Part shown: piece after piece, positions 1-64,000 of the stretch | How positions within the stretch are numbered: position 1 is the first letter of the stretch | How the letters are laid out: each line of letters opens with the position of its first letter | NCBI RefSeq assembly: GCF_022009635.1 | Contig: NZ_CP091716.1 | Span: 3,301,001-3,365,000 of the forward strand | DNA from: Variovorax paradoxus | GTDB lineage: Bacteria; Pseudomonadota; Gammaproteobacteria; Burkholderiales; Burkholderiaceae_C | Length of the DNA: 64,000 nt | Direction of reading: 5' to 3' | The notes under the pieces: generated by a model | The model's input: the letters and a program-made list of their open reading frames with translations, nothing else | What the model was told of the DNA's origin: nothing | Database searches by the model: none | Made by a program: the position numbers and the translations under genes

Positions 1-1083
1 GATCTGGTACGTGCTGCCGTTGCGCTACTGCTGCCTTTCGTTTCGCAGGCGTGGCAGGTCTATGTCCTGATCTTCGTACTGCAAGCGGCGTCGGCGGCCT
101 TCACGCCCACCTTCCAGGCGACGATCCCCGACGTACTGCCCGATGAGAAGGAATACACCCAGGCGCTCTCGCTTTCGCGCTTGGCCTACGACCTGGAAAG
201 CCTCGTGAGCCCGATGCTGGCGGCGGCGCTTCTAACGGTCGTCAGCTTTCACAACTTGTTCGCCGGCACAGTCGTCGGCTTTCTTGCGTCCGCCGCGCTT
301 GTGGTTTCAGTCGTGCTGCCGAGCCCCAAGGCGAGCGAGCATCGCGGCATCTACGACCGCACGACGCGCGGCCTGCGCATCTACCTCGCGACTCCCCGGT
401 TGCGGGGACTATGGGCCGTGCAGGCCGGCGTAGCAGCGGCCGGTGCCATGGTCTTCGTGAACACCGTGGTGCTGGTGCAGTCCGCTTGGAGCTTGAGCCA
501 AACCCAGGTCGCATTGGCCTTGGCGACATTCGGTGCAGGGTCCATGGTGGCAGCGCTGGCCTTGCCCCGGGCACTGGAGCGCTTACCCGATCGGCCAGTG
601 ATGCTCGCAGGTTTAGCCGTGCTGGTGCTGGGCCTGGCCCTTGGGTCGATCGTTCAGGGAATGAATGGCCTGCTGCCGTTGTGGTTCGTGCTCGGCCTTG
701 GATACTCCGCTGCTCAGACGCCTTCGGGTCGGTTGCTGCGCCGCTCTGCGCATCCAGAAGATAGACCGTCGGTGTACGCGGCGCAGTTCGCGCTATCACA
801 TGCCTGCTGGCTGGTGTTCTATCCATTGGCCGGGTGGCTTGGGGCAAGAGCGGGGCTTCCCTGGGCCTTCGCAGTGCACTGTGCGGCAGCGATCGTCGCG
901 CTTGTACTGACCCTCAAGCTATGGCCGGCCGATGACCCGGAAGTGCTTGAGCATGAGCACCATGACCTACCGCCAGGTCACGCGCACGCGGATGGCACCG
1001 AGCCAAGGACCGCAGGACTGCGCCATACCCACCCCTATGTGGTGGACGACTTGCACCCACGCTGGCCGGGCTTAGAACGATGA
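1..1083 (+). CDS. MFS transporter, C-terminal part (5' end outside window)
   Basis: The reading frame is open from base 1, so the gene starts upstream of the window; about 360 codons remain. The product is strongly hydrophobic, with about nine remaining membrane segments and a short R-rich cytoplasmic loop, as in major facilitator exporters. The last 45 residues are unusual: a hydrophilic tail rich in His (HEHHDLPPGHAHADG), which suggests metal contact. The stop codon overlaps the start of the P-type ATPase gene by ATGA, so the two are translationally coupled. Substrate is unknown; co-transcription with metal pumps suggests a metal-related solute. Family call is confident, substrate is inference. 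Confidence 0.85.
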   Translation, partial: DLVRAAVALLLPFVSQAWQVYVLIFVLQAASAAFTPTFQATIPDVLPDEKEYTQALSLSRLAYDLESLVSPMLAAALLTVVSFHNLFAGTVVGFLASAALVVSVVLPSPKASEHRGIYDRTTRGLRIYLATPRLRGLWAVQAGVAAAGAMVFVNTVVLVQSAWSLSQTQVALALATFGAGSMVAALALPRALERLPDRPVMLAGLAVLVLGLALGSIVQGMNGLLPLWFVLGLGYSAAQTPSGRLLRRSAHPEDRPSVYAAQFALSHACWLVFYPLAGWLGARAGLPWAFAVHCAAAIVALVLTLKLWPADDPEVLEHEHHDLPPGHAHADGTEPRTAGLRHTHPYVVDDLHPRWPGLER

Positions 1084-2951
1084 ACCACCTAGCTGATACA
1101 TCTAAGAGTAGCGTCCTCGGGCTCATGACGCGGGAGCGCTGGATCGAGGTCGGGCGCATCGTGTTGACGGGAGCCGTCGCACTGCTCTATTGGCGGCAGC
1201 TTGTCCCGCTCTACGTCCTGTGGGCAGCGGTCGGCATCGGCCTTTACCCGCTAGTCAAGACCGGGCTGATTGATCTGTTCACCGAACGAAAAATCGGTAC
1301 CGAAATCTTCGTCACGATTGCAACGCTCGTCGCGGTGTTCGGCGGCGAAACGGTTGCCGGCGCTGTGTTGATGGTCATCATCCTCATTGCCGAGTTCATC
1401 GCCGAGTTGAACACTGATCGCGCGCGGGCATCCATCAAGGAACTGATCGGCGCTGTGCCGCAGACGGCACTGGTCCGCGAGGATGGCACGGAGCGCACAG
1501 TGCCCATCACCGCGGTCAAGGCCGGGCAAGTCGTTCTCGTGCGTACCGGCGAGAAGATTCCGGTTGACGGCGTGGTGGTCGGCGGCAGCGCTGCAGTGAA
1601 TCAGGCGCCGATCACTGGCGAAAGCGTGCCCCAGGACAAAACCGAGGGCACGCAAGTCTTCGCCGGAACAATCGTCGAATCCGGTGCGATCGACGTGCGC
1701 ACGGATAGGGTCGGCGGCGACACGATCTTTTCCCGCATCATTGCCTTGGTCGAGAGCGCCGAGTCCGAAAGAGCACCAGTACAGAAGCTGGCGGACAAGG
1801 TGGCGAGCTGGCTGATCCCGGTCGTTCTGATCTTTCTGGTCGGCGTATTCCTCGTCACGCGCGATGTCTCGAAGGTGGTGACGCTGTTGATCTTCACATC
1901 GCCGGCAGAGCTTGGCTTGGCGACACCGCTCGTCATGATTGCCGCAATCGCCCGCGCCGCGCGGAGCGGCATTCTGATCAAGGGCGGCCTCTATCTGGAG
2001 CTGCTGGCGAAGGCCGACGCGGTGGTCTTTGATAAGACCGGCACGCTGACCGCGAATAAGCCGGAGGTCGTACAGGTTCAGTCCTTTGACCCGACCCTCA
2101 ATGAGGACGATCTTCTGCGCCTTGCGGCTGCGGCAGACCGACGCTCTGCGCATCCGCTGGCCAAAGCTGTTTTCGAGGGTGCGACGCGCCGAAGCATTCA
2201 GGTACCGGAGCCACAGACTTTTGAACAGTTGCAGGCACGCGGCGTCAAGGCGACCGTCGACGGCAAGATCGTACTGGTGGGCAATCCGGCGCTGCTGCTT
2301 GAAGCCGGGGTGACGATCGACCAACCTGTCGCAGAGTCCGGCCGCACCCCGGTGCATGTGGCGGTAGACGGCAAGCTTGTCGGTGTCATCTTCATTGCGG
2401 ACACGTTGAGGCAGGGAGCGCGTGCGGCGATTGCCTCGCTCAAGGAAAGCGGCGTCAAGCGTGTCGTCATGTTGACAGGAGACAACGCCGCAACGGCCAA
2501 CGCGATCGCGGGCGAACTCGGAGTAGATGACGTTAAAGCCGACCTGATGCCGGAGGGCAAGGTCGTCGCGATCTCAGAACTTCAGAAGCAAGGGCTCAAG
2601 GTCGCCATGGTCGGCGATGGCGTCAACGACGCGCCCGCACTGGCGAGCGCAGATGTCGGCATCGCCATGGGCGGCGGCGGTGCCCAAGCAGCCCTTGAGG
2701 CCGCAGACATCGCGTTGATGACCGACGACCTGAGCAAGATCGTGGCTGCACGCAGCATTGCACGCCGCTCCTACCGCACCATCCAGGAGAACCTGTGGGT
2801 TGGTGTCGGTGTCGTGCATGTGCTGGGAATCACCGCCGCGTTGCTGGGATGGATCGGACCGATTCAGGCCGCCTTCATCCACCTCGGCCCTGACGTCCTG
2901 GTGTTCCTGAATTCCGTGAAGCTGTTGCGGGTGAAGATCGCTGGTACGTGA
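1080..2951 (+). CDS. P1B-type metal-transporting P-type ATPase (SPA motif)
   Basis: ATP-driven export of a metal cation across the inner membrane. All catalytic landmarks are present: TGES (near residue 179), phosphorylation motif DKTGTLT (D318), SAHP (near 358) and GDGVNDAP (near 512). At 623 aa it lacks the N-terminal CxxC heavy-metal-associated domain of many CopA/ZntA pumps. The transmembrane metal-site motif, CPC or SPC in most P1B pumps, reads SPA (S274-P275-A276), so the usual cysteine is absent and specificity cannot be assigned from it. The start overlaps the MFS stop and the end overlaps the next gene (GTGA), so it sits inside an operon. Function as a P1B ATPase is secure; the metal is not. 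Confidence 0.93.
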   Translation: MNHLADTSKSSVLGLMTRERWIEVGRIVLTGAVALLYWRQLVPLYVLWAAVGIGLYPLVKTGLIDLFTERKIGTEIFVTIATLVAVFGGETVAGAVLMVIILIAEFIAELNTDRARASIKELIGAVPQTALVREDGTERTVPITAVKAGQVVLVRTGEKIPVDGVVVGGSAAVNQAPITGESVPQDKTEGTQVFAGTIVESGAIDVRTDRVGGDTIFSRIIALVESAESERAPVQKLADKVASWLIPVVLIFLVGVFLVTRDVSKVVTLLIFTSPAELGLATPLVMIAAIARAARSGILIKGGLYLELLAKADAVVFDKTGTLTANKPEVVQVQSFDPTLNEDDLLRLAAAADRRSAHPLAKAVFEGATRRSIQVPEPQTFEQLQARGVKATVDGKIVLVGNPALLLEAGVTIDQPVAESGRTPVHVAVDGKLVGVIFIADTLRQGARAAIASLKESGVKRVVMLTGDNAATANAIAGELGVDDVKADLMPEGKVVAISELQKQGLKVAMVGDGVNDAPALASADVGIAMGGGGAQAALEAADIALMTDDLSKIVAARSIARRSYRTIQENLWVGVGVVHVLGITAALLGWIGPIQAAFIHLGPDVLVFLNSVKLLRVKIAGT

Positions 2952-3448
2952 CGATGACAATCCAGCAGCCTCCATCCCCGACAGCCACGGTGCACGCTAC
3001 GCCAGCGAACGCTGTCGTGCGCACATTCGCATGGATGGCGCGACTGGTCCTGGTGTTGCTGCTGGTGGTCGATCAGGTAGGAGCACCGTTGCATGCGCAT
3101 CACCATGACTTCGGTGTCGATGGTCTGGCCCTCGCCGACGTGCATGCGCACAACGCCGAGGTGCATGACGGGCACACCGTAGACGCTCGGCATATCGAGG
3201 ATTGTTCGGGAATCGGCGGCGGCCATTCGGTCCTCGCACTTCGCGTTGAGGGCAGGACGTTCGTCGCTTCGTCCGAGAAGTCCGATGGCGACCAGCAGCA
3301 TGCAGCCTTCGTTGCGCTGCTCATGGCAGTGGCAGCACCGTCGGTCGATATTCGCCGGCAGCCTGACGATTGGCCCCGCCAGGCGGCACCCCTGTACTCC
3401 ACAGGCGTAGTCCGTCCACAGGTAAGAGCGCCCCCACTCCGCGCTTGA
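2948..3448 (+). CDS. His-rich small membrane/periplasmic protein
   Basis: Product of 166 aa from a GTG that overlaps the ATPase stop; an ATG two codons later is an equally good start. A basic N-terminus is followed by one hydrophobic segment (about residues 30-45) and then a His/Asp-rich stretch (APLHAHHHDFGVDG, then further His up to about residue 80). This is the pattern of small exported metal-binding proteins that accompany czc/cus-like operons (CzcI-like or DUF2946-like); I do not see enough to assign a family. Position between the ATPase and the adaptor gene supports a role in metal sensing or periplasmic buffering. Function is inference. Confidence 0.6.
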   Translation: MTMTIQQPPSPTATVHATPANAVVRTFAWMARLVLVLLLVVDQVGAPLHAHHHDFGVDGLALADVHAHNAEVHDGHTVDARHIEDCSGIGGGHSVLALRVEGRTFVASSEKSDGDQQHAAFVALLMAVAAPSVDIRRQPDDWPRQAAPLYSTGVVRPQVRAPPLRA

Positions 3449-3523
3449 CGTCAGTTCCCCATTGACCAGTCAAGGGCCTGCTCGCCGGTTGCGGCGGCGG
3501 GCTGGCATTTCCGCGGAGTATTT

Positions 3524-4648
3524 ATGTCTTACCAATCTTCACTTTGGACGCGCACGCTCTGCGCTTCCGCAATCGCGTTCTCTCTCTCGTCGACGGCCTT
3601 GGCTGCCGACGAGTTCGCCGTTTCCACCGCGCAGATGCAGGCCCTGGGCGTACAGCTACAGCGCCTGGACAAGCCTGCATCCATTCCGGGCATGACCTAT
3701 CCAGCCCGCGTCGTGCTGCCTCCCTCGCAGGAATACGTCGTCAGCGCGCCGCTGGCCGGCGTGGTCGATCAATTGCTGATCGGTCAGAACGAAGCCGTCA
3801 AGCCGGGGCAGGCCTTGCTCCGCTTGGCCAGCCCGGAATTGGGCGAGCAGCAGCTCAAGCTGATGGAAGCGGCCTCACGCAACCGCTTGGCGCAACGAAC
3901 CCTGCAACGAGAGAAGCAACTGGCATCCGAAGGTATCGTGCCCGAGCGCCGGGCGCAGGACGCACAGAACGCCGCCGCCGAGGAGCAAGCCCGCGTGCGA
4001 CAGGCTGAGGCCGCCTTGCGGCTGGCCGGATTGGATGCCGCATCCATACGCCGCGTTGCTGAAGGCAGCGCCATGCAGGATGCGCTAGTCATCCGGGCAC
4101 GCGCCGGGGGCATCGTGACCGAGCTGAGCATCAAGCCCGGCCAGCGCGTAGCACCCTCCGATCCCTTGGTGCGGGTTGCCGACACCGGCAAGCTGTGGCT
4201 CGACATTCAATTGCCGGTGGAGCGTCAGTCGCAGGTGACGGCACGCGGCGGTCAAGTGGGCATCGTAGGTCGGGATGCGAGCGCCGTCACCGCAAGCCTG
4301 GGCAGCACGGTCAGCGACAACCAGACCATCGTGCTGCGCGCGCAGGTCACGCGCGGGGCGGCGTTGCTGCGGCCGGGCGAGTTCGTGCAGGCCCAAGTGG
4401 CCTTTGCCGGTGGCGGCGAAGGCTGGCCGGTGCCGGTCGCCGCCGTGGCGCGACAGGACGGCAAAGCCTATGTCTTTGTGCGCACCGACAAGGGCTTCGT
4501 GGCCACGCCGGTGGAGGTACTGGACAGCGCCGGCCAGGCCCTGCGCATAAAGGGCGCGCTGCGCCCCGGCCAGGAGATCGCCATCACGTCCGTGATCGGC
4601 CTGAAAGCAGCCTGGCTCGGCAAGGGCGGCGGCGAGAAGGGTGAATGA
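3524..4648 (+). CDS. RND efflux periplasmic adaptor (CzcB/CusB type)
   Basis: Membrane-fusion subunit of a heavy-metal RND pump, 374 aa. Residues 1-28 form a signal peptide ending in ALAADE. A lipoyl/barrel-sandwich half follows (around VSAPLAGVVDQLLIGQNEAV), then a long alpha-helical hairpin rich in Q/E/R/A (about 105-170), the second lipoyl half (VIRARAGGIVTELSIKPGQR) and a beta-barrel domain. The gene is 75 bp after the His-rich ORF and overlaps the RND permease gene by 8 bp, showing coupled synthesis of the pump. The family is certain; the metal is not determined. Confidence 0.92.
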   Translation: MSYQSSLWTRTLCASAIAFSLSSTALAADEFAVSTAQMQALGVQLQRLDKPASIPGMTYPARVVLPPSQEYVVSAPLAGVVDQLLIGQNEAVKPGQALLRLASPELGEQQLKLMEAASRNRLAQRTLQREKQLASEGIVPERRAQDAQNAAAEEQARVRQAEAALRLAGLDAASIRRVAEGSAMQDALVIRARAGGIVTELSIKPGQRVAPSDPLVRVADTGKLWLDIQLPVERQSQVTARGGQVGIVGRDASAVTASLGSTVSDNQTIVLRAQVTRGAALLRPGEFVQAQVAFAGGGEGWPVPVAAVARQDGKAYVFVRTDKGFVATPVEVLDSAGQALRIKGALRPGQEIAITSVIGLKAAWLGKGGGEKGE

Positions 4649-7600
4649 CATGCTGACCCGTCTCGTTCAATTCGCGCTCGCGCAGCGCTTGTTCGTCCTG
4701 CTGGCCGGCGCCTTGTTGGCCGGTGCGGGCTGGTATGCCTTCCGCAACCTGCCGATCGATGCGTTTCCCGACGTAGCGAGCACGCAGGTCAAGATCATCA
4801 TGAAGGCCCCGGGCATGACGCCCGAGGAGATCGAAACTCGCATCGCCGTACCGATCGAAGTCGAGATGCTGGGCATTCCCAACCAGCGCATCCTGCGCTC
4901 GATGTCCAAGTACGGCATCGTCGACATCACGGTCGATTTTGAGGACGCCACCGACATCTATTGGGCACGTCAGCAAGTGGCTGAACGGCTGTCCAACATC
5001 AGTGCCGATCTGCCTAGCGGCATCAGCGGTGGCATGGCGCCGATCACGACGCCGCTCGGCGAAATGTTCATGTTCACCGTCGAGTCCAAAGAGATGTCGC
5101 TGGAGGAGCGACGTAGCTTGCTCGACTGGGTGATCCGGCCCGCCCTGCGTTCGGTGCCGGGCGTGGCGGATGTCAATGCGCTGGGCGGCAAGGTGCGCAC
5201 GTTCGAGATCGTTCCCGACCCAGTGAAGCTCGCCGCGGTGGGCCTGTCCACCACGCAGTTGCGGAAAGCCATCGAGGAAAACAACCGCAATGACGGCGCT
5301 GGCCGTCTGCGTGAAGGCGATGAAGTGCTGCTGGTGCGCAGCGAAGGCAGCATCAGGACCATGGAGGATCTGCGCGCCATCGTCGTCAAGGCCGAGGGCG
5401 GCGCGAGCGTGCGCGTTGCCGACGTTGCCCAGGTGCGCGAGGGCTATCTCACGCGCTACGGCGTGGTGACGCAAAGCGGTAAGGGCGAGGCCGTGGAAGG
5501 CCTGGTGCTCGGGTTGGCCGGCGCCAATGCACAGAAAGTTGTGCAAGGCGTGACGCAGAAGCTGGAAGAACTCAAGCCCACCTTGCCCAAGGGCGTCGAG
5601 ATCAAGGTCTTCTACAACCGCGCCAATCTCGTGGAGACGGCCGTGGGCACCGTGTCTAAGGCGCTGCTGGAGGCGACCGTGCTGGTGCTGGTGCTGCTGG
5701 GGGCCTTCCTGGGCAACCTGCGGGCCGCGGTGACGGTGGCTGCGGTGCTGCCACTGTCAGCGCTGGCCACCTTCATCCTGATGCGCTGGTATGGCATGTC
5801 GGCCAACCTGATGAGCCTGGGTGGTCTGGCTATCGCGCTGGGCATGCTGGTGGACGGTGCGGTGGTGGTGGTCGAAAACATCGTCCAGCACCTGGCCCAT
5901 GACGGCAAGGACAAGCTACCGCGCCAGCACGTGGTGTTCCGGGCGGTGCGCGAGGTGGCTGCCCCCGTGGCTGCCGGCATTCTGATCATCGCCGTCGTGT
6001 TCCTTCCCTTGATGACGCTGCAAGGTCTGGAAGGCAAGTTCTTCGTGCCCGTGGCGATGACGATCGTGTTCGCGCTCGCCAGTTCGCTCATCCTGTCGCT
6101 GACCGTCATTCCCGTGCTGTCGTCCTTCCTGTTCAAGAAGGTGCAGCACGACGATCCCTGGCTGCCGCGCCAGGCACTGCGGCTGTATTCGCCGATCCTG
6201 GACTTTGCCCTGCGCCGGCAGACGCTGGTCTTCATCGTGGCTGGCGTCATGCTGGCGCTCGCGGTGGGTGTCTACACCCTGGTGGGCAAGACCTTCATGC
6301 CGACCATGGACGAAGGCGACATCATCGTCGGCATCGAGAAGCTGCCCTCGGTGAGCCTGGAGCAGACGGCGGAACTCGACCTCAAGATTCATCAGGCGTT
6401 GATGAAGGGCGTGCCCGAGATCACCGGCGTCGTCGCGCGAGCCGGCGCCGACGAGATCGGCCTGGACCCCATGAGCCTGAACCAGACCGACACCTTCCTC
6501 GTGCTCAAGCCACGCAGCGAATGGCCCGCAGGCGGCAAGCCGGCGCTGGAAGACAAGATTCGCGGCGTGCTCGACCAGTTGCCGGGCGTGGTCTACAGCT
6601 TCACGCAGCCGATCGACATGCGCGTGTCCGAGATGATCATCGGCGTGCGCGGCGACGTGGCGATCAAGATCTTCGGGCCGGACTTGAAAACGCTCAATGA
6701 CCTCGCCGCCCAGGTCGAAAAGCTGGTCAAGGAAGTGCCCGGCAACCAGGACGTCTACACCGTCGAGAACGATGGCGTGCAGTACCTGCGTGTGGTGGTC
6801 GATCGGCTGGCCGCAGGACGCTACGGTCTGTCGGTTGAGGAGGTGCAGGACGCCCTGCGTGTGCAGATCGAGGGTATGCGCGCCGGCACGGTGATCGACG
6901 GCAACCGGCGCATCCCGATCGTGGTACGCGGGCCGGACGGCGTGAAGGTGTCACCGGCAGAATTCGCGGCGCTCCACATCACCACGCCTGGCGGACAGAG
7001 CGTGGCGCTGGATCAGCTTGCCAGGCTGGAGCGCGAAAGCGGCCCAGTGAAGATCGACCGCGAGATGGGCAGCCGCTATGGCGTGGTGATCGCCAACGTC
7101 ACCGGGCGCGATCTGGTGGGCTTCGTCGAAGAGGCCAAGGCCAAGATCGCGCAGTCGGTGCAGCTACCCACCGGCTACCGCATTGCCTGGGGTGGGCAGT
7201 TCGAGAACCAGCAGCGCGCGGCCGCGCGCTTGGCACTGGTGGTGCCGTTGTCGCTGGGCTTCATCTTCGTGATCCTGTTCTCCACCTTTGGCTCGGTGCG
7301 CCAAGCCCTGCTGGTGCTGAGCAATGTTCCCTTCGCGCTGGTGGGCGGCATCATGGGGCTGTGGTTGACGGGCGAGTACCTGTCCGTGCCGGCCTCGGTG
7401 GGTTTCATTGCCCTGCTGGGCATCGCCGTGCTCAACGGCGTGGTGCTGGTGAGTTACTTCAATCAGTTGCATGCCGAAGGCCTGCCGCTCGTCGAGTGCG
7501 TCACCCAGGGCGCGAGAAGGCGCTTGCGGCCGGTGCTGATGACCGCATCGATCACCGCTTTCGGGTTGATACCACTGTTGTTCGCCACCGGCCCAGGCTC

Positions 7601-7742
7601 GGAAATCCAGCGCCCGTTGGCCATCGTTGTCATCGGCGGACTGATCACGGCCACCGCCCTGACGCTGATCCTACTGCCCATCCTTTACCTGAGATTCGCA
7701 CACGCCAAGCCGTCGGCGGCCCCGGAGGTGAGTCATGCCTAA
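4641..7742 (+). CDS. Heavy-metal RND efflux permease (CzcA/CusA family)
   Basis: Inner-membrane proton/metal antiporter of 1033 aa, normal for the HME-RND family. Two large periplasmic loops follow TM1 and TM7. TM4 carries GMLVDGAVVVVEN with D405 and E412, which match the proton-relay D408 and E415 of CzcA. The position of CzcA D402 is A399 (GGLAIALG), so this pump is not of the strict CzcA (HME1) type; the motif looks more like CusA or uncharacterised HME groups. It overlaps the adaptor gene upstream and the DUF3240 gene downstream. It would span the envelope together with the adaptor and the TolC-like protein. Substrate uncertain. Confidence 0.94.
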   Translation: MNDMLTRLVQFALAQRLFVLLAGALLAGAGWYAFRNLPIDAFPDVASTQVKIIMKAPGMTPEEIETRIAVPIEVEMLGIPNQRILRSMSKYGIVDITVDFEDATDIYWARQQVAERLSNISADLPSGISGGMAPITTPLGEMFMFTVESKEMSLEERRSLLDWVIRPALRSVPGVADVNALGGKVRTFEIVPDPVKLAAVGLSTTQLRKAIEENNRNDGAGRLREGDEVLLVRSEGSIRTMEDLRAIVVKAEGGASVRVADVAQVREGYLTRYGVVTQSGKGEAVEGLVLGLAGANAQKVVQGVTQKLEELKPTLPKGVEIKVFYNRANLVETAVGTVSKALLEATVLVLVLLGAFLGNLRAAVTVAAVLPLSALATFILMRWYGMSANLMSLGGLAIALGMLVDGAVVVVENIVQHLAHDGKDKLPRQHVVFRAVREVAAPVAAGILIIAVVFLPLMTLQGLEGKFFVPVAMTIVFALASSLILSLTVIPVLSSFLFKKVQHDDPWLPRQALRLYSPILDFALRRQTLVFIVAGVMLALAVGVYTLVGKTFMPTMDEGDIIVGIEKLPSVSLEQTAELDLKIHQALMKGVPEITGVVARAGADEIGLDPMSLNQTDTFLVLKPRSEWPAGGKPALEDKIRGVLDQLPGVVYSFTQPIDMRVSEMIIGVRGDVAIKIFGPDLKTLNDLAAQVEKLVKEVPGNQDVYTVENDGVQYLRVVVDRLAAGRYGLSVEEVQDALRVQIEGMRAGTVIDGNRRIPIVVRGPDGVKVSPAEFAALHITTPGGQSVALDQLARLERESGPVKIDREMGSRYGVVIANVTGRDLVGFVEEAKAKIAQSVQLPTGYRIAWGGQFENQQRAAARLALVVPLSLGFIFVILFSTFGSVRQALLVLSNVPFALVGGIMGLWLTGEYLSVPASVGFIALLGIAVLNGVVLVSYFNQLHAEGLPLVECVTQGARRRLRPVLMTASITAFGLIPLLFATGPGSEIQRPLAIVVIGGLITATALTLILLPILYLRFAHAKPSAAPEVSHA

Positions 7743-8037
7743 GTCCTGCTTGACCTTGATTCTTGATCCGCAGATTGAGGAGAAGCTGCTCGACCTGCTG
7801 CTCGAAGTCGCAGGTGATGAACTCTTCGTCAGCACGCCGGCGTTCAGCCACGGCACAACCCACGGGCGGCTGTCGGAAGAGGAAAAAGTGATGGGGCGCA
7901 GCCACGCGGTCCGGGTGCAGATCCTGGTCACCGAGGAACGGCAGGAGCAACTCCTGCAACTGCTGCGAGAACGTTTTGCCGGCACCGGATTGCGTTACTG
8001 GGCAACACCGTTGTCGATCGATGGAGAGATTGCATGA
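7735..8037 (+). CDS. DUF3240 family protein (PII-like, linked to metal RND pumps)
   Basis: A 100-residue cytosolic protein overlapping both neighbours, between the RND permease and the outer-membrane factor. DUF3240 proteins have a ferredoxin-like PII fold and are found next to czcA/cusA-like genes. Visible features are the N-terminal strand KSCLTLILDPQIEEKL and a loop containing FSHGTTHG with two His. It may bind metal or nucleotide and adjust the pump; the association with the operon is established for the family, the activity is not. Confidence 0.85.
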   Translation: MPKSCLTLILDPQIEEKLLDLLLEVAGDELFVSTPAFSHGTTHGRLSEEEKVMGRSHAVRVQILVTEERQEQLLQLLRERFAGTGLRYWATPLSIDGEIA

Positions 8038-9275
8038 AGTCTTGGATCATGATGACCTTGGGGTGGGCGCTGGTGCTGCCGCTGCAGGTGGTTGCGCAGC
8101 CCGCCACTCCGTCCGACCTACCTCCTGCCGAACTTGCACGTGCGGCCATCGAGCAGGAGCCTTCCGTGGTGAAAGCCCGGTATGCGCTGGAAGCAGCAGG
8201 CCATGCGGGGCGCAGGATCGCTGCATCACCCTACGAGTGGTCTGTAGGAGTCGACGGCCAGAGACGCCGCTACGACACAGGTGGCAATTCCAACGAATGG
8301 ACCGCCAGGATCGAGCGGCCGATCCGAATTGGCGGCAAAGCCGAACTCGACCAAGGCCTGGGCGACGCTACCGAGCGGATAGCTCGTGTCGAGTTGGCGC
8401 AAGCGCGGCATGAAGCGGCGCGTGCATTGGCTGACTTGTGGATCGACTGGCTGGCAACTATCCAAGCGCGAGAACTGGCCAAAGAGCAACTCGGCTTCGC
8501 CGAATCGAGCGCGTCAGCAGTCGCCGGGCGCCGCAAGGCCGGCGATGCGTCGCTTCTGGATCTCAACGCTGCGCAAGCGGACGCAGCCGAAGCGCGCCGA
8601 CAGTTCGATGCCGTGCAGGCACAGGAGGCCAAGGCGATCCTTCGCCTGCGCGCACGTTTTCCGTCCCTGGTGATGGAGCCGCGGTCCTTAAGCGAGCCCG
8701 TGGAACTAGACATGGAGGAGGTGCAGTGGCGCGAACGGGTCCTGGCCGAGAGCGAAACGCTGCGGATCATGCAGGAATCGCTGAAGCGGGCCGAACTGAC
8801 GGCCGATCGGGCACGGGCCGATCGGATTCCTGATCCCACGGTTGGCATTTACACGGCCTCGGAGGCTCGTCGCAGTGAACGCATCGTCGGTGTCAGCGTG
8901 AGCATCCCGCTCGGAGGGACCTATCGCAGGGAGACCATGCAAGAGGCGCTCAAGCAGGTAGACGTGACGCGGGCTGAACTGGAGCGCCAGCGCAAGGAAG
9001 TCGACCTGGCGATTGCGGAAACCATCAACGATGCCCGCACTGCACTGCGGCGATGGAGGTTGGCCGAGCAGTCCGCACAGATGGCCCGCGAGAACGCCAG
9101 GCTCGGCCAGCGTGGCTATGCCCTCGGCGAGGGGGATCTGCAATCGCTGCTGCTGCTACGTCGGCAATCCGTTGATGCTGTCGGCGCATCGCTTTCATCC
9201 CGCATCGAAGCGTTGAAGGCGCGCAATCGACTGCTGGTCGATGCCCATTTGATTTGGGGGTTAGCCGATGAGTAA
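8034..9275 (+). CDS. TolC-family outer-membrane efflux protein (CzcC type)
   Basis: Outer-membrane channel of the tripartite pump, 413 aa. A signal peptide (residues 1 to about 22, ending VVAQP) precedes two repeated coiled-coil regions rich in A/E/Q/R (ARAALADLWIDWLA and QEALKQVDVTRAELERQR regions), which is the duplicated OEP architecture. It overlaps the DUF3240 gene by 4 bp (ATGA). Last gene of the cargo operon; a hairpin without a U-tract follows at 9343. Family call firm. Confidence 0.9.
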   Translation: MKSWIMMTLGWALVLPLQVVAQPATPSDLPPAELARAAIEQEPSVVKARYALEAAGHAGRRIAASPYEWSVGVDGQRRRYDTGGNSNEWTARIERPIRIGGKAELDQGLGDATERIARVELAQARHEAARALADLWIDWLATIQARELAKEQLGFAESSASAVAGRRKAGDASLLDLNAAQADAAEARRQFDAVQAQEAKAILRLRARFPSLVMEPRSLSEPVELDMEEVQWRERVLAESETLRIMQESLKRAELTADRARADRIPDPTVGIYTASEARRSERIVGVSVSIPLGGTYRRETMQEALKQVDVTRAELERQRKEVDLAIAETINDARTALRRWRLAEQSAQMARENARLGQRGYALGEGDLQSLLLLRRQSVDAVGASLSSRIEALKARNRLLVDAHLIWGLADE

Positions 9276-9342
9276 GGCTGCGCCGCTGCGCCGCGTGCCA
9301 TCTTGAACGATCAAGCTGCTTTAAGTGGCTTGAAGTGGACCT

Positions 9343-9362
9343 GCCGGGAATTCAATCCCGGC
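9343..9362 (+). terminator. Hairpin after the efflux operon
   Basis: Seven-bp perfect stem GCCGGGA/TCCCGGC with a 6-nt loop (ATTCAA), 68 bp after the TolC-like gene. There is no T-run, so it is at best a weak or Rho-assisted terminator, or a leader hairpin of the LysR gene 107 bp downstream. Confidence 0.35.
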
Positions 9363-9468
9363 CCTGAAACCGGAAGCGTGAAATGCAAGGTGGAACCGTA
9401 AGACCGTTCAGGAGCGCATTCATGTTGGTCCTTCGTGCTGCAAGCAGCGGCCTCATGACGGAGAGAAC

Positions 9469-10365
9469 ATGGACCTGCGTCACATCCGGGCCTTCATTGC
9501 AGTGGCCGAGGAGTTGCACTTCGGCCGCGCGGCGAAGCGCCTGCATATCGAGCAATCACCCCTATCCCGCACGATCCGCAAGCTGGAGGCCGACTTGGGA
9601 GTGACCCTGCTCCAGCGCACGCCGCGCGGTGCCAGCCTAACCTGGGCCGGGCGCGCCTTTCTGCAGGATGCCCGCCGCGTCATACTGGCCGTCGAGCACG
9701 CCGAAGCCAGAGCACGCGCGGCGGCCGAGGGGTATCAGGACACGCTGCGCATTGCGCTGGCGGGCGACATCGGACGGGTTCGACTGTCGACGTTGCTCGC
9801 ACTGTGCCGACAGGAAGCTCCGCAAGTGAACATCCGGCTGTCAGAGGTGCCACTCGCTCAATTGGTGCATGGACTGAGCACGGACCTGTTCGATGCCGGC
9901 CTTGCGATGATCGATGACGTGGACGCTGGGATTGTTGCGGCACCGTTGTGGGAAGACCCGTTGGTGGTCGCTCTTCCTGCGCGACATCCGCTACTGGTCT
10001 TCAAGGAGGTGCCCCTGGAAGAAGTGGTGAGCTATCCGCTGGTGCTGTGCGATCCACAGGTTTGCGAAGGCTGCAGCCGACAGCGCGAACGGCTGTTCCG
10101 ATCAGTCGAGGCTCGGCCGATAGTGGCTGAATATGTCACTACTCATGGCCTGATGTTGGCGCTGGTGGCCGCGGGCTACGGAATCGGCTTTTCGAGCGCT
10201 GCACACGTTGCTGATTGCCAGCATGCCGACGTGGTGGCTCGACCGCTGGCCGATCGGGTGGCATCTCTGACCACCTATCTGCTGCGGCTAGAAGGAGAGA
10301 TGAGGGACGCACTGAGGCAATTCATCGACCGTGCTCAGCGTGCGGCGCCACCGTCAGGCGCCTGA
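9469..10365 (+). CDS. LysR-type transcriptional regulator
   Basis: 298 aa. Residues 1-60 form the winged helix-turn-helix typical of LysR proteins (DLRHIRAFIAVAEELHFGRA, then SQ-like SPLSRTIRKLE). Residues 90-295 form the periplasmic-binding-like effector domain. An unusual Cys cluster, CDPQVCEGCSR, lies near residues 190-200 and could sense metal or redox state (inference). It follows the efflux operon in the same direction and lies just upstream of the bisR/alpA-like module. In ICEclc a LysR regulator (TciR) lies at the comparable position near an MFS/efflux operon and starts the competence cascade, so this gene may regulate either the pump or the element. Confidence 0.9.
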   Translation: MDLRHIRAFIAVAEELHFGRAAKRLHIEQSPLSRTIRKLEADLGVTLLQRTPRGASLTWAGRAFLQDARRVILAVEHAEARARAAAEGYQDTLRIALAGDIGRVRLSTLLALCRQEAPQVNIRLSEVPLAQLVHGLSTDLFDAGLAMIDDVDAGIVAAPLWEDPLVVALPARHPLLVFKEVPLEEVVSYPLVLCDPQVCEGCSRQRERLFRSVEARPIVAEYVTTHGLMLALVAAGYGIGFSSAAHVADCQHADVVARPLADRVASLTTYLLRLEGEMRDALRQFIDRAQRAAPPSGA

Positions 10366-10927
10366 TAGACGGTCGGTTTAATGACCGCCTATCGGAGGGC
10401 GTGATTCTTTTTCGGTCTTACGTCTGACCCAAATTGCATCGCGGCAAGCGGCTGCGCACCTGCTCTTTGTGAACAGCCAAATATGCCAATCTGTTGCTGA
10501 TGCGTGACTCACCATTCGCTGCCAGAAAAATCAGTGAGGTGACACGGAAGGCATGTGCACCTGCCGGCTGCAAATCGGCTCGGAGCAGTGACACATTGGC
10601 TCTTTACCCCTCGATGACTTCGGGCAAAAACTTTGTCGAAGGTTTCCGGGTAGAGCGCAGGCCACTCGTGCTCTGTTGATGCATGGAGGCGCACGACCTT
10701 TCAGGCTGTTTCTCCAGGTAACGGAGTATTTCCACGGGGCATTATGGCGGAGGACTACGGCGCGTCGCAAGGTGTGATCGACCAATTTTGATCGGCTGTA
10801 TCACCGACGGGCAACATCCTCTCCAACGATGAAGGCCCCGCGCTTCATCCGGATTTCTTGGGCGATCGCCGCACCCATGGGGGCGCGCGTCTGCCGGAGT
10901 TCAATCCGACGATGGGAAGCGCGCGAT
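10366..10927 (+). other. Intergenic region of 562 bp, no gene recognised
   Basis: Only short overlapping frames are present and none has a convincing start, RBS or recognisable product. Base composition is more AT-rich than the neighbours in places (around 10400-10650), fitting a junction between cargo and the core of the element. Upstream in-frame codons of the next gene (from 10829) lack an RBS and are left out. Confidence 0.5.
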
Positions 10928-11686
10928 ATGCCGAAATCGAGCTGCCTTGCATTTGGCACCAAGACGTATTACCGACCGATCGAGGTGGCGATCCGTTGGG
11001 CGGGCCTCTTGCGTTTTGAGTTGCGGATCCTGGAAGCGCTAGGCTCGCGCGCTATTCCCGATATGAGCGACTTCCCGCGCTGGCCGATGCTGCGGCTGTT
11101 CGCGGAGCGCATCTTCGATGCGCTGGCGCACGATGAACTGCCCTTCGGCAAGGCTGGCATCGCACATGAATCGCAGCGACTGGCACTCGATGACCCTGAC
11201 TTGATCGTGCGTCACGTCGATCTGAGGGCATGGATGTCGTACTACTACCCCGGCGAGCGGCCGCAGTTCCTGTTCGACGAGATCGAGCGCGAGCTGCATC
11301 CGGCGGTGAACCTGGCAACGCTGAACGTGCTGCTGGCCGATCGCGAAGCGTCCAAAGTGCAGCTCGCAGAACTCGTACAACTGCATGCGGCATTGCGGGC
11401 TCAGTATGAAGCGTTGGCGAAGGAGCACGCCGTCCGCATAGCCGAGAGCGGCGGCGAACGTGAGCTTGGACTGCGCAGCGAATCAACATATCTGAACATC
11501 ATCGGCGGTCTGCTGACTTTGCTGTTAGGCAAGTCACCCGCGGGCAAGTCCTATTCATCCTTCCAGAACATGGACGCCGTGGTCAGTGCGTTGTTGGCCC
11601 ACCATGAAGGACGGCCCGGCATCAGCGAGCGCACGCTGTGGAGCAAGCTCGCCCAGGCTCGCCGCCACTTGGAGGCATCGCGCTAA
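10928..11686 (+). CDS. Conserved ICE protein, candidate BisR-like activator
   Basis: 252 aa from ATG 10928 (MPKSSCLAFGTKTYY). No standard domain is recognisable. Charged helices occur in the middle (QLAELVQLHAALRAQYEALA) and a possible DNA-binding helical end at the C-terminus (GISERTLWSKLAQARRHLEA). It lies 125 bp upstream of alpA on the same strand. In ICEclc the gene at this place encodes BisR, a protein of about 250 aa with no known domain that activates the alpA promoter. Position and length fit, so I propose a BisR-like role; this rests on synteny and memory of the ICEclc work, not on a sequence comparison. Confidence 0.5.
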   Translation: MPKSSCLAFGTKTYYRPIEVAIRWAGLLRFELRILEALGSRAIPDMSDFPRWPMLRLFAERIFDALAHDELPFGKAGIAHESQRLALDDPDLIVRHVDLRAWMSYYYPGERPQFLFDEIERELHPAVNLATLNVLLADREASKVQLAELVQLHAALRAQYEALAKEHAVRIAESGGERELGLRSESTYLNIIGGLLTLLLGKSPAGKSYSSFQNMDAVVSALLAHHEGRPGISERTLWSKLAQARRHLEASR

Positions 11687-11701
11687 CCCCACAGCGCACT
11701 T

Positions 11702-11738
11702 ACTGCAATTGCAGTGGCGAGTTCTGCTGTTGCAGTGA
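11702..11738 (+). promoter_or_regulatory. Operator-like repeats upstream of alpA
   Basis: A perfect 14-bp palindrome ACTGCAATTGCAGT (11702-11715) is followed by a second imperfect site CTGCTGTTGCAGT. The shared half-site TTGCAGTG occurs at 11709 and 11730, exactly 21 bp (two helical turns) apart. Located about 75-110 bp upstream of the alpA start, a fitting place for binding by the upstream regulator. Confidence 0.55.
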
Positions 11739-11811
11739 ATTCCGCGGCTGCGGCGTATGGAATGCAAGGCATTTTCTGAACAGCGCCATCGAGCGTCTAG
11801 GAGTGCCTACC

Positions 11812-12030
11812 ATGTCTTCGCAGACCACCGCGCCGGCCTTGGCGCCTGAACACCGCATCATGCGCCGCGCCGAAGTCGAGGCCAAGACCGGATTCAAGCG
11901 CGCCCACATCTACAGCCTGATGAAGGAAGGCAAATTCCCCAAGGCCATGCGCCTGGGTGTGCGCGCGGTCGGCTGGGATTCTGTGGAAATCGAACAGTGG
12001 ATCGCTGACCGCCGCAACGATCGCGCCTGA
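11812..12030 (+). CDS. alpA: AlpA-family excisionase-like regulator
   Basis: 72 aa from ATG 11812. It is a small MerR/Xis-like winged helix protein: EHRIMRRAEVEAKTGFKRA, then IYSLMKEGKFPKAMRLG and GWDSVEIEQWIADRR, the usual AlpA pattern ending with the conserved W. First gene of the alpA-parA-shi-parB-DUF2857 unit, 40 bp before parA. In ICEclc the alpA promoter drives the bistable switch of the element. Family assignment is strong. Confidence 0.85.
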   Translation: MSSQTTAPALAPEHRIMRRAEVEAKTGFKRAHIYSLMKEGKFPKAMRLGVRAVGWDSVEIEQWIADRRNDRA

Positions 12031-12070
12031 CGCGGCTTCTCCCCTCATGCCATTGAACAAGGAGAAGCCC

Positions 12071-12949
12071 ATGCAGGTGGTTTCGATCATTTCGACCAAG
12101 GGTGGCGTGGGCAAGACCACGACGGCCGCCAATCTAGGCGGCTTCGCCGCCGACGCCGGGCTGCGCGTGCTGCTGCTAGACCTAGACGTGCAGCCCACAC
12201 TGTCGAGCTACTTCACACTGGCCGTTCGTGCACCCGCCGGCATCTACGAGATGCTGACGGTCAACGAGCACCGCGCCGAGCAACTGGTGTCCCATACCGC
12301 CATTGCGCGCCTGCATCTGGTGCTCTCCAATGACGACCGCGGCGAGCTGAACACGCTGCTGCTGCATGCGCCCGATGGCCGCTTGCGATTGCGCCATCTG
12401 CTGCCTGCGCTGGCGCCGAGCTACGACCTGGTGCTGATCGACACGCAGGGCGCGCGCAGTGTGCTCCTGGAGATGGCAGTGCTGGCCTCGGATATGGCGC
12501 TGTCGCCGGTCACGCCGGAAATCCTCGCAGCGCGCGAACTGCGCCGCGGCACCTTGCAGCTCATCGAGGACATCGCGCCGTACCGGCACCTCGGTATCGA
12601 GCCACCGCCATTGAATCTGCTCATCAACCGCGTGCATCCGGTGTCGTCGAACGCGCGGCTGATTCAACAGGCGCTGCGGCAGGTGTTCCAGGGCCAGGCC
12701 GGCGTGCGCGTCCTCGACACCGACGTGCCGGCGATTGAAGCCTATCCACGCGCCGCGACCAGAGGCTTGCCGGTGCATCGAGTGGAGTACCGACAGCCCA
12801 CGGGCCGTAACGCCCCTGCGGCGCTGGCCACTATGCGCGCGCTGGCCGGCGAACTGTTCCCGCAGTGGCAGGACCGCTTCGCCCAAGTCAGCGGTCGCGC
12901 CGACGCGGCAGGCACAGCAGGGAGCGCGGGCGATGGCGAACGCGCATGA
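12071..12949 (+). CDS. parA: ParA-family ATPase (Soj-like)
   Basis: 292 aa from ATG 12071, preceded by AAGGAG. The deviant Walker A motif KGGVGKTT lies at residues 10-17. The A' region is LLLDLDVQPTLSSYF near residue 40 and DTQGA is near 124. The C-terminus contains the ParA-like segment VLDTDVPAIEAYPRAATRGLPVH. Role: partition or stabilisation of the excised element; in ICEclc parA together with the next gene also limits division of transfer-competent cells. It overlaps the next gene by 17 bp. Confidence 0.92.
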   Translation: MQVVSIISTKGGVGKTTTAANLGGFAADAGLRVLLLDLDVQPTLSSYFTLAVRAPAGIYEMLTVNEHRAEQLVSHTAIARLHLVLSNDDRGELNTLLLHAPDGRLRLRHLLPALAPSYDLVLIDTQGARSVLLEMAVLASDMALSPVTPEILAARELRRGTLQLIEDIAPYRHLGIEPPPLNLLINRVHPVSSNARLIQQALRQVFQGQAGVRVLDTDVPAIEAYPRAATRGLPVHRVEYRQPTGRNAPAALATMRALAGELFPQWQDRFAQVSGRADAAGTAGSAGDGERA

Positions 12950-13199
12950 ACTGGCGAGAGGCCGCAAACGCCTGCGCGCCCTCATCGAGTTCGCGCTAGG
13001 TGAAGGCTGGCACGTGGTGCGCACGCCCGGCGGACACCTCAAGTTCACGAAGTCGGGCTGCGCTTCGATCTACACCAGGTCAACCGCGAGCGATCACCGA
13101 GCCGGCCTCAACGCGCGCGCGCAGCTTCGACGCGCCGACCGGCAAGCTCGGGACGGCATTGCCGACGAGCCGATGCCTGGGGAGGACGGCCGTGGCTGA
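12933..13199 (+). CDS. Small HicA-like protein, candidate Shi ortholog
   Basis: 88 aa, starting inside the end of parA and ending inside the start of parB (8-bp overlap), so fully coupled. The segment GWHVVRTPGGHLKF followed by GCASIYTRS resembles the dsRNA-binding-like fold of HicA mRNA interferases, where the His after GG is catalytic. No HicB partner follows. In ICEclc the gene at this exact place is shi, needed with parA for growth arrest of transfer-competent cells. The growth-inhibitory role is inferred from synteny and the HicA-like motif. Confidence 0.65.
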   Translation: MANAHELARGRKRLRALIEFALGEGWHVVRTPGGHLKFTKSGCASIYTRSTASDHRAGLNARAQLRRADRQARDGIADEPMPGEDGRG

Positions 13200-14871
13200 C
13201 CTGACCCAGCAAGACATGGCCGCCAAACTGCTGGCCTCCGGCTTCGAGCGCACCAGCCCAACGGCTGCGGCCCTGACCGATCCCATCGCCGACACGCCGA
13301 TGGTCGTGACGCTGGACCAGTTGCGCCCGTATGACCACGACCCGCGCGTGACGCGCAACCCAGCCTACGAGGACATCAAAGCTTCGATCCGCGAGCGCGG
13401 ATTGGACGCACCGCCCGCGATCACACGCCGGCCCGGTGAGCCGCACTACATCATCCGCAACGGCGGTAATACCCGCCTGGCGATCCTGCGTGAGCTGTGG
13501 AGCGAAACCAAGGACGAACGCTTCTTCCGCATCCCCTGCCTGTTCCGCCCGTGGCCGCAGCGCGGCGAGGTGGTGATGCTCACCGGCCACCTGGCCGAGA
13601 ACGAGCTGCGCGGCGGGCTGAGCTTCATCGAGCGGGCCTTGGGCGTGGAGAAGGCGCGCGAGTTCTACGAGCAGGAGAACGGCCAGGCGCTGTCGCAGAG
13701 CGAGCTGGCGCGACGCCTCACGGCCGATGGGTTTCCGCTGCCGCAGTCGCACATCAGCCGCATGCAGGACGCCGTGCACTACCTGCTGCCGGCGATCCCG
13801 AACCTGCTGTACGGCGGGCTCGGCCGCCACCAGGTCGAACGGCTCGCGGTGCTGCGCAAGGCCTGCGAGCGCACCTGGGAGCGGCGTGCGCTGAGCCGCA
13901 ACCTGTCGGTGGACTTCGCCACGCTGTTCCAGGACGTGCTCGCGCAGTTCGACACGCAGCCCGACAACTTCTCGCCGCAGCGGGTGCAGGACGAGCTGGT
14001 CGGCCAGATGGCCGAGCTGCTGGAAGCGGACTACGACACGCTGGCTCTGGAGATCGACGACACGGAGAGCCGACAGCGTGCGCTGACCAGCGACCCGGCA
14101 CCGCCAGCGGCGAGACCTGCACCATCAGCCGCATCGGCCGCACCTGCGCCCGAGCCGCAGCGGTCTTCGTCGCCGCCATCGTCGCCGGCTACCCCTTCGG
14201 TGCAGGCGTCGGAGTCCGGTTCGTCCGCGCCGACGGGCGCAGGCGCGACTGCATCGAGGGTTGACGCCGAAGGCGATCAGCGGGACGGCTGCCAGCGCGG
14301 TGAACGCCTACAGGGCCACATCGTGTCGCCGGCGCCGACCACCGAGCGCCTGCAATCCATCCAGCGCATGGTCGCCGACCAGATGGGCGACAAGCTGCCC
14401 GACTTCGAGGCCGACGCGCTGCGCGCCATTCCCGTGCAGGCGGGCGGGCTCTACCCCATCTCGGATGTCTGGTACATCGAGCCCGGCCTGGACGTACCGG
14501 ATCGGCTGCGCGTACACATCGCGCAGTTCGCGCGCGAGGTCGCCGAGGAAGCCGGCGTGGCCGATCAGGTCGAGCCTAGCGACGGCGGCATCGGCTTCGC
14601 CTGCGTCGCGCCGCCGGCCGCGCGCGCCATGCCGCCATTCGCTCGCGCGGTGCTGACGCTGCTGCAGGCGCTGTGCGCCGCGCGTGCCGCAGCCGGGCTC
14701 GATCGCGCCCGGCTAGCCGATGACCTGGCGCCCTTGCTGTATGGCGGCGGTGCCTACCCGCGCCTGAGCGATGCCGGGCTGGTCAAACTGTTCCGGCTGC
14801 TGCGCCTGGCGCGTCGGCTTCTGGATCTGGAGACCGGCGCGGCCTCCAGCGACCCCGGCCGCGGCGCCTGA
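13192..14871 (+). CDS. ParB-family protein, PFGI-1 class (TIGR03764; BisD-like)
   Basis: 559 aa from GTG 13192, preceded by GGAGG at 13181; in-frame codons further upstream overlap the previous gene and lack an RBS. Residues 35-150 form a ParB/Srx-like nuclease fold (LDQLRPYDHDPRVTRNPAYED, then IRNGGNTRLAILREL). A helix-turn-helix follows (ALSQSELARRLTADGFPLPQ, SHISRMQ), then an Ala/Pro/Ser-rich linker (about 300-375) and a second globular domain. In ICEclc the equivalent protein (BisD) works with BisC, encoded next, as the positive-feedback activator of transfer genes. It may serve both regulation and partition. Confidence 0.85.
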   Translation: MADLTQQDMAAKLLASGFERTSPTAAALTDPIADTPMVVTLDQLRPYDHDPRVTRNPAYEDIKASIRERGLDAPPAITRRPGEPHYIIRNGGNTRLAILRELWSETKDERFFRIPCLFRPWPQRGEVVMLTGHLAENELRGGLSFIERALGVEKAREFYEQENGQALSQSELARRLTADGFPLPQSHISRMQDAVHYLLPAIPNLLYGGLGRHQVERLAVLRKACERTWERRALSRNLSVDFATLFQDVLAQFDTQPDNFSPQRVQDELVGQMAELLEADYDTLALEIDDTESRQRALTSDPAPPAARPAPSAASAAPAPEPQRSSSPPSSPATPSVQASESGSSAPTGAGATASRVDAEGDQRDGCQRGERLQGHIVSPAPTTERLQSIQRMVADQMGDKLPDFEADALRAIPVQAGGLYPISDVWYIEPGLDVPDRLRVHIAQFAREVAEEAGVADQVEPSDGGIGFACVAPPAARAMPPFARAVLTLLQALCAARAAAGLDRARLADDLAPLLYGGGAYPRLSDAGLVKLFRLLRLARRLLDLETGAASSDPGRGA

Positions 14872-14884
14872 GCGGAGACCACGC

Positions 14885-15445
14885 ATGTCCGCACCGCACC
14901 CGCTCAACCAGGCCGTGATCGCGCAGGCGCTGCACGACCTGCGCAACGGGCAACTGCGACGCTGCAAGGCCATGGGCTTCGGCGAGGAAGAACTGGATGC
15001 GCTCAAGCATCCCGAACTCGTGAGCATGCTGGTCAATGCCACCGTCTCGTGGTGCTCGGTGTCGGTCAACCGCGAGGTGCTCAAGCGATTGCTGAGCCAG
15101 GTGCACGACGTGGAGCGCGAGATCGCCACGGTCGACCGCATGCTGCGCCTGGGTGCCAGCACGGAGATGGTCAGCCGCTTCTACGGCCTGACGCACCAGG
15201 AGGTCGCCCTTCGCCGCGACATCCTCGGCCTGCCCAAGCGCAAGGGACGGCATCCGGTGCTGGACGAGGCGCAGGACACGGCCCTATGGAAGCGATGGAA
15301 GGCCGGCGTCACGGAGCGCAGCATCGCGCTGGACGACGAGATGGCGATGCTGGCGCTGACCATGGACCTGGCCGAGACCTTGACCTTGCCGATGTCGGTG
15401 ATCTGGTCGGCGATACGCAACTGGATCGACCAGGGGCTGGTGTAG
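14885..15445 (+). CDS. DUF2857 protein (BisC-like)
   Basis: 186 aa from ATG 14885, 13 bp after the ParB gene. The family is recognised from the pattern AVIAQALHDLRNGQLRRCKAM, the phrase VNREVLKRLLSQ, and a homeodomain-like HTH region with GASTEMVSRFYGLTHQEVALRR and GLPKRKGRHP. In ICEclc the equivalent gene (bisC) forms with bisD a FlhDC-like master activator. Start is chosen by position and agreement with the family's usual N-terminus. Confidence 0.8.
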   Translation: MSAPHPLNQAVIAQALHDLRNGQLRRCKAMGFGEEELDALKHPELVSMLVNATVSWCSVSVNREVLKRLLSQVHDVEREIATVDRMLRLGASTEMVSRFYGLTHQEVALRRDILGLPKRKGRHPVLDEAQDTALWKRWKAGVTERSIALDDEMAMLALTMDLAETLTLPMSVIWSAIRNWIDQGLV

Positions 15446-15448
15446 GCC

Positions 15449-16699
15449 ATGGCGACCGGCGGCGCACCCCGGCGCGATGGCCCCGTGGCGCTGTCGGCGC
15501 TGTTCGACGAAGCGCTGCGGGAGCTGGTGCCACCGGCACCACCACCCCCACGCGGCACTGCCCCTACGTCGCCGGCCGCGCCGATCAGTGATGGCTTCCT
15601 CTACAGCGGCAACCGGCACGAGAGCGTGCCGCGCGCGCTGTTCCTCGACCGGCGCCTGACGCCGCTGGAGCGCAATGCCTGGCAGGTGTTCCGCCTGCAG
15701 CTTCAAAGCGATGGCGTGACGGCGTTCCCCACCTACGACCAGCTCCGGCCCTACCTTGCCTCGATGCCCTGCGCGGCGCAGGCCTCGCATGAGACCGTGG
15801 CGCGCGCCTTGACGCTGCTGCGGTTGACACGCTGGCTGAGCCTGGTGCGACGGCGCCGCGACCCGAAGACCGGGCGCATCCTCGGCAACCTCTACGTGCT
15901 GCACGACGAACCGCTGACGCCCTTCGAGGCGATGCAGCTCGACCCCGACTACCTGGGCCTGGTCAGCCAGGCGCTGACCCATGCCGCGAAGGCAGTGCAG
16001 ATCGTCGGCATGAACACCCTGCGCGAGATCGCCGAAGACCCGATGCTCAATGGCCGCACGCTGCCCACACGCCTACAGGTGCTGACACAGCGCATGGCCC
16101 GCAACGAATGGGCCGATACGAGTTATCCACAAGAGCCTGTGGATCACGAATCCGAAGAAGGCCAGGCCGTCCTACTTCGGAATCTAAATGGCCCCTCTTC
16201 GGAATCCGAAGCAGGGCTGAAACCCGCGCTAGACGGCTCACTTCGGAATCCGAAGGAGGACCGTACTGTACGTATGGATCGTATAAATCAAGTAGGTACA
16301 GTACCGCGCGCGAAGGCGCTGCAGCACGTGCGCCTACCCGAGCGCCTGCTGCGCTTGAAGGACGAGCAGCAGAGCGGCGCGCTGGTGGCCTTGCAGCAGG
16401 TGGACGAGTTACTGCGGCAGGCGGTGCTGGACGAATGGGATGCCCGCTGCCGCAACAGCGCAGTGCGCAACCCGGCTGGCTACCTGTTCGGCATCATCCA
16501 GAAGGCAATCCGCGGCGAGTTCAAGGCCTGGGCCGGCGAAGGCGGCTCGCCAGGGTCGCCGCCTTTGCCGTCGTCGCCGCCGCCACGTCCAGCCGCACCC
16601 GCACCCTCTGCACCTCCACAGCCTGCTCCAAACGGCCCTGGCCGCGAGGCGGCGCGAGCCTACCTGGCGAAGCTGCGTTCGGCGCTCGGCGATTCCTGA
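15449..16699 (+). CDS. STY4528-family replication protein
   Basis: 416 aa, starting 3 bp after DUF2857. The family is named from the SPI-7 pathogenicity island and is placed in replication modules of these elements. The N-terminal half has a winged-helix replication-initiator look (RRLTPLERNAWQVFRLQL, TYDQLRPYLASMPCAAQ, TVARALTLLRLTRWLSLVRR). The middle (about residues 225-285) is low-complexity with repeated SE/NP-rich words and coincides with an origin-like DNA cluster (separate entry). The C-terminus is a Pro-rich linker and a final helix. Likely initiator of autonomous replication of the excised element. Confidence 0.8.
   Translation: MATGGAPRRDGPVALSALFDEALRELVPPAPPPPRGTAPTSPAAPISDGFLYSGNRHESVPRALFLDRRLTPLERNAWQVFRLQLQSDGVTAFPTYDQLRPYLASMPCAAQASHETVARALTLLRLTRWLSLVRRRRDPKTGRILGNLYVLHDEPLTPFEAMQLDPDYLGLVSQALTHAAKAVQIVGMNTLREIAEDPMLNGRTLPTRLQVLTQRMARNEWADTSYPQEPVDHESEEGQAVLLRNLNGPSSESEAGLKPALDGSLRNPKEDRTVRMDRINQVGTVPRAKALQHVRLPERLLRLKDEQQSGALVALQQVDELLRQAVLDEWDARCRNSAVRNPAGYLFGIIQKAIRGEFKAWAGEGGSPGSPPLPSSPPPRPAAPAPSAPPQPAPNGPGREAARAYLAKLRSALGDS
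16123..16304 (+). other. Candidate replication origin inside the STY4528 gene
   Basis: Four elements in 180 bp. A consensus DnaA box TTATCCACA (16123-16131) is followed by a near-match in opposite orientation, TGTGGATCA (16138-16146). The palindromic iteron CTTCGGAATCCGAAG occurs complete at 16197-16211 and 16241-16255, with partial copies at 16148-16157 and 16175-16184. Spacings are 32, 22 and 44 bp, close to whole helical turns. A perfect inverted repeat GTACTGTAC/GTACAGTAC (16263-16271, 16296-16304) encloses 24 bp that are 67 percent AT in an otherwise GC-rich gene. Seen directly; origin function is inference. Confidence 0.6.
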
Positions 16700-16701
16700 G
16701 C

Positions 16702-16722
16702 AGCTATCCCCAGGGGATGGCT
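16702..16722. repeat. Palindrome TATCCCCAGGGGATR, copy 1
   Basis: Near-perfect palindrome centred on A16712 (AGCTATCCCC / AGGGGATGGCT). First of three copies in the window; lies just after the STY4528 stop and 208 bp upstream of the TIGR03761 gene. No T-run follows, so it is not a terminator; operator role proposed. Confidence 0.6.
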
Positions 16723-16792
16723 GGGACATCAAGCCTTCCGGCGGACGGCCGCTGGTTTGTCGCGCATCACGTCGTCGCGACCAGGTGCAGAC

Positions 16793-16809
16793 CTATCCCC
16801 AGGGGATAG
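16793..16809. repeat. Palindrome CTATCCCCAGGGGATAG, copy 2
   Basis: Perfect 17-bp palindrome (central A) 91 bp after copy 1 and 120 bp before the TIGR03761 start. The rest of 16700-16929 shows no gene. In ICEclc the matching intergenic region holds the bistable PinR promoter (from memory), which makes a regulator-binding site plausible. Confidence 0.65.
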
Positions 16810-16929
16810 ATGGAACACGCGGCCTTCCCAAGACGACAACCGGGGACGCACCGGCTGCGGTTTGTTGACTGACGCCCTTCCGGGCGATGCAGATGCTGGC
16901 GGCTCGTTCCCTTACAGCGAGTCGTCACC

Positions 16930-17703
16930 ATGGCCAACGAATCCCAGCAGCCCCTGCAGTTGAATCTCGGATCGCTGCGCAGCGCGATGTCGCTGACGCT
17001 GCACACCCACCACGCTTCACGCATCTGGCATGGGCGAGCGCCCGCCGAGGGGCGCCCCGGGATCATCGGCCTCAACGGCTACATCAGCGTGATGAACAAG
17101 ATGAAGCGCGGCGCCGAGCAGGACGATCCCTACTCGGATTTATGGATGCTGCGCGTCGAGGACAAGCTGACGCAGACCAAGGCGAGCTTGCAGGCGTTGC
17201 GCGAGCAGGTGGATCAGGCGCTGGCCGACGTGCCGCCCGCGCTGTCGCTCGGTGAAAACATGAACGTGCAGCCGGTGAAGCTGCCGCTGTTCGTCAATGC
17301 GCAGCTCGGCTTCATGGCGGTGTACCTGCTGGCCGACTACGACGACCTGGCGCGCAAGCTGATCCTCGCCCACCACACCGCGCTGATCGACCGCAGCACG
17401 TTGGAACGCTGGCTCAACGACGGCGCGCATGCGCTGCGCAGCCTGTTCTCGCTGGCACAGCAGTACCGCTACTCCGGCGCGACGCGCGACGACTTCGCCT
17501 CGAAGAACGCGGTGGCGCGGGCGGCGTTAGAGAAGTTCGGCGAGCTGCCGCAGGACGTGCTCGAAGGCACACGCCGTTCGCGCTTTGCGCCACCGATCGC
17601 GCGGCGGGCGGGCAAGCCTGGTGCAGCCGCTGATGCCGCCCCCGTGGCTGGCGCAGTCGACGTGACGGACAACGACCAGGACGGTGAAGGCACGAAGGCA
17701 TGA
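16930..17703 (+). CDS. TIGR03761 family ICE protein (PFL_4669 family)
   Basis: 257 aa. Recognised as the conserved ICE family by its N-terminus (LNLGSLRSAMSLTLHTHHAS, then RIWHGRAPAEGRPGIIGLNG) and by its place before DUF3158 and ssb. The middle is helical; the C-terminal 40 residues are a disordered Ala/Asp-rich tail. No enzymatic motif is visible. Overlaps DUF3158 by 4 bp, so it belongs to the same operon with ssb, suggesting a role in DNA processing. Exact function unknown for the family. Confidence 0.85.
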   Translation: MANESQQPLQLNLGSLRSAMSLTLHTHHASRIWHGRAPAEGRPGIIGLNGYISVMNKMKRGAEQDDPYSDLWMLRVEDKLTQTKASLQALREQVDQALADVPPALSLGENMNVQPVKLPLFVNAQLGFMAVYLLADYDDLARKLILAHHTALIDRSTLERWLNDGAHALRSLFSLAQQYRYSGATRDDFASKNAVARAALEKFGELPQDVLEGTRRSRFAPPIARRAGKPGAAADAAPVAGAVDVTDNDQDGEGTKA

Positions 17704-18251
17704 CCGCATCGTCTTCCACCGGCCAACCGGCGCGCTTCCTGCCGCTGGAGCAGGCAGACTTCCAGCGCCTGGAACACGCGGGCTACCTAAAAGGCCTTTT
17801 ACAGCCTTTTAAAGGTAAGGGAAGTCTGGAGGCCTGGGCCAACCAGTGCACGGCGCTGCGCGACGGCTTGATCGGCCTGGCGCATCGGCGCGTGCTGCAA
17901 CAGGCGCGGGCCTATCCCTTCTCGCTGCTCGACGTGCAACTGGCCCAGCAGACCACTGGCGCAGGCACGACCTTCCTGCGCTGGCGCAACCACGACCGTT
18001 CCTCGATGGGCGTGGCGCTGTGGGAATCGCTGCTCGACCGCCCGGCGACGCCGGCCTCGCTGATCGACGACCTGTACGCGATGGAGCTGCAGCGCATCGC
18101 GCTGAATATGCAGATCAGCCTCCTTCACACGCTGGGCCGTCAGGCCCAGGAGTGCGCCAGCAAGGCCGCGCAGGCCGAAGCGGCTTACCTGCGGCGTGTC
18201 CACGGGCATGCCGCGTCCGTTCCATCCACCAACCCCAAGGAGTCACCATGA
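17700..18251 (+). CDS. DUF3158 family ICE protein
   Basis: 183 aa, ATGA overlaps with both neighbours. Recognisable words include FLPLEQADFQRLEHAGYLKG and SLEAWANQCTALRDGLIGLA; mostly helical, no catalytic motif. Part of the TIGR03761-DUF3158-ssb operon, whose ICEclc counterpart (with ssb and the regulator InrR) is expressed only in transfer-competent cells (from memory). Function unknown. Confidence 0.8.
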   Translation: MTASSSTGQPARFLPLEQADFQRLEHAGYLKGLLQPFKGKGSLEAWANQCTALRDGLIGLAHRRVLQQARAYPFSLLDVQLAQQTTGAGTTFLRWRNHDRSSMGVALWESLLDRPATPASLIDDLYAMELQRIALNMQISLLHTLGRQAQECASKAAQAEAAYLRRVHGHAASVPSTNPKESP

Positions 18252-18631
18252 GCACGCACTTCGTCGGCGAGGGCAACATCGGTTCTGCGCCGGACTACCG
18301 CGAATTCCCCAACGGCAACGACGAGCCGCGCCGGCTGCTGCGCCTGAACGTCTATTTCGACAACCCGATCCCGAAGAAGGACGGCGAGTACGAGGACCGC
18401 GGCGGCTTCTGGGCGCCGGTGGAACTGTGGCACCGCGACGCCGACCACTGGAAAGACCTGTACCAGAAAGGCATGCGCGTGCTGGTGGAAGGCCGCACGG
18501 TGAAGGACGAGTGGGAAGACGCTGACGACAACGAGCGCACGACGTTCAAGATCGAGGCCCGGCGCGTGGGCATCCTGCCGTACCGCATCGAGGCCGTGAC
18601 GCTCAGCGCCAAGCCGGCCGGCGGGCAGTAG
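18248..18631 (+). CDS. ssb: Single-stranded DNA-binding protein
   Basis: 127 aa, starting inside the DUF3158 stop (ATGA). OB-fold SSB pattern: FVGEGNIGSAPDYREF, LLRLNVYFDN, GGFWAPVELWHRDADHWKDL, GMRVLVEGRTVKDEW, IEARRVGILPYRIEAV. Lacks the acidic DDIPF tip of chromosomal SSB, as is common in mobile-element versions. Coats ssDNA made during conjugative transfer or replication. Followed by a 296-bp gap with a GC hairpin (18654-18669) and one copy of the palindrome. Confidence 0.85.
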   Translation: MSTHFVGEGNIGSAPDYREFPNGNDEPRRLLRLNVYFDNPIPKKDGEYEDRGGFWAPVELWHRDADHWKDLYQKGMRVLVEGRTVKDEWEDADDNERTTFKIEARRVGILPYRIEAVTLSAKPAGGQ

Positions 18632-18700
18632 CTCGCCCATTGCCCGGCACCGCGCCGCCCGAGGGCGGCTGTAGCAACCGTCACACGCCCGCCATGCACC

Positions 18701-18721
18701 AGCTATCCCCAGGGGATAGCT
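18701..18721. repeat. Palindrome CTATCCCCAGGGGATAG, copy 3
   Basis: Perfect 21-bp palindrome (CTATCCCCAGGGGATAG plus two symmetrical bases each side) between ssb and topB, 207 bp before the topB start. Same core as copies 1 and 2. Nothing else in 18632-18927 looks coding. Confidence 0.65.
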
Positions 18722-18927
18722 CCATGGTGTTCCACCGAGTTCCAGCCGCCCTCCCGAAACGACGCTCCCGCTGCGCCAGCCGTTGCGGTCAACTCGTACT
18801 GCTGCGGCAACGCATCGCCCGCCGATCACAAAGCGGTGTCTGCGCCAATCGGCTTCCTTGCTGCCGTCGTCCGCTGGCCCGGCCAAGCTGGGGCCATCCG
18901 ATCAACCGCACTTTTCGAGGAGGCTTC

Positions 18928-20946
18928 ATGCGCGTGTACTTGTGCGAGAAGCCGTCCCAGGGCAAGGACATCGCCCGTGTGCTGGGCGCCGGCCAACGGG
19001 GCAAGGGCTACTACAGCGGTGCGGGTGTCATCGTGACCTGGTGCATCGGTCATCTTGTCGAGGCGGTTCCGCCCGAAGGCTACGGCGAGCAGTACAAGCG
19101 CTGGGCCATCGAGCAACTGCCCATTCTTCCCCAGCGCTGGCGTGTTGAGCCCAAGGCGGCGACCGCGGCGCAGTTCAAGGTCGTACAACAGCTCGTCGCC
19201 AAGGCTGGCGAGCTGGTGATCGCCACCGACGCCGACCGCGAGGGCGAAATGATCGCCCGCGAAATCATCGAGCTTTGCAGCTATCGCGGCCCGATCCAGC
19301 GGCTGTGGCTGTCGGCGCTCAACGATGCGTCCATTCGCAAGGCGCTGGGCGCGCTCAAGCCATCCGCCGAGACGCTGCCGCTGTACTTCTCCGCGCTCGC
19401 CCGATCGCGTGCCGACTGGCTGATCGGGATGAACCTTAGCCGCCTGTTCACGCTGCTCGGGCGCCAGGCCGGCTACAACGGCGTGCTGTCGGTCGGCCGC
19501 GTGCAGACGCCGACGCTCAAGCTGGTCGTGGACCGTGATCGCGAGATCGCACGGTTCGTCTCGGTGCCGTTCTGGGCCATCGAGGTAGCGCTCTCGCATG
19601 CGGGCCAGTCCTTCGTCGCAAGCTGGACGCCGCCGCAGGGCAGCACCGACGACGCCGGCCGCTGCCTACAGCAGCCCGCGGCGCAGCAGGCCGCCGAGCG
19701 CCTGCGCGCGACCGGCGCCGCCAAGGTGCTGTCGGTGGAGACCGAGCGCGTGCGCGAAGGCCCGCCGCTGCCGTTCGACCTCGGCACCTTGCAGGAAGTG
19801 TGTTCCAAGCAATTGGGCCTCGACGTGCAGGAAACGCTGGACATTGCCCAGGCGCTGTACGAGACGCACAAGGCGACGACGTATCCGCGCTCGGATTCCG
19901 GCTACCTGCCCGAGAGCATGCTGGCCGAGGTGCCGGCCGTCCTCGACAGCCTGGTCAAGACCGATCCCAGCCTGCGGCCGCTGATCGACCGCCTGGATCG
20001 CCAGCAGCGTTCGCGGGCCTGGAACGACGGCAAGGTCACGGCGCACCACGGCATCATTCCGACGCTGGAACCGGCCAACCTCTCGGCGATGAGCGAGAAG
20101 GAGCTGGCCGTCTACCGGCTGATCCGCGCCCACTACGTCGCGCAGTTCCTGCCGCACCACGAGTTCGACCGGACAGTGGCGCAGCTCACATGCGGCGGAC
20201 AGTCGCTGCTCGCAGTCGGCAAGCAGATCGCGGTGGCCGGATGGCGCCAGGTACTGGCGGCGCCGGAGCCCGAGGACGGTGACGGCGAAGACGCGCAGCG
20301 CGGGCAGGTGCTGCCGGCGTTGTGTGCCGGAGCTTCTTGTCAGGTCGGCCAGGTCGAACTGAAGGCGTTGAAGACGCTGCCGCCCAAGCCCTACACCCAG
20401 GGCGAGCTGGTCAAAGCCATGAAGGGCGTCGCCAAGCTCGTGACCGACCCGCGCCTGAAACAGAAGCTCAAGGACACCACGGGCATCGGCACCGAGGCCA
20501 CGCGCGCCAACATCATCAGCGGGCTGCTGGCCCGCGGCTATCTCCTGAAGAAGGGCCGTGCCATCCGCGCGTCGGATGCGGCTTTCACGCTGATCGACGC
20601 GGTGCCGGAGGCCATCGCCGATCCGGGCACGACGGCGGTGTGGGAGCAGGCGCTGGATATGATCGAGGCCGGCCAGATGACGCTGGACACCTTCATCGTC
20701 AAGCAATCGAGCTGGGTCACCCAGCTCGTGCAGCAGTACCGCGGCGCCTCGCTCGACCTCAAGCTGCCGCCCGCGCCGAGCTGCCCGCAGTGCGGCGCAC
20801 CGATGCGCCAGCGCAGCGGCAAGAGCGGCGCGTTCTGGTCTTGCAGCCGCTACCCGGACTGCAAGGCCACGCAGCCGATCGAAGAAGCTGCGGCAAGCAA
20901 GCGCGGCGCATCCAGCCCGCGGCGCCGGCGCCCCAAGGCGAGCTGA
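18928..20946 (+). CDS. topB: DNA topoisomerase III
   Basis: 672 aa from ATG 18928 with RBS CGAGGAGG; in-frame codons upstream to 18640 lack an RBS and cross the palindrome. A TOPRIM domain (MRVYLCEKPSQGKDIARVLG, DADREGEMIA near 100) is followed by the type IA core with active-site Tyr near 319 (TTYPRSDSGYLP) and a C-terminal zinc ribbon (CPQCGAPM, then CSRYPDC). Relaxes or decatenates single-strand-containing DNA during transfer. Normal length for ICE-borne TopB. Confidence 0.95.
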   Translation: MRVYLCEKPSQGKDIARVLGAGQRGKGYYSGAGVIVTWCIGHLVEAVPPEGYGEQYKRWAIEQLPILPQRWRVEPKAATAAQFKVVQQLVAKAGELVIATDADREGEMIAREIIELCSYRGPIQRLWLSALNDASIRKALGALKPSAETLPLYFSALARSRADWLIGMNLSRLFTLLGRQAGYNGVLSVGRVQTPTLKLVVDRDREIARFVSVPFWAIEVALSHAGQSFVASWTPPQGSTDDAGRCLQQPAAQQAAERLRATGAAKVLSVETERVREGPPLPFDLGTLQEVCSKQLGLDVQETLDIAQALYETHKATTYPRSDSGYLPESMLAEVPAVLDSLVKTDPSLRPLIDRLDRQQRSRAWNDGKVTAHHGIIPTLEPANLSAMSEKELAVYRLIRAHYVAQFLPHHEFDRTVAQLTCGGQSLLAVGKQIAVAGWRQVLAAPEPEDGDGEDAQRGQVLPALCAGASCQVGQVELKALKTLPPKPYTQGELVKAMKGVAKLVTDPRLKQKLKDTTGIGTEATRANIISGLLARGYLLKKGRAIRASDAAFTLIDAVPEAIADPGTTAVWEQALDMIEAGQMTLDTFIVKQSSWVTQLVQQYRGASLDLKLPPAPSCPQCGAPMRQRSGKSGAFWSCSRYPDCKATQPIEEAAASKRGASSPRRRRPKAS

Positions 20947-20949
20947 CGC

Positions 20950-21534
20950 CCACGTCTCCCTCTGCCACGCCGGCTGCTGCCGACGGCGGGGCAAACCTCC
21001 CGCACCCCGCGGGACTCCCCAGCGCGCGTCCCCTTCTGCAACGGTGTGCGCGTCCTGCACGAGCCGATCACGGCTTGCAGGACGAGAAGGTCATTGCTCC
21101 ATCGAATCGCGTCTGTCGCGGTTCCGTTGATCGAGGTGCTTCCGTCCATCCGCGAGCGGTCTCCTGACGCCTTAGCCCGCAAGGCTGCGAGGTGCCAGGA
21201 GACCGCTTGCGGTCCACGGTATTCGGTGCCGGTGCCCGCCGGCGGAACAACGGGCTCCCTTTGTGTGTGGATACACGCCAGAGGATGCCGGCCCCAGCCA
21301 CGAAACGGGTCGGGTGAGATTGCTGACGCAGCGAATGGCTTTGACGACGGCCTGGCCTGCTTGCAGCCCACAGGTGGATTGATTCCTCTCCAGCCGAAGT
21401 CCTTTGGGGCTTCGGCGCCTTTGTCGTGGGCAGACGGACGTGCATCGGCTCTTGCATCAGAGCTCGGGCCAAACCGGACGGCGTTCGGTTCCGTTTGATC
21501 GGCGACGGCGCGCTGCCGCGCTTCCATCCTTCCC
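20950..21534 (+). ncRNA. Noncoding region rich in strong hairpins
   Basis: About 585 bp without a credible gene. It contains several strong inverted repeats: 21052-21083 (GTCCTGCA/TGCAGGAC plus AGCCG/CGGCT, loop ATCA), 21152-21210 (12-bp perfect core AGCGGTCTCCTG/CAGGAGACCGCT extended by 4 bp, inner stem GCCTT/AAGGC) and 21393-21416 (10-bp stem, loop TTTG). A five-copy RNA-like element starts right at its end. Could be a long structured RNA, a long leader or a single-strand origin. Long open frames on both strands here are explained by GC richness. Confidence 0.45.
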
Positions 21535-21648
21535 GCATGTGTCGCTGACGGTCGTCAGCACCATGCCCTGGCAGCCCCGGTCTTCAAGGCTGCAACGCGG
21601 TTCGCCGCGTTGACCGATCCAGTCCGCTTCGCACCGACCACCGCGGAC
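21535..21648 (+). ncRNA. Repeated structured element, copy A
   Basis: Four consecutive hairpins: P1 GCTGAC/GTCAGC (21544-21559), P2 GCAGCC/GGCTGC (21571-21593, loop containing TCTTCAA), P3 AACGCGG/CCGCGTT with TTCG loop (21594-21611), P4 GTCCGC/GCGGAC (21622-21648). Between P1 and P2 is the conserved word CCATGCCCTGG. Ends 103 bp upstream of the 83-aa gene. Stems covary with copies B-E, supporting a folded RNA. Confidence 0.7.
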
Positions 21649-21751
21649 GCGCGTCGTCACGACGCCGGTGCTTTTGATGTTCAACCCTTCGGGAGGTATC
21701 CGCTCCCGACAGGGCGTGGTGCTCCCGGTCTTCAACCACCAGGAGAAACCC

Positions 21752-22003
21752 ATGTCCCTTGCGTTCGCATCGGCGCCGCTGAGCGTCGAACAGGCCCGCG
21801 CCGAGTCCATCGGCTACCAGGCCCTGGCCTACGTCGGCAAGCGCCTGCCCCTGCAGGTGCTGTGCAGCGCGGCCGGCCACTACATCGGCACCGCCGATGC
21901 GGACGGCCCGGTCTCGCGCGAGTCGGTCAGCTACTTCCGCTCGCACCACGCCGCCGAGCACGCCCTGCAAACGGGCCGCTGGCAGCAGCGCCTCAACCCG
22001 TGA
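21752..22003 (+). CDS. Small conserved ICE protein of unknown function
   Basis: 83 aa from ATG 21752 with AGGAG upstream. No domain recognised. Visible features are SVEQARAESIGYQALAYVG, KRLPLQVLCSAAGHYIGTAD and a C-terminal His/Ala segment; likely a small alpha/beta protein. Preceded by structured element A and a leader with inverted words (GGGAGGTATCCGCTCCC). Codon use matches the neighbours. Function unknown. Confidence 0.65.
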   Translation: MSLAFASAPLSVEQARAESIGYQALAYVGKRLPLQVLCSAAGHYIGTADADGPVSRESVSYFRSHHAAEHALQTGRWQQRLNP

Positions 22004-22028
22004 TGTCCAACCACCAGGAGCCCATGTC

Positions 22029-22421
22029 ATGAACCGTGCCCTGCCTCAAGAGGTACTTGATCAGATCGAGCTGGAACACCAGCACTTCACCGCCGCGCCC
22101 CAAGCCTTCTTCGAGGCGTGGAAACGCGGCGTCCATATCGCCGGGGCCGAATGGTTCGGCGACGGCACCCGCGAAGGCCTGCAGCGTGCCACCACCAAGT
22201 GGGATCTGCGGCCGAAGCTGCTGATGCTCAATGACGCCCTCGGTGTCCTGAGCAGCGGCCAGCGGATGTTCCTGTCCGCGATGGTGAGCTTCTACAACGC
22301 CCGCGAGGGCGGCGCGATGCTCAAGCGTTGCGGCTTCGAGGGTCTGTCCGATTTGGGCGGCCTCGACCTGGAGCGGCGCAAGGTCATTGCCGACCTGACG
22401 CTGAACTACAACGGCTGGTGA
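22029..22421 (+). CDS. Conserved ICE protein of unknown function
   Basis: 130 aa from ATG 22029, 25 bp after the previous gene, so probably co-transcribed. Predicted helical and cytosolic. Recognisable stretch: HQHFTAAPQAFFEAWKRGVH and LSSGQRMFLSAMVSFYN, ending in LTLNYNGW. No motif known to me. The last helix region (GGAMLKRCGFEGLSDLGGLD) has a helix-hairpin-helix flavour but is not convincing. Confidence 0.65.
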   Translation: MNRALPQEVLDQIELEHQHFTAAPQAFFEAWKRGVHIAGAEWFGDGTREGLQRATTKWDLRPKLLMLNDALGVLSSGQRMFLSAMVSFYNAREGGAMLKRCGFEGLSDLGGLDLERRKVIADLTLNYNGW

Positions 22422-22466
22422 GCCGCACTGCGGTCTGCCGACGTTCCTCTTTTCTTCCTACCCCAC

Positions 22467-22510
22467 GAGGGACATGCGTCCCTGCATGGGGGCATGTCCC
22501 TCCTTTTCTT
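22467..22510 (+). promoter_or_regulatory. Leader hairpin/attenuator before 22525 gene
   Basis: A 10-bp perfect outer stem GAGGGACATG/CATGTCCCTC (22467-22476, 22493-22502) encloses CGTCCCTGCATGGGGG and is followed by CTTTTCTT, then RBS AAAGGAG. Looks like a terminator/attenuator placed right before the RBS. Confidence 0.55.
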
Positions 22511-22524
22511 GAAAGGAGCGATTC

Positions 22525-22989
22525 ATGTCCCCTGGCATTTCCATCGATCTGCTCGTGACCGACGACGACATCGATGCGGTCATCCTTGAAGGCTGGCCGG
22601 CAGACATGCGCAAGCCGCGCACGGTGGTGTTCGACTACGCCGGCCACGGTGTCCCCGACGAGAACGTGCTGCGCATCGGCACCGGAGCGCCGAACGCCGG
22701 ATTGACCGGCCGAGAGGTGTTCCCGGTCGAGTACGGACGCGACTGCCGCTACCCGTCGCCGGCCGAGATTCTTTCGGCACTCGATGCACGCAGGCCGGCC
22801 GAGAAACCCTCTGCGCTGAGCATCGCCCGCGACGTGCGCCAGAGCATCCTCGACCTGGATGCGCGGCTTGACCGCCTGGAGCAAGCACCGACCGGCGATG
22901 ACTACAACCGCCTGTACCAGCTTGCGAATGGCGGCCTGACCGACCTGTTGAAGGCGCTGGGCGACCCGTCCTCGGCTGCCGCCGGCTGA
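22525..22989 (+). CDS. Conserved ICE protein of unknown function
   Basis: 154 aa from ATG 22525 (RBS AAAGGAG). N-terminal half is acidic (LLVTDDDIDAVILEGWPADM) with a beta-rich middle. A predicted coiled coil, VRQSILDLDARLDRLEQ, lies near residues 103-125. No family recognised. Monocistronic unit with its own leader hairpin. Confidence 0.6.
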   Translation: MSPGISIDLLVTDDDIDAVILEGWPADMRKPRTVVFDYAGHGVPDENVLRIGTGAPNAGLTGREVFPVEYGRDCRYPSPAEILSALDARRPAEKPSALSIARDVRQSILDLDARLDRLEQAPTGDDYNRLYQLANGGLTDLLKALGDPSSAAAG

Positions 22990-23011
22990 CCGGCTGCCAC
23001 TTCATCCACCC

Positions 23012-23031
23012 GCTGGGGTTCAATCCCCAGC
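23012..23031 (+). promoter_or_regulatory. Leader hairpin before 23070 gene
   Basis: Stem GCTGGGG/CCCCAGC with loop TTCAAT, 39 bp before the start codon, after the word TTCATCCACCC that recurs in other leaders of this region. CAGGGGATTG that follows could form an alternative pairing with CAATCCCC. Confidence 0.5.
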
Positions 23032-23069
23032 AGGGGATTGCCTCGGCCATCCTCTGCTGGAGAAATCCC

Positions 23070-23786
23070 ATGTCCTACTCAAACAACAATCCCTTTGTCC
23101 GCGGTTACGACGGCCTGTCCGTCCAGCGGCTGCTCGCCGTCTCCTACGACGACGACTGCCCGCTGACATACTTGCCGCTGCACCCCTCGCAGTCGCATTT
23201 GCCGGACAGCCAGGTCGAGCGGCGTGCCTGCGTCTTCTCGGACGACTTCATGCTGATCACCGAGGACCAGGCGGTCCCCGACGAACTGCAGGCGATCTGC
23301 CCCAGCCACGGACTGGTCCGCAACGTCGTTTATGCCGTATTGGCCCAGGAAGAAGGCAAGCCGCTGCACGTGGGTGACACCTACTCCGAGGAAGCGGCCC
23401 GCGAAGTCGTGCGGCGCCTGCGCTATGAAACCGGCTTCTACAGCCGGTGCTGGGAGATCAGCAGCGCGCATCTCGACGCCGACGCGCATCGCTTCCTCGC
23501 CGAGCTGGCGGACATCGCCACGCCGACGCTGTTCCTGTTCGTCGCCTTCCGCATCCCGTACAGCCCGGCCATCGGGTTGAAGCTGATCGCCACGCCCTGG
23601 ACCGACGAGAACCTGCGCGCGGTCGAAGGCATCACGGTCAAGCGGCTGATGCAGGAGCACCGCAAGAAGGGCATGCCTGAATCCCTGTTGCACGTGCTGC
23701 ACCTGGCCGCGCTCGCCGACGTGCGCATGCTGGTATTCGATGCCGATGCGCCGGTGCTGGACGGACTGCCGATCTACGACGAGTAA
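23070..23786 (+). CDS. Conserved ICE protein of unknown function
   Basis: 238 aa from ATG 23070. Alpha/beta protein without signal peptide or membrane segment. Conserved-looking parts are NNPFVRGYDGLSVQRLLAVS, RRLRYETGFYSRCWEISSAH and VLHLAALADVRMLVFDADA. No catalytic motif that I can name. Own leader hairpin upstream and terminator downstream (23797), so a stand-alone transcription unit. Confidence 0.65.
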   Translation: MSYSNNNPFVRGYDGLSVQRLLAVSYDDDCPLTYLPLHPSQSHLPDSQVERRACVFSDDFMLITEDQAVPDELQAICPSHGLVRNVVYAVLAQEEGKPLHVGDTYSEEAAREVVRRLRYETGFYSRCWEISSAHLDADAHRFLAELADIATPTLFLFVAFRIPYSPAIGLKLIATPWTDENLRAVEGITVKRLMQEHRKKGMPESLLHVLHLAALADVRMLVFDADAPVLDGLPIYDE

Positions 23787-23796
23787 CGCCACCTTT

Positions 23797-23822
23797 CGAG
23801 CCCCCGCGCGGGGCTCGTTTCA
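23797..23822 (+). terminator. Rho-independent terminator
   Basis: Eight-bp stem CGAGCCCC/GGGGCTCG, loop CGCGC, followed by TTTCATTT. Ten bp after the stop of the preceding gene. Confidence 0.75.
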
Positions 23823-23896
23823 TTTGCGGACGAAGCCGGTGGCGGCGCAATGCCGATTTCCGCGCGACGCTGGCCTTGAGCGTGATGCACGCTGCT

Positions 23897-23973
23897 CGCA
23901 TGTTCGCTGGCGTTGCCGGCAAGCATGCCCAGGCAGTTGAGACCTTCGAGGCTGCGGCGCGGTTCGCCGTGCT
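23897..23973 (+). ncRNA. Repeated structured element, copy B
   Basis: P1 GCTGGC/GCCGGC (23906-23920), word AAGCATGCCCAGG, P2 GCAG/CTGC extended by two G-U pairs around GAGACCTTCGAG, P3 GCGCGG/CCGTGC with TTCG loop (23957-23972). The fourth hairpin is not evident in this copy. 108 bp upstream of the 265-aa gene. Confidence 0.65.
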
Positions 23974-24021
23974 GGTTGTTTTTCCTTCCCGGGCGCATGT
24001 CGCGTCCATTCACCTCACCTC

Positions 24022-24041
24022 CAAGGGACATGCCTCCCTTG
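24022..24041 (+). promoter_or_regulatory. Leader hairpin before 24081 gene
   Basis: Stem CAAGGGA/TCCCTTG with the CATG word in the loop (GGGACATGCCTCCC), the same start (GGGACATG) as the leader at 22467. Lies 40 bp before the start codon. Confidence 0.5.
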
Positions 24042-24080
24042 TGGGCGGAAGTTTCTTGGATTGCCACAAGGAGCTTCCCA

Positions 24081-24878
24081 ATGGATACCCAAGCCATCCG
24101 CGCACAGATGCCGACGCTGGTTCGCGGCCACGTGCCCTCCAACGTCCGCAGCTTCAAGTTCAACATCTTCGATGGTCAGCCCAAGGTTTCGACGCTGGGC
24201 TTCCACATCGATCCCAAGCCCTTCGAGGGCAAGGTCATCGCCACCACCGACGAGGCCATCGTCGTCAAGACGGGGTGGGCCGAGTTCGCGGTGCTCGACA
24301 AGGCGCTCGTCACCAACGTGCCCGATGAAGGCGCCAAGGTGCAGGTCGAACCATATGCGCGACGCCGCTTCGACGGCCTGCGCGCGGACACGCCCGAGGA
24401 GAGCACCGAGTTCACCGCCGACGGCCAGCCCTACACGGTGAAGCGACTGATCCTGGGTTCGGCGCCGGCCAAGCTGCCGATCGCCGAGCCGCAGTGCCCC
24501 GAGTTGCAGGAGCTGGTCCACCAACTGGAGCAGTTGCCCGCGCCCGATGGTTTCCGGCGCATCACGCACCTGCTGGTGGATGCCGGCGCGCGGGACTTCA
24601 CGGTGGTCGATCCGAGCCCCAGCAACATCATCGCCACGCCGCCGGCCATCGGCTTCACCGTCGCCTCGGCGAAGTTCCAGGGGCGCGTCACCGTGCTCTA
24701 CGAACGCGGCTTAGACACCTACGCGGTGGAACTTCACCACGACGGCGAGTTGGTGGAGCGGGTCGATGAAGTGTTCTTCGACACCTTGGGCCAGGTGCTG
24801 GAGCGGCTGATCGACGACGGGAGCTGGCGCCTCATCCGCGTGCAGCGCCTGTCCGGTCGCAAGCCCGTCCAGCACTGA
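24081..24878 (+). CDS. Conserved ICE protein of unknown function
   Basis: 265 aa from ATG 24081 with ACAAGGAG upstream. The N-terminal 110 residues look like a beta-barrel/KOW-like small domain (VIATTDEAIVVKTGWAEFAV); the C-terminal half is alpha/beta (FTVASAKFQGRVTVLYERGL, VEFFDTLGQVLERLIDDGSW-like end). No family recognised. Preceded by structured element B and a leader hairpin, followed by a terminator. Confidence 0.65.
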   Translation: MDTQAIRAQMPTLVRGHVPSNVRSFKFNIFDGQPKVSTLGFHIDPKPFEGKVIATTDEAIVVKTGWAEFAVLDKALVTNVPDEGAKVQVEPYARRRFDGLRADTPEESTEFTADGQPYTVKRLILGSAPAKLPIAEPQCPELQELVHQLEQLPAPDGFRRITHLLVDAGARDFTVVDPSPSNIIATPPAIGFTVASAKFQGRVTVLYERGLDTYAVELHHDGELVERVDEVFFDTLGQVLERLIDDGSWRLIRVQRLSGRKPVQH

Positions 24879-24896
24879 GCCCCTGCGTCCCCAAGC

Positions 24897-24932
24897 GGCT
24901 TCCCGTCCTCGCGGCGGGAAGCCTTCTTCCTT
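24897..24932 (+). terminator. Rho-independent terminator
   Basis: Nine-bp stem GGCTTCCCG/CGGGAAGCC followed by TTCTTCCTT, 18 bp after the stop. Confidence 0.75.
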
Positions 24933-24954
24933 ACCTCCGTTGGAGATCACTTCC

Positions 24955-25321
24955 ATGACTGTTCGATTCAAAGGCACCCAGCTTCGGCCCGTGCTCGCCG
25001 AGGCAGCGGCCAACCAGTGCCGCGTCATCCTGGTCAAGGACCAGGGCGTGTATTTCATGGCCGAGCGTGGCGAGAGCCGGCCCGATGGGCGGCGCAAGAC
25101 CATGGCCTACGCCGTGGGCTGCAACCCCGACGTCGATGCGTTCGACGACTGGTGGGAACTGGCGCGCGCCGAGTTCGGCGGCGACGACTTCGGCGAGTTC
25201 TTCGACCTTGCAGGAACGGGTGTTCGCCCACATCCTGCACAGCGAGGACGACCTCGAAGTGTCGGCCACGGCCACGCATCTGTCGATGCAGCCCATGCCC
25301 GCTGCGCCGGCCGGTCACTGA
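24955..25321 (+). pseudogene. DUF3085 gene with a one-base frameshift
   Basis: Starts at ATG 24955 (RBS TTGGAG). Codons to about 25207 give a DUF3085-like protein (VRFKGTQLRPVLAEAAANQC, VILVKDQGVYFM, GGDDFGEFFDL). Continuation (LQERVFAHILHSEDDLEVS and on to the stop at 25321) is in the +1 frame. GACCTTGCAG at 25205-25212 reads as GACCTGCAG with one extra T. Restored, the protein is about 121 aa, normal for the family. Without repair the frame runs on with no homology for 200 codons. It is either a true mutation, a sequencing error or, less likely, programmed shifting. A terminator follows at 25336. Confidence 0.8.
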
Positions 25322-25335
25322 TCGTCCTGCTTCCC

Positions 25336-25360
25336 AGCCCCCTCACAGGGGCTTCTCTTT
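25336..25360 (+). terminator. Rho-independent terminator
   Basis: Stem AGCCCC/GGGGCT, loop CTCACA, then TCTCTTTATTT. Fifteen bp after the restored DUF3085 stop. Confidence 0.7.
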
Positions 25361-25364
25361 ATTT

Positions 25365-25766
25365 GGTGGCGCGGCTCAGGGCCGCATCTCACGCGCTCGT
25401 CTCCAGCCCGACTCGGGCCGCTCACGCCGGCACGGTACCAAGCCGGCGCATCATCGGCGTGGTGATCGTGGGCTGCCCGGTGGCGCGGAACCTCGATGAC
25501 GGCTGGACGCTCGAAGTTACCCGGCTGTGCACCGATGGCACGGCCAACGCCTGCAGCAAGCTCTACGCGGGCCGCCTGCCGCGCGGCACGCGCGTTGGGC
25601 TACACGCGCCTCATCACCTACACGCTGCCGGCCGCGGGCGGCGCCAGCCTGCGGGTGGCCGGCTGGCGCCTGGTCGGACGGTGGCAACTGGAACCGAGCG
25701 CGCCGGCCGCGCCAGGACACCCCCGAGGCGCTGCGCGTGCCCAAGCTGGTGTGGGAGGCGCCGTAG
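25365..25766 (+). pseudogene. XF1762-like protein (GNAT-like), frameshifted remnant
   Basis: Pieces of one small protein are spread over three frames. LRAAS near 25375 may be the N-terminus. RIIGVVIVGCPVARNLDDGW then TLEVTRLCTDGTANACSKLY lies at about 25445-25566 (frame 1). AARALGYTRLITYTLPAAGG then ASLRVAGWRLVG follows in frame 2, and GGNWNRARRPRQ to KLVWEAP, stop 25764-25766, in frame 3. These are in the order of the XF1762 family known from phages and ICEs. At least two frameshifts (near 25568 and 25680), and the part between the N-terminus and RIIGVV is also disrupted. Not expected to be functional. Confidence 0.75.
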
Positions 25767-25853
25767 CGGCGAGGCCTGGCGCTTGCTGCCAATGCGGACA
25801 GCCGCCGGTGCCGATTGCCGCTCGCGCGCGTGCCGGCGTAGCGCCACGCTTGG

Positions 25854-25968
25854 CCCATGTTCCGCTGACTTCGGTCAGCAGCATGCCCGGGCAGTCTCGA
25901 TCTTCAAGACTGCGACGCGGTTCCGACCGCGTTGATCAACCAGTTCGCTCCGGCATCCCTGCGCGAAC
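25854..25968 (+). ncRNA. Repeated structured element, copy C (upstream of DUF3577 gene)
   Basis: Begins CCCATGTTC. P1 GCTGAC/GTCAGC with TTCG loop, then AGCATGCCCGGG, P2 GCAGTC/GACTGC around GATCTTCAA, P3 ACGCGG/CCGCGT, P4 GTTCGC/GCGAAC (25943-25948, 25963-25968) with loop word GCATCCCT shared with copy E. Located 120 bp before the DUF3577 gene. A published RNA motif is named for DUF3577 genes (from memory); this is a candidate member. Confidence 0.75.
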
Positions 25969-26020
25969 GGCCATCGGTTCTCCCGATGGTGATGCCACCC
26001 AAGCTGTTCCTTCAACCCAT

Positions 26021-26066
26021 GCGGGGGTTCCACACCTTCCCCGCCTTGGGTCGGGTGTGTCTCCGC
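26021..26066 (+). promoter_or_regulatory. Leader hairpin before the DUF3577 gene
   Basis: Two-part stem GCGG...CACACC/GGTGTG...CCGC (26021-26024, 26031-26036, 26054-26059, 26063-26066), enclosing CCCCGCC. Ends 24 bp before the start codon. Confidence 0.5.
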
Positions 26067-26090
26067 CTCTTTGTTCTCAGGAGATTCACC

Positions 26091-26645
26091 ATGACCACTT
26101 CCACCGACAAGTCCTACTTCGACCTGCACATCACCGGACTCGGGTATCTCAATCGCATCCGCGAAGTGAAGCCCAAGAAAGGCGATGCGTTCCTGGCCTG
26201 CGACATCGCGGCGCTCAACGGCCCCAGCGATGACGTTGCCTACGTGCGTTTCGACACGCGCGTCTCGGGCTCCGAAGCGCAACACCTGGTGCGCCGCTGC
26301 ATCCAAGCGGTCGATGCCGAAAAGAAAGTGATGATCGGCTTCCGCCTGGGCGACCTGTGGACCGACACCTTCACCTACTCCAAGGGCAAGCGTGCCGGCG
26401 AGCAGGGGGTGAGCCTCAAGGCCCGCCTGCTGTTCGTCAGTTGGATCAAGGTCGACGGCAAGCTCGTCTACAAGGCCGAGCCCAAGCCGACCGACGCCGA
26501 CGACCGCGACACGCGCAACACGGATGTCCCCGCGACTTCCGCCGAGCCGCAAGCCGCTGCGTCCGAGCCTGCCAGGCACGCCGCCGAAGCTGCCGATGAA
26601 GCCACTGCCGATGCCCCCGCATTGGAAGTTGCCGAGTCGTTCTGA
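26091..26645 (+). CDS. STY4534-family ICE replication protein (DUF3577)
   Basis: 184 aa from ATG 26091 with CAGGAG upstream; upstream in-frame codons belong to the leader. Conserved core: YFDLHITGLGYLNRIREVKP, GDAFLACDIAALNGPSDDVA, FDTRVSGSEAQHLVRRC, MIGFRLGDLWTDTFTY, LLFVSWIKVDGKLVY; this looks like an OB-fold ssDNA-binding protein. A 50-residue acidic Ala-rich tail follows. Grouped by homology to SPI-7 STY4534 with replication functions. Preceded by RNA-like element C and followed by a terminator. Confidence 0.85.
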   Translation: MTTSTDKSYFDLHITGLGYLNRIREVKPKKGDAFLACDIAALNGPSDDVAYVRFDTRVSGSEAQHLVRRCIQAVDAEKKVMIGFRLGDLWTDTFTYSKGKRAGEQGVSLKARLLFVSWIKVDGKLVYKAEPKPTDADDRDTRNTDVPATSAEPQAAASEPARHAAEAADEATADAPALEVAESF

Positions 26646-26649
26646 TCCG

Positions 26650-26684
26650 CAAGGCCCCGCTCCCTGGGGCCTTGTCTTCTTCCC
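26650..26684 (+). terminator. Rho-independent terminator
   Basis: Nine-bp stem CAAGGCCCC/GGGGCCTTG (26650-26658, 26666-26674) followed by TCTTCTTCC, 5 bp after the DUF3577 stop. Confidence 0.8.
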
Positions 26685-26757
26685 ACTCGCGTGCGCATGC
26701 GCGCCGTCGCCATGACGGCCGTGTGCGTGATCGCAGCTTCGTCCGCAGGAGTTCTTC

Positions 26758-27387
26758 ATGATCAACATTCCCGGCCAACTGGCCATCAAGACCATCCACG
26801 GCCGCAACGGCGACTTCAACGTCGGCCGCCTCGCGACCTCCATCGGCGAGTTCGTCGTGAAGAACGCCGAACTCGACCAGTACGCCGAAGGCAAGTACGA
26901 GGGCGATTTCGCCATCGCGGAGATTCGCCCGTCCACGTACACCGCCAACGGCCGCATGGTCATCGAGATCCGCGCCCTCTTGGGCGGGATGACCTTGTCC
27001 AACATCGATGCCCTGAGCCGCGACGACGCCCGCCGGCTGAGTCCGCAGGAAGTCGATCCAATCGACGAGGAAGCGCAGACCGCCACGCCGACGCCGACGA
27101 CCGCCCCCAAGGCGGCCGGCCGGAAGAAGGCACGCAGTTCGCGCGACCCGCTGGTCGATACCACGCCGTTCGGCAGCGAACCGGCTGCTGCGTCTGCCGA
27201 AGCTTCGGCCCATGCCGAAGACGACGGCGACGCGGTGCTGTTCGGTGCGCTCTGGCCGCTGGGCGATGTCGTCAAGCTCGATGCCACCGTGGATCGGCGC
27301 GTGCTGCGTCAGCAGCGCGACCGCCTCGGCGACCTGGGCTACGAGTTCGCTCCGCTGTCCCAGGACTGGCATCTCGCCAGGGTCTGA
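26758..27387 (+). CDS. DUF3275 family ICE protein
   Basis: 209 aa from ATG 26758 (RBS GCAGGAG). Family signature: PGQLAIKTIHGRNGDFNVGR, IGEFVVKNAELDQYAEGKYE, GDFAIAEIRPSTYTANGRMV. The middle is a Thr/Pro/Lys-rich linker and the C-terminal 50 residues (LFGALWPLGDVVKLDATVDR) form a second small domain. Cytosolic. Function unknown; conserved next to DUF3577 in this ICE class. Confidence 0.85.
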   Translation: MINIPGQLAIKTIHGRNGDFNVGRLATSIGEFVVKNAELDQYAEGKYEGDFAIAEIRPSTYTANGRMVIEIRALLGGMTLSNIDALSRDDARRLSPQEVDPIDEEAQTATPTPTTAPKAAGRKKARSSRDPLVDTTPFGSEPAAASAEASAHAEDDGDAVLFGALWPLGDVVKLDATVDRRVLRQQRDRLGDLGYEFAPLSQDWHLARV

Positions 27388-27427
27388 TCCGACCGCCGTA
27401 CCTCGCCGCGTTCTGCGGCTTTCACCA

Positions 27428-27453
27428 CCCGCCGGGGTTCCTTCCCCGGCGGG
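27428..27453 (+). promoter_or_regulatory. Leader hairpin before 27487 gene
   Basis: Ten-bp perfect stem CCCGCCGGGG/CCCCGGCGGG with loop TTCCTT, after TTCACCA. Same plan as the leader at 23012. May also end the DUF3275 transcript, but no T-run follows. Confidence 0.55.
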
Positions 27454-27486
27454 AGGACTCCGGCCCTTTCTCACAGGAGTCATTCC

Positions 27487-27879
27487 ATGGGCTGGACATT
27501 CGTTCGTTTGACGCGCGATCAGTTGATCCGCGAGCTGACCGCAACAGAGGAAACCGAGCGGTCGCGCAATGAGGTCATCGACCACACGCTGGTCGGCAAC
27601 GTGCTGTGGACGGTGGTGCGTGTCACCGCCAAGCAGGCCGGCGTCCTGGGTCTCGCACCCGGAGAGTCGGCCACCTTGATCGGCTGCCATCTGCTGGAAA
27701 GCGAAGGCCGCGAGTGGGGCTACAAGTCCCTGGTCGAGGCCGAGCACCCGTACTACTACTCGTGCCCGCTGCGCTATCTCGACATGGCGCCGCAGCGGTG
27801 CGCCACCTGGCGCGCACTGGTGCATGCCTTCCACCAGCAGCGACCGACCAGCGCGGGCGGCGATGCAGCCACCGAGTGA
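27487..27879 (+). CDS. Conserved ICE protein of unknown function
   Basis: 130 aa from ATG 27487. Begins MGWTFVRLTRDQLIREL and contains HTLVGNVLWTVVRVT and EWGYKSLVEAEHPYYYSCPL; the plan (MGWTF start, GYK, CP..YLD end) resembles a widespread small family sometimes listed as DUF6927, not certain. Beta-rich, cytosolic. Seven bp before the next gene, likely co-transcribed with it. Confidence 0.65.
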   Translation: MGWTFVRLTRDQLIRELTATEETERSRNEVIDHTLVGNVLWTVVRVTAKQAGVLGLAPGESATLIGCHLLESEGREWGYKSLVEAEHPYYYSCPLRYLDMAPQRCATWRALVHAFHQQRPTSAGGDAATE

Positions 27880-27886
27880 GGCGCAC

Positions 27887-28153
27887 ATGGACACCATCCT
27901 GTCGTCCTTGCCGCCCGAGCTGCTTCGCTTCGTCGAAGACCAGTTGGCCAACAACGAGGCTTCCGACGACGAGCTGCACGAGCACTTCATCGCCAACGGC
28001 CTGGGCGAAGATCAGGCGTGGCAGGCACTGACCTACCGCGCGCTGTACCTGCGCCACGTCTTCCTCGAAGGCTTCACGCCGATCCTCAAAGGTCACGAGG
28101 CGCTGTGCTTCGACCCGCACAGCCGCGGCTGGGAGCCGGTTCCGCCCCCATAG
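27887..28153 (+). CDS. Small conserved ICE protein of unknown function
   Basis: 88 aa from ATG 27887 (GAGGCGCAC upstream). Acidic helical protein: LPPELLRFVEDQLANNEASD then DELHEHFIANGLGEDQA, ending DPHSRGWEPVPPP. No domain recognised. Pairs with the gene 7 bp upstream; a terminator follows at 28195. Confidence 0.6.
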   Translation: MDTILSSLPPELLRFVEDQLANNEASDDELHEHFIANGLGEDQAWQALTYRALYLRHVFLEGFTPILKGHEALCFDPHSRGWEPVPPP

Positions 28154-28194
28154 GCCGGCCCTTCCACGGCCCGCTTCTTCATTCCTTTCACCAG

Positions 28195-28220
28195 GCCCTG
28201 TTCAGCAGGGCTTTTCTTCG
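28195..28220 (+). terminator. Rho-independent terminator
   Basis: Stem GCCCTG/CAGGGC with loop TTCAG, followed by TTTTCTTC. 41 bp after the stop. Confidence 0.75.
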
Positions 28221-28290
28221 TCCCACGCAATCGCGCGCATCCGGCCTCGGCCGCTGGATGCCGATTGCTCCATTCCGCAAGGAGATCGTC

Positions 28291-29118
28291 ATGCAACTCG
28301 CATCCCGCTTTGCCTCTCGTTCCCCGGTGCTGCGCGCCGACCATCCGCTGTCGGACGATCAGATTCGCACCGTGGCCCCGTCCATCTTCGCGGACACCCC
28401 GCACGAAAGCCGCTCCGAACGGTACAGCTACATCCCCACGGCGGCTGTGCTGACCGAACTGCGCAAGGAAGGCTTCCAGCCGTTCATGGTGTGCCAGACT
28501 CGCGTGCGACACGAGGATCGCCGCGACTACACCAAGCACATGCTGCGCCTTCGCCACGCCAGCCAGATCAACGGCGCCGAGGCGAACGAGATCATCCTGC
28601 TCAACTCGCACGACGGCAGCAGCAGCTACCAGATGCTCGCGGGCATGTTCAGATTCGCCTGCCACAACGGCCTGGTCTGCGGCGACACCTTTGCCGACGT
28701 GCGCGTGCCCCACAAGGGCAGCGTCACCGATCACGTGATCGAAGGCGCCTACGAGGTGCTGCACGGCTTCGAGCGCGTGCAGGATTCGCGCGACGCCATG
28801 CGGGTCATCACGCTGGACGACGGCGAGGCCGAGGTCTTCGCCAGATCGGCGCTGACCTTGAAGTACGACGATTCGGGCAAGGCCCTGCCCATCACGGAGA
28901 CCCAGATCCTGCGGCCCCGTCGTCACGACGACAACCGCGCCGATCTGTGGTCGGTCTTCAACCGGGTCCAGGAGAACCTGGTCAAGGGCGGCCTGACCGG
29001 CCGTGCCGCCAGCGGGCGGCAGCAACGCACGCGACCCGTCCAGGGCATCGACCAGAACGTCCGGCTCAACCGGGCGCTGTGGCTGCTCGCGGATGGCCTG
29101 CGTCAGCTCAAAGCCTGA
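28291..29118 (+). CDS. DUF932 family protein
   Basis: 275 aa from ATG 28291 (GCAAGGAG upstream; upstream in-frame codons cross the terminator). DUF932/YfjQ-like signature: SERYSYIPTAAVLTELRKEG, NGAEANEIILLNSHDGSSSY, FRFACHNGLVCGDTFADVRV, ending in a helical VRLNRALWLLADGLRQL. Widespread on plasmids and ICEs; biochemical role unproven, may act in DNA maintenance or anti-restriction. Stand-alone unit. Confidence 0.85.
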   Translation: MQLASRFASRSPVLRADHPLSDDQIRTVAPSIFADTPHESRSERYSYIPTAAVLTELRKEGFQPFMVCQTRVRHEDRRDYTKHMLRLRHASQINGAEANEIILLNSHDGSSSYQMLAGMFRFACHNGLVCGDTFADVRVPHKGSVTDHVIEGAYEVLHGFERVQDSRDAMRVITLDDGEAEVFARSALTLKYDDSGKALPITETQILRPRRHDDNRADLWSVFNRVQENLVKGGLTGRAASGRQQRTRPVQGIDQNVRLNRALWLLADGLRQLKA

Positions 29119-29303
29119 CCCACAAGCGGATCGTGCCCATCGCGGCATGGTCCGCTTTTCTCTTGCTGGCGCTGTGCTGCCAGCGCACCACGTTCAATTT
29201 GGTTCGGTGCACCCCTAGTGCGGCAATTCGCTGCCGCCGCGAAAATTGAGGTCCGACTGCATACCTCCCTGGCTTTTCCTCACTGAGCCAAGCAGTCGTC
29301 TTT

Positions 29304-29336
29304 GCCGCCTCGGTGTTCCCGAGGCGGCTTTCTTTT
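29304..29336 (+). terminator. Rho-independent terminator
   Basis: Ten-bp perfect stem GCCGCCTCGG/CCGAGGCGGC, loop TGTTC, followed by TTTCTTTT. The strongest terminator of the array, placed 186 bp after DUF932 inside a 510-bp gap; 29119-29303 itself shows only a weak CTGGC/GCCAG hairpin. Confidence 0.8.
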
Positions 29337-29448
29337 GTGGCGGTCCTTCCGCCTTCCGCCATTGCAGGCGATGCGCCAAGGCAAACAGGGTTGCGCGCCG
29401 GGTCGGTTTTCCGCTCCTGCTGTCTGCGCAATTTGGCGCAGGCTATGG

Positions 29449-29523
29449 CCCATGTCCGTCGGCGCTGCCGACAACATGCCCAGGTAGCCCAGACCTTCAA
29501 GGCTACGGTGCGTTGCGACGCAC
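29449..29523 (+). ncRNA. Repeated structured element, copy D
   Basis: Begins CCCATGTCC. P1 GTCGGC/GCCGAC (29458-29472), then AACATGCCCAGG, P2 GTAGCC/GGCTAC (29484-29506) around AGACCTTCAA, P3 GTGCGT/ACGCAC (29508-29523). Every stem differs from copies A-C yet keeps pairing. 106 bp upstream of the 29629 gene, after the strong terminator. Confidence 0.7.
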
Positions 29524-29628
29524 GGTCTGATTCTTCGCCACGACGCTCACCGCGTTTTCTTCCATCCCCCTGGGGCAGTGACTGCCCTCGCGGGCGGTGC
29601 TGTCTCCGCTCACTTCGAGGGCATCACC

Positions 29629-30285
29629 ATGCCTGCACCTTCTTCCTCCAAGACGCTCTATCGCATCGACGAATGCCCCGACCTGATGGCCGATGGCTGC
29701 GTCGGTGACGAGAACGGCAACCTGGTCTTCATCTCTGTCTGGGCGCGCGACACCGCCGTCCAGGAATTTCTGGCCCGCATCACCCTGGGCCGGGACGAAC
29801 AGGGACTGGATCAGTTCCACGTCATCACCGAGCAGGGCGCGAGCATCCCGGTCTTCGTCGGCAACGCCGAGAACCTGGAAAAGCGCAGCGCGCGCGCCTA
29901 TCGGCGCACGCTGTTCGGCTCGCTGACCAACATCTGGCTGTTCGATCGGCGCTGCGTCAAGCCCGACAAGGCCAACGCCAGCGCGCTGGCGCTCCTGCCT
30001 CGCGATTCCTCTCACCGGCTCGAACGGCTGTGGAAGCTGGTGCGGGATACCTGCCCGCTGCCGCTTCTCGATCCCTGGCGCGATGTCGTGCTGGACCTGC
30101 TGCAGGCGAAGTCGATGCTGACGCGCCTGCCGCTTGCCCTCGGGCCTCTGGAAGGCCATCGGCTCGCCATCGACGTGCCCGTGCTGACCCAGGTGCTGGG
30201 CGGCCTGATCCGCAGCGGGGCGCTCGTCGCCGACACGCCCGCCAGCCGCATCCTCTCGGCACGACCGCTCGAAGCGGTGGCTTGA
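29629..30285 (+). CDS. Conserved ICE protein of unknown function
   Basis: 218 aa from ATG 29629. Alpha/beta N-terminal half (LYRIDECPDLMADGCVGDEN, LVFISVWARDTAVQEFLARI) and helical C-terminal half (RLERLWKLVRDTCPLPLLDP). No signal peptide, membrane segment or motif that I can name. Preceded by RNA-like element D. Confidence 0.65.
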   Translation: MPAPSSSKTLYRIDECPDLMADGCVGDENGNLVFISVWARDTAVQEFLARITLGRDEQGLDQFHVITEQGASIPVFVGNAENLEKRSARAYRRTLFGSLTNIWLFDRRCVKPDKANASALALLPRDSSHRLERLWKLVRDTCPLPLLDPWRDVVLDLLQAKSMLTRLPLALGPLEGHRLAIDVPVLTQVLGGLIRSGALVADTPASRILSARPLEAVA

Positions 30286-30297
30286 GGTTCTCTCACC

Positions 30298-30320
30298 GGA
30301 CATGCACGCCCCGCGTGTCC
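30298..30320 (+). promoter_or_regulatory. Leader hairpin before the methyltransferase gene
   Basis: Stem GGACATG/CGTGTCC (one G-U pair), loop CACGCCCCG; starts with the same GGACATG word as leaders at 22467 and 24022. Ends 36 bp before the start codon. Confidence 0.5.
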
Positions 30321-30355
30321 GCCCCCTTCAATTCATCTACTGCCAGGAGATTCCC

Positions 30356-31471
30356 ATGGCCCTCATGTTCCCGCGGCTCGCCCGCAACTTCGTCAAGAAC
30401 GGGTACTTCCCCACGGATGAACCCACGCTCGAAAGAGCACTCGCCGCACTGGCGCCCGCCGAATCATCGAACGGGCCGATGTGCATCCTCGATCCCTGCG
30501 CCGGCGAAGGCGTGGCGATCGCCGAAGCCGCACACGCCCTCGGGCGTGAGCAAGTCCAGGCCTTCGCCGTCGAGTACGACGCCGAGCGTGCACGCCATGC
30601 CCGGCAACTGGTCGATCGCTGCATCCACGGCGACCTGATGGACACGCTGATCAGCCGGCAGAGCTTCGGCCTGCTGTGGCTCAACCCGCCGTATGGCGAC
30701 TTGTCCAAGGATGCCAACGGCAACGTCGGCTACCAGGGCCAGGGCCGCGCCCGGCTGGAAAAGCTGTTCTATCAGCGTGCGCTGCCGTTGCTGCAATACG
30801 GCGGCGTGCTGATCTACATCGTGCCGCACTACGTGCTCGATGCCGAGCTGGTCGGATGGCTGACCCGGCACTTCGCCGAACTGCGCATCTACCGCGCGGT
30901 GGACACGCAGTTCCGGCAGGTCGTGATCTTCGGTCGCCGGGTTCGCCAGCGCGACCAGGCATCGGATGCGGTCAAAGCCACGCGCGCGCTGCTGCTGCAG
31001 ATAGGTCTTGGCGACGCCGAAGCGGAGGAACTGCCAGTCGAATGGCCGTTCCTGCCGTACACGGTGCCCGCCACCGCCGAGCCGGAGCACTTCTACCGCG
31101 TGACGATGGAGCCCGAGCAGTTCGCCGAGGAAGTCGGCCGGCTGCAAGGACTCTGGCCGACGCTCGACACGCACCTGGGTGCCGCGCAGCAGTCGCTGCG
31201 GCCTCCGGCGCGAGGGTTGTCGCATTGGCATCTCGCCTTGGCGCTCGCCGCGGGTGCGATCTCCGGCGTGGTGAAGTCCAAGACGGGCCGTGTGCTCGTC
31301 GTCAAGGGCGACACGCACAAGGAGAAGACCTTGCACACCGAGTACACCGAGCGCGACGACGGCACCGTGGCCGAAACGCGCATCCTGACCGACAGGTTCG
31401 TGCCGGTCATCCGCGCCTGGGACATGACACCGGGCTCGTTGACCTGCGGTGAGGTGCTGACCATCCGCTGA
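30356..31471 (+). CDS. N6-adenine-type DNA methyltransferase-like protein (DUF6094-like)
   Basis: 371 aa from ATG 30356 with CAGGAG upstream. Rossmann SAM-binding motif DPCAGEG near residues 45-51 and catalytic-type motif NPPYGD near 110 place it among gamma-like N6-adenine or N4-cytosine methylases. The C-terminal 150 residues form a separate domain (SHWHLALALAAGAISGVVKS, GRVLVVKGDTHKEK). No restriction endonuclease partner nearby; a SNF2-like helicase is two genes downstream. Could modify the element's own DNA to avoid host restriction. Fold firm, target unknown. Confidence 0.75.
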   Translation: MALMFPRLARNFVKNGYFPTDEPTLERALAALAPAESSNGPMCILDPCAGEGVAIAEAAHALGREQVQAFAVEYDAERARHARQLVDRCIHGDLMDTLISRQSFGLLWLNPPYGDLSKDANGNVGYQGQGRARLEKLFYQRALPLLQYGGVLIYIVPHYVLDAELVGWLTRHFAELRIYRAVDTQFRQVVIFGRRVRQRDQASDAVKATRALLLQIGLGDAEAEELPVEWPFLPYTVPATAEPEHFYRVTMEPEQFAEEVGRLQGLWPTLDTHLGAAQQSLRPPARGLSHWHLALALAAGAISGVVKSKTGRVLVVKGDTHKEKTLHTEYTERDDGTVAETRILTDRFVPVIRAWDMTPGSLTCGEVLTIR

Positions 31472-31481
31472 TCGCTGTTCC

Positions 31482-31506
31482 CTGACGGTTCGCCGTCATT
31501 TCATCC
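31482..31506 (+). terminator. Rho-independent terminator (weak)
   Basis: Six-bp stem TGACGG/CCGTCA with TTCG tetraloop followed by TTTCATCC, 11 bp after the methyltransferase stop. Confidence 0.6.
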
Positions 31507-31525
31507 ACCACTCACCCACCCAACG

Positions 31526-31557
31526 GGGCCATGTCACCCCGCGGGGTGCCGTGGCCC
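31526..31557 (+). promoter_or_regulatory. Leader hairpin before 31582 gene
   Basis: Outer stem GGGCCA/TGGCCC and inner hairpin CACCCC/GGGGTG (loop GC). Ends 25 bp before the start codon, RBS GAAGGAG in between. Confidence 0.55.
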
Positions 31558-31581
31558 TCTTTCATCCGAAGGAGAAACACC

Positions 31582-31887
31582 ATGGCACTCGCAGTTCTCA
31601 ACGTGGCGTCGCAAGCACGCTTTGCCCCCGGGCACCTGGTCATGACCTGCGGCATCGATGCGCTGGTCCAGCAAGGCCGGCTCAATCCGGCGCCGTACCT
31701 GTGCCGCCATCTCAGCGGCGATTGGGGCGACCTCGACGACAGCGACCGGCGGCAGAACGACGCCGCGCTGCGCTCCGGCGAGGATCGGCTGTTCTCGTCC
31801 TACCAGGTCGCGCCTGACCTGAAGCTTTGGATCATCACCGAATGGGATCGCAGCGTGACCACGCTGCTGCTGCCCAGCGAATACTGA
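31582..31887 (+). CDS. Small conserved ICE protein of unknown function
   Basis: 101 aa from ATG 31582. Sequence MALAVLNVASQARFAPGHLV, then a central RHLSGDWGDLDDSDRRQNDA and WIITEWDRSVTTLLLPSEY: a small soluble beta-rich protein common in ICEs and plasmids upstream of helicase or methylase genes. Role unknown. Own leader hairpin; next gene 103 bp downstream. Confidence 0.65.
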   Translation: MALAVLNVASQARFAPGHLVMTCGIDALVQQGRLNPAPYLCRHLSGDWGDLDDSDRRQNDAALRSGEDRLFSSYQVAPDLKLWIITEWDRSVTTLLLPSEY

Positions 31888-31931
31888 TCTTCATCCACCG
31901 CGGCCACGTGCCGTTCTTCTCTTCCCACACC

Positions 31932-31970
31932 GGGGCATGCCATCGCCCCGCAGGGGGAGGTGCATGCCCC
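31932..31970 (+). promoter_or_regulatory. Leader hairpin before the helicase gene
   Basis: Outer stem GGGGCATGC/GCATGCCCC (9 bp perfect) enclosing an inner CCCC/GGGG hairpin; same plan as 31526. Ends 20 bp before the start codon, followed by ATTTCATTGGAG. Confidence 0.6.
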
Positions 31971-31989
31971 ATTTCATTGGAGCATCACC

Positions 31990-34272
31990 ATGTCCCTCGA
32001 TACCGAAGTTGTTCCCGCCGCCGATGGCACGTCCGTCCAGGGCGACCTGCTCGAAGCGGCTGCTTCTCCCTTGGCGATGAGCCTTCAGGACTTCGTTGCC
32101 GAATTCGGCGACGAGCTGCTGGATTCGCTCAACCGCGCCAACCCTCCCGTCTACACCGGCCAGGCCCGGCCGCATCGCCAGCTCGTGCTGGCAAGTCTCA
32201 AGCGCAAGCTGTTCGGCGCGCAAGCCGAGGTGGTGCATGCCGTCACCGAGCTGCTGGCCGACCGCGGCGAACGCGCCGCGATCGTCAATGGCGAGATGGG
32301 CTGCGGCAAGACCACCGTTGGCATCGCCACGGCGGCCGTGCTGCACGCCGAAGGCTATCGCCGCACGTTGGTCCTTTCGCCGCCGCACCTGGTCTACAAG
32401 TGGCGCCGAGAAATCCAGGAGACCGTGGCCGGAGCCAAGGTCTGGGTGCTCAATGGCCCGGACACCTTGGTCAAGCTCATCAAGCTGCGCGAGCAGTTGG
32501 GCGTGCCCGTGCGCGGCCAGGAGTTCTTCGTGCTCGGGCGTGTGCGGATGCGCATGGGTTTCCATTGGAAGCCCGTCTTCAACGTGCGGCGCACGCGGCA
32601 CGGCGACGTGGGCGCATGCCCGGACTGCGGCCAGGTCATCACCAACCTCGACGGCGAGCCGATCAACCCGGTCGAACTCGAAGCCGAGGACTACCGCCGC
32701 CGGTGCAGCCATTGCGCCGCACCGCTGTGGACGCTGATGCGACCGCGGAGCTTGTCCGCAAGCGACCAGTCCACGGCGGTCTTCAAAGCCTTGCAGCGCA
32801 TCCCGACCATCGGGGAAGTCACCGCGCAGAAGCTGATGAAGAAATTCGGCGACGGCTTCCTGGCCTCGATGCTGGGCGACAACATCCACGAGTTCATCAA
32901 CCTCATGGATGCCAACGGCGAGCTGGTCTTCTCGGATCGTCAGGCGCACCGCATGGAGCGGGCGATGGCGAACATGGAGTTCGGCTTCGGCGAAGGCGGC
33001 TACCAGCCGTCCGAGTTCGTCAAACGCTACCTGCCGCAAGGCACGTTCGACCTGCTCATCGCCGACGAGGCGCACGAGTACAAGAACGGCGGCAGTGCCC
33101 AAGGCCAGGCCATGGGCGTGCTCGCAGCGAAGGCGCGCAAGACCTTGCTGCTCACCGGCACGCTGATGGGCGGCTATGGCGATGACCTGTTCCACCTGCT
33201 GTTCCGAGCCCTCCCAGGGCGAATGATCGAAGACGGCTACCGCCCGACCAAGAGCGGCAGCATGACTTCGGCCGCGATGGCGTTCATGCGCGATCACGGC
33301 ATCCTCAAGGACATCTATTCCGAGAGCACGGGCGCGGCGCACAAGACCGCGAAGGGCACGAAGGTCAGTGTCAGAACGGTCAAGGCTCCCGGGTTCGGTC
33401 CCAAGGGCGTGCTGCGTTGCGTCCTGCCGTTCACAGTGTTCCTCAAGCTCAAGGACATCGGCGGCAATGTGCTGCCGTCCTACGACGAGGAGTTCCGCGA
33501 GGTGGCGATGGGCACGGCGCAAGCCACGGCCTATCGCGACCTGTCGAGCCGGCTGACCTCAGCGCTGAAGCAGGCGCTGGCGAAGCGCGACACGACGCTG
33601 CTCGGCGTGGTCCTCAACGTGCTGCTGGCCTGGCCGGATTGCTGCTTCCGGTCGGAGACGGTGGTGCATCCGCGCACGCGCCAGACCTTGGCTTTCGTTC
33701 CGGCTCAATTCAACGAGCTGGAGGTGATGCCCAAGGAGCGCGAGCTGATCGAGATCTGCAAGCAGGAGAAGGCTGCGGGTCGCAAGACGCTGGTCTATTC
33801 GGTCTACACCGGCACCCGCGACACCACGTCGCGCTTGAAGGTGCTGCTGGAGCAGGAAGGCTTCAAGGTGGCGGTGCTGCGCGCAAGCGTGGATGCCTCC
33901 CGCCGCGAGGACTGGATCGCCGAGCAGTTGGATCGCGGGATCGACGTGTTGGTCACGAATCCCGAGTTGGTCAAAACCGGCCTGGACCTGTTGGAGTTTC
34001 CGACGATCGTGTTCATGCAGTCGGGCTACAACGTCTACAGCCTGCAGCAGGCGGCCAGGCGCTCATGGCGCATCGGCCAGAAGCAGCCGGTTCGCGTGAT
34101 CTACCTCGGCTACGCGGCTTCCTCGCAGATGACCTGCCTGGGGTTGATGGCCAAGAAGATCATGGTCTCGCAGAGCACGTCGGGAGACGTGCCCGAATCG
34201 GGACTGGATGTGCTGAACCAGGACGGTGATTCCGTCGAGGTGGCACTGGCCCGGCAACTCGTCGCGGCCTGA
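31990..34272 (+). CDS. SNF2-like DEAH helicase/ATPase with zinc-finger insertion
   Basis: 760 aa from ATG 31990. Superfamily 2 motifs: Walker A NGEMGCGKTTVG (near 97-108), Walker B DEAHEYK (near 359-365), TGT-like LLTGTLMGG, and C-terminal motifs LQQAARRSWRIGQKQPVRVI (motif VI) typical of SNF2 translocases. Between Walker A and DEAH lies a zinc ribbon-like insertion (CPDCGQV ... RRRCSHCAAPL, about residues 213-246). Probably a dsDNA translocase or remodeller acting on the element's DNA. Stand-alone unit ending at the strong terminator at 34286. Confidence 0.88.
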   Translation: MSLDTEVVPAADGTSVQGDLLEAAASPLAMSLQDFVAEFGDELLDSLNRANPPVYTGQARPHRQLVLASLKRKLFGAQAEVVHAVTELLADRGERAAIVNGEMGCGKTTVGIATAAVLHAEGYRRTLVLSPPHLVYKWRREIQETVAGAKVWVLNGPDTLVKLIKLREQLGVPVRGQEFFVLGRVRMRMGFHWKPVFNVRRTRHGDVGACPDCGQVITNLDGEPINPVELEAEDYRRRCSHCAAPLWTLMRPRSLSASDQSTAVFKALQRIPTIGEVTAQKLMKKFGDGFLASMLGDNIHEFINLMDANGELVFSDRQAHRMERAMANMEFGFGEGGYQPSEFVKRYLPQGTFDLLIADEAHEYKNGGSAQGQAMGVLAAKARKTLLLTGTLMGGYGDDLFHLLFRALPGRMIEDGYRPTKSGSMTSAAMAFMRDHGILKDIYSESTGAAHKTAKGTKVSVRTVKAPGFGPKGVLRCVLPFTVFLKLKDIGGNVLPSYDEEFREVAMGTAQATAYRDLSSRLTSALKQALAKRDTTLLGVVLNVLLAWPDCCFRSETVVHPRTRQTLAFVPAQFNELEVMPKERELIEICKQEKAAGRKTLVYSVYTGTRDTTSRLKVLLEQEGFKVAVLRASVDASRREDWIAEQLDRGIDVLVTNPELVKTGLDLLEFPTIVFMQSGYNVYSLQQAARRSWRIGQKQPVRVIYLGYAASSQMTCLGLMAKKIMVSQSTSGDVPESGLDVLNQDGDSVEVALARQLVAA

Positions 34273-34285
34273 TCCGCCAACCCAC

Positions 34286-34318
34286 GCCGGCCGCCCTTCG
34301 GGGCGCCGGCTTTTTTTT
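34286..34318 (+). terminator. Rho-independent terminator
   Basis: Stem GCCGG..GCCC/GGGC..CCGGC (one bulged C), TTCG loop, followed by eight T. Fourteen bp after the helicase stop; separates the array from the transfer operon. Confidence 0.9.
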
Positions 34319-34431
34319 CCTGCGCATCGAGGGCACGCCATGAAGTCGGGCGCATGCCAGTTCCCTTTGTTTGCTGCCCGAACGCTCTGCGGCGGCGATG
34401 GTGAGGGCTCCGTGTTCCAGGGAACTGCCCC

Positions 34432-35043
34432 ATGCAACCACTCACCTGCGTCGCTCATCGCCTGGCCGTGCCTGTCATGCTGGCCGGCTGCGTGCTCATC
34501 GCCGGCTGCGCCGCGACGGGCGCGGCGAGCACCCCGGCTGCCCGCCAATCGCCTCCCGAGCCTGCGGTGTTTGCCAGGACCATCTCCCCGGAGCCCGAGC
34601 AAGGCCAGATCCCAGTGGCCCGCTACGGCCGCTACACGCTGGTCGAGATGGTGCCGGAACCCGCGCAGCGCGACCTGCTGCGACAGGTGATCGAGATTTC
34701 GATTCCGCCGACCTTCGACGCGAGCGTCGGCGATGCCCTGCGGCACGTGCTGCTGCGCACCGGCTACCGCCTTTGCGACGCGCCGGACGCTGCATCGCTG
34801 TTCACGTTGCCGCTGCCGGCGGCGCATCTGCGGCTCGGGCCGCTGCCGCTGCGCGAGGCCTTGCTGACGCTCGCCGGGCCGGCCTGGAAGTTGTCCGTCG
34901 ATGACGCTGCGCGTGCGGTGTGCTTCACGCGCGTGACGAGCGCGCGTGCGCCGAGCGCAAACCCCATTCCTGCGGCTGCGGCGTCGAGTGCGCCGGCCGC
35001 TGAATCCGCCAACTCACAAGTGCCCCAGGAGGCCCAGCCATGA
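34432..35043 (+). CDS. PilL-like lipoprotein, PFGI-1 class (TIGR03748)
   Basis: 203 aa. The signal sequence has lipoboxes LAGC (C20) and IAGC (C26), so it is an outer-membrane lipoprotein. A core YGRYTLVEMVPEPAQRDLLR then PTFDASVGDALRHVLLRTGY is the PilL N-terminal family of ICEs; the C-terminal 45 residues are Ala/Ser/Pro-rich. First gene of the transfer operon, probably part of the mating-pair apparatus. Ends in an ATGA overlap with the next gene. Confidence 0.85.
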   Translation: MQPLTCVAHRLAVPVMLAGCVLIAGCAATGAASTPAARQSPPEPAVFARTISPEPEQGQIPVARYGRYTLVEMVPEPAQRDLLRQVIEISIPPTFDASVGDALRHVLLRTGYRLCDAPDAASLFTLPLPAAHLRLGPLPLREALLTLAGPAWKLSVDDAARAVCFTRVTSARAPSANPIPAAAASSAPAAESANSQVPQEAQP

Positions 35044-35675
35044 CCATCCCGCAGCTTCCCGACGAGAACGCCGGCCGCGCGCGCTGGTTGAAGATCGCAG
35101 CGGCCGTCTGGCTGCTGCTCGTGAGCATCCTGGCCGTGGTCAACAGCGTGGGCCTGTCGCGCCTGACCGAGCAGAGCCAGGCCAGCGCCCAGGATGCGCA
35201 CGTGCAGGCGCTCAATACGCGCGTCGCCGAACTCGAACAGCAAGCGGCGGCCTCGAAGAACCAGCCCAAGCCCGTCACCCAACCCGACTTCGAGGCCGCC
35301 CGCAAGACGCTGGACGAACGCCTGGCGCAGGTGGAGCAGGCCCAGGCGGGAGACGCCCATGCCGGTGACTTGCAAGCGCTGCAGGCGCGCGTGGGCGACA
35401 TCGAAGCGCGCATGAAGAGAACCGCCGCGGCACCCCGGCGCACCGCCGAGCTGGCCAAGCCCAAGTTGCCCGAGCCTCCGTTCAACGTCGTGGGCGTGGA
35501 GCTGCGCGGCGGCGAGCGCTTCCTGTCGGTGACGGCACCCAAGGCCTCGTCGGTGCTGGACGTTTGGCTGCTGCGCGAAGGCGATGCCGTGGGCGCTTGG
35601 CATTTGCTGGCGATCGAGGCACGCGCCGCCGTGTTTCGCGTGGACGGCCAGGCCCAGCGCATCGCGCTGCCGTAG
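35040..35675 (+). CDS. Membrane-anchored coiled-coil ICE protein
   Basis: 211 aa. One N-terminal membrane segment (about residues 18-38: WLKIAAAVWLLLVSILAVVN), a long coiled coil (45-135, regular L/E/Q/A heptads) and a beta-rich periplasmic C-terminal domain (FNVVGVELRGGERFLSVTAP). No family name known to me. Overlaps the PilL-like gene by 4 bp. Likely a structural part of the transfer channel on the periplasmic side. Confidence 0.7.
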   Translation: MTIPQLPDENAGRARWLKIAAAVWLLLVSILAVVNSVGLSRLTEQSQASAQDAHVQALNTRVAELEQQAAASKNQPKPVTQPDFEAARKTLDERLAQVEQAQAGDAHAGDLQALQARVGDIEARMKRTAAAPRRTAELAKPKLPEPPFNVVGVELRGGERFLSVTAPKASSVLDVWLLREGDAVGAWHLLAIEARAAVFRVDGQAQRIALP

Positions 35676-35684
35676 GAGCCGGAT

Positions 35685-36407
35685 ATGAAGCACGCTGCGA
35701 TCTGCTTGGCCGCCTTCCTCGCTGTTGTCGCAGGCACGGCCTCGGCGCAGTCGGCGCCCGTCGCTTCCTCGCGCACCGTTCCGGCCCAGGTGCAGAACAG
35801 CAGCGACGCCGCGCTGGACGAGCGCCCGGCGCGCGATTGGGGCCTGCGCCCCGAAGAGTGGGCGCGCTACCGGCAACTGATGCAGGGGCCGCTGGGCATC
35901 TACTCCCCGAACCTCGATCCGCTGACGGCGCTGGGCATCGAGGCGCGCAGCGACGAGGAACGCAACCGCTATGCGGAACTGCAGGTGCAGGCGGAATCGA
36001 AGCGCGTGGGCAAGACGCTGGCGTACCAGCGGGCCTACGACGCGGCCTGGAAGCGGCTCTATCCGGGGCAGCAGCGCGTGAGCATGCCGGGCGCGAAGGC
36101 GCCGGGCGCCGGCAACCGGGGCTCGGGCCGGCTGGCTGTCTTCGTGAAAGCCGAGTGCCCGCCGTGCGACCAGCGCGTGCGCCAGTTGCAGGCGGCCGGC
36201 ACCGCCTTCGACCTCTACATGGTCGGCAGCCGCCAGGAAGACGCCCGCATCCGCCAGTGGGCGACGCAGGCCGGCATCGATGCCGGCCGCGTGCGCTCGC
36301 GCACCATCACGCTCAACCATGACGCAGGGCGTTGGCTGTCGCTCGGCCTGCCTGGCGATCTGCCCGCCGTGGTGCGCGAGGTCAACGGCCAATGGCAGCG
36401 GCAATAA
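35685..36407 (+). CDS. TIGR03759 family ICE protein (PFL_4693 family), thiol-redox motif
   Basis: 240 aa with a signal peptide (1-21, ends ASAQ). A conserved WGLRPEEWARYRQLMQGPLG segment precedes a thioredoxin-like C-terminal half with CPPC (C158, C161) in VKAECPPCDQRV. Probably a periplasmic oxidoreductase or redox-sensing component of the type-G transfer system. The stop overlaps the next gene by 16 bp. Confidence 0.85.
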   Translation: MKHAAICLAAFLAVVAGTASAQSAPVASSRTVPAQVQNSSDAALDERPARDWGLRPEEWARYRQLMQGPLGIYSPNLDPLTALGIEARSDEERNRYAELQVQAESKRVGKTLAYQRAYDAAWKRLYPGQQRVSMPGAKAPGAGNRGSGRLAVFVKAECPPCDQRVRQLQAAGTAFDLYMVGSRQEDARIRQWATQAGIDAGRVRSRTITLNHDAGRWLSLGLPGDLPAVVREVNGQWQRQ

Positions 36408-36991
36408 CGGCAACGAGCTTGGCTCGCCGCGCCGGCCGCGCGGCACTGGCCCTGGTGCTCTGCGCCTGCACGGCCATCGCCTTCGGCCAGGAGGTGCCGC
36501 CACCCGCCTACCAGCTCGCCGCCCAGCAGGCGGGCGTGCCGTCGCCGGTGCTGTACGCGGTGGCGCTGCAGGAGAGCGGCGCACGGCTGCGCGGCCGTCT
36601 CATCCCCTGGCCGTGGACGCTCAACGTCGCCGGACGCGCCGAACGCTACGCCACACGGGCCGAGGCCTGCGCGGGCATCCGCCGGGCGCTCGCCCGCACG
36701 CCGGCCAACCGCATCGACGTCGGCCTCGGCCAGGTCAACCTCGGCTACCACGCGCACCGCTACGAGCATCCCTGCGATCTGCTCGACCCATACCGCAACC
36801 TCGCCATCGCCGTGGAAATCCTGCAGGAGCAGCACACGCCGGGCGAGGACTGGCTGGTTGCCATCGGCCGCTACCACCGGCCTGCGGGCGGAGCGCCAGC
36901 CGCCCGCTACCGCCGCAGCGTCCACCAGCACCTGACCCGCGTGCTCGGTCCGGGCGCTTCACTTCCTTCTGCCCGGAGCCCCATGCCATGA
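36392..36991 (+). CDS. Lytic transglycosylase domain protein
   Basis: 199 aa from ATG 36392, overlapping the previous gene. Signal peptide (1-31, ends IAFGQ). SLT-type fold: LYAVALQESG with catalytic Glu, IDVGLGQVNLGYHAHRY, LLDPYRNLAIAVEILQEQ. Opens peptidoglycan for the transfer channel. Overlaps the next gene by 4 bp. Confidence 0.88.
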   Translation: MAAAITATSLARRAGRAALALVLCACTAIAFGQEVPPPAYQLAAQQAGVPSPVLYAVALQESGARLRGRLIPWPWTLNVAGRAERYATRAEACAGIRRALARTPANRIDVGLGQVNLGYHAHRYEHPCDLLDPYRNLAIAVEILQEQHTPGEDWLVAIGRYHRPAGGAPAARYRRSVHQHLTRVLGPGASLPSARSPMP

Positions 36992-37542
36992 ACCGCATCT
37001 TCCTTGCCGCGACTGCGGCGCTGCTGGCCGCCACCGCCGACGCGCAGGACCGCGCTCCCGCCACCAAGAACAGTTCCCCGCCGCTGATCGTGGTCGAGGA
37101 CAAGGGTGGCGCCTCGGCGTTGCCGTACTACCGGGCCTTGAACCCGCAGGATGCGCAGCCCGGCCAGCCGGCCACGCCGCAACCGGCGCCGCGCATCGGC
37201 GGCCCGGCCGATGCCGAGGCGGCCATGCTGCCGGTGCGCTCGGTGCGTCTTTCACCGGGCGACGAGCCGCGCCGCGTGATCCGCGCGCCCGGCCTGACGC
37301 CGCTGTTCCTGGTCGGCGACGACGACCGTTCACGCGCCTGGCTCAAGCAACGGCGCGCGGACCTGCAGGCACTGCGCGCCGTGGGCCTGGTGGTCAACGT
37401 GGCGACGCCCGAAGCACTGGCCGCCTTGCGCCGCCTTGCGCCGAACTTGATGTTGTCGCCGGCCTCGGGCGACGAGCTGGCGCAGCGCCTGAGCATCCAG
37501 CACTACCCGGTGCTGATCACTGCGACCGGCATCGAGCCCTGA
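36988..37542 (+). CDS. TIGR03765 family ICE protein (PFL_4695 family)
   Basis: 184 aa from ATG 36988. Signal peptide (1-19, ends ADAQ). Conserved PLIVVEDKGGASALPYYRAL and SVRLSPGDEPRRVIRAPGLT near the middle, ending LSIQHYPVLITATGIEP, the usual C-terminus. Periplasmic, role in conjugation unproven; always found before traD in this ICE class. Gap of 20 bp to traD. Confidence 0.85.
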   Translation: MNRIFLAATAALLAATADAQDRAPATKNSSPPLIVVEDKGGASALPYYRALNPQDAQPGQPATPQPAPRIGGPADAEAAMLPVRSVRLSPGDEPRRVIRAPGLTPLFLVGDDDRSRAWLKQRRADLQALRAVGLVVNVATPEALAALRRLAPNLMLSPASGDELAQRLSIQHYPVLITATGIEP

Positions 37543-37562
37543 TGTGACGTGAAGCGCACGCC

Positions 37563-39722
37563 ATGGCCCAGTCCCAAGCCGTCGAAGTCTTGCTGCGGCC
37601 AGCGGTGGAGCTATACACCGTCGCGGTCTGTGCGGGCGCCGCGATTCTGTGCCTGGTGGCCCCGTGGTCGCTCGCGCTGAGCCCCTTGCTGGGCCTGGGC
37701 AGCGCGCTGGCCTTCCTCACCTTCGGCGCGCTGCGCTTCCACGACGCCTGGGCCATCCTGCGCTACCGGCGCAACATCCGGCGTCTGCCGCGCTACGTGA
37801 TGACCAGCCGCGACATGCCGGTCAGCCAGCAGCGGCTCTTCGTCGGCCGGGGCTTTCGCTGGGACCAGCGTCACACGCACCGGCTGATGCAGACCTACCG
37901 GCCGGAGTTCCGCCGCTACGTCGAGCCGACCGTGACTTACCGGGCGGCGCGGCGCATGGAAGAGCGCCTGGAGTTCGCGCCGTACCCGCTCTCGAAACTG
38001 GCGAAGGCGCTGGCCTGGGACAGCCCGCTCAACCCGGCGCGTCCACTGCCACCGGTGGGCGGTATGCCTCGCCTGCACGGCATCGAGCCGCACGAGGTCG
38101 ACGTGACGCTTCCGCTGGCCGAGCGTGTCGGTCATTCGCTCGTGCTCGGCACCACGCGCGTCGGCAAGACCCGCCTGGCCGAGCTGTTCATCACGCAGGA
38201 CATCCGGCGCAAGGTCAATGGGCAGCACGAGGTCGTGATCGTCTTCGACCCCAAAGGCGACGCGGACCTCTTGAAGCGCATGTACGTGGAGGCCAAGCGC
38301 GCCGGGCGCGAAGGCGAGTTCTATGTCTTCCACCTCGGATGGCCGGATATCAGCGCCCGCTACAACGCGGTGGGGCGCTTCGGGCGCATCTCGGAAGTCG
38401 CCACGCGCATCGCGGGTCAGCTCTCCGGTGAAGGCAACAGCGCGGCGTTCCGCGAGTTCGCCTGGCGCTTCGTCAACATCATCGCGCGGGCCTTGGTGGA
38501 GTTGGGGCAGCGGCCCGACTACCTGCTGATCCAGCGACACGTCATCAACATCGATGCGCTGTTCATCGAGTACGCGCAGCACTACTTCGCCAAGAACGAG
38601 CCGAAGGCCTGGGAGGTCGTCGTCCAGCTCGAAGCCAAGCTGAACGACAAGAACATCCCTCGCAACATGATCGGGCGCGAGAAGCGCGTCATCGCGCTGG
38701 AGCAGTACCTGTCGCAGGTGCGCATCTACGACCCGGTGCTCGACGGCCTGCGCAGCGCGGTGCGCTACGACAGGACGTACTTCGACAAGATCGTTGCGTC
38801 GCTGTTGCCGCTGCTGGAGAAGCTGACCACGGGAAAGATCGCGCAGTTGCTCGCGCCGAACTACTCGGACCTGAGCGACCCGCGGCCGATCTTCGACTGG
38901 ATGCAGATCATCAGGAAGCGGGCCATTGTCTATGTCGGGCTCGACGCGCTGTCCGATGCCGAGGTGGCGGCGGCTGTCGGCAACTCGATGTTCAGCGATC
39001 TCGTATCGGTGGCCGGCCACATCTACAAGTTCGGCATCGACGACGGCCTGCCGAGTGCCGCGACGGGCGTGAAGGTGCCGATCAACGTGCACGCCGACGA
39101 GTTCAACGAACTCATGGGCGACGAGTTCATCCCGATGGTCAACAAGGGCGGCGGTGCAGGCGTGCAGGTCACGGCCTACACGCAGACCCTCTCGGACATC
39201 GAGGCGCGCATCGGCAATCGTGCGAAGGCGAGCCAGGTGGTGGGCAACTTCAACAACCTGTTCATGCTGCGCGTGCGCGAGACCGCCACGGCCGAGTTGC
39301 TGACGCGGCAACTGCCCAAGGTCGAGGTCTACACGACGACGGTGATGAGCGGCGCCACCGACAGCTCCGATCCGACCGGCAACACTGCGTTCACGTCCAA
39401 CACGCAGGACCGCATCAGCAGCAACAGCGTGCCGCTGATCGAACCGGCGCACGTCGTCGGCCTGCCCAAGGGGCAGTGCTTCGCGCTGATCGAGGGGGGC
39501 CACCTGTGGAAGGTGCGCATGCCCTTGCCAGCGCCCGACCCCGACGAGACCATGCCCAAGGATCTGCAGGAACTGGCCGGCTACATGCGGCAGCACTACG
39601 TCGAGGCCGGTGACTGGTGGGATAACAAGGGTCTCCCTGGCTTGCAAGACCAGGCGCTGCCCGACGATCTGCTGGCGGACTTCAAGCAGATGGCGAGCAT
39701 GGACGAAGGGACCATGGCATGA
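37563..39722 (+). CDS. traD: TraD-type coupling protein (T4CP, SXT/TOL subfamily)
   Basis: 719 aa. Two N-terminal membrane segments (about 15-58), a cytosolic DNA-pumping ATPase with Walker A LGTTRVGKTR (near 195-204) and Walker B VIVFDPKGDADLL, plus the T4CP region NVHADEFNELMGDEFIPMVN. Brings the relaxase-DNA complex to the secretion channel. ATGA overlap with the next gene. Confidence 0.93.
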   Translation: MAQSQAVEVLLRPAVELYTVAVCAGAAILCLVAPWSLALSPLLGLGSALAFLTFGALRFHDAWAILRYRRNIRRLPRYVMTSRDMPVSQQRLFVGRGFRWDQRHTHRLMQTYRPEFRRYVEPTVTYRAARRMEERLEFAPYPLSKLAKALAWDSPLNPARPLPPVGGMPRLHGIEPHEVDVTLPLAERVGHSLVLGTTRVGKTRLAELFITQDIRRKVNGQHEVVIVFDPKGDADLLKRMYVEAKRAGREGEFYVFHLGWPDISARYNAVGRFGRISEVATRIAGQLSGEGNSAAFREFAWRFVNIIARALVELGQRPDYLLIQRHVINIDALFIEYAQHYFAKNEPKAWEVVVQLEAKLNDKNIPRNMIGREKRVIALEQYLSQVRIYDPVLDGLRSAVRYDRTYFDKIVASLLPLLEKLTTGKIAQLLAPNYSDLSDPRPIFDWMQIIRKRAIVYVGLDALSDAEVAAAVGNSMFSDLVSVAGHIYKFGIDDGLPSAATGVKVPINVHADEFNELMGDEFIPMVNKGGGAGVQVTAYTQTLSDIEARIGNRAKASQVVGNFNNLFMLRVRETATAELLTRQLPKVEVYTTTVMSGATDSSDPTGNTAFTSNTQDRISSNSVPLIEPAHVVGLPKGQCFALIEGGHLWKVRMPLPAPDPDETMPKDLQELAGYMRQHYVEAGDWWDNKGLPGLQDQALPDDLLADFKQMASMDEGTMA

Positions 39723-40468
39723 GCGACCCTGCCGTCGCCGTCCAACGCCAGCAGGTTCGCCAGCAGGGCCTGATCGCGGGGCTGGTGACGCTGCCGTTTC
39801 GGCTGTTCGGTGTGTTGATCGGCTCGCTCCTGCTGTGCATCGTGATCGAGTGTCTCGGCATGCACTTCCTCTGGCCCGAGCAGGGCTGGCGTCATGCCCA
39901 GGGCATGCTGAACTATGAGGTATCGCAGGTCTCGGAACATTTCACGCAAAGCGTGCTGGTGCAGGAGCCGGGGCGCAGTGCGCGCCAGCTCATCGAGTGG
40001 GCCTACCAAGGGCTGTTCGTGAAGACCGGGCTGTTGGACTGGATACGCGACGCCGCGGCGCAATCACGCGCCGGTGCGCACAGCCAGGTGCGGGACTTCC
40101 GCTACTACATCGCGCAGCTCTACGTGCACGTCGAGAGCTACCTGATCGCCTCGGCCTACACCGTGCTGGTGTTCCTCGTGCGGCTCCTGGTGCTGATCCT
40201 GACCTTGCCGCTGTTCCTGATGGCCGCGTTCACCGGCCTGGTCGACGGCCTGGTGCGCCGTGACGTGCGCGGCTTCGGCGCCGGGCGCGAATCGGGATTT
40301 GTCTACCACCGGGCCAGGGCCAGCCTGATGCCGCTGGCGGTGCTGCCCTGGGTCACCTACCTCGCGCTGCCGGTCAGCGTGCATCCGCTGCTGATCCTGC
40401 TGCCCAGCGCGGCGCTGCTCGGCGTGGCCGTGTGTATCGCGTCGGCGACCTTCAAGAAGTACCTGTAG
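39719..40468 (+). CDS. TIGR03747 family ICE membrane protein (PFL_4697 family)
   Basis: 249 aa integral membrane protein with about four segments (near 20-45, 135-170, 200-245). Conserved words: FRLFGVLIGSLLLCIVIECL and DGLVRRDVRGFGAGRESGFV. TraD and this protein overlap, so they likely work together. Function in the channel unknown. Followed by a 113-bp gap with no gene. Confidence 0.85.
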   Translation: MSDPAVAVQRQQVRQQGLIAGLVTLPFRLFGVLIGSLLLCIVIECLGMHFLWPEQGWRHAQGMLNYEVSQVSEHFTQSVLVQEPGRSARQLIEWAYQGLFVKTGLLDWIRDAAAQSRAGAHSQVRDFRYYIAQLYVHVESYLIASAYTVLVFLVRLLVLILTLPLFLMAAFTGLVDGLVRRDVRGFGAGRESGFVYHRARASLMPLAVLPWVTYLALPVSVHPLLILLPSAALLGVAVCIASATFKKYL

Positions 40469-40581
40469 CCGCATCGGCCTTCGCCGCGGAAAGCGGTGGT
40501 TGGCCGGTTCCGATTGATTGCGGCGCCGGAAGACTGGCCGTTTGAGCATCGAGCCATCCGCATCCCTCGGAGAACGGCTCG

Positions 40582-40968
40582 ATGGAAACCACTCGCAATC
40601 CCGCGCAGGTTCGGCGCTTTGCCGTCGCGATGCGCCTTGCCGCGCTTGTGCTTGCCGCTGCCGGATTGCAGCCCGCCATCGCCGCCGACGCCTCCGACGA
40701 CGCCGCGGAACGCGAGATGCTCGCCGCAGTGACGCGCCAGCTCGAACTGCTGGACCGCTTCGCCGAGCACGCCGCTGCCACCGCGCCGCAGGGGCGTACT
40801 CGCTACCACTTCGACTACGCGCGGCTGCGTGCCGACCTGGAGCGCGTGCGCGCCGGCGTGCGCGACTACCTCGTTCCGCAACGCGCCCAGCCGCGTGATC
40901 CCGTGCCGCTGGCCGGCGACTACACGCGCAGCAACGCGACCCCCGACAAGGAGGCGCCGTCACCATGA
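40582..40968 (+). CDS. RAQPRD family ICE protein (TIGR01690)
   Basis: 128 aa, signal peptide 1-35 (ends AIAAD). A helical domain ends in the family-naming motif: PQRAQPRDPVPLAGDY. Periplasmic, always present in the type-G tra cluster; function unknown. Overlaps the next gene (ATGA). Confidence 0.88.
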   Translation: METTRNPAQVRRFAVAMRLAALVLAAAGLQPAIAADASDDAAEREMLAAVTRQLELLDRFAEHAAATAPQGRTRYHFDYARLRADLERVRAGVRDYLVPQRAQPRDPVPLAGDYTRSNATPDKEAPSP

Positions 40969-41204
40969 CGCCTTCCTCCGACCAGGTTGCCGCCTTCACG
41001 GCCAACGGAGGCTTTGCGCCCGGGGCCGTCTCCGCCGTCGTGCTCGGTTTCGTCTTCGCCGTCCTGCTGCTGTGGGGCGTGTGGGCGATGCGCACCGCCT
41101 ATGTCGGCTGGGCCGAGCACCACCTGACCCAACGCCAGTTCCTCGGCGTCATCGTGCGCTTCGTCGCGATGTACCTGGTGCTGGGTTTTTTCCTCCTGTC
41201 CTGA
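40965..41204 (+). CDS. TIGR03758 family ICE protein (PFL_4701 family)
   Basis: 79 aa with two membrane segments (about 20-42 and 60-78) and a short basic loop (WAEHHLTQRQFLG). Small inner-membrane protein similar in size to VirB3/TraL-like channel components (inference). Confidence 0.82.
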   Translation: MTPSSDQVAAFTANGGFAPGAVSAVVLGFVFAVLLLWGVWAMRTAYVGWAEHHLTQRQFLGVIVRFVAMYLVLGFFLLS

Positions 41205-41225
41205 CCCCATGAAAGGTGTATCGCC

Positions 41226-41600
41226 ATGAACGCTTCCCCGACTCTTCACCGTCTCGCTGCACGGCCTGCGCGCATCGCTGCGCTGCTCATCCCGCTGGGC
41301 ATTGCCGCCATGCCGTCGCAGTCGTTCGCCGCTCTTCCCACGCTGGAAGATCCGTCGCGCGGCACCGGCAGCGGCATCATGCAGACGCTGCAGAACTATG
41401 GCTACGACATCGTGCTGCTGATTGCGCTGCTCGTCGTGGCCTCGATGTTCGTGGGCGTCTGCTACCACGCTTACACCCGCTACGCCGAGATTCACACCGG
41501 CCGCGCGACGTGGGGCCAGTTCGGGCTGACCGTGGCAGTGGGCGCGATCTTGTTGGTTGTCGGTATCTGGTTGCTGACCAAGGCCACCGGCGTCCTGTAA
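41226..41600 (+). CDS. TIGR03745 family ICE membrane protein (PFL_4702), pilin-like
   Basis: 124 aa. Long cleavable signal (about 1-38, ends SFAAL) followed by two hydrophobic segments (NYGYDIVLLIALLVVASMFV, TVAVGAILLVVGIWLLTKAT). This is the plan of VirB2/TraA-type pilins; likely the pilus subunit of the type-G system (inference). RBS AAAGG at 41214. Confidence 0.82.
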   Translation: MNASPTLHRLAARPARIAALLIPLGIAAMPSQSFAALPTLEDPSRGTGSGIMQTLQNYGYDIVLLIALLVVASMFVGVCYHAYTRYAEIHTGRATWGQFGLTVAVGAILLVVGIWLLTKATGVL

Positions 41601-41612
41601 GGACCGGCAACG

Positions 41613-42041
41613 ATGGCCGGCGCCCTGGAGAGCCCGTCGCGCGATGGGCTCGTGACCTTCTTGCCGCATCGCCTCAACCGCCATCCGGTGGTCGTGCGCG
41701 GGCTCACGGCCGACGAGCTGTGGGTCTGCGCCGGCCTGTCCGGTGCGGCCGGCCTCGTGGCCGGCGTGCCGCTGGCCTGGCTCACGCACAGCATCGCGAT
41801 GGTGCCCACGCTGATCGTCGCCGGCATCGGTATCGGCGTCTTCGTGGGCGGTGGCCTGCTGCGGCGGTGGAAGCGCGGCCGGCCCGACACCTGGCTGTAC
41901 CGCCAGCTCCAGTGGCGCCTCGTGCTGCGCTACCCCGCGCTGGCAGCGCATGCGGGCGGGGGCCAGCTCATCACCCGTTCGGGCTGGTGGTCCACGCGGC
42001 GCCTGCGGCCCAACCCGTCCCTGCGTCGAGGTACAGCATGA
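41613..42041 (+). CDS. TIGR03750 family conjugal transfer protein
   Basis: 142 aa, two adjacent membrane segments (about 38-85), cytosolic ends rich in Arg. Begins with a conserved PSRDGLVTFLPHRLNRHPVV. Comparable with VirB3/TraL-like proteins that anchor the VirB4 ATPase (inference). ATGA overlap with the next gene. Confidence 0.82.
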   Translation: MAGALESPSRDGLVTFLPHRLNRHPVVVRGLTADELWVCAGLSGAAGLVAGVPLAWLTHSIAMVPTLIVAGIGIGVFVGGGLLRRWKRGRPDTWLYRQLQWRLVLRYPALAAHAGGGQLITRSGWWSTRRLRPNPSLRRGTA

Positions 42042-42730
42042 GCCGATTCAAGAACGAGGTCGCACACCTGCAGGCGCACGTGAAAACCTTGCGTCTGGCC
42101 GGCGCCGCGCTGTTCGTCATGGCGTTGCTGCTCGGCTTCGGATGGTGGAGCGCACCCAAGAGCCTCACCATCCACGTGCCGCCCGACCTGCGCTCGGGCA
42201 GCACCCGTAAGTGGTGGGACGTGCCGCCGGAGAGCGTCTACGCCTTCACCTTCTACATCTGGCAGCAGGCCCAACGCTGGCCGACCAACGGCGAGCAGGA
42301 CTACCCGCGCAACCTGCATGCGCTGTCGGCCTACTTCACGCCGAGCTGCCGCGCCTTCCTGCAGCAGGACTTCGAGTTTCGGCGCAGCAACGGCGAACTG
42401 CGCCAGCGCGTGCGCGGCATCTACGAGATTCCCGGCCGTGGTTACGGCGACGACCCGGCCGCGCGCGTGCAAACCGTGTCGACCAACAACTGGGTCGTCA
42501 CGCTGGACGTGAGCGCGGACGAGTACCTGGGCGCCGAGCAGGTCAAGCGCGCGCTCGTGCGCTATGCACTCAAGGTCGTGCGCATGGACGTGGACCCCGA
42601 GCGCAACCCGTTCGGCCTGGCGCTGGACTGCCATGCGCGCGCGCCGGAACGCATCGAAACCCCGCCGCCCCCGGCACCGCCCGGCAGGGCCGCGAGCGCC
42701 GGCTCCAACTTGCAGGGAGACACCCCATGA
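42038..42730 (+). CDS. PFL_4703 family ICE protein (TIGR03746), TraE/VirB5-8-like
   Basis: 230 aa from ATG 42038. One N-terminal membrane segment (22-40) and a large periplasmic domain (PPDLRSGSTRKWWDVPPESV, LHALSAYFTPSCRAFLQQDF, VVTLDVSADEYLGAEQVKRA), the layout of TraE/VirB8 assembly factors. C-terminus Pro-rich. Overlaps the next gene by 4 bp. Confidence 0.84.
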   Translation: MSRFKNEVAHLQAHVKTLRLAGAALFVMALLLGFGWWSAPKSLTIHVPPDLRSGSTRKWWDVPPESVYAFTFYIWQQAQRWPTNGEQDYPRNLHALSAYFTPSCRAFLQQDFEFRRSNGELRQRVRGIYEIPGRGYGDDPAARVQTVSTNNWVVTLDVSADEYLGAEQVKRALVRYALKVVRMDVDPERNPFGLALDCHARAPERIETPPPPAPPGRAASAGSNLQGDTP

Positions 42731-43656
42731 AGCCCTTCGTGATGCGCCCGTTCGCTGCGGCCCTGGCCGGCCTGCTGCTGTGCCTGGCCCTCGTGCCTGC
42801 GGCCCATGCCATCGAAATCCTGCGCTGGGAGCGGCTGCCGCTCGCGGTGCCGCTGGTGGTCGGCCAGGAGCGCGTGGTGTTCATCGAGCGCAACGTCCGC
42901 ATCGGCGTGCCGGCAGGCGTCGGCGAGCAGTTGCGCGTGCAGAGCGCCGGTGGGGCGATCTACCTGCGCGCCAATGCGCCGATCGCGCCCACGCGACTGC
43001 AACTGCAGGACGTGGAGTCGGGCGCGCTGATCCTGCTGGACATCGCGGCCGAGCCGGCGAAGGCGGGCCAGCCTGCGCTCGAACCAGTTCGCATCGTCGA
43101 GAGCGATGTACCGACCACCCGCTACGGCGAGCCGGCCAAGCCGGCTGCGACGACGGACGACGATGCGCAGCGCACAGCAGTCACTGCGAAGCGCGCCACG
43201 CCGGTGGCCGTCGTGCTCACGCGCTATGCGGCGCAGAACCTCTATGCGCCGCTGCGCACCGTGGAACCTGTCCCCGGCATCGGCCGCGTCAACCTGCGGC
43301 GCACTCTGGAGCTTTCGACCTTGCTGCCCACGCTGCCGGTGCGTGCGCAGGCGCTGGCCGCATGGCGGCTCGAAGACCAGTGGGTGACGGCCGTGAAGCT
43401 CACCAACACCTCCGGTCGCTGGCTCGACCTGGACCCACGCGCATTGCAGGGCGACTTCCTCGCCGCGACCTTCCAGCACCCGAACCTGGCGCCGGCCGGA
43501 CGCGCCGCCGACATGACGGTGGTCTACCTCGTTACCCGTGGCCACGGCCTGGCCGAGTCGCTGCTGCCCAAGCTCTCACCGATCGACGCGACGGTGAACC
43601 TGCCGCCGGCAGCGGCGGCCGGCCAGGCCGAAGGAGGTGCCCGCCATGAAAAGTAA
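42727..43656 (+). CDS. TIGR03749 family ICE protein (PFL_4704), TraK/VirB9-like
   Basis: 309 aa from ATG 42727. Signal peptide 1-28 (ends AHAIE). Beta-rich secretin-like periplasmic protein: LRWERLPLAVPLVVGQERVV, with a Thr/Ala/Lys linker near 145. Likely outer-membrane core partner of the VirB10-like protein encoded next (inference). Overlaps the next gene by 11 bp. Confidence 0.84.
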   Translation: MKPFVMRPFAAALAGLLLCLALVPAAHAIEILRWERLPLAVPLVVGQERVVFIERNVRIGVPAGVGEQLRVQSAGGAIYLRANAPIAPTRLQLQDVESGALILLDIAAEPAKAGQPALEPVRIVESDVPTTRYGEPAKPAATTDDDAQRTAVTAKRATPVAVVLTRYAAQNLYAPLRTVEPVPGIGRVNLRRTLELSTLLPTLPVRAQALAAWRLEDQWVTAVKLTNTSGRWLDLDPRALQGDFLAATFQHPNLAPAGRAADMTVVYLVTRGHGLAESLLPKLSPIDATVNLPPAAAAGQAEGGARHEK

Positions 43657-45115
43657 CCCCCTCCTCAAATGGCTGCTGATCCCGATGGCGCTGGTGCTGC
43701 TGTTCGTCGGCATCAAGCTGTTCTCCGGTGATCGTGGCGCCAAGCCCGCGCCCGCCAGCGCCGCCAACTCGCTCACGCCCGAGGAGATGAAGGCGCTGGG
43801 CATCGAGGGCGACACGCCGCGCGATACCGTCGCGACGCTGGTGGCCCAGGTCAAGCAGTTGCGCAACGAGCTGCAGACGGCGCTCAACGACAACAAGAAC
43901 CAGAAGACCGAGAACGAGCGCATGCGCGCGCGGGAAAGCGCGATCGACCAACGCATCCAGTCCGCGCTGGACGGCGAGCGTGGCCGCCTACAGCAGGACC
44001 GCGAGCAACTCTCCAGCGACCGCCAGCAGACCCAGGGCCTGCTGCAAGACCTGCAGCGGCGCCTGGATGGCCTCTCCGGCAAAGGCGGCCAGGCCGACCT
44101 TCCGGTGGGCCTCGGTCTGGAAGAAGGCGACGGCAAGGGCTTCGGCGGCACCCAGGGGGGTGCCGCGCGCAGCGCCAATGGCACGCGCTGGGTGGAGCCC
44201 GACGACGCGAAGCCCTCGGCGAAGAACGGCGGCAGCGGTGGCCTGAACTTCCCGACGAGCTTCGGGCCGGCGCAGAAGACGCTCTCCGACACGGCCGACA
44301 GCGTGGCAAGCACCGTGGCGGACGCCGGCAGCCGCACCGTGGGCGCGTCGGCCAAGCCGGTCTACACGGTGCCGTCGAACTCGACGCTGATGGGCTCGAT
44401 CGCGATGACCGCGCTGATCGGCCGCGTGCCGATCGACGGCACGGTCAATGACCCGTATCCGTTCAAGGTGCTGATTGGGCCGGACAACCTGACCGCCAAC
44501 GGCATCGACATTCCCGACGTGGCCGGTGCGGTGGTCAGCGGCACGGCCTCCGGCGATTGGACGCTTTCCTGCGTGCGCGGCCAGATTCGCTCGGTGACGT
44601 TCGTCTTCAACGACGGGACGGTGCGCACCATGCCGGAGGACGGCAACCGGAACCAGAACGGCAGCGGGTCGGGCAGCAGCGCCAACAGCACCACGCACGG
44701 CGGCCTGGGCTGGATCAGCGACCCCTACGGCATTCCTTGCGTCAGCGGTGAACGGCGCAGCAACGCGCAGCAGTACCTGGGCTCGCAGGCCCTCATCACG
44801 GCGGCTGGGGCCGGCGCGGCGTCACTGATCAAGTCGGACAACGGCAGCGTGGCCGTGGTCGCCAACAACAACGGCTCGCTCGGCACGGTGGGTATCAGCG
44901 GCAACGAGGCGATGGGCCGCATCTTGGCCGGTGGCGTGCGCGACATGGCTGATTGGGTCAACAAGCTCTACGGCCAGGCCTTCGCCGCGGTCTACGTGCG
45001 CCCCGGCGCCAAGGTCGCCGTGCACCTGGAGCAGCCGCTCAACATCGACTACGACGCTAAGGGGCGTCGGGTCAATCACCGCATCGGAGGCAAGCATGCG
45101 TCGGATTTGGATTGA
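43646..45115 (+). CDS. TIGR03752 family ICE protein (PFL_4705), TraB/VirB10-like
   Basis: 489 aa from ATG 43646 (RBS AAGGAGG ends at 43637; the GTG there overlaps the RBS and is not used). An N-terminal membrane anchor (8-24), a coiled coil (about 55-145) and a C-terminal beta-barrel domain follow (VPSNSTLMGSIAMTALIGRV, VYVRPGAKVAVHLEQPLNID), as in TraB. Spans the envelope and links inner and outer membrane parts. Overlaps the next gene by 20 bp. Confidence 0.86.
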   Translation: MKSNPLLKWLLIPMALVLLFVGIKLFSGDRGAKPAPASAANSLTPEEMKALGIEGDTPRDTVATLVAQVKQLRNELQTALNDNKNQKTENERMRARESAIDQRIQSALDGERGRLQQDREQLSSDRQQTQGLLQDLQRRLDGLSGKGGQADLPVGLGLEEGDGKGFGGTQGGAARSANGTRWVEPDDAKPSAKNGGSGGLNFPTSFGPAQKTLSDTADSVASTVADAGSRTVGASAKPVYTVPSNSTLMGSIAMTALIGRVPIDGTVNDPYPFKVLIGPDNLTANGIDIPDVAGAVVSGTASGDWTLSCVRGQIRSVTFVFNDGTVRTMPEDGNRNQNGSGSGSSANSTTHGGLGWISDPYGIPCVSGERRSNAQQYLGSQALITAAGAGAASLIKSDNGSVAVVANNNGSLGTVGISGNEAMGRILAGGVRDMADWVNKLYGQAFAAVYVRPGAKVAVHLEQPLNIDYDAKGRRVNHRIGGKHASDLD

Positions 45116-45530
45116 ATCGGTCGCGGTCCTGTGCGCGGTCGGAGTGCTGGGCGGCTGCGCCACTAGCAAGGACAAGCTGCTACCGCACGGCGATTACACG
45201 ATGCTCGATGTGTGGACCCAGGAGACGGGCGGCAGCGCCGGTGGCGGACAAGCTGCCCGGCAACTGCTCGACGCGCGCCAGGACCTGCGCCGGGCGCTGA
45301 GCGAGGCCGATACGCAGGCAGCGCCTGCCGCCGCTGCCGCCTACACGCGCACCGCGGCCAACGAGATCTACCGCCAGTTCCACCGACTGCCGAACCCGGA
45401 CCTGGTGATGTACGTGTTCCCGCACCTGGCCGGCAGCGATCCGGTGCCCGTGCCCGGCTACACCACCGTCTTTCCCTTGTACCAGCGGGTGCAGTACGCC
45501 ATGCCTGGCGAGCGCCTGGAGGACTACTGA
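45096..45530 (+). CDS. TIGR03751 family conjugal transfer lipoprotein
   Basis: 144 aa from ATG 45096, RBS CGGAGG. Lipobox LGGC (C21). Conserved ending LPNPDLVMYVFPHLAGSDPV with PGYTTVFPLYQRVQYAMPGE. Probably a TraV-like outer-membrane lipoprotein. Stop TGA shares its A with the next ATG. Confidence 0.86.
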   Translation: MRRIWIESVAVLCAVGVLGGCATSKDKLLPHGDYTMLDVWTQETGGSAGGGQAARQLLDARQDLRRALSEADTQAAPAAAAAYTRTAANEIYRQFHRLPNPDLVMYVFPHLAGSDPVPVPGYTTVFPLYQRVQYAMPGERLEDY

Positions 45531-48436
45531 TGGCCTGGACCTTGCCCTGGCCGCGCAAGGCCCTCGCATTGGCTGGCTCTGACCCGCAGGGCGAGGATGC
45601 CTGGTCGCGGCACGTGACGACGCTCGCAGCGCACGGCATCCCGGAGCCAGGCAAAGCAGCAGCCGACCGGCCGCGTCGTCCGGCCACCGAGGCGGATATG
45701 CAGGCCCTCTATGGCGTGTCACCGTCCTTCGCCGATCTGCTCCCGTGGGTGGAGTATCTGCCGGGTTCCAAGAGCATGCTGCTGGAAGACGGCCAGTCGG
45801 TCGCGGGCTTCTTCGAGCTGGCGCCGGTGGGCACCGAGGGCCGCGAGATGGCCTGGCTGTGGCAGGCACGCGATGCGTTGGAGAACGCGCTGCAGGACTC
45901 TTTCGACGAACTCGACGAGAACCCCTGGGTGGTGCAGCTCTATGCCCAGGACGAATCGACCTGGGACAACTACCTGCGCGGGCTGGCGGACTATGTGAGG
46001 CCGCGCGCCCAGGGCAGTGCCTTCACGGACTTCTACCTGCGGTTCTTCGGGCATCACCTGCGCGCCATCTCCAAGCCCGGCGGGCTGTTCGAGGACACGA
46101 CGGTGACGCGCCTGCCGTGGCGCGGCCAGGTCCGGCGTGTGCGCATGGTGGTCTACCGGCGCGCGAACGCGGCGACCGCATCGCGGCGCGGCCAGTCGCC
46201 CGAGCAGGCGCTGACGACGATCTGCGACCGGCTCGCCGGGGGTCTCGCCAATGCGGGCGTGAAGTCCCGCCGCATGGCGGCGGCCGACATCCACGACTGG
46301 CTGCTGCGCTGGTTCAACCCACACCCGACGCCGCTCGGCCCCAGCGCCGACGACCGCGAGCGCTTCTATGCGCTCACGCGCTATCCCGAGGAAGCCGAAG
46401 ACGGCGAAATCGAGCTGGAGATGGAGCTTGCAAGTGGCGACTTCGCGCAGCGCCTGTTCTTCGGCCAGCCGCGCTCGGACGTGGCGAACGGCACCTGGCT
46501 CTTCGACGGCATGCCGCACCGGGTCATCGTGATGGACCGGCTGCGCATGCCGCCCGCCACCGGCCATGTCACCGGCGAGACTCGCAAGGGCGGCGATGCG
46601 GTCAATGCGCTGTTCGACCAGATGCCCGAGGACACGGTGATGTGCCTGACGGTCGTCGCGACGCCGCAGGACGTGCTCGAAGCGCACCTGAACCACCTGA
46701 GCAAGAAGTCGGTCGGCGAGACGCTCGCCTCGGAGCAGACGCGCCGCGACGTGCAAGAAGCGCGTGGTCTGATCGGTAGCGCGCACAAGCTCTACCGCGG
46801 TGCGCTGGCCTTCTACCTGCGCGGGCGCGACCTCGCGCAGCTCGACGCCCGCGGCCTGCAACTGGTCAACGTGATGCTCAACGCGGGCCTGCAGCCCGTG
46901 CGCGAGGAGGACGAGGTGGCGCCGCTCAACAGCTACCTGCGCTCGCTTCCCTGCGTGTTCGATCCAGCCTCCGACAAGCGCCAGTGGTACACGCAACTGA
47001 TGTTCGCGCAGCATGCCGCGAACCTCGCGCCGGTGTGGGGCCGTAGCCAGGGCACGGGGCATCCGGGCATCACGTTCTTCAACCGTGGCGGCGGGCCGAT
47101 CACCTTCGATCCGCTGAACCGACTCGACCGGCAGATGAACGCGCATCTCTTCCTGTTCGGCCCCACCGGCTCGGGCAAGAGCGCGACGCTCAACAACATC
47201 CTCAACCAGGTCACGGCGATCTACCGGCCGCGCCTGTTCATCGTGGAGGCCGGCAACAGCTTCGGCTTGTTCGGCGACTTCGCCACGCGGCTGGGCCTCA
47301 AGGTGCATCGCGTGAAGCTCGCGCCCGGCGCAGGCGTCAGCCTCGCGCCATTTGCGGATGCGCACCGGCTGGTCGATACGCCGAGCCAGGTGCAGACGCT
47401 GGATGCCGATGCGCTGGACGAGGACCAGGAGCCCGCAGCGCAGGCGGCAAGCCGCAGTGAGGAAGTGGACGAGCAGCGCGACGTGCTCGGCGAACTGGAG
47501 ATCACCGCGCGGCTGATGATCACCGGCGGCGAGGACAAGGAAGAAGCGCGCATGACGCGTGCCGACCGCAGCCTGATCCGCCAGTGCATCCTCGACGCCG
47601 CCCAGCGTTGCGTGGCCGAACGGCGCACGGCGCTGACGCGGGACGTGCGCGATGCGCTGCGCGAGCGCGCCCGCGACACGTCGCTGCCCGAGGGGCGACG
47701 CGCGCGGCTGCTGGAGATGGCGGACGCGATGGATATGTTCTGCCAGGGCGTGGACGGCGAGATGTTCGACCGGCCCGGCACGCCGTGGCCCGAGGCCGAC
47801 ATCACCATCGTGGACCTCGCCACCTTCGCGCGCGAGGGCTACAACGCGCAGCTTTCCATCGCCTACATCTCGCTGATCAACACGGTCAACAACATCGCCG
47901 AGCGCGATCAATTCCTGGGCCGCCCGATCATCAACGTGACGGACGAAGGCCACATCATCACGAAGAATCCGCTGCTCGCGCCCTACGTCGTGAAGATCAC
48001 GAAGATGTGGCGCAAGCTCGGCGCCTGGTACTGGCTGGCGACGCAGAACATCGACGACCTGCCCAAGGCCGCCGAGCCCATGTTGAACATGATCGAGTGG
48101 TGGATCTGCCTGTCGATGCCACCGGACGAGGTGGAGAAGATCGCGCGCTTCCGCGAGCTGAATCCGGCACAGAAGGCGCTGATGCTGTCGGCCCGCAAAG
48201 AGGCGGGCAAGTTCACCGAGGGCGTGATCCTCTCCAAGAGCATGGAAGTGCTGTTCCGCGCGGTGCCGCCCAGCCTCTACCTGGCACTGGCTCAGACCGA
48301 GCCGGAAGAGAAGGCGGAACGCTTTCAGTTGATGCAGCAGTACGGCATCGGCGAGCTGGATGCCGCTTTCAGGATCGCCGAGAAGATCGATCGCGCCCGC
48401 GGCATCGCGTCGCTGGCGCTCGATGCGCTGGCGTGA
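45530..48436 (+). CDS. Conjugative transfer ATPase (TIGR03744; VirB4/TraC-like)
   Basis: 968 aa from ATG 45530. Walker A GPTGSGKSAT (near 543-552) and Walker B IINVTDEGHII (near 799). The N-terminal half holds the TraC-like domain (LPWVEYLPGSKSMLLEDGQS, SKPGGLFEDT). Energises pilus assembly and secretion at the inner membrane. Longest gene of the operon; 11 bp before the Dsb-like gene. Confidence 0.93.
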   Translation: MAWTLPWPRKALALAGSDPQGEDAWSRHVTTLAAHGIPEPGKAAADRPRRPATEADMQALYGVSPSFADLLPWVEYLPGSKSMLLEDGQSVAGFFELAPVGTEGREMAWLWQARDALENALQDSFDELDENPWVVQLYAQDESTWDNYLRGLADYVRPRAQGSAFTDFYLRFFGHHLRAISKPGGLFEDTTVTRLPWRGQVRRVRMVVYRRANAATASRRGQSPEQALTTICDRLAGGLANAGVKSRRMAAADIHDWLLRWFNPHPTPLGPSADDRERFYALTRYPEEAEDGEIELEMELASGDFAQRLFFGQPRSDVANGTWLFDGMPHRVIVMDRLRMPPATGHVTGETRKGGDAVNALFDQMPEDTVMCLTVVATPQDVLEAHLNHLSKKSVGETLASEQTRRDVQEARGLIGSAHKLYRGALAFYLRGRDLAQLDARGLQLVNVMLNAGLQPVREEDEVAPLNSYLRSLPCVFDPASDKRQWYTQLMFAQHAANLAPVWGRSQGTGHPGITFFNRGGGPITFDPLNRLDRQMNAHLFLFGPTGSGKSATLNNILNQVTAIYRPRLFIVEAGNSFGLFGDFATRLGLKVHRVKLAPGAGVSLAPFADAHRLVDTPSQVQTLDADALDEDQEPAAQAASRSEEVDEQRDVLGELEITARLMITGGEDKEEARMTRADRSLIRQCILDAAQRCVAERRTALTRDVRDALRERARDTSLPEGRRARLLEMADAMDMFCQGVDGEMFDRPGTPWPEADITIVDLATFAREGYNAQLSIAYISLINTVNNIAERDQFLGRPIINVTDEGHIITKNPLLAPYVVKITKMWRKLGAWYWLATQNIDDLPKAAEPMLNMIEWWICLSMPPDEVEKIARFRELNPAQKALMLSARKEAGKFTEGVILSKSMEVLFRAVPPSLYLALAQTEPEEKAERFQLMQQYGIGELDAAFRIAEKIDRARGIASLALDALA

Positions 48437-48447
48437 GGGAGAACACC

Positions 48448-49203
48448 ATGCAGGTCGCTCGCTTCATTCCATCCCGCTCCGTCGCATTGGTCGCTGTGCT
48501 GCTCGTCGTCGCGCTGATCGCGGCGGCCTGGCTCGGCACGCAGCCGCAGGCGCCGATCGCCAAAGACGCTTCGACGTCGGCCGAGTTCAACCCGACGCCC
48601 ACGCCGGCGCCCACATCCACGGCCGGCCCGCCTTGGCGCTATGGCCGCGACGATGCACGCTTTACGGTGGTGGAGTACGCCGACCTCGAATGTCCGTTCT
48701 GCCGGGCGTACTTCGCAGTGCTCAAGCAGTGGATCGATGCTCACCCCGAGGTGAACTGGCAGTGGCACCACCTGCCGCTGACGACGCACGAGCCGGCCGC
48801 GACTGCCAACGCGCGCCTGGTCGAATGCGTCGGCGAGGCTGGCGGCCGAGCCGCGTTCTGGCAAGCAGTCGAATGGGTCTACGCGCACACGCGCGGCGAC
48901 GGCCAGGGCCTCCCCGAGGATCTAGGTTATCCCGGCATCACGCAGGCCGCCCAGCAGTGCCTCGACAGCGACCACCCCGACGCGCTGATTCGCGCGCAGT
49001 CGGCGAGCGCGGCGCAGGAGGGCATCAAGGTCACGCCCACGCTGCGCCTGCAGGACCGCCAGTCCGGCAAGACGCTGGTGCTGCATGGCCCGGTCGAAGG
49101 CGATGCGCTGTTGTCGGCCATCGACCTGCTGGCAGCCGGCGGCACCACCGAGACCGCATCGAAGGAAATGCCTGCCGAGTCTCTCGGCGACATGCCCAGG
49201 TAG
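48448..49203 (+). CDS. DsbA-like thiol oxidoreductase
   Basis: 251 aa from ATG 48448 (GAGGGAGAAC). Membrane anchor or signal 10-30, then Pro/Thr linker, then a thioredoxin fold with CPFC (C82, C85) in YADLECPFCRAYF, and cis-Pro region VTPTLRL. Forms disulfides in secreted transfer proteins such as TraU-like proteins rich in Cys. The last codons overlap RNA-like element E: the stop TAG lies in its second stem. Confidence 0.87.
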   Translation: MQVARFIPSRSVALVAVLLVVALIAAAWLGTQPQAPIAKDASTSAEFNPTPTPAPTSTAGPPWRYGRDDARFTVVEYADLECPFCRAYFAVLKQWIDAHPEVNWQWHHLPLTTHEPAATANARLVECVGEAGGRAAFWQAVEWVYAHTRGDGQGLPEDLGYPGITQAAQQCLDSDHPDALIRAQSASAAQEGIKVTPTLRLQDRQSGKTLVLHGPVEGDALLSAIDLLAAGGTTETASKEMPAESLGDMPR

Positions 49204-49280
49204 CCCCCGATCTTCAAGGGCTACGACGCGGCCCTGGCCGCGCTGATCATCCCGTTCGCCTTGCATCCCTCGACGCGAAC
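49174..49280 (+). ncRNA. Repeated structured element, copy E (overlaps the stop of the Dsb-like gene)
   Basis: P1 GCCGAG/CTCGGC (49174-49188), then GACATGCCCAGG, P2 GTAGCCC/GGGCTAC (49200-49224) around CGATCTTCAA, P3 CGCGGC/GCCGCG (49227-49242), P4 GTTCGC/GCGAAC (49254-49280) with loop word GCATCCCT. The clearest copy. 119 bp before the 49399 gene. Confidence 0.75.
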
Positions 49281-49337
49281 AGCCGTCGCGCTGCGGTGGT
49301 GGATGCCCGTTCTTCCTTCGCTTGTTGTTCATCCCAC

Positions 49338-49356
49338 GCGGGTCGCCCACGCCCGC
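49338..49356 (+). promoter_or_regulatory. Leader hairpin before 49399 gene
   Basis: Stem GCGGG/CCCGC (49338-49342, 49352-49356) within CCCACGCGGG..CCCGCAGGGG, similar in position to leaders of the 22-34 kb array; RBS TTTGGAG follows. Confidence 0.4.
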
Positions 49357-49398
49357 AGGGGCTGCATGCGCTCCCGCAACTCTTCTTTGGAGACTGCC

Positions 49399-49977
49399 AT
49401 GCAACCCAAGACCCATGTTGTCGACGGCGTGACCTTCGTGGCCACGCCTTACCGCGCCGGAACCCTCATCCGCGAGGATGTGTTCTGGCGTCAATTCACG
49501 GTCACCTGCCAGGGCTACGTCGGGTATCCCGAAGACGATCCGATCTACGGCACCTACTGGATGCCCTCCGTCCTCGAACTCGGCCAACGCGGCCTGATCG
49601 AGGACGCGATGGCGCTGGCCCTTGCCTGCGTGTCCGAAGACGAGTTCGACTTGAACTCGGACACCGACGCCGTGGGCTTCCGGCCGGAACTGATCCTCGT
49701 GCGCGATTCCCTAGATCGCCTCGTCCTCACCGGGCAGGTGTGGGGCGCGGGCATCCGCTGGTCCGAACCCATCACGTCGAACGAGGAAGCGGCCGCCGTT
49801 GCCAATCAGGTCGATGACCTGAGTGGCGAAGCTTCCTACGAAGCCGGCTGGGACAACTACAGCACGGCCGAAGGCCTGCGCCTGCGTGCCCGCGTACTCG
49901 CCGGCCGGCTGGTCGATCCGTTTTGGCAGGCCCATGCCCGCCGAGCCATTCAGGCTGTAGTGGCTGCGGTTGCCTGA
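49399..49977 (+). CDS. Conserved ICE protein of unknown function
   Basis: 192 aa from ATG 49399. Soluble alpha/beta protein; starts VVDGVTFVATPYRAGTLIRE, contains SVLELGQRGLIEDAMALALA and acidic SEDEFDLNSDTD. No motif recognised. It sits inside the tra region as its own unit, with RNA-like element E upstream and a terminator downstream, like the genes of the 22-34 kb array. Confidence 0.65.
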   Translation: MQPKTHVVDGVTFVATPYRAGTLIREDVFWRQFTVTCQGYVGYPEDDPIYGTYWMPSVLELGQRGLIEDAMALALACVSEDEFDLNSDTDAVGFRPELILVRDSLDRLVLTGQVWGAGIRWSEPITSNEEAAAVANQVDDLSGEASYEAGWDNYSTAEGLRLRARVLAGRLVDPFWQAHARRAIQAVVAAVA

Positions 49978-49982
49978 TCCCC

Positions 49983-50012
49983 ACGGGAGCTTCGGCTCCC
50001 GTTCTTCTTCCT
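49983..50012 (+). terminator. Rho-independent terminator
   Basis: Eight-bp stem ACGGGAGC/GCTCCCGT with TTCG tetraloop, followed by TCTTCTTCC. Five bp after the stop of the 49399 gene. Confidence 0.8.
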
Positions 50013-50119
50013 TGCACTGGTTGCGAAAGCGGGGGGTACGCGGTGCGCATTCCTTGTCGCAGCGGACATGCCTTCGGCGTTCGACTAGAGGCCTTGCTCT
50101 CATCCCCAGGACGCCCGCC

Positions 50120-50566
50120 ATGACGGCTCCCTTGTTCAGTTCCATTCCGCGATTGCGGATCACGCGCATCGCGTGCGCGGGAGGCCTGCTGCTGTGTCTG
50201 CTCGGCCAGACCGCATCGGCCGCCGACGTGCTGGTCGTGACCGACAGCCGGCATCCGCTGCAGTCCGCTGGCGGCGCCCGCGTGATCGAGCTGGACCTGC
50301 CCGAGCGCATCGAGGCCGAGCTGGCGGCCGGTCTGCCAAACGACCCCAGCCGCGCGGCCGCGCTCGTGCAGCAGCGCCTGCGCGATGGCGGCCAGGCCTT
50401 GCAACGACGCATCGGCAGCGCCTACCAGGGTGTCGCCGATGCCTGGGGCCTGGGCATCGTCAAGGTGCCCGCCGTGGTGGCCGATCGCCGCTACGTGGTT
50501 TACGGCGACCCCGACGTGACACGCGCCTTGGCTCGCATCGAAGCCCATCGGAGGACGCAGCCATGA
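50120..50566 (+). CDS. TIGR03757 family ICE protein (PFL_4709), TrbC/TraW-like
   Basis: 148 aa from ATG 50120. Signal peptide 1-34 (ends ASAAD). Conserved ADVLVVTDSRHPLQ and GIVKVPAVVADRRYVVYGDP, a thioredoxin-like fold without Cys pair, as in F-type TrbC. Periplasmic pilus assembly role inferred. Overlaps the next gene by 4 bp. Confidence 0.85.
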   Translation: MTAPLFSSIPRLRITRIACAGGLLLCLLGQTASAADVLVVTDSRHPLQSAGGARVIELDLPERIEAELAAGLPNDPSRAAALVQQRLRDGGQALQRRIGSAYQGVADAWGLGIVKVPAVVADRRYVVYGDPDVTRALARIEAHRRTQP

Positions 50567-51513
50567 ATCGTCTGTTGTCGGCGCACTCACGCCGGGCACG
50601 CCTCGCCATCGCTTCGGTGTTGTTGAGCGCCGCCGCTTCGAGCTTCGCGCTGAACACGGCGACAATCGTGTCTTCGACTCTATCGCCCGATTGCCTGGAA
50701 TACCGCGTCGTCGGCATCTGCTACTGGCTGTTCTGCACGTGGACGGGCTGCACCGTGCGCACATCGGTGAAGGTGCGGCATTACGTGCCGGACGCGGTGG
50801 TGTCGAGCTATTCGAATACCGGAGAGAACCCGTGGGTCGAAGTGCGTGCGATGAGCACGCCCAACTCCACGGCGCAGGCGGGTGGCGATGGCACAACCAA
50901 TCACGACAACGAAAACAACCTCGCCAAGTTCAAGAATGCCGATGTGATCGGCCATCCCGGCGGCTCGGTACTCAGCCAGTTCGCGAGCGCCTCCGGCTAC
51001 GCCTGTCAAGGAGCCGGCACGGCTTTCATGCCGTATCTGCTGAGCACCCTGGACACGCTGGCCTGGCGCTACAACGTGCCGGAGATGGTGTATCCCGAGG
51101 CGCTCATCCCCGGCATGCGCGAGATCGGCGGACGCACCACGCTGAACCTGTGGGGGAACGTCTATCCCCGCGGCGGCTTCCTGCATCAGACTGACGACTA
51201 CAAGAGCGGCGCCATCGTCGCGCAGCGCGCGGGCGACGTCGTGACCCGGCGCATGCAGCCGCACGTCTATCAGCCGTTGCTCGCGAGTTCGAGCGACGGC
51301 TACTGGCCGGCCGGCGCGCTGGTGGAAAGCGACGCCTCCACCGGCAAATGGCAGGAGCTGACGCCGACCCTCTCCAATTCCTGCGCGGTCTTCCCGCACT
51401 CCAACACGCGCGTGCAAGCCCAACAGGGCGACTACGCCTGGGCGCTGTGGCGGCCCTACGCCTGCTGTGAGCGCCGCGGCCAGGTCTTCCTCGGCAGCGT
51501 CGATTTCCTCTGA
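50563..51513 (+). CDS. TIGR03756 family ICE protein (PFL_4710), TraU-like
   Basis: 316 aa from ATG 50563, RBS GGAGG. Signal peptide 1-29. Cys-rich TraU-type N-terminus (LSPDCLEYRVVGICYWLFCT, WTGCTVRTS), which would need disulfide formation by the Dsb-like protein. Pilus and DNA transfer stability protein. The C-terminus ends YACCERRGQVFLGSVDF. Confidence 0.86.
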   Translation: MNRLLSAHSRRARLAIASVLLSAAASSFALNTATIVSSTLSPDCLEYRVVGICYWLFCTWTGCTVRTSVKVRHYVPDAVVSSYSNTGENPWVEVRAMSTPNSTAQAGGDGTTNHDNENNLAKFKNADVIGHPGGSVLSQFASASGYACQGAGTAFMPYLLSTLDTLAWRYNVPEMVYPEALIPGMREIGGRTTLNLWGNVYPRGGFLHQTDDYKSGAIVAQRAGDVVTRRMQPHVYQPLLASSSDGYWPAGALVESDASTGKWQELTPTLSNSCAVFPHSNTRVQAQQGDYAWALWRPYACCERRGQVFLGSVDFL

Positions 51514-51522
51514 GGTGTGCCC

Positions 51523-52920
51523 ATGAAAACGTCTCTCTCCCGTCTCGCGCAATGCGCCAAGCTGTACATGCTCAGCATCGCGCTCGCGTGCGCGGTCACG
51601 GCCGGCGTCGCCTGGGCGCAGACCCGCATCAACCCCACCGGCGTTGGCGTGAGCGGCAGCGTGATCGGCGATGACGTGCTTTACAGCATCGGTGGCGGCC
51701 GCGCCGTGTCCATGGGCGGCGCCGGGAACATGCAGAGCATCGGTGTGGGCATCGGCTGGAACAGCAACCTGATCTGCGGCGACATGAGCATCACGACTAC
51801 GTTGCAGAACCAGTTGAACGGCATCACCAACGGCTTCCAGCAGATCATGAGCAACGTGATCCAGAGCGCGACCAGCGCCGTCGCCTCGCTGCCGGCGCTG
51901 ATCATCCAGCGCGCCGATCCGGGCCTTTACAACCTGCTGACCAACGGCGTGCTGCAAGCGCGGCTCGACTTCGACCGCAGCAAGATGACCTGCAAGGCGA
52001 TGGCCAACCGGATGGCGGACATGGCCGGCGGCCAGGCTGGCTGGGATCAGCTCGCCGAAGGCTTCGCGTTGCGCGATGCGGTGAGCAGCACCGATGCCGT
52101 GTCGGCCGTCGAGCAGGCCGAATCCAACAAGGGCAACAACGGCGTGCCCTGGGTCGGGGGCAGCAACGCGGGTGGCTCGGGCCAGGGTTCCATCAAGGTG
52201 GTCGGCGACGTGACGCGCGCCGGCTACAACCTGCTCAACAGCCGCGGCGTCACGGACACCTCATCCATCCCGCGCGCATCCTGCGGCAACCGGCTGACCT
52301 GCCAAACCTGGTCCTCGCCGCAAGCCGCCGCCGACTTCGCGACCCGCGTGCTCGGCGAGCGCGAGCAGCGCACCTGCGAGACCTGCACGAAGACGCAGAC
52401 GACGCCCGGCGTCGGCCTGATGCCGGTGATCCAGGAAGAGTACGAGACCAAGCTGCAGGCGCTGCAGGGCCTCGTGACGGGCTCGACGCCGATGACGGTG
52501 GCGAACCTCGAAGTCGCCGGCAGCAACTCGCTGCCGATCACGCGCGGCGTGATCGAGGCGCTGCGCGACGAGCCCGATCAAGACTTGCTGGGCAAGCGCC
52601 TGGCGTCCGAGGCTGCGCTGTCGAGCGTGCTGGAGAAAGCCCTGCTGTTGCAGCGCACGCTGCTGACCGGCAAGAAGGAGCCGAACGTCGCCGCCAATGA
52701 ACTGGCCGTGAAGGCGGTCGATCAGGAGAACACGGCGCTGGAGCAAGAGATCAATAACCTCAAGACCGAGCTGGAGCTGCGGCGCACCCTGGCCGGCAAT
52801 TCGGCGATGGCGATCGTGCAGCGGCACGGCACGCGCGCTGCCGGCTCGCGCGGCATCTTCGAGGGCGACACCACGCGCGACCGGCTCAAGGAAGTGCAGA
52901 AGCCGCGGAGCACGCCATGA
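51523..52920 (+). CDS. TIGR03755 family ICE protein (PFL_4711), TraH-like
   Basis: 465 aa from ATG 51523 (the GTG two codons earlier overlaps the RBS). Signal peptide 1-30 (ends AWAQ). The layout fits F-type TraH: IGVGIGWNSNLICGDMSITT, a Cys pair region CGNRLTCQT and ERTCETC, and a C-terminal coiled coil (NELAVKAVDQENTALEQEIN). Needed for pilus extension. Overlaps the next gene (ATGA). Confidence 0.85.
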   Translation: MKTSLSRLAQCAKLYMLSIALACAVTAGVAWAQTRINPTGVGVSGSVIGDDVLYSIGGGRAVSMGGAGNMQSIGVGIGWNSNLICGDMSITTTLQNQLNGITNGFQQIMSNVIQSATSAVASLPALIIQRADPGLYNLLTNGVLQARLDFDRSKMTCKAMANRMADMAGGQAGWDQLAEGFALRDAVSSTDAVSAVEQAESNKGNNGVPWVGGSNAGGSGQGSIKVVGDVTRAGYNLLNSRGVTDTSSIPRASCGNRLTCQTWSSPQAAADFATRVLGEREQRTCETCTKTQTTPGVGLMPVIQEEYETKLQALQGLVTGSTPMTVANLEVAGSNSLPITRGVIEALRDEPDQDLLGKRLASEAALSSVLEKALLLQRTLLTGKKEPNVAANELAVKAVDQENTALEQEINNLKTELELRRTLAGNSAMAIVQRHGTRAAGSRGIFEGDTTRDRLKEVQKPRSTP

Positions 52921-53282
52921 GTGAGCGTGCCGGATTCTGGCCGGTGCGGCTGTTCAACCGGCGCGTCGCGGCCGGCGCGCTCAAGGCCTTGCTGTGGGTG
53001 GGGCTGGTGGCCGGCGTCGCCATCGGCGTGAACGCCGCTGGCATCCACGTCGTTGGCAGCATCGACGGATGGCAGCGCTGGCTCGCAGCGAACCGCGGCT
53101 ACTTCTTCGCCTGGCGGCTGCTGCTTTATGCCGCGACCGCCTGCGGCTGGTGGTGGATGCGTCGGCGCCTGCGCGATCGCGAGCCTTCGGCCGAAGCGCA
53201 GCAACGCCTGCGGCGCGTTGAGGTCGCGGCCGTGCTCACCCTCGTGCTGCTCGAAGGCAGCCAACTGCTGCGCAGCGTCTGA
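52917..53282 (+). CDS. Small inner-membrane protein of the transfer cluster
   Basis: 121 aa with three membrane segments (about 21-43, 61-80, 100-117) and a basic/acidic loop (RRRLRDREPSAEAQQRLRRV). No family name known to me. Overlap with the TraH-like gene and closeness to the TraG-like gene suggest a helper role in the channel. Confidence 0.7.
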   Translation: MSERAGFWPVRLFNRRVAAGALKALLWVGLVAGVAIGVNAAGIHVVGSIDGWQRWLAANRGYFFAWRLLLYAATACGWWWMRRRLRDREPSAEAQQRLRRVEVAAVLTLVLLEGSQLLRSV

Positions 53283-53305
53283 ACGACTGAGGCGAGGAGC
53301 ACGCC

Positions 53306-54826
53306 ATGACCCTCTACACGACCGACTACCTGGAGTATTACCTCACGCTCGTCGGGTGGATCGTCAACAACGGCATCTGGAACATCCTGGTCGCCAGCGG
53401 CGTGTTCGCGCTGCCCTTCGTCGCCATCGTGATCCACGAGTGGCTGCGCGCACGGGCCGAGGGCGCGGATGAGGGCAACAAGGGTGTGCTGTCCTCGATG
53501 CGCATCGAGAACCGCGTGTGGGTGGCGATCGTGGTCATCCTGTTCGCCGGCATCCCCTTCATTCCGGTCGACCTCGCCACGATCAAGTTCGACACCACGC
53601 GCTCCGCGCAGTGCCAGGTCAGCGTTCCGCAGCCGGCCGACACGGGCTGGTCCAACGTCTACACGACGCTCAACAACCAGAGCGCGCTGGTGCCGGTGTG
53701 GTGGTTCTTCATGCATTCGATCTCGAAGGCGGTCACGGGCGGTGCGGTGGCGGCCATCCCCTGCGGCACGGACCTGCGGCAGATGCGCATGGACGTGGAC
53801 GCCACGCGCATCGACGACCCGGTGCTCGCCCAGGAGGTGGGCGACTTCGTGCACGACTGCTACGGCCCCTCGCGGGCCAAGCTGTTCATGGGCCGGCCCA
53901 CGCTCTCCGATGACCAGATGAATGACGTGACCTGGATCGGGTCGAACTATTTCCTGGACAACGCGGGCTTCTACGACACGTACCACTCCAACACGCCCCG
54001 CACGGCCTGGCCCTATGACGCGACGCGCGATGCAGGGCTGGCCCAGGTGGACAGCGGCGGGGGCTATCCCACCTGCCGGCAATGGTGGTCGGACGGCAAC
54101 AGCGGCCTGCGTGCGCGCCTGCTGGCCCAGGTCGATCCTGACCTGCTGACGCGCATGGGCCGCTGGGCGGGCTTCCTGTCGCAGAACGAGGTGAACGATT
54201 CGGTGATCCGCGCCGCGGTCGCGCCGAGGCAGCAGAAGATGAACCAGGGCTCGGTCTACACCGACTACGGCGGGCAAATCGAGAAGACGCTGCCCAACAT
54301 CGTCACGCGCGGCGCCGGCGACCTGGGCATGACGATGGGGTCGCTCGGCTTCTTCCCGGCGATGGATGTGGTGCGCCAGGCGCTGCCGATGGTGCTGTCC
54401 CTGCTCAAGATGGCCCTGGTCATCTGCATCCCGCTGGTGCTGGTATTCGGAACCTACGAGTTGAAGGCCTTGGTCGCAGTGAGCTGCGTGGAGTTCGCGC
54501 TGTTCTTCGTGGACTTCTGGTTCCAGCTCGCGCGCTGGCTCGATTCCACCATCCTCGATGCGCTCTACGGCTGGGGGTTCGGCGCGAACCGGCCGCACAG
54601 CAACTTCGATCCGCTGATCGGGCTGAACAACGCCTTCGGAGACATGCTGCTGAACTTCGTGATGGCGACGATGTTCCTTATTCTTCCCAGCTTGTGGGTC
54701 ACCGCACTTGGCTGGGTGGGCGTCCGCGCAGGCGGCGTGCTTCAAGGGTTGGCAAGCGGAACCAGGGAAGCCGGGCAAGCAGGTAGCAGGGGATCAAACA
54801 TGCTGATCAGTGCCGCCAAGAAGTAG
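53306..54826 (+). CDS. traG: TraG N-terminal domain conjugal transfer protein
   Basis: 506 aa. Several membrane segments (about 12-45, 68-88, 355-395, 440-470) and a large periplasmic loop, matching the TraG_N domain used for pilus assembly and mating-pair stabilisation. It lacks the long periplasmic C-terminal domain of F TraG, as usual in this ICE class. Last + strand tra gene, converges with DUF3742. Confidence 0.87.
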   Translation: MTLYTTDYLEYYLTLVGWIVNNGIWNILVASGVFALPFVAIVIHEWLRARAEGADEGNKGVLSSMRIENRVWVAIVVILFAGIPFIPVDLATIKFDTTRSAQCQVSVPQPADTGWSNVYTTLNNQSALVPVWWFFMHSISKAVTGGAVAAIPCGTDLRQMRMDVDATRIDDPVLAQEVGDFVHDCYGPSRAKLFMGRPTLSDDQMNDVTWIGSNYFLDNAGFYDTYHSNTPRTAWPYDATRDAGLAQVDSGGGYPTCRQWWSDGNSGLRARLLAQVDPDLLTRMGRWAGFLSQNEVNDSVIRAAVAPRQQKMNQGSVYTDYGGQIEKTLPNIVTRGAGDLGMTMGSLGFFPAMDVVRQALPMVLSLLKMALVICIPLVLVFGTYELKALVAVSCVEFALFFVDFWFQLARWLDSTILDALYGWGFGANRPHSNFDPLIGLNNAFGDMLLNFVMATMFLILPSLWVTALGWVGVRAGGVLQGLASGTREAGQAGSRGSNMLISAAKK

Positions 54827-54844
54827 CGCGCGCCGCGACGTGCA

Positions 54845-55219
54845 TCAGTCGTCTTTGAATCGAGGGTCTGGATCGTCGTCGTAAGACGCCGGGTGATAGA
54901 ACAGGCCCTGACGATGATCGACTTCCTCTGCTTTACGACCGAGAAAGTCAGAATTCTCTTCGTCGTGGTCTTGCTTCGCCATCCACGCCACGACTGCCAG
55001 ACCAACGATCAGCAGAGCCAACCAGAACGCACTGTAGAGGAGCACGGCCAAGGCCGTGAATTTGATGACCAGCGACACAGCCCGAGCAGCGCCGGGCGTC
55101 AGGCCCTGCGCACACAGCCAGCCCTGTGCCCGCCGATCCAGACGCGCACAGCCTCGCCAAGCCCGGCCCAGCGTTCGGCCGAGGCGTTCTGCGAAGGCGG
55201 TCTGTGCTTCGGTCTTCAT
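54845..55219 (-). CDS. DUF3742 family protein
   Basis: 124 aa on the minus strand, start at 55219 chosen because GAGGTAG lies 6 nt upstream (a start 13 codons earlier has no RBS). Amphipathic N-terminus (AFAERLGRTLGRAWRGCARL), membrane region (FTALAVLLYSAFWLALLIVG) and an acidic tail with YHPASYDDDPDPRFKDD. Conserved in this ICE class after traG; function unknown. Confidence 0.85.
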   Translation of the reverse strand: MKTEAQTAFAERLGRTLGRAWRGCARLDRRAQGWLCAQGLTPGAARAVSLVIKFTALAVLLYSAFWLALLIVGLAVVAWMAKQDHDEENSDFLGRKAEEVDHRQGLFYHPASYDDDPDPRFKDD

Positions 55220-55281
55220 GTTGGCTACCTCATGATCGGGCGTCTCGTCTTGCGTCAACTGTTGCTCATACTTTGCGCTCG

Positions 55282-55971
55282 TCAGGCGCGACCCGCCTCA
55301 AGGATCGCGATGATCTGGCTGGCGGTTAGTTGACGTCCCAGGTCCAGAGTCGCGCGAATCGGCTCGAATGCAGCAACCATGCGACGTTGACGCGCTATCG
55401 ACAGACTATGCGAGTTGAAGTCACGCCCTTTGAAGCGCGAGAAGCGATTCATTTTCTCGACAAGAAAGTGGGCGATGTTCATCAGCTCCGACTCGTTGTT
55501 GCCATCGAAGCCCGCGAATTCCGGCACGTGCCCGTAGTTTGCCGCCTTCACTTTCTCCAGGTCACTAGGTTCGAGCTTTTCGACCCGTTCCTCAATGAAG
55601 CTCCACATGTCCAGGACATTGACGACGAGGGACACGTCTGCGGGACGGTCGGCATGGTTGTGAAACAGCCCCTGCATCTCCCAGGCCGGTGCCCAATAGT
55701 GACCACCGTAGATGACTTCGGCCATCAGGTCGACATCGGTTTCCGTGGGCACCTTCAGGTGCTTGGCGATGTCGCGCAACAGCATGAAATTCAGCTTGTC
55801 GCCAGCGCTCAGGTGGACGGTCCGACCCGTCATGGTTCCTAGCCCGATGTCCACAAGCTGGCGAAGAGCATCCGAGCGCGAACTAGCCCTGCCAGTTTGC
55901 TCCATCCAGTCATCGATGCGCTGCAGCAGGTCTTCGTCGACGCGCAACTCTAGTCGTTCAGTGCGTACCAT
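55282..55971 (-). CDS. YfbU family protein with ribbon-helix-helix N-terminus
   Basis: 229 aa on the minus strand. Residues 1-45 form a ribbon-helix-helix DNA-binding unit (RTERLELRVDEDLLQRIDDW, SRSDALRQLVDIGL). The rest matches YfbU (LSAGDKLNFMLLRDIAKHLK, NVLDMWSFIEERVEKL, FGFDG-like FAGFDGNNESELMNIAHFLV). E. coli YfbU has been linked to cell death but its role is unclear. Likely autoregulates via the TGTAC repeats at 56001-56021. Divergent from AbiEi, so possibly a regulated toxin or defence accessory. Confidence 0.8.
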   Translation of the reverse strand: MVRTERLELRVDEDLLQRIDDWMEQTGRASSRSDALRQLVDIGLGTMTGRTVHLSAGDKLNFMLLRDIAKHLKVPTETDVDLMAEVIYGGHYWAPAWEMQGLFHNHADRPADVSLVVNVLDMWSFIEERVEKLEPSDLEKVKAANYGHVPEFAGFDGNNESELMNIAHFLVEKMNRFSRFKGRDFNSHSLSIARQRRMVAAFEPIRATLDLGRQLTASQIIAILEAGRA

Positions 55972-56000
55972 GCAAAACTCCAGTCAGCCGGCACTTTGCC

Positions 56001-56021
56001 GTATGTACGTACAAATGTACG
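56001..56021. promoter_or_regulatory. Candidate operator of the YfbU/RHH protein
   Basis: ATGTACG occurs twice, at 56003 and 56015 (12 bp apart), with the palindrome TGTACGTACA at 56004-56013. Located 30-50 bp upstream of the YfbU start, typical for RHH autorepression. Confidence 0.5.
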
Positions 56022-56092
56022 GCGCACATCGGGACGTGTCAAGAACCGGCCATCGCCTAGCCAACTGCGCAGGGTTTCAGTCTCAGCGCCGG

Positions 56093-56176
56093 TTTCAGCG
56101 GACGCTGAAAGCGACCGCACCAGTGAAATTCCCAGATGGGTTTCAAGAAATGTGGTATTTTCAGCGGATGCTGAAA
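56093..56176. promoter_or_regulatory. Two candidate AbiEi operators
   Basis: TTTCAGCG-GA-CGCTGAAA (56093-56110, perfect) and TTTCAGCG-GA-TGCTGAAA (56159-56176, one mismatch), 66 bp apart. The second ends 12 bp before the preferred AbiEi start. AbiEi antitoxins are known to bind inverted repeats in their own promoter. Confidence 0.6.
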
Positions 56177-56188
56177 GAGGCAAATTTT

Positions 56189-57250
56189 ATGAAAGAAGCA
56201 GAGACTCGTGCTGGTGAGGCACTACGTGAACTGCTTGAGAAGATTCCAATCCTTCACGTGGAAGGCATCGACGCCGAGGCCGTTTCTGGCGATTGGGAAC
56301 CGGACCTGATAGCCCGGCTACTCGTGGAGGGGCGGCCGCACCAGCTCATCTGCGAGTTCAAGTCGAACGGACAGCCTAGGTACGCCCGGGCCGCGCTGCT
56401 GGAGTTGCGGAACTACGTTGCGCACCGAGCCGTCGGAGCGACGCCCGTTTTCATCGCTCCCTACATCTCTCCAGCGGTGAGGCAGTTGTGCGACGAGAAA
56501 GGCGTCGGCTATCTCGACTTGGAGGGAAACGCCCGGATCGCCTTCGGCGGCGTGTTCATCGAGCGCACGGTGGCCGACAAGCCTGTGGCAGAACAACGCG
56601 AACTAAAGTCGCTGTTCAGACCGAAGTCTGCACAGGTGCTGCGTGCCATGCTGCGTGACCCTGGCCGTGCATGGCGCGTCACCGAGTTGTCGGAAATTTC
56701 CGGGGTCAGCCTGGGGCACGTCAGCAATGTGCGCACCGGCTTGATTGATCGGGAGTGGGCACGCGCGTCGGACGATGGTCTGGTCCTCTCGGAGCCCAAT
56801 GCCCTGCTAGACGCATGGCGGGACAGCTACACCGCGCCACCAGGTGAGCGGCTGCGCTTCTACACGTCGCTGCATGGGAGCGCACTTGAAGACGCGGCCC
56901 GCAGCGCACTGCGTGCGGACAACAGCCCCGGGCGTGCTGCCTTCGCATCGTTTTCGGCGGCACAGTGGCTTTCGCCTTACGCCCGCACCGGCTCGCACTA
57001 CTTCTTCGCCGACGACCAAGGCCTGCGCAAGCTCCAGGCAGCGCTGAAGCTCACGCCTAGCTCGAAGGGCGAGAACGTGATCGTCACCGTGCCGAAGGAC
57101 CTGGGACTACTCGACGACACCGTTGAGCCGGCGCCAGGCGCGGTCTGTACGAGCCCGGTTCAAACCTACCTTGATCTCTCCATTGCCGGCGAGCGTGGCG
57201 CCGAGGCCGCGGACCACCTGCGACAGGAACGACTCTCATGGCCCAAATGA
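56189..57250 (+). CDS. AbiEi-type antitoxin/regulator (type IV TA)
   Basis: 353 aa from ATG 56189 with AGAGG upstream; two earlier in-frame ATGs (56150, 56168) lie in or before the operator. The N-terminal 120 residues look like a nuclease-like fold (HQLICEFKSNGQPRYARAAL, YLDLEGNARIAFGGVFIE). A winged helix follows (SAQVLRAMLRDPGRAWRVTE, VSLGHVSNVRTGLID) and then a C-terminal domain of the AbiEi family. It would neutralise the NTase toxin encoded next and repress the operon. Ends inside the start of the next gene (13-bp overlap). Confidence 0.8.
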   Translation: MKEAETRAGEALRELLEKIPILHVEGIDAEAVSGDWEPDLIARLLVEGRPHQLICEFKSNGQPRYARAALLELRNYVAHRAVGATPVFIAPYISPAVRQLCDEKGVGYLDLEGNARIAFGGVFIERTVADKPVAEQRELKSLFRPKSAQVLRAMLRDPGRAWRVTELSEISGVSLGHVSNVRTGLIDREWARASDDGLVLSEPNALLDAWRDSYTAPPGERLRFYTSLHGSALEDAARSALRADNSPGRAAFASFSAAQWLSPYARTGSHYFFADDQGLRKLQAALKLTPSSKGENVIVTVPKDLGLLDDTVEPAPGAVCTSPVQTYLDLSIAGERGAEAADHLRQERLSWPK

Positions 57251-58110
57251 CACCCCCTAAAGAACCGCAGTCGGCCGCCGAGTATGACGACCGCACGACC
57301 GCGGCCGTGAAGTCCGTGCTGGTCGAGATCGGCCAGATCCTTGGCAGCTTCAAGGGCAAGTTCGCCATCATCGGCGGCGCGGTTCCCTGGCTGCTGTTGG
57401 CCAACGAAGACATGCCTCACGTTGGCACGCTGGACGTGGATGTCGGGCTGGACGCGGAAGCGCTAGGCGACGGCGAGTACGCCACCTTGATCGGCGCGCT
57501 TCAAGGCCATGGATATGCCCAGCGCGAGGGGCTTCGGCGCTTCCAACTGGTTCGCCAGGTTCCCGCGCAAGATGGCGGGGAAGCGATCGATGTCGTGGTC
57601 GATTTCTTGATGCCGCGCGATGCAGAAATCGTCAAGAACGATCCGCCCTTGATCAGCGACTTCGCGGTGCAACGGGCAGATGGAGCCGACTTGGCGATGA
57701 GGTTCTACCAACTCGTTGCTGTGGCCGGGCCAATGCCAGACGGAGGGACGAATCGCGTCGAGATCGCGGTGTGCTCCATCCCCGCTTTGCTGGCGATGAA
57801 GGGCCATGCACTGGCAGGCCGCTACAAGCAGAAGGATGCCTACGACATCTACTACTGCGTGCGGAACTACCCTGATGGAATCGAGGCACTGGCACAGGAG
57901 TGTCGCCCACTGCTGGGACATGCAAGTGGTGAACGTGGTTTCCGGCACATCGCCGAGAAGTTCGACACCTTCGAGGGACACGGCCCCACATGCGTGCGGC
58001 GTTTCGTTGAAGACACACATGCGCTGGGTGACCGCACGCCCGAGCAGTGGCAGCAGGATGCATTCGGGCAGATCGACGCGCTGCTGCGCGCCATGGCGCT
58101 GCGGAACTGA
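57238..58110 (+). CDS. AbiEii/AbiGii-family nucleotidyltransferase toxin
   Basis: 290 aa, coupled to AbiEi. Polymerase-beta-type NTase motifs: IIGGAVPWLL (G46-G47), TLDVDVGLD (D66, D68), and the later KQKDAYDIYYCVRNY typical of the AbiEii family. Toxins of this family pyrophosphorylate or nucleotidylate tRNA or other targets and cause growth arrest on phage infection. Eleven bp to the next gene, so same operon. Confidence 0.85.
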   Translation: MAQMTPPKEPQSAAEYDDRTTAAVKSVLVEIGQILGSFKGKFAIIGGAVPWLLLANEDMPHVGTLDVDVGLDAEALGDGEYATLIGALQGHGYAQREGLRRFQLVRQVPAQDGGEAIDVVVDFLMPRDAEIVKNDPPLISDFAVQRADGADLAMRFYQLVAVAGPMPDGGTNRVEIAVCSIPALLAMKGHALAGRYKQKDAYDIYYCVRNYPDGIEALAQECRPLLGHASGERGFRHIAEKFDTFEGHGPTCVRRFVEDTHALGDRTPEQWQQDAFGQIDALLRAMALRN

Positions 58111-58120
58111 GTCGCGCCTG

Positions 58121-59488
58121 ATGGACTACGCGCAACTTCGCTCGCTGCTGGAACCGCTCATCACGGGGCTGAAAGATGCAGGCACGCACACCATGCTGCC
58201 GACGCTTTGCGAAGAATTGGGACTACCTGCGCCAACCACCGACGGCTCCAAGCGCGAGCGCATGGCTTCCAGCTTCGAGGCAGTAGGGGACACCGACCTG
58301 CCTGCGGTTGCGCGCAAACTGCTGGTGCGCCACCCGCCAAATGCCACCACGCGCAACCAGATCCAGGACATCCTTTGGAGCGACAGTGTGTGCCCGCCGA
58401 TCCCGAAGCGGTATCGGCGCGAGGTCGCGCGGCGGCTCAATGGCGAAGAGCTGTATGGGGATGCTCGCAGGTTCGACGAGCTGCTAGAGCGGTTGTGGAT
58501 CTTGGATACCGATGACTGGATGCACCTGCTGGGCGGGAAGCCCACGGGATTGCGTGCTGAAATTCAGCAGCACGTCCATCGCAATCCGGAGGATTGGCCG
58601 GCAGAAACGCTGTTTGACCAGTTGGGCGCTTATGACGCTTCTGACCGACGCTTTGCACTGTTTCTGGAGGGGCTGGCTTCCGCCGACGTTCGACCCGACG
58701 AGGCAGCGCAACGCCACTTCGTTGGTTGCGTCAACGAGTCGCTGCGCAGTTGCGGCGTCGAACTGCGCGAGACGGGTTCGGAAGGCGGCTACCCGGTCTT
58801 CTCTATGGTCTCGTTGCACGCAGCGGCTAAAGGCCGGCCGAAGAATCTCATCTTCGCCTCGCCCGACAAGCCCGATCTGCGTTTCCGCGACGCGCTGGAC
58901 AACGACGTCGAGATCGTCACTAACGCGGACAAGGTGCTCGTCTATGACCGCCCCATCGCGAACGATGGGCTGCGCTGGAACGACCTGCAGCAGTGGTGGA
59001 GCGATACCGAGCAGATCGCTGATGCCACGCGGGCCAAACGTTCGCTGTACACGCGTCTGAAGGCCAGCTTGCCGCGCAATTCCCCGCCGCAGTCCGTGCT
59101 GTTCGATGCCTTCTTCGAGGGATTCCGCAGTGCCGTGCCGAACCTGCCAGCGCTGCTGCCAGAAGTATGGCTGCACTGGGACCCGCGCACGGTCAAAGAG
59201 CGAGGGCCGGACGCGCTTCTGCGCTTTCGCATGGACTTCCTGCTACTGCTTCCGCAGGGCGTGCGGGTCGTCATCGAAGTTGATGGCAAACACCACTACG
59301 CAGACTCCGCAGGCACTGCCGACGTGCAGCGCTACGCGCAGATGGTCCGGGCCGACCGCGAACTCAAGCTCGCCGGCTATGAAGTCTTTCGCTTTGGGGC
59401 AGCAGAGCTGCAGGCACCCACAGCCAAGGCGGATGTGAAGGTCTTCTTCGAGGCTCTATTCAAACGATACGGCGTTTCGACGCACTGA
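58121..59488 (+). CDS. AbiJ-like protein with C-terminal PD-(D/E)xK nuclease domain
   Basis: 455 aa from ATG 58121. The N-terminal 120 residues (LEPLITGLKDAGTHTMLPTL, NQIQDILWSD, IPKRYRREVARRLN) resemble the AbiJ N-terminal domain type 3. The C-terminal 100 residues carry RMDFLLLLPQGVRVVIEVDG followed by KHHY (near 370-392), a PD-(D/E)xK core like DUF559/Vsr nucleases. Abortive-infection nuclease is the best guess. Domain names are from memory of the families; the nuclease motif is directly visible. Confidence 0.65.
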   Translation: MDYAQLRSLLEPLITGLKDAGTHTMLPTLCEELGLPAPTTDGSKRERMASSFEAVGDTDLPAVARKLLVRHPPNATTRNQIQDILWSDSVCPPIPKRYRREVARRLNGEELYGDARRFDELLERLWILDTDDWMHLLGGKPTGLRAEIQQHVHRNPEDWPAETLFDQLGAYDASDRRFALFLEGLASADVRPDEAAQRHFVGCVNESLRSCGVELRETGSEGGYPVFSMVSLHAAAKGRPKNLIFASPDKPDLRFRDALDNDVEIVTNADKVLVYDRPIANDGLRWNDLQQWWSDTEQIADATRAKRSLYTRLKASLPRNSPPQSVLFDAFFEGFRSAVPNLPALLPEVWLHWDPRTVKERGPDALLRFRMDFLLLLPQGVRVVIEVDGKHHYADSAGTADVQRYAQMVRADRELKLAGYEVFRFGAAELQAPTAKADVKVFFEALFKRYGVSTH

Positions 59489-59534
59489 GAGGCCGGGCCC
59501 GCGTTGGCCGCCACCAAATTCCTTGGAGAGCATT

Positions 59535-60167
59535 GTGCAGAACGACCAAGACGATGCAGCAGCGGACATCGATCCTCTCGCCAGCATGAAGTCGCCATCC
59601 GACTTCGCCGGGCAGCAGCTTTTCATCCAGGGCGAAGACTGGCACAACAACGCGATGCTGGGTTGGACTCACTTCCCTTGGGATATCTACGCCGCCGGCT
59701 ACAAGGATGCTGCGGACGCCCTGGTTGGGGCGTTGGCCGAGCGCAAGGCGTCCCTCGACAGCGTGGTCTACCCGCTAGTGTTCTTGTATCGCCAAGGACT
59801 GGAACTCCAACTGAAATTGATCCTGCCGCTGGCCCGCCGCCTGGCTGGCAAGGAAGCGGTCGCCGATCATCAACACGGCTTGATGCCACTGTGGAACGAA
59901 CTGCGCCGGCACCTCCAACAGCTCGATCCTCGCGAGGACGACAAAGAGCTAGCGGCCACTGAGGATTTCATCCGCCAACTCGATACCGTCGATCCCGGTT
60001 CCTTCGCTTTCCGGTATCCCAGGACGAAGAAGGGCGAGGTGTCGCTCCCCGAGCTGCGGCACGTCAACGTAAGGCACCTCTCAGAAGTCATGGACAGCGT
60101 GTTCATGCTGCTGGGCGGCATCTATTCCTGGCTGGGCGAGATGGATCAGAACGACGGCTACTACTGA
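59535..60167 (+). CDS. HEPN-like protein of unknown function
   Basis: 210 aa from GTG 59535 (RBS GGAG at 59525; a TTG at 59523 overlaps the RBS). The segment SLDSVVYPLVFLYRQGLELQ LK then HQHGLMPLWNELRRHLQQL has the look of HEPN-fold proteins. An RX5H arrangement (RHVNVRH) occurs near residue 180 but I cannot assert it is catalytic. Position after the AbiJ-like gene suggests membership of the defence cassette. Confidence 0.55.
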   Translation: MQNDQDDAAADIDPLASMKSPSDFAGQQLFIQGEDWHNNAMLGWTHFPWDIYAAGYKDAADALVGALAERKASLDSVVYPLVFLYRQGLELQLKLILPLARRLAGKEAVADHQHGLMPLWNELRRHLQQLDPREDDKELAATEDFIRQLDTVDPGSFAFRYPRTKKGEVSLPELRHVNVRHLSEVMDSVFMLLGGIYSWLGEMDQNDGYY

Positions 60168-60299
60168 GATTGCTGAAAGCCATTCAGCCGCGATGGCAGC
60201 CTGGGCCAGCTCACAGTCGGCGCACAGCGCCTGCAGCTTGTTGGGATAGCGCCGTGTCGCATTGATCGTGGCACAGCATCGTTGCTGCCCCTATACCCA
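60168..60299. other. Spacer, possible remnant on the minus strand
   Basis: One minus-strand frame is open and gives a protein-like string (NATRRYPNKLQALCADCELA) that continues into the 3' end of the HEPN-like gene, without a recognisable start. It may be the leftover end of a gene displaced by the defence cassette. Weak. Confidence 0.25.
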
Positions 60300-60400
60300 A
60301 GGCTTCCTAAAGGCCAAAGGGCTGGGGAAGGGGCAAGGGAATGGGGCCAAGGGAAATGGCCCTACCCGAAAAGGCCAAAAGGCTCCCCCGACCGGCCACC
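60300..60400 (+). other. Purine-rich repeat region upstream of the relaxase: candidate oriT
   Basis: Direct repeats AAAGGCCAAAGGGCT (60309-60323) and AAAAGGCCAAAAGGCT (60369-60384) flank a strongly strand-biased purine tract (GGGGAAGGGGCAAGGGAATG). GGCCA/TGGCC can pair across AGGGAAA. Lies 15-115 bp before the relaxase start. Origins of transfer in ICEclc flank traI (from memory), so this is a good candidate; no nick site is identified. Confidence 0.45.
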
Positions 60401-60414
60401 GTCTGGGGTTCGCC

Positions 60415-62313
60415 ATGCTCTCGCTGTTCCAACGAAAACGGCCGCCGCCTGCTTCCGGCGTGGCGCCGACACCCACTCCTCCCGCCAATCCCGGCAAAGG
60501 GCTGATGCGGCCGGAGCCGGCCGCATCGCTGCTGGCGACACCGCGCCGGCAGCGACTGCTGGAACACATCTGGCAGCGCACCTCGCTGTCGCGCCGCCAG
60601 TTCGCCACGCTGTACCTAACGCCCTTGGAACGCTACGCTGACTTGGTCCAGCAGTTCCCGGCCTCGGAATCGCATCACCATGCCTACCCAGGCGGCATGC
60701 TGGACCATGGCCTGGAGATCGTCGCCTACGCCCTGAAGCTGCGGCAGTCGCACCTGCTGCCCGCGGGCACTACACCGGAGGCGCAAGCCGCCCAGGCCGA
60801 AGCCTGGACGGCCGGCACCGCCTATGCGGCGCTGTTGCACGACATCGGCAAGGTCGCCGTCGACCTGCACGTGGAGTACGCGGACGGCACGGTCTGGCAT
60901 CCCTGGCACGGCCCGTTGCGGCGGCCGTACCGCTTCCGCTACAGGAAGGAGCGCGAGTACCGGCTGCACAGCGCCGCCACGGGGCTACTCTATGCCCGGC
61001 TGCTCGATCCGGGCATCTTCGACTGGCTCGCTGGCTATCCCGATCTGTGGGCCGCGCTCCTGTACGTGCTGGCCGGCCAGTACGAGCACGCCGGCACGCT
61101 CGGCGAGCTGGTGGTGCAGGCCGACCAAGCCTCGGTAGCCCAGGAACTCGGCGGCGATCCCAGCAAGGCGCTGGCCGCGCCCAAGCACGCCCTTCAGCGC
61201 AAACTGCTCGATGGCCTGCGTTTCCTGCTACGCGAGGAATTCAAGCTGAACCAGCCGCAGGCTTCGGACGGTTGGCTGACCCAGGATGCGCTGTGGCTGG
61301 TGAGCAAAACCGTCTCGGACAAACTGCGCGCGCACCTGCTGCAGCAAGGTATCGACGGCATCCCGGCCAGCAACACGGCGGTGTTCAACGTGCTGCAGGA
61401 CCACGGCATCGCCTTGCCCACGCCGGACGGTAAGGCGATCTGGAAGGCCTCGGTCACGAGCGACGCCGGCTGGTCGCACAGCTTCACGTTCCTGAAGCTG
61501 TCGCCCGCGCTGATCTGGGAAGCAGCCGATCGGCCCGCACCGTTCGCCGGGCAGGTGCAGGTCGAGCAGGAGCCAGAAGACGCGGCGCAGCAGGTTCCCG
61601 CAGCGCCTGGTGCGGCACGCGCGGGACCAGAGCCTGCACTGTCCGGCGCGCCGCCGGTCGCACCTGTGATGATGGCCGCGGCTGCGGACAACGGCGTCGG
61701 TGCGCTGCTCGATCTGCTGGACATGGCACCTGCCACGCCGGCGTCGAACCTGATCCCGCCCGAAGCCGCCACCGGCGCGCAGGCCGGCGCCGAAGGTGAT
61801 CCTCGGGGCAGCATGCCGGCAGCGATGCCGACAGCGCCGCCAGCCGCAACGCCCCGGCCACAGGCCGAGCCCTCCGGCAAAGACTTCATGGGCTGGCTGA
61901 CCCAGGGCGTGCGGTCGCGAAAGCTCATCATCAACGACGCCAAAGCCTTGGTACATACCGTCGCCGGCACGGCCTACCTGGTCAGCCCTGGCGTCTTCCA
62001 GCGGTACGCGCAAGAGCATCCGCAGGTCGCGGCCATTGCCAGGCAAGAGAAGCTGGAAGCATGGCAGTGGGTGCAGAAGCGCTTCGAGAAGTTGGGCGCA
62101 CATCGCAAGCAGCCCAGCGGCCTGAACATCTGGACCTGCGACGTCACCGGCCCACGCAAATCGCGGCGGCTGCACGGCTACCTGCTGGCGCGGCCCGAGG
62201 CGCTATTCGGGGAAGTGCCGCCCGATAACCCCTACCTGCGTCTCGCCAACGAGGCCCCAACGCGCGAAAATCCCGCAGTTCAAAACGATAACGATAACGA
62301 CGAGCAGGAATAG
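60415..62313 (+). CDS. traI: MobH-family relaxase (TraI_2 domain)
   Basis: 632 aa from ATG 60415; upstream in-frame codons run through the repeat region. The N-terminal TraI_2/HD-like domain contains HHHAYPGGMLDHG (H87-H89, H98) and LLHDIGK (H142-D143), the metal-binding residues of MobH relaxases. A long Ala/Pro linker (about 385-490) leads to a C-terminal winged-helix domain (LSP.VFQRYAQEHP-like, SGLNIWTCDVTGPRKSRRLH). Nicks oriT and pilots the strand. Start matches the usual MLxLFQRK N-terminus of the family. Confidence 0.92.
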   Translation: MLSLFQRKRPPPASGVAPTPTPPANPGKGLMRPEPAASLLATPRRQRLLEHIWQRTSLSRRQFATLYLTPLERYADLVQQFPASESHHHAYPGGMLDHGLEIVAYALKLRQSHLLPAGTTPEAQAAQAEAWTAGTAYAALLHDIGKVAVDLHVEYADGTVWHPWHGPLRRPYRFRYRKEREYRLHSAATGLLYARLLDPGIFDWLAGYPDLWAALLYVLAGQYEHAGTLGELVVQADQASVAQELGGDPSKALAAPKHALQRKLLDGLRFLLREEFKLNQPQASDGWLTQDALWLVSKTVSDKLRAHLLQQGIDGIPASNTAVFNVLQDHGIALPTPDGKAIWKASVTSDAGWSHSFTFLKLSPALIWEAADRPAPFAGQVQVEQEPEDAAQQVPAAPGAARAGPEPALSGAPPVAPVMMAAAADNGVGALLDLLDMAPATPASNLIPPEAATGAQAGAEGDPRGSMPAAMPTAPPAATPRPQAEPSGKDFMGWLTQGVRSRKLIINDAKALVHTVAGTAYLVSPGVFQRYAQEHPQVAAIARQEKLEAWQWVQKRFEKLGAHRKQPSGLNIWTCDVTGPRKSRRLHGYLLARPEALFGEVPPDNPYLRLANEAPTRENPAVQNDNDNDEQE

Positions 62314-62337
62314 TAGGCGGCCACGCCCCGGCCGGCT

Positions 62338-62643
62338 TTAATCCTCAGACTTGGGAGGAGCCGGCTCGGCCAGCTTGGCCTCAGTCAGGGCCATCAGGTG
62401 GGCGGAACTGCATTTCAGCGCACGGGCGATTTTGAGGATCAAGGGCAGCGTGGGGACGTGCTCGCCGCGCTCGATCTTTCCCATGTGCGAGCGCTCAATG
62501 CCGGCCAGGTGCGCCAGCGTTTCCTGGGCGACGCCCTGGCTCGTTCTCTGATCGCGAACGGCGGCCCCAAACGCGATGGCTGGTTCTGCTTCGTAGGTGG
62601 TCGTGCCGGTGGGTCGGCCTCTCTGAATTGGGCGCTTCTGCAT
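62338..62643 (-). CDS. XRE-family helix-turn-helix regulator
   Basis: 101 aa on the minus strand from ATG 62643 (a TTG two codons earlier is less likely). HTH_3 fold: RDQRTSQGVAQETLAHLAGI, then ERSHMGKIERGEHVPTLPLI and LKIARALKCSSAHLM. Convergent with traI, divergent from the LysR-like gene. Likely repressor of its own promoter and perhaps of the relaxase region. Confidence 0.87.
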   Translation of the reverse strand: MQKRPIQRGRPTGTTTYEAEPAIAFGAAVRDQRTSQGVAQETLAHLAGIERSHMGKIERGEHVPTLPLILKIARALKCSSAHLMALTEAKLAEPAPPKSED

Positions 62644-62680
62644 TGGCAAAAGCGTCGAGCATTGCCCGTAGATAAACCAC

Positions 62681-62692
62681 GTTAAACTTAAC
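62681..62692. promoter_or_regulatory. Palindrome GTTAAACTTAAC in divergent promoter
   Basis: Perfect GTTAA/TTAAC inverted repeat in an AT-rich stretch between the divergent XRE and LysR-like genes, 38 bp upstream of the XRE start. Typical place and size for an XRE operator. Confidence 0.5.
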
Positions 62693-62763
62693 TCAACAAC
62701 GCGATTGCATGTTTCATGCTCTCGCCGCCGCCATGAGTTTCTGCCCTTGGGAGGAAGTTGGAT

Positions 62764-63384
62764 GTGACATCGATCGATGCCTCCACCGCGATCCGCGTGG
62801 CCGTGCTCGGTGAGTGGGTGCCTTCACAACTTGCCGACGTGCTGGCACTGCAGCGCGCCGAAGAGCCGGAAACCTCTGCTGCATTGGTCAGATGCGCTGC
62901 GGCCGGGCCGGCGAGCAAGTCGCTGGACGATGGCTTCGATTTCGCGCTGTCGTCCACGGACCTGGAATGGCCTGGCTGGGTGTGCGAGCCGTTGTGGCAT
63001 GACATGCTCGCCGTAGCCGTGGCCAAGCGTTCACACATGCTGATCCATCGCGAAGTGCCGTGCCATGAACTGCAGAAGCAGCCTCTCATCTGTGCGCAAT
63101 CTACCTGCGACGAACCGTGGCAGGCCCTAGTGCATCGGCTGATCGGCGACGCGCCGCACGAGCAGGTCGTGAGCACCTTCGACATGGCGATGACGCTGGT
63201 CGCTGCGGGATACGGCATTGCCATCGCACCTGCCACGCGGCTGGCGGGATACCAGTGCCGAGGCATCGCGGTGCGACCGCTGGCCGGCGCGCCGCCCATC
63301 GTGATGGCCTACCTGCTGCACACGTGTGCGGCCCTGACCGAACCGCAGGAGCGATTCGCGCGCCGCGTCCGCTCCGTTTCTTGA
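62764..63384 (+). CDS. LysR substrate-binding domain protein lacking the HTH
   Basis: 206 aa from GTG 62764 (GGGAGGAAG 9 nt upstream). Only the LysR effector domain is present; no helix-turn-helix precedes it. The C-terminal part (MTLVAAGYGIAIAPATRLAG, then CRGIAVRPLAG) closely parallels the LysR at 9469 (ALVAAGYGIGFSS, VVARPLAD). May form mixed dimers or sense a ligand without binding DNA. Its own RBS argues for a real gene, not a decayed regulator. Confidence 0.75.
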   Translation: MTSIDASTAIRVAVLGEWVPSQLADVLALQRAEEPETSAALVRCAAAGPASKSLDDGFDFALSSTDLEWPGWVCEPLWHDMLAVAVAKRSHMLIHREVPCHELQKQPLICAQSTCDEPWQALVHRLIGDAPHEQVVSTFDMAMTLVAAGYGIAIAPATRLAGYQCRGIAVRPLAGAPPIVMAYLLHTCAALTEPQERFARRVRSVS

Positions 63385-63395
63385 AGCCAACCGCG

Positions 63396-64000
63396 TCAAG
63401 GTTCCATCAGGTCTTCGGCGGTATCGGCCGTGATGGCGTCCTGCACCAGGCGCTGCACGCTGCGCCGTACCTGCACCGGAATGTCGGAGTCGTCGGGATC
63501 GTCCGCCGCGATGCTCTGCGCCGCGGTCAGACGCGCGGCCAGGTGCAGGTTCTTCGGGTTGACCGCCTCGATGGCGGCGCGCCCGCCGAGCGCGTCATAG
63601 GGCTGCAGGAGCGCGTGGTAGATGGCCCAGGTATCAAGCCCCCGCGGCACCTGTTTCAGCACGGATTGCACGAGCCTGCGCTTGAGCGGATCGAGCTGCC
63701 AGTCCGGCACCCGCTGCCCGCGGTGGCCCATGTGGATCGACAGCAGGTTGCCGGCCTGGATTTCGTAGGTAATCCAGCGGCGCGACTTGCCCGCGAGCTT
63801 GGCGTAGTCCGCCACCGAGAGGTTGTGGGGGGCCTCGAAGGTCTCCAGCACCTGCAGGCGTTCGCGCTGCACCTCCGACAGCCGAGGCCGCGCGTACTCG
63901 GGCATGCGCACGGCCGACAGTCGCTGCACCGATGCCGGCGCTGCGGGCATGTCGGGCGTCGGCGCGGTCACGATCAACTGCGGTGCCGTGAGGTCGACCA
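63396..64000 (-). CDS. DNA-binding protein, possibly cut by window edge
   Basis: At least 193 aa on the minus strand; the frame stays open to base 64000 (internal TTG at 63977), so the true start may lie outside. Central HTH-like region (LSVADYAKLAGKSRRWITYE) and C-terminal half (WAIYHALLQPYDALGGRAAI EAVNPKNL) resembling the toxin-binding half of MbcA/ParS-type antitoxins. No RES-type toxin gene follows. In this ICE class such a gene lies between traI and the integrase. Role: regulator, uncertain. Confidence 0.6.
   Translation of the reverse strand, partial: VDLTAPQLIVTAPTPDMPAAPASVQRLSAVRMPEYARPRLSEVQRERLQVLETFEAPHNLSVADYAKLAGKSRRWITYEIQAGNLLSIHMGHRGQRVPDWQLDPLKRRLVQSVLKQVPRGLDTWAIYHALLQPYDALGGRAAIEAVNPKNLHLAARLTAAQSIAADDPDDSDIPVQVRRSVQRLVQDAITADTAEDLMEP

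Follow-up and report, generated by a model that had tools for sequence, protein, structure and literature searches.

radC RNAs ahead of genes of an ICEclc-type element

The window, a stretch of 64,000 nucleotides from Variovorax paradoxus (contig NZ_CP091716.1, positions 3,301,001 to 3,365,000), carries, judged from its gene content, an ICE of the ICEclc type. Domain scans recovered ParA-like, BisC-type DUF2857, STY4528, AcaB, DUF3158 and TopB proteins, and further STY4534/DUF3577, DUF3275 and DUF932 proteins, T4SS genes and a MobH/TraI_2 relaxase. At 57806-59488 an AbiJ N-terminal domain 3 protein is encoded, likely a phage-defence function that the ICE carries as cargo. A probable efflux cargo (3524-10365) comprises HlyD-type and outer-membrane efflux genes on either side of a large gene, with a LysR regulator next, at 9469. 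The activator-like genes, the five RNA elements and the genes that they lead are as follows.

13000..14871, +: probable BisD homolog, assigned from its ICEclc match (64% identity) just ahead of the bisC counterpart; no Pfam match
14771..15445, +: BisC homolog (DUF2857), tblastn match in ICEclc at 77% identity
21526..21671, +: radC RNA copy A, full type (P1-P3, PKa, P4, P6, PKb), RF01754 at 124.0 bits and own model R1; ICEclc counterpart, the copy before ORF88400
21752..22003, +: gene led by A, 83 aa, no Pfam or NCBIfam match
23889..24048, +: radC RNA copy B, short type without the P4/PKb domain, RF01754 at 90.0 bits; ICEclc counterpart, the copy before ORF84835
24081..24878, +: gene led by B, 265 aa, no Pfam or NCBIfam match
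25846..25995, +: radC RNA copy C, full type, RF01754 at 124.5 bits; ICEclc counterpart, the copy before ORF81655
26091..26645, +: gene led by C, DUF3577 / STY4534 family ICE replication protein by domain scan
29441..29595, +: radC RNA copy D, short type, RF01754 at 85.3 bits; a counterpart was sought in ICEclc and none was found
29629..30285, +: gene led by D, 218 aa, no Pfam or NCBIfam match
49157..49306, +: radC RNA copy E, full type, within the T4SS operon, RF01754 at 106.9 bits; positional ICEclc counterpart, the copy before ORF58432
49399..49977, +: gene led by E, 192 aa, no Pfam or NCBIfam match

All five elements were recognised in an Rfam search of the window as RF01754, the radC RNA, with 85.3-124.5 bits against a curated cut-off of 40, and chance is excluded by E-values of 2.2e-23 to 1.8e-14. 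Exactly five matches exceeded the curated cut-offs in the window, all to RF01754 and all on the + strand, while a permissive search (E<=1) added two weak matches to other families, both below their own cut-offs. A preliminary description of this DNA had placed five + strand copies here, and the Rfam matches confirm them, with P1, the RCATGCCC word, P2 and its loop, P3 and, in A, C and E, P4 all present. Its gaps of 103-120 bp to the led genes proved close, as its coordinates in fact give 103-122 bp to the start codons at 21752, 24081, 26091, 29629 and 49399. It had further taken the elements to be probably a DUF3577 RNA motif, a family reportedly described in a 2017 paper. This identity was not supported, the copies matching radC RNA instead and no family of that name (looked for by name) appearing at E<=1; that one copy, C, precedes a DUF3577/STY4534 gene was borne out by the domain scan.

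For comparison we turned to a genome (G829) in which the same trio of radC elements occurs twice, 342.7 kb apart. The ICE in this genome is bounded by a repeat with a spacing of 102,775 bp, and its quoted ORF ends fall 1 to 12 bp off the published AJ617740 numbers; from this we infer that it is ICEclc of P. knackmussii B13. Five radC RNAs are present there, ahead of ORFs 89247, 88400, 84835, 81655 and 58432, and the transfer-competence regulon of ICEclc resembles the window in gene order and homologs. The two are not identical in their radC copies, as neither D of the window nor the ICEclc copy before 89247 has a counterpart in the other. An Rfam sX8 match (locus L182, 6665-6746) overlaps the attachment-site repeat of ICEclc.

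Related loci were collected with the DUF3275 protein as query against species genomes; of 142 loci, the best 80 were kept. Our own model, R1, gave 221 matches in the window, six ICEclc stretches and these 80 loci, all 221 on the strand of the gene and in a presumed 5' UTR position, as predicted leaders. In 216 cases the gene downstream is homologous to one of those led by the five window copies (C 76, A 56, B 52, D 31 and E 1, the last count being low because the loci rarely reach E), and the remaining five precede none of them. Such placement does not agree with a DNA transposable repeat, the explanation that the preliminary description had named as refuting its view, and supports its suggestion of a regulon-like signal, on the gene strand and repeated ahead of several operons in one ICE.

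No sixth copy was found in the 7.95-Mb genome (2 contigs; 150 of 1273 first-look candidates scored). In a sample of the class, radC matches occurred in 2/369 genomes, the window's own among them, and in the family sample in 17/299, again including its own, with at least three to at least nine copies each. A sample from the family of a Pseudomonas locus gave matches in 133/398 genomes, many with at least one copy. The copy numbers in these larger samplings are lower bounds, as stricter filters lost weak matches and at most 7 to 9 candidates were scored per genome. Phage records yielded no radC match, and nine plasmid records held partial ones. The family as such is already known, being listed in a table of Weinberg et al. 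2010; its promoter placement and the mechanism proposed below are new from this analysis, and neither that placement nor a link to ICEclc was found in the literature searched.

Fold and leader context of the elements

Consensus pairing of P1, P2 and P3 is present in the window copies, as seen in the cmscan alignments and by covariation in relatives. For the latter, a sequence-only MAFFT alignment of 63 radC relatives (61 distinct rows, redundancy-reduced from 100) was generated, onto which P0/P1, P2, P3, P4, P6 and two crossing helices, PKa and PKb, were written. Paired cells amount to 94.6% versus 86.7% in shuffles, and 286 cells are changed on both sides versus 83, levels that none of 500 shuffles reached in either measure; two-sided change was seen in 34 of the 47 pairs. 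Sliding the partners by 1 to 3 columns lowered pairing to 24-45%, a comparison that favours the written structure because it was derived from one row of the alignment. In PKa, the P2 loop (CGATC or CGGTC) pairs with the bases directly after P3 (GATCG or GACCG) in 91% of cells, with a central pair that is A-U in 29 rows and G-C in 28, and an outermost pair that fails in 21. P4 is paired in 94%, and PKb, formed by GCATCC of the P4 loop and GGATGC of the element's end, in 89%. The P4/PKb domain is missing from copies B and D and from other rows of the short type. Thus, in 61 distinct relatives the pairing covaries strongly, both pseudoknots included, in agreement with the earlier view of the copies as a covarying RNA.

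The window copies share sequence and structure with RF01754, as well as occurrence in Proteobacteria and position in gene leaders. They differ from it in that the cmscan consensus line is unpaired at the P2-loop and P4-loop pseudoknots found here. Since the CaCoFold paper had counted radC/RF01754 among families with covarying pairs that are absent from the database structure, PKa and PKb are not claimed as first reports.

The strand on which the fold is maintained can also be assessed. G-U cells number 162 in the sense strand versus 45 A-C cells, an excess that is smaller without one column pair, which alone contributes 50 G-U cells. These data bear on the idea that the conserved entity is DNA, working through operator palindromes, a cruciform or a single-strand promoter; the palindromic stems adjoin a promoter box (see below) and would suit such a role. 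Covariation of stems and pseudoknots, the sense-strand G-U excess and the occurrence of copy E without a box all argue for RNA, however, and we hold a DNA-level element to be scarcely credible.

Next, the leaders were considered. The element may be a binding site for an ICE or host protein or a small RNA, tuning translation or attenuating transcription of the first gene, and its repeated, regulon-like placement would be congruent with that. So would features of class B leaders, where the ribosome site is folded into a hairpin (as occluded in 0/100 and 3/100 shuffles for the window, 24034-24081, and its ICEclc counterpart), and where P3 has a T-rich tail behind it and counts as terminator-like both in the window and in ICEclc; the leader of C adds a weak 5-pair terminator-like match at 26053. 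On the other hand, general occlusion of the ribosome site was rejected, being significant in class B and not in A, C, D or E. Moreover, the terminator-like matches that leaders or their vicinity contain are weak and confined to some classes, and the median gap to the start codon differs by class from 43 to 94 nt. The copies have no common expression platform of the kind looked for in a riboswitch, and a bound regulator of the first gene is in our view unlikely. The class B ribosome-site hairpin may represent a separate translational control.

The same lack of a platform weighs against a metabolite riboswitch, as does the absence of a metabolic theme among the led genes, which serve mobile-element functions. 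The conserved loops and pseudoknots would be in line with one, and the radC row in the table of Weinberg et al. 2010 ends in a question mark, which we took to concern riboswitch status; even so, we consider this reading very improbable.

Promoter boxes and predicted transcript starts

A two-part box ending in YCGNTT lies upstream of copies A to D, at a distance of 35-38 bp, with transcription starts predicted from the distance seen at PinR of ICEclc.

21471..21496, +: promoter box upstream of A; predicted start ~21536-21538
23833..23858, +: promoter box upstream of B; predicted start ~23900
25791..25816, +: promoter box upstream of C; predicted start ~25858
29383..29408, +: promoter box upstream of D; predicted start ~29450
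40490..40515, +: the box again, with no radC RNA, heading the T4SS stretch that holds E, from the box scan

Two further occurrences in the window appear chance-like (3800, +, and 9225, -), and no box was found upstream of copy E. The box at 40490-40515 may be a late promoter of the other kind, without radC RNA. Across 87 nonredundant elements of classes A to D, YCGNTT stands 35-38 bp ahead of the element in 44 (25 at 35 bp, 12 at 36 bp), compared with 4/87 in a control interval of nine positions, and 41/87 have the two-part form, in which AA precedes by about 20 bp, versus 0/87 in the control. The strict word is missing in about half of the elements, mostly those of classes C (present in 17/37) and D (5/18). 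At PinR in ICEclc a box of this kind lies 47 nt ahead of the inrR start mapped by RACE, a start given as 96,204 in Table 1 of Gaillard et al. 2010 and as about 96,030 by our own conversion of the text and its -10/-35 letters there, the text being used here. With this distance, the starts of A to D are predicted near model positions 11-14, at the CATG of P1, and four radC copies would thus apparently stand at the very start of late-gene messages.

BisDC activates Pint, PinR and PalpA in ICEclc, where BisC carries DUF2857, and the homolog at 14771..15445 is presumed to be part of the activator of the box promoters in the window; from these relations we infer that BisDC acts on the YCGNTT box. 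In Pseudomonadaceae genomes, at 20 picked places, TTGAC lies 24-30 bp upstream in 18 of 23 elements (16 of 21 once near copies were removed) against a background of 0.02 per element, and several of the elements have CATGCT or similar at their first bases. Loci L190-L194, L197 and L198 hold a radC class in which TTGACC and TATAA-like words mostly lie immediately upstream, and in L193 and L197 a gene for a DUF3987 protein follows about 540 nt downstream. In L199 (2093-3792), which is not of this ICE family, the gene led by a radC RNA is small, and an antirestriction gene of the ArdC type comes next.

The accessible parts of the two ICEclc papers (Gaillard et al. 2010; Sulser et al. 2022) describe transcripts and a 27-bp promoter motif, and no leader RNA. 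We considered whether this motif could be radC itself and rejected it, as it is also assigned to alpA, inrR, 67231, traI and intB13, where no radC RNA was found. In an EM search, the inrR instance of the recovered motif ends 152 bp before the mapped start, as in the figure legend of the paper, and the 88400 instance ends 16 bp before radC; this solution is one of six, not the top-scoring one, and was chosen by its 152-bp match. The two-part box at inrR is a second site, 112 bp nearer the start than the EM motif. Box and published motif thereby agree at 88400, and not plainly at inrR, and at P58432 the paper assigns the 27-bp motif where our analysis found no box.

The published transcript data can be set beside these predictions. 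According to Gaillard et al. 2010, transcripts start with 88400, 84835, 81655 and 58432, with log2 stationary/exponential ratios of 4.0 to 6.5, so that four of the five radC-led ORFs of ICEclc begin mapped transcripts; 89247 lies inside a transcript that begins with 89746. The RNA is predicted to lie close to the 5' end of multi-gene transcripts, from the spacing of the boxes and from the ICEclc transcripts, which begin with the led gene in four of five cases. The predicted start of ORF81655, about 223 bp before the start codon taken here, is near a weak primer-extension end reported about 250 bp ahead of this ORF. Sulser et al. 2022 report promoter activity for 88400, 81655 and, weakly, 58432. 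For 84835 and 89247 they describe jumps in coverage but no promoter activity, as they do for 73676, a place at which we found no radC RNA. RNA and reporter levels disagree for 81655 in the same study. The inactivity of the fragments upstream of 84835 and 89247 argues against the leader model, although the authors allow that the fragments were possibly too small.

Terminator-like hairpins and a proposed role in antitermination

Three terminator-like hairpins from the hairpin scan directly follow genes led by radC RNA.

24897..24923, +: 11-pair terminator-like hairpin following the B-led gene
26650..26674, +: conserved terminator-like hairpin between the DUF3577 and DUF3275 genes
49983..50002, +: conserved terminator-like hairpin right after the E-led gene

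Between 21000 and 31500 of the window, 11 terminator-like sites fall on the + strand and none on the - strand, versus 1.2 per strand in shuffles, and the adjoining stretches are near the shuffle level; counting overlapping forms apart, the scan tool gave 17 sites versus 5.8 expected. Seven of the 11 sense sites are intergenic, two lie in elements, one in a box and one in a gene. By unit, the window has 11 sense and 1 antisense sites in A, B, C and E, 1 and 0 from D to E, and 2 and 1 in 10700-21510. The radC-led units of ICEclc hold 14 sense sites, some of them inside genes, and 2 antisense in 28.2 kb, compared with 1 sense and 3 antisense in 22.7 kb of units without radC.

The hairpin after the E-led gene is present in 11/12 nonredundant loci, and that in the DUF3577-DUF3275 gap in 25/44 distinct gaps under a strict rule, or 31/43 with longer loops permitted. 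In 14 of these 31 gaps at most 45 nt separate the end of the stem from the next start codon, a space in which a promoter would hardly fit. Table 1 of Gaillard et al. 2010 places the corresponding ICEclc junctions within RT-PCR linked transcripts. Terminator-like hairpins in the led operons thus stand after the first gene in classes B (15/30 first junctions), C and E, and none was found at the first junction after A (0/22) or D (0/29).

The apparent placement of four copies at the start of late-gene messages suggests that radC RNA controls how these messages are read. We tentatively propose that it is a cis-acting 5'-leader RNA of the late (transfer-competence) operons, most likely serving antitermination, a proposal that draws support from the identity, fold and sense strand of the elements, the spacing of the promoter boxes and the conserved terminator-like hairpins. 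For copies A to D, an activator box, presumably used by an FlhDC-like BisDC complex, would act together with a weak -10 (CAnnCT), and transcription would begin at the first pairs of stem P1, so that the folded RNA would form the 5' end of the message. Copy E, which has no box, would be met by RNA polymerase already travelling in the T4SS operon. Once folded, radC RNA would most likely act on the elongating polymerase as a processive antitermination signal, and the polymerase so modified would pass the terminator-like hairpins behind the radC-led genes. The sense-strand hairpins, the conserved hairpins after E and between DUF3577 and DUF3275, and the little room left for promoters are what favour antitermination.

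The put RNA of phage HK022 and the EAR RNA of Bacillus are antitermination RNAs. radC would resemble them as a structured RNA in or near the leader of operons with intrinsic terminators, and would differ in being repeated per operon.

Several observations weigh against antitermination, the empty first junctions after A and D among them. Counted over 36 nonredundant 3-kb radC loci, sense terminators are equally frequent on either side (0.92 per 1.5 kb upstream, 0.97 downstream), and outside the ICE family no strand bias was found downstream (12 sense and 12 antisense in 18 nonredundant loci, kept from 19 of the 23 Pseudomonadaceae elements that were given), while upstream of the same 18 elements there are 17 sense and 3 antisense terminators. 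Units without radC may simply have shorter intergenic gaps, gene spacing being a confounder, and RT-PCR and Northern results can reflect leaky terminators. In Gaillard et al. 2010, RACE failed upstream of 58432, 81655 and 88400, and also at 66202, 73676 and 89746, of which 66202 and 73676 have no radC RNA. Furthermore, no NusG paralog was seen among the window proteins scanned.

A serious rival, although on balance an improbable one, is transcript protection or processing, where the folded 5' end, arising by a start at P1 (A to D) or by cleavage (E), shields late messages from decay. Congruent with it, the counterpart of E is a transcript start in the table of Gaillard et al. 2010, yet there is no depletion of RNA-seq reads before ORF58432, and the coverage jumps at 84835 and 89247 were tentatively ascribed to processing by Sulser et al. 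2022. Protection alone leaves the terminator-like hairpins after the B-, C- and E-led genes unexplained, however, and processing was suspected in ICEclc at 73676-74436 too, where no radC RNA was found.

If antitermination by radC is correct, the ICE may close its late genes with terminators that are read through only by a polymerase that has just made radC RNA, one fold serving as a shared key for the transfer programme of conjugative elements, an extension that we offer with still more reserve than the leader function itself. The RNA has been listed since 2010, and no functional study of it was found in the open-licence literature searched, which is weak evidence of absence. The link to the tractable ICEclc, with predicted starts, two pseudoknots and defined terminator junctions, makes the function of radC directly testable. 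Were antitermination true, some of the unexplained coverage jumps in ICEclc might gain a cause, and an RNA key to late gene expression would be common to the ICEs of this widespread family.
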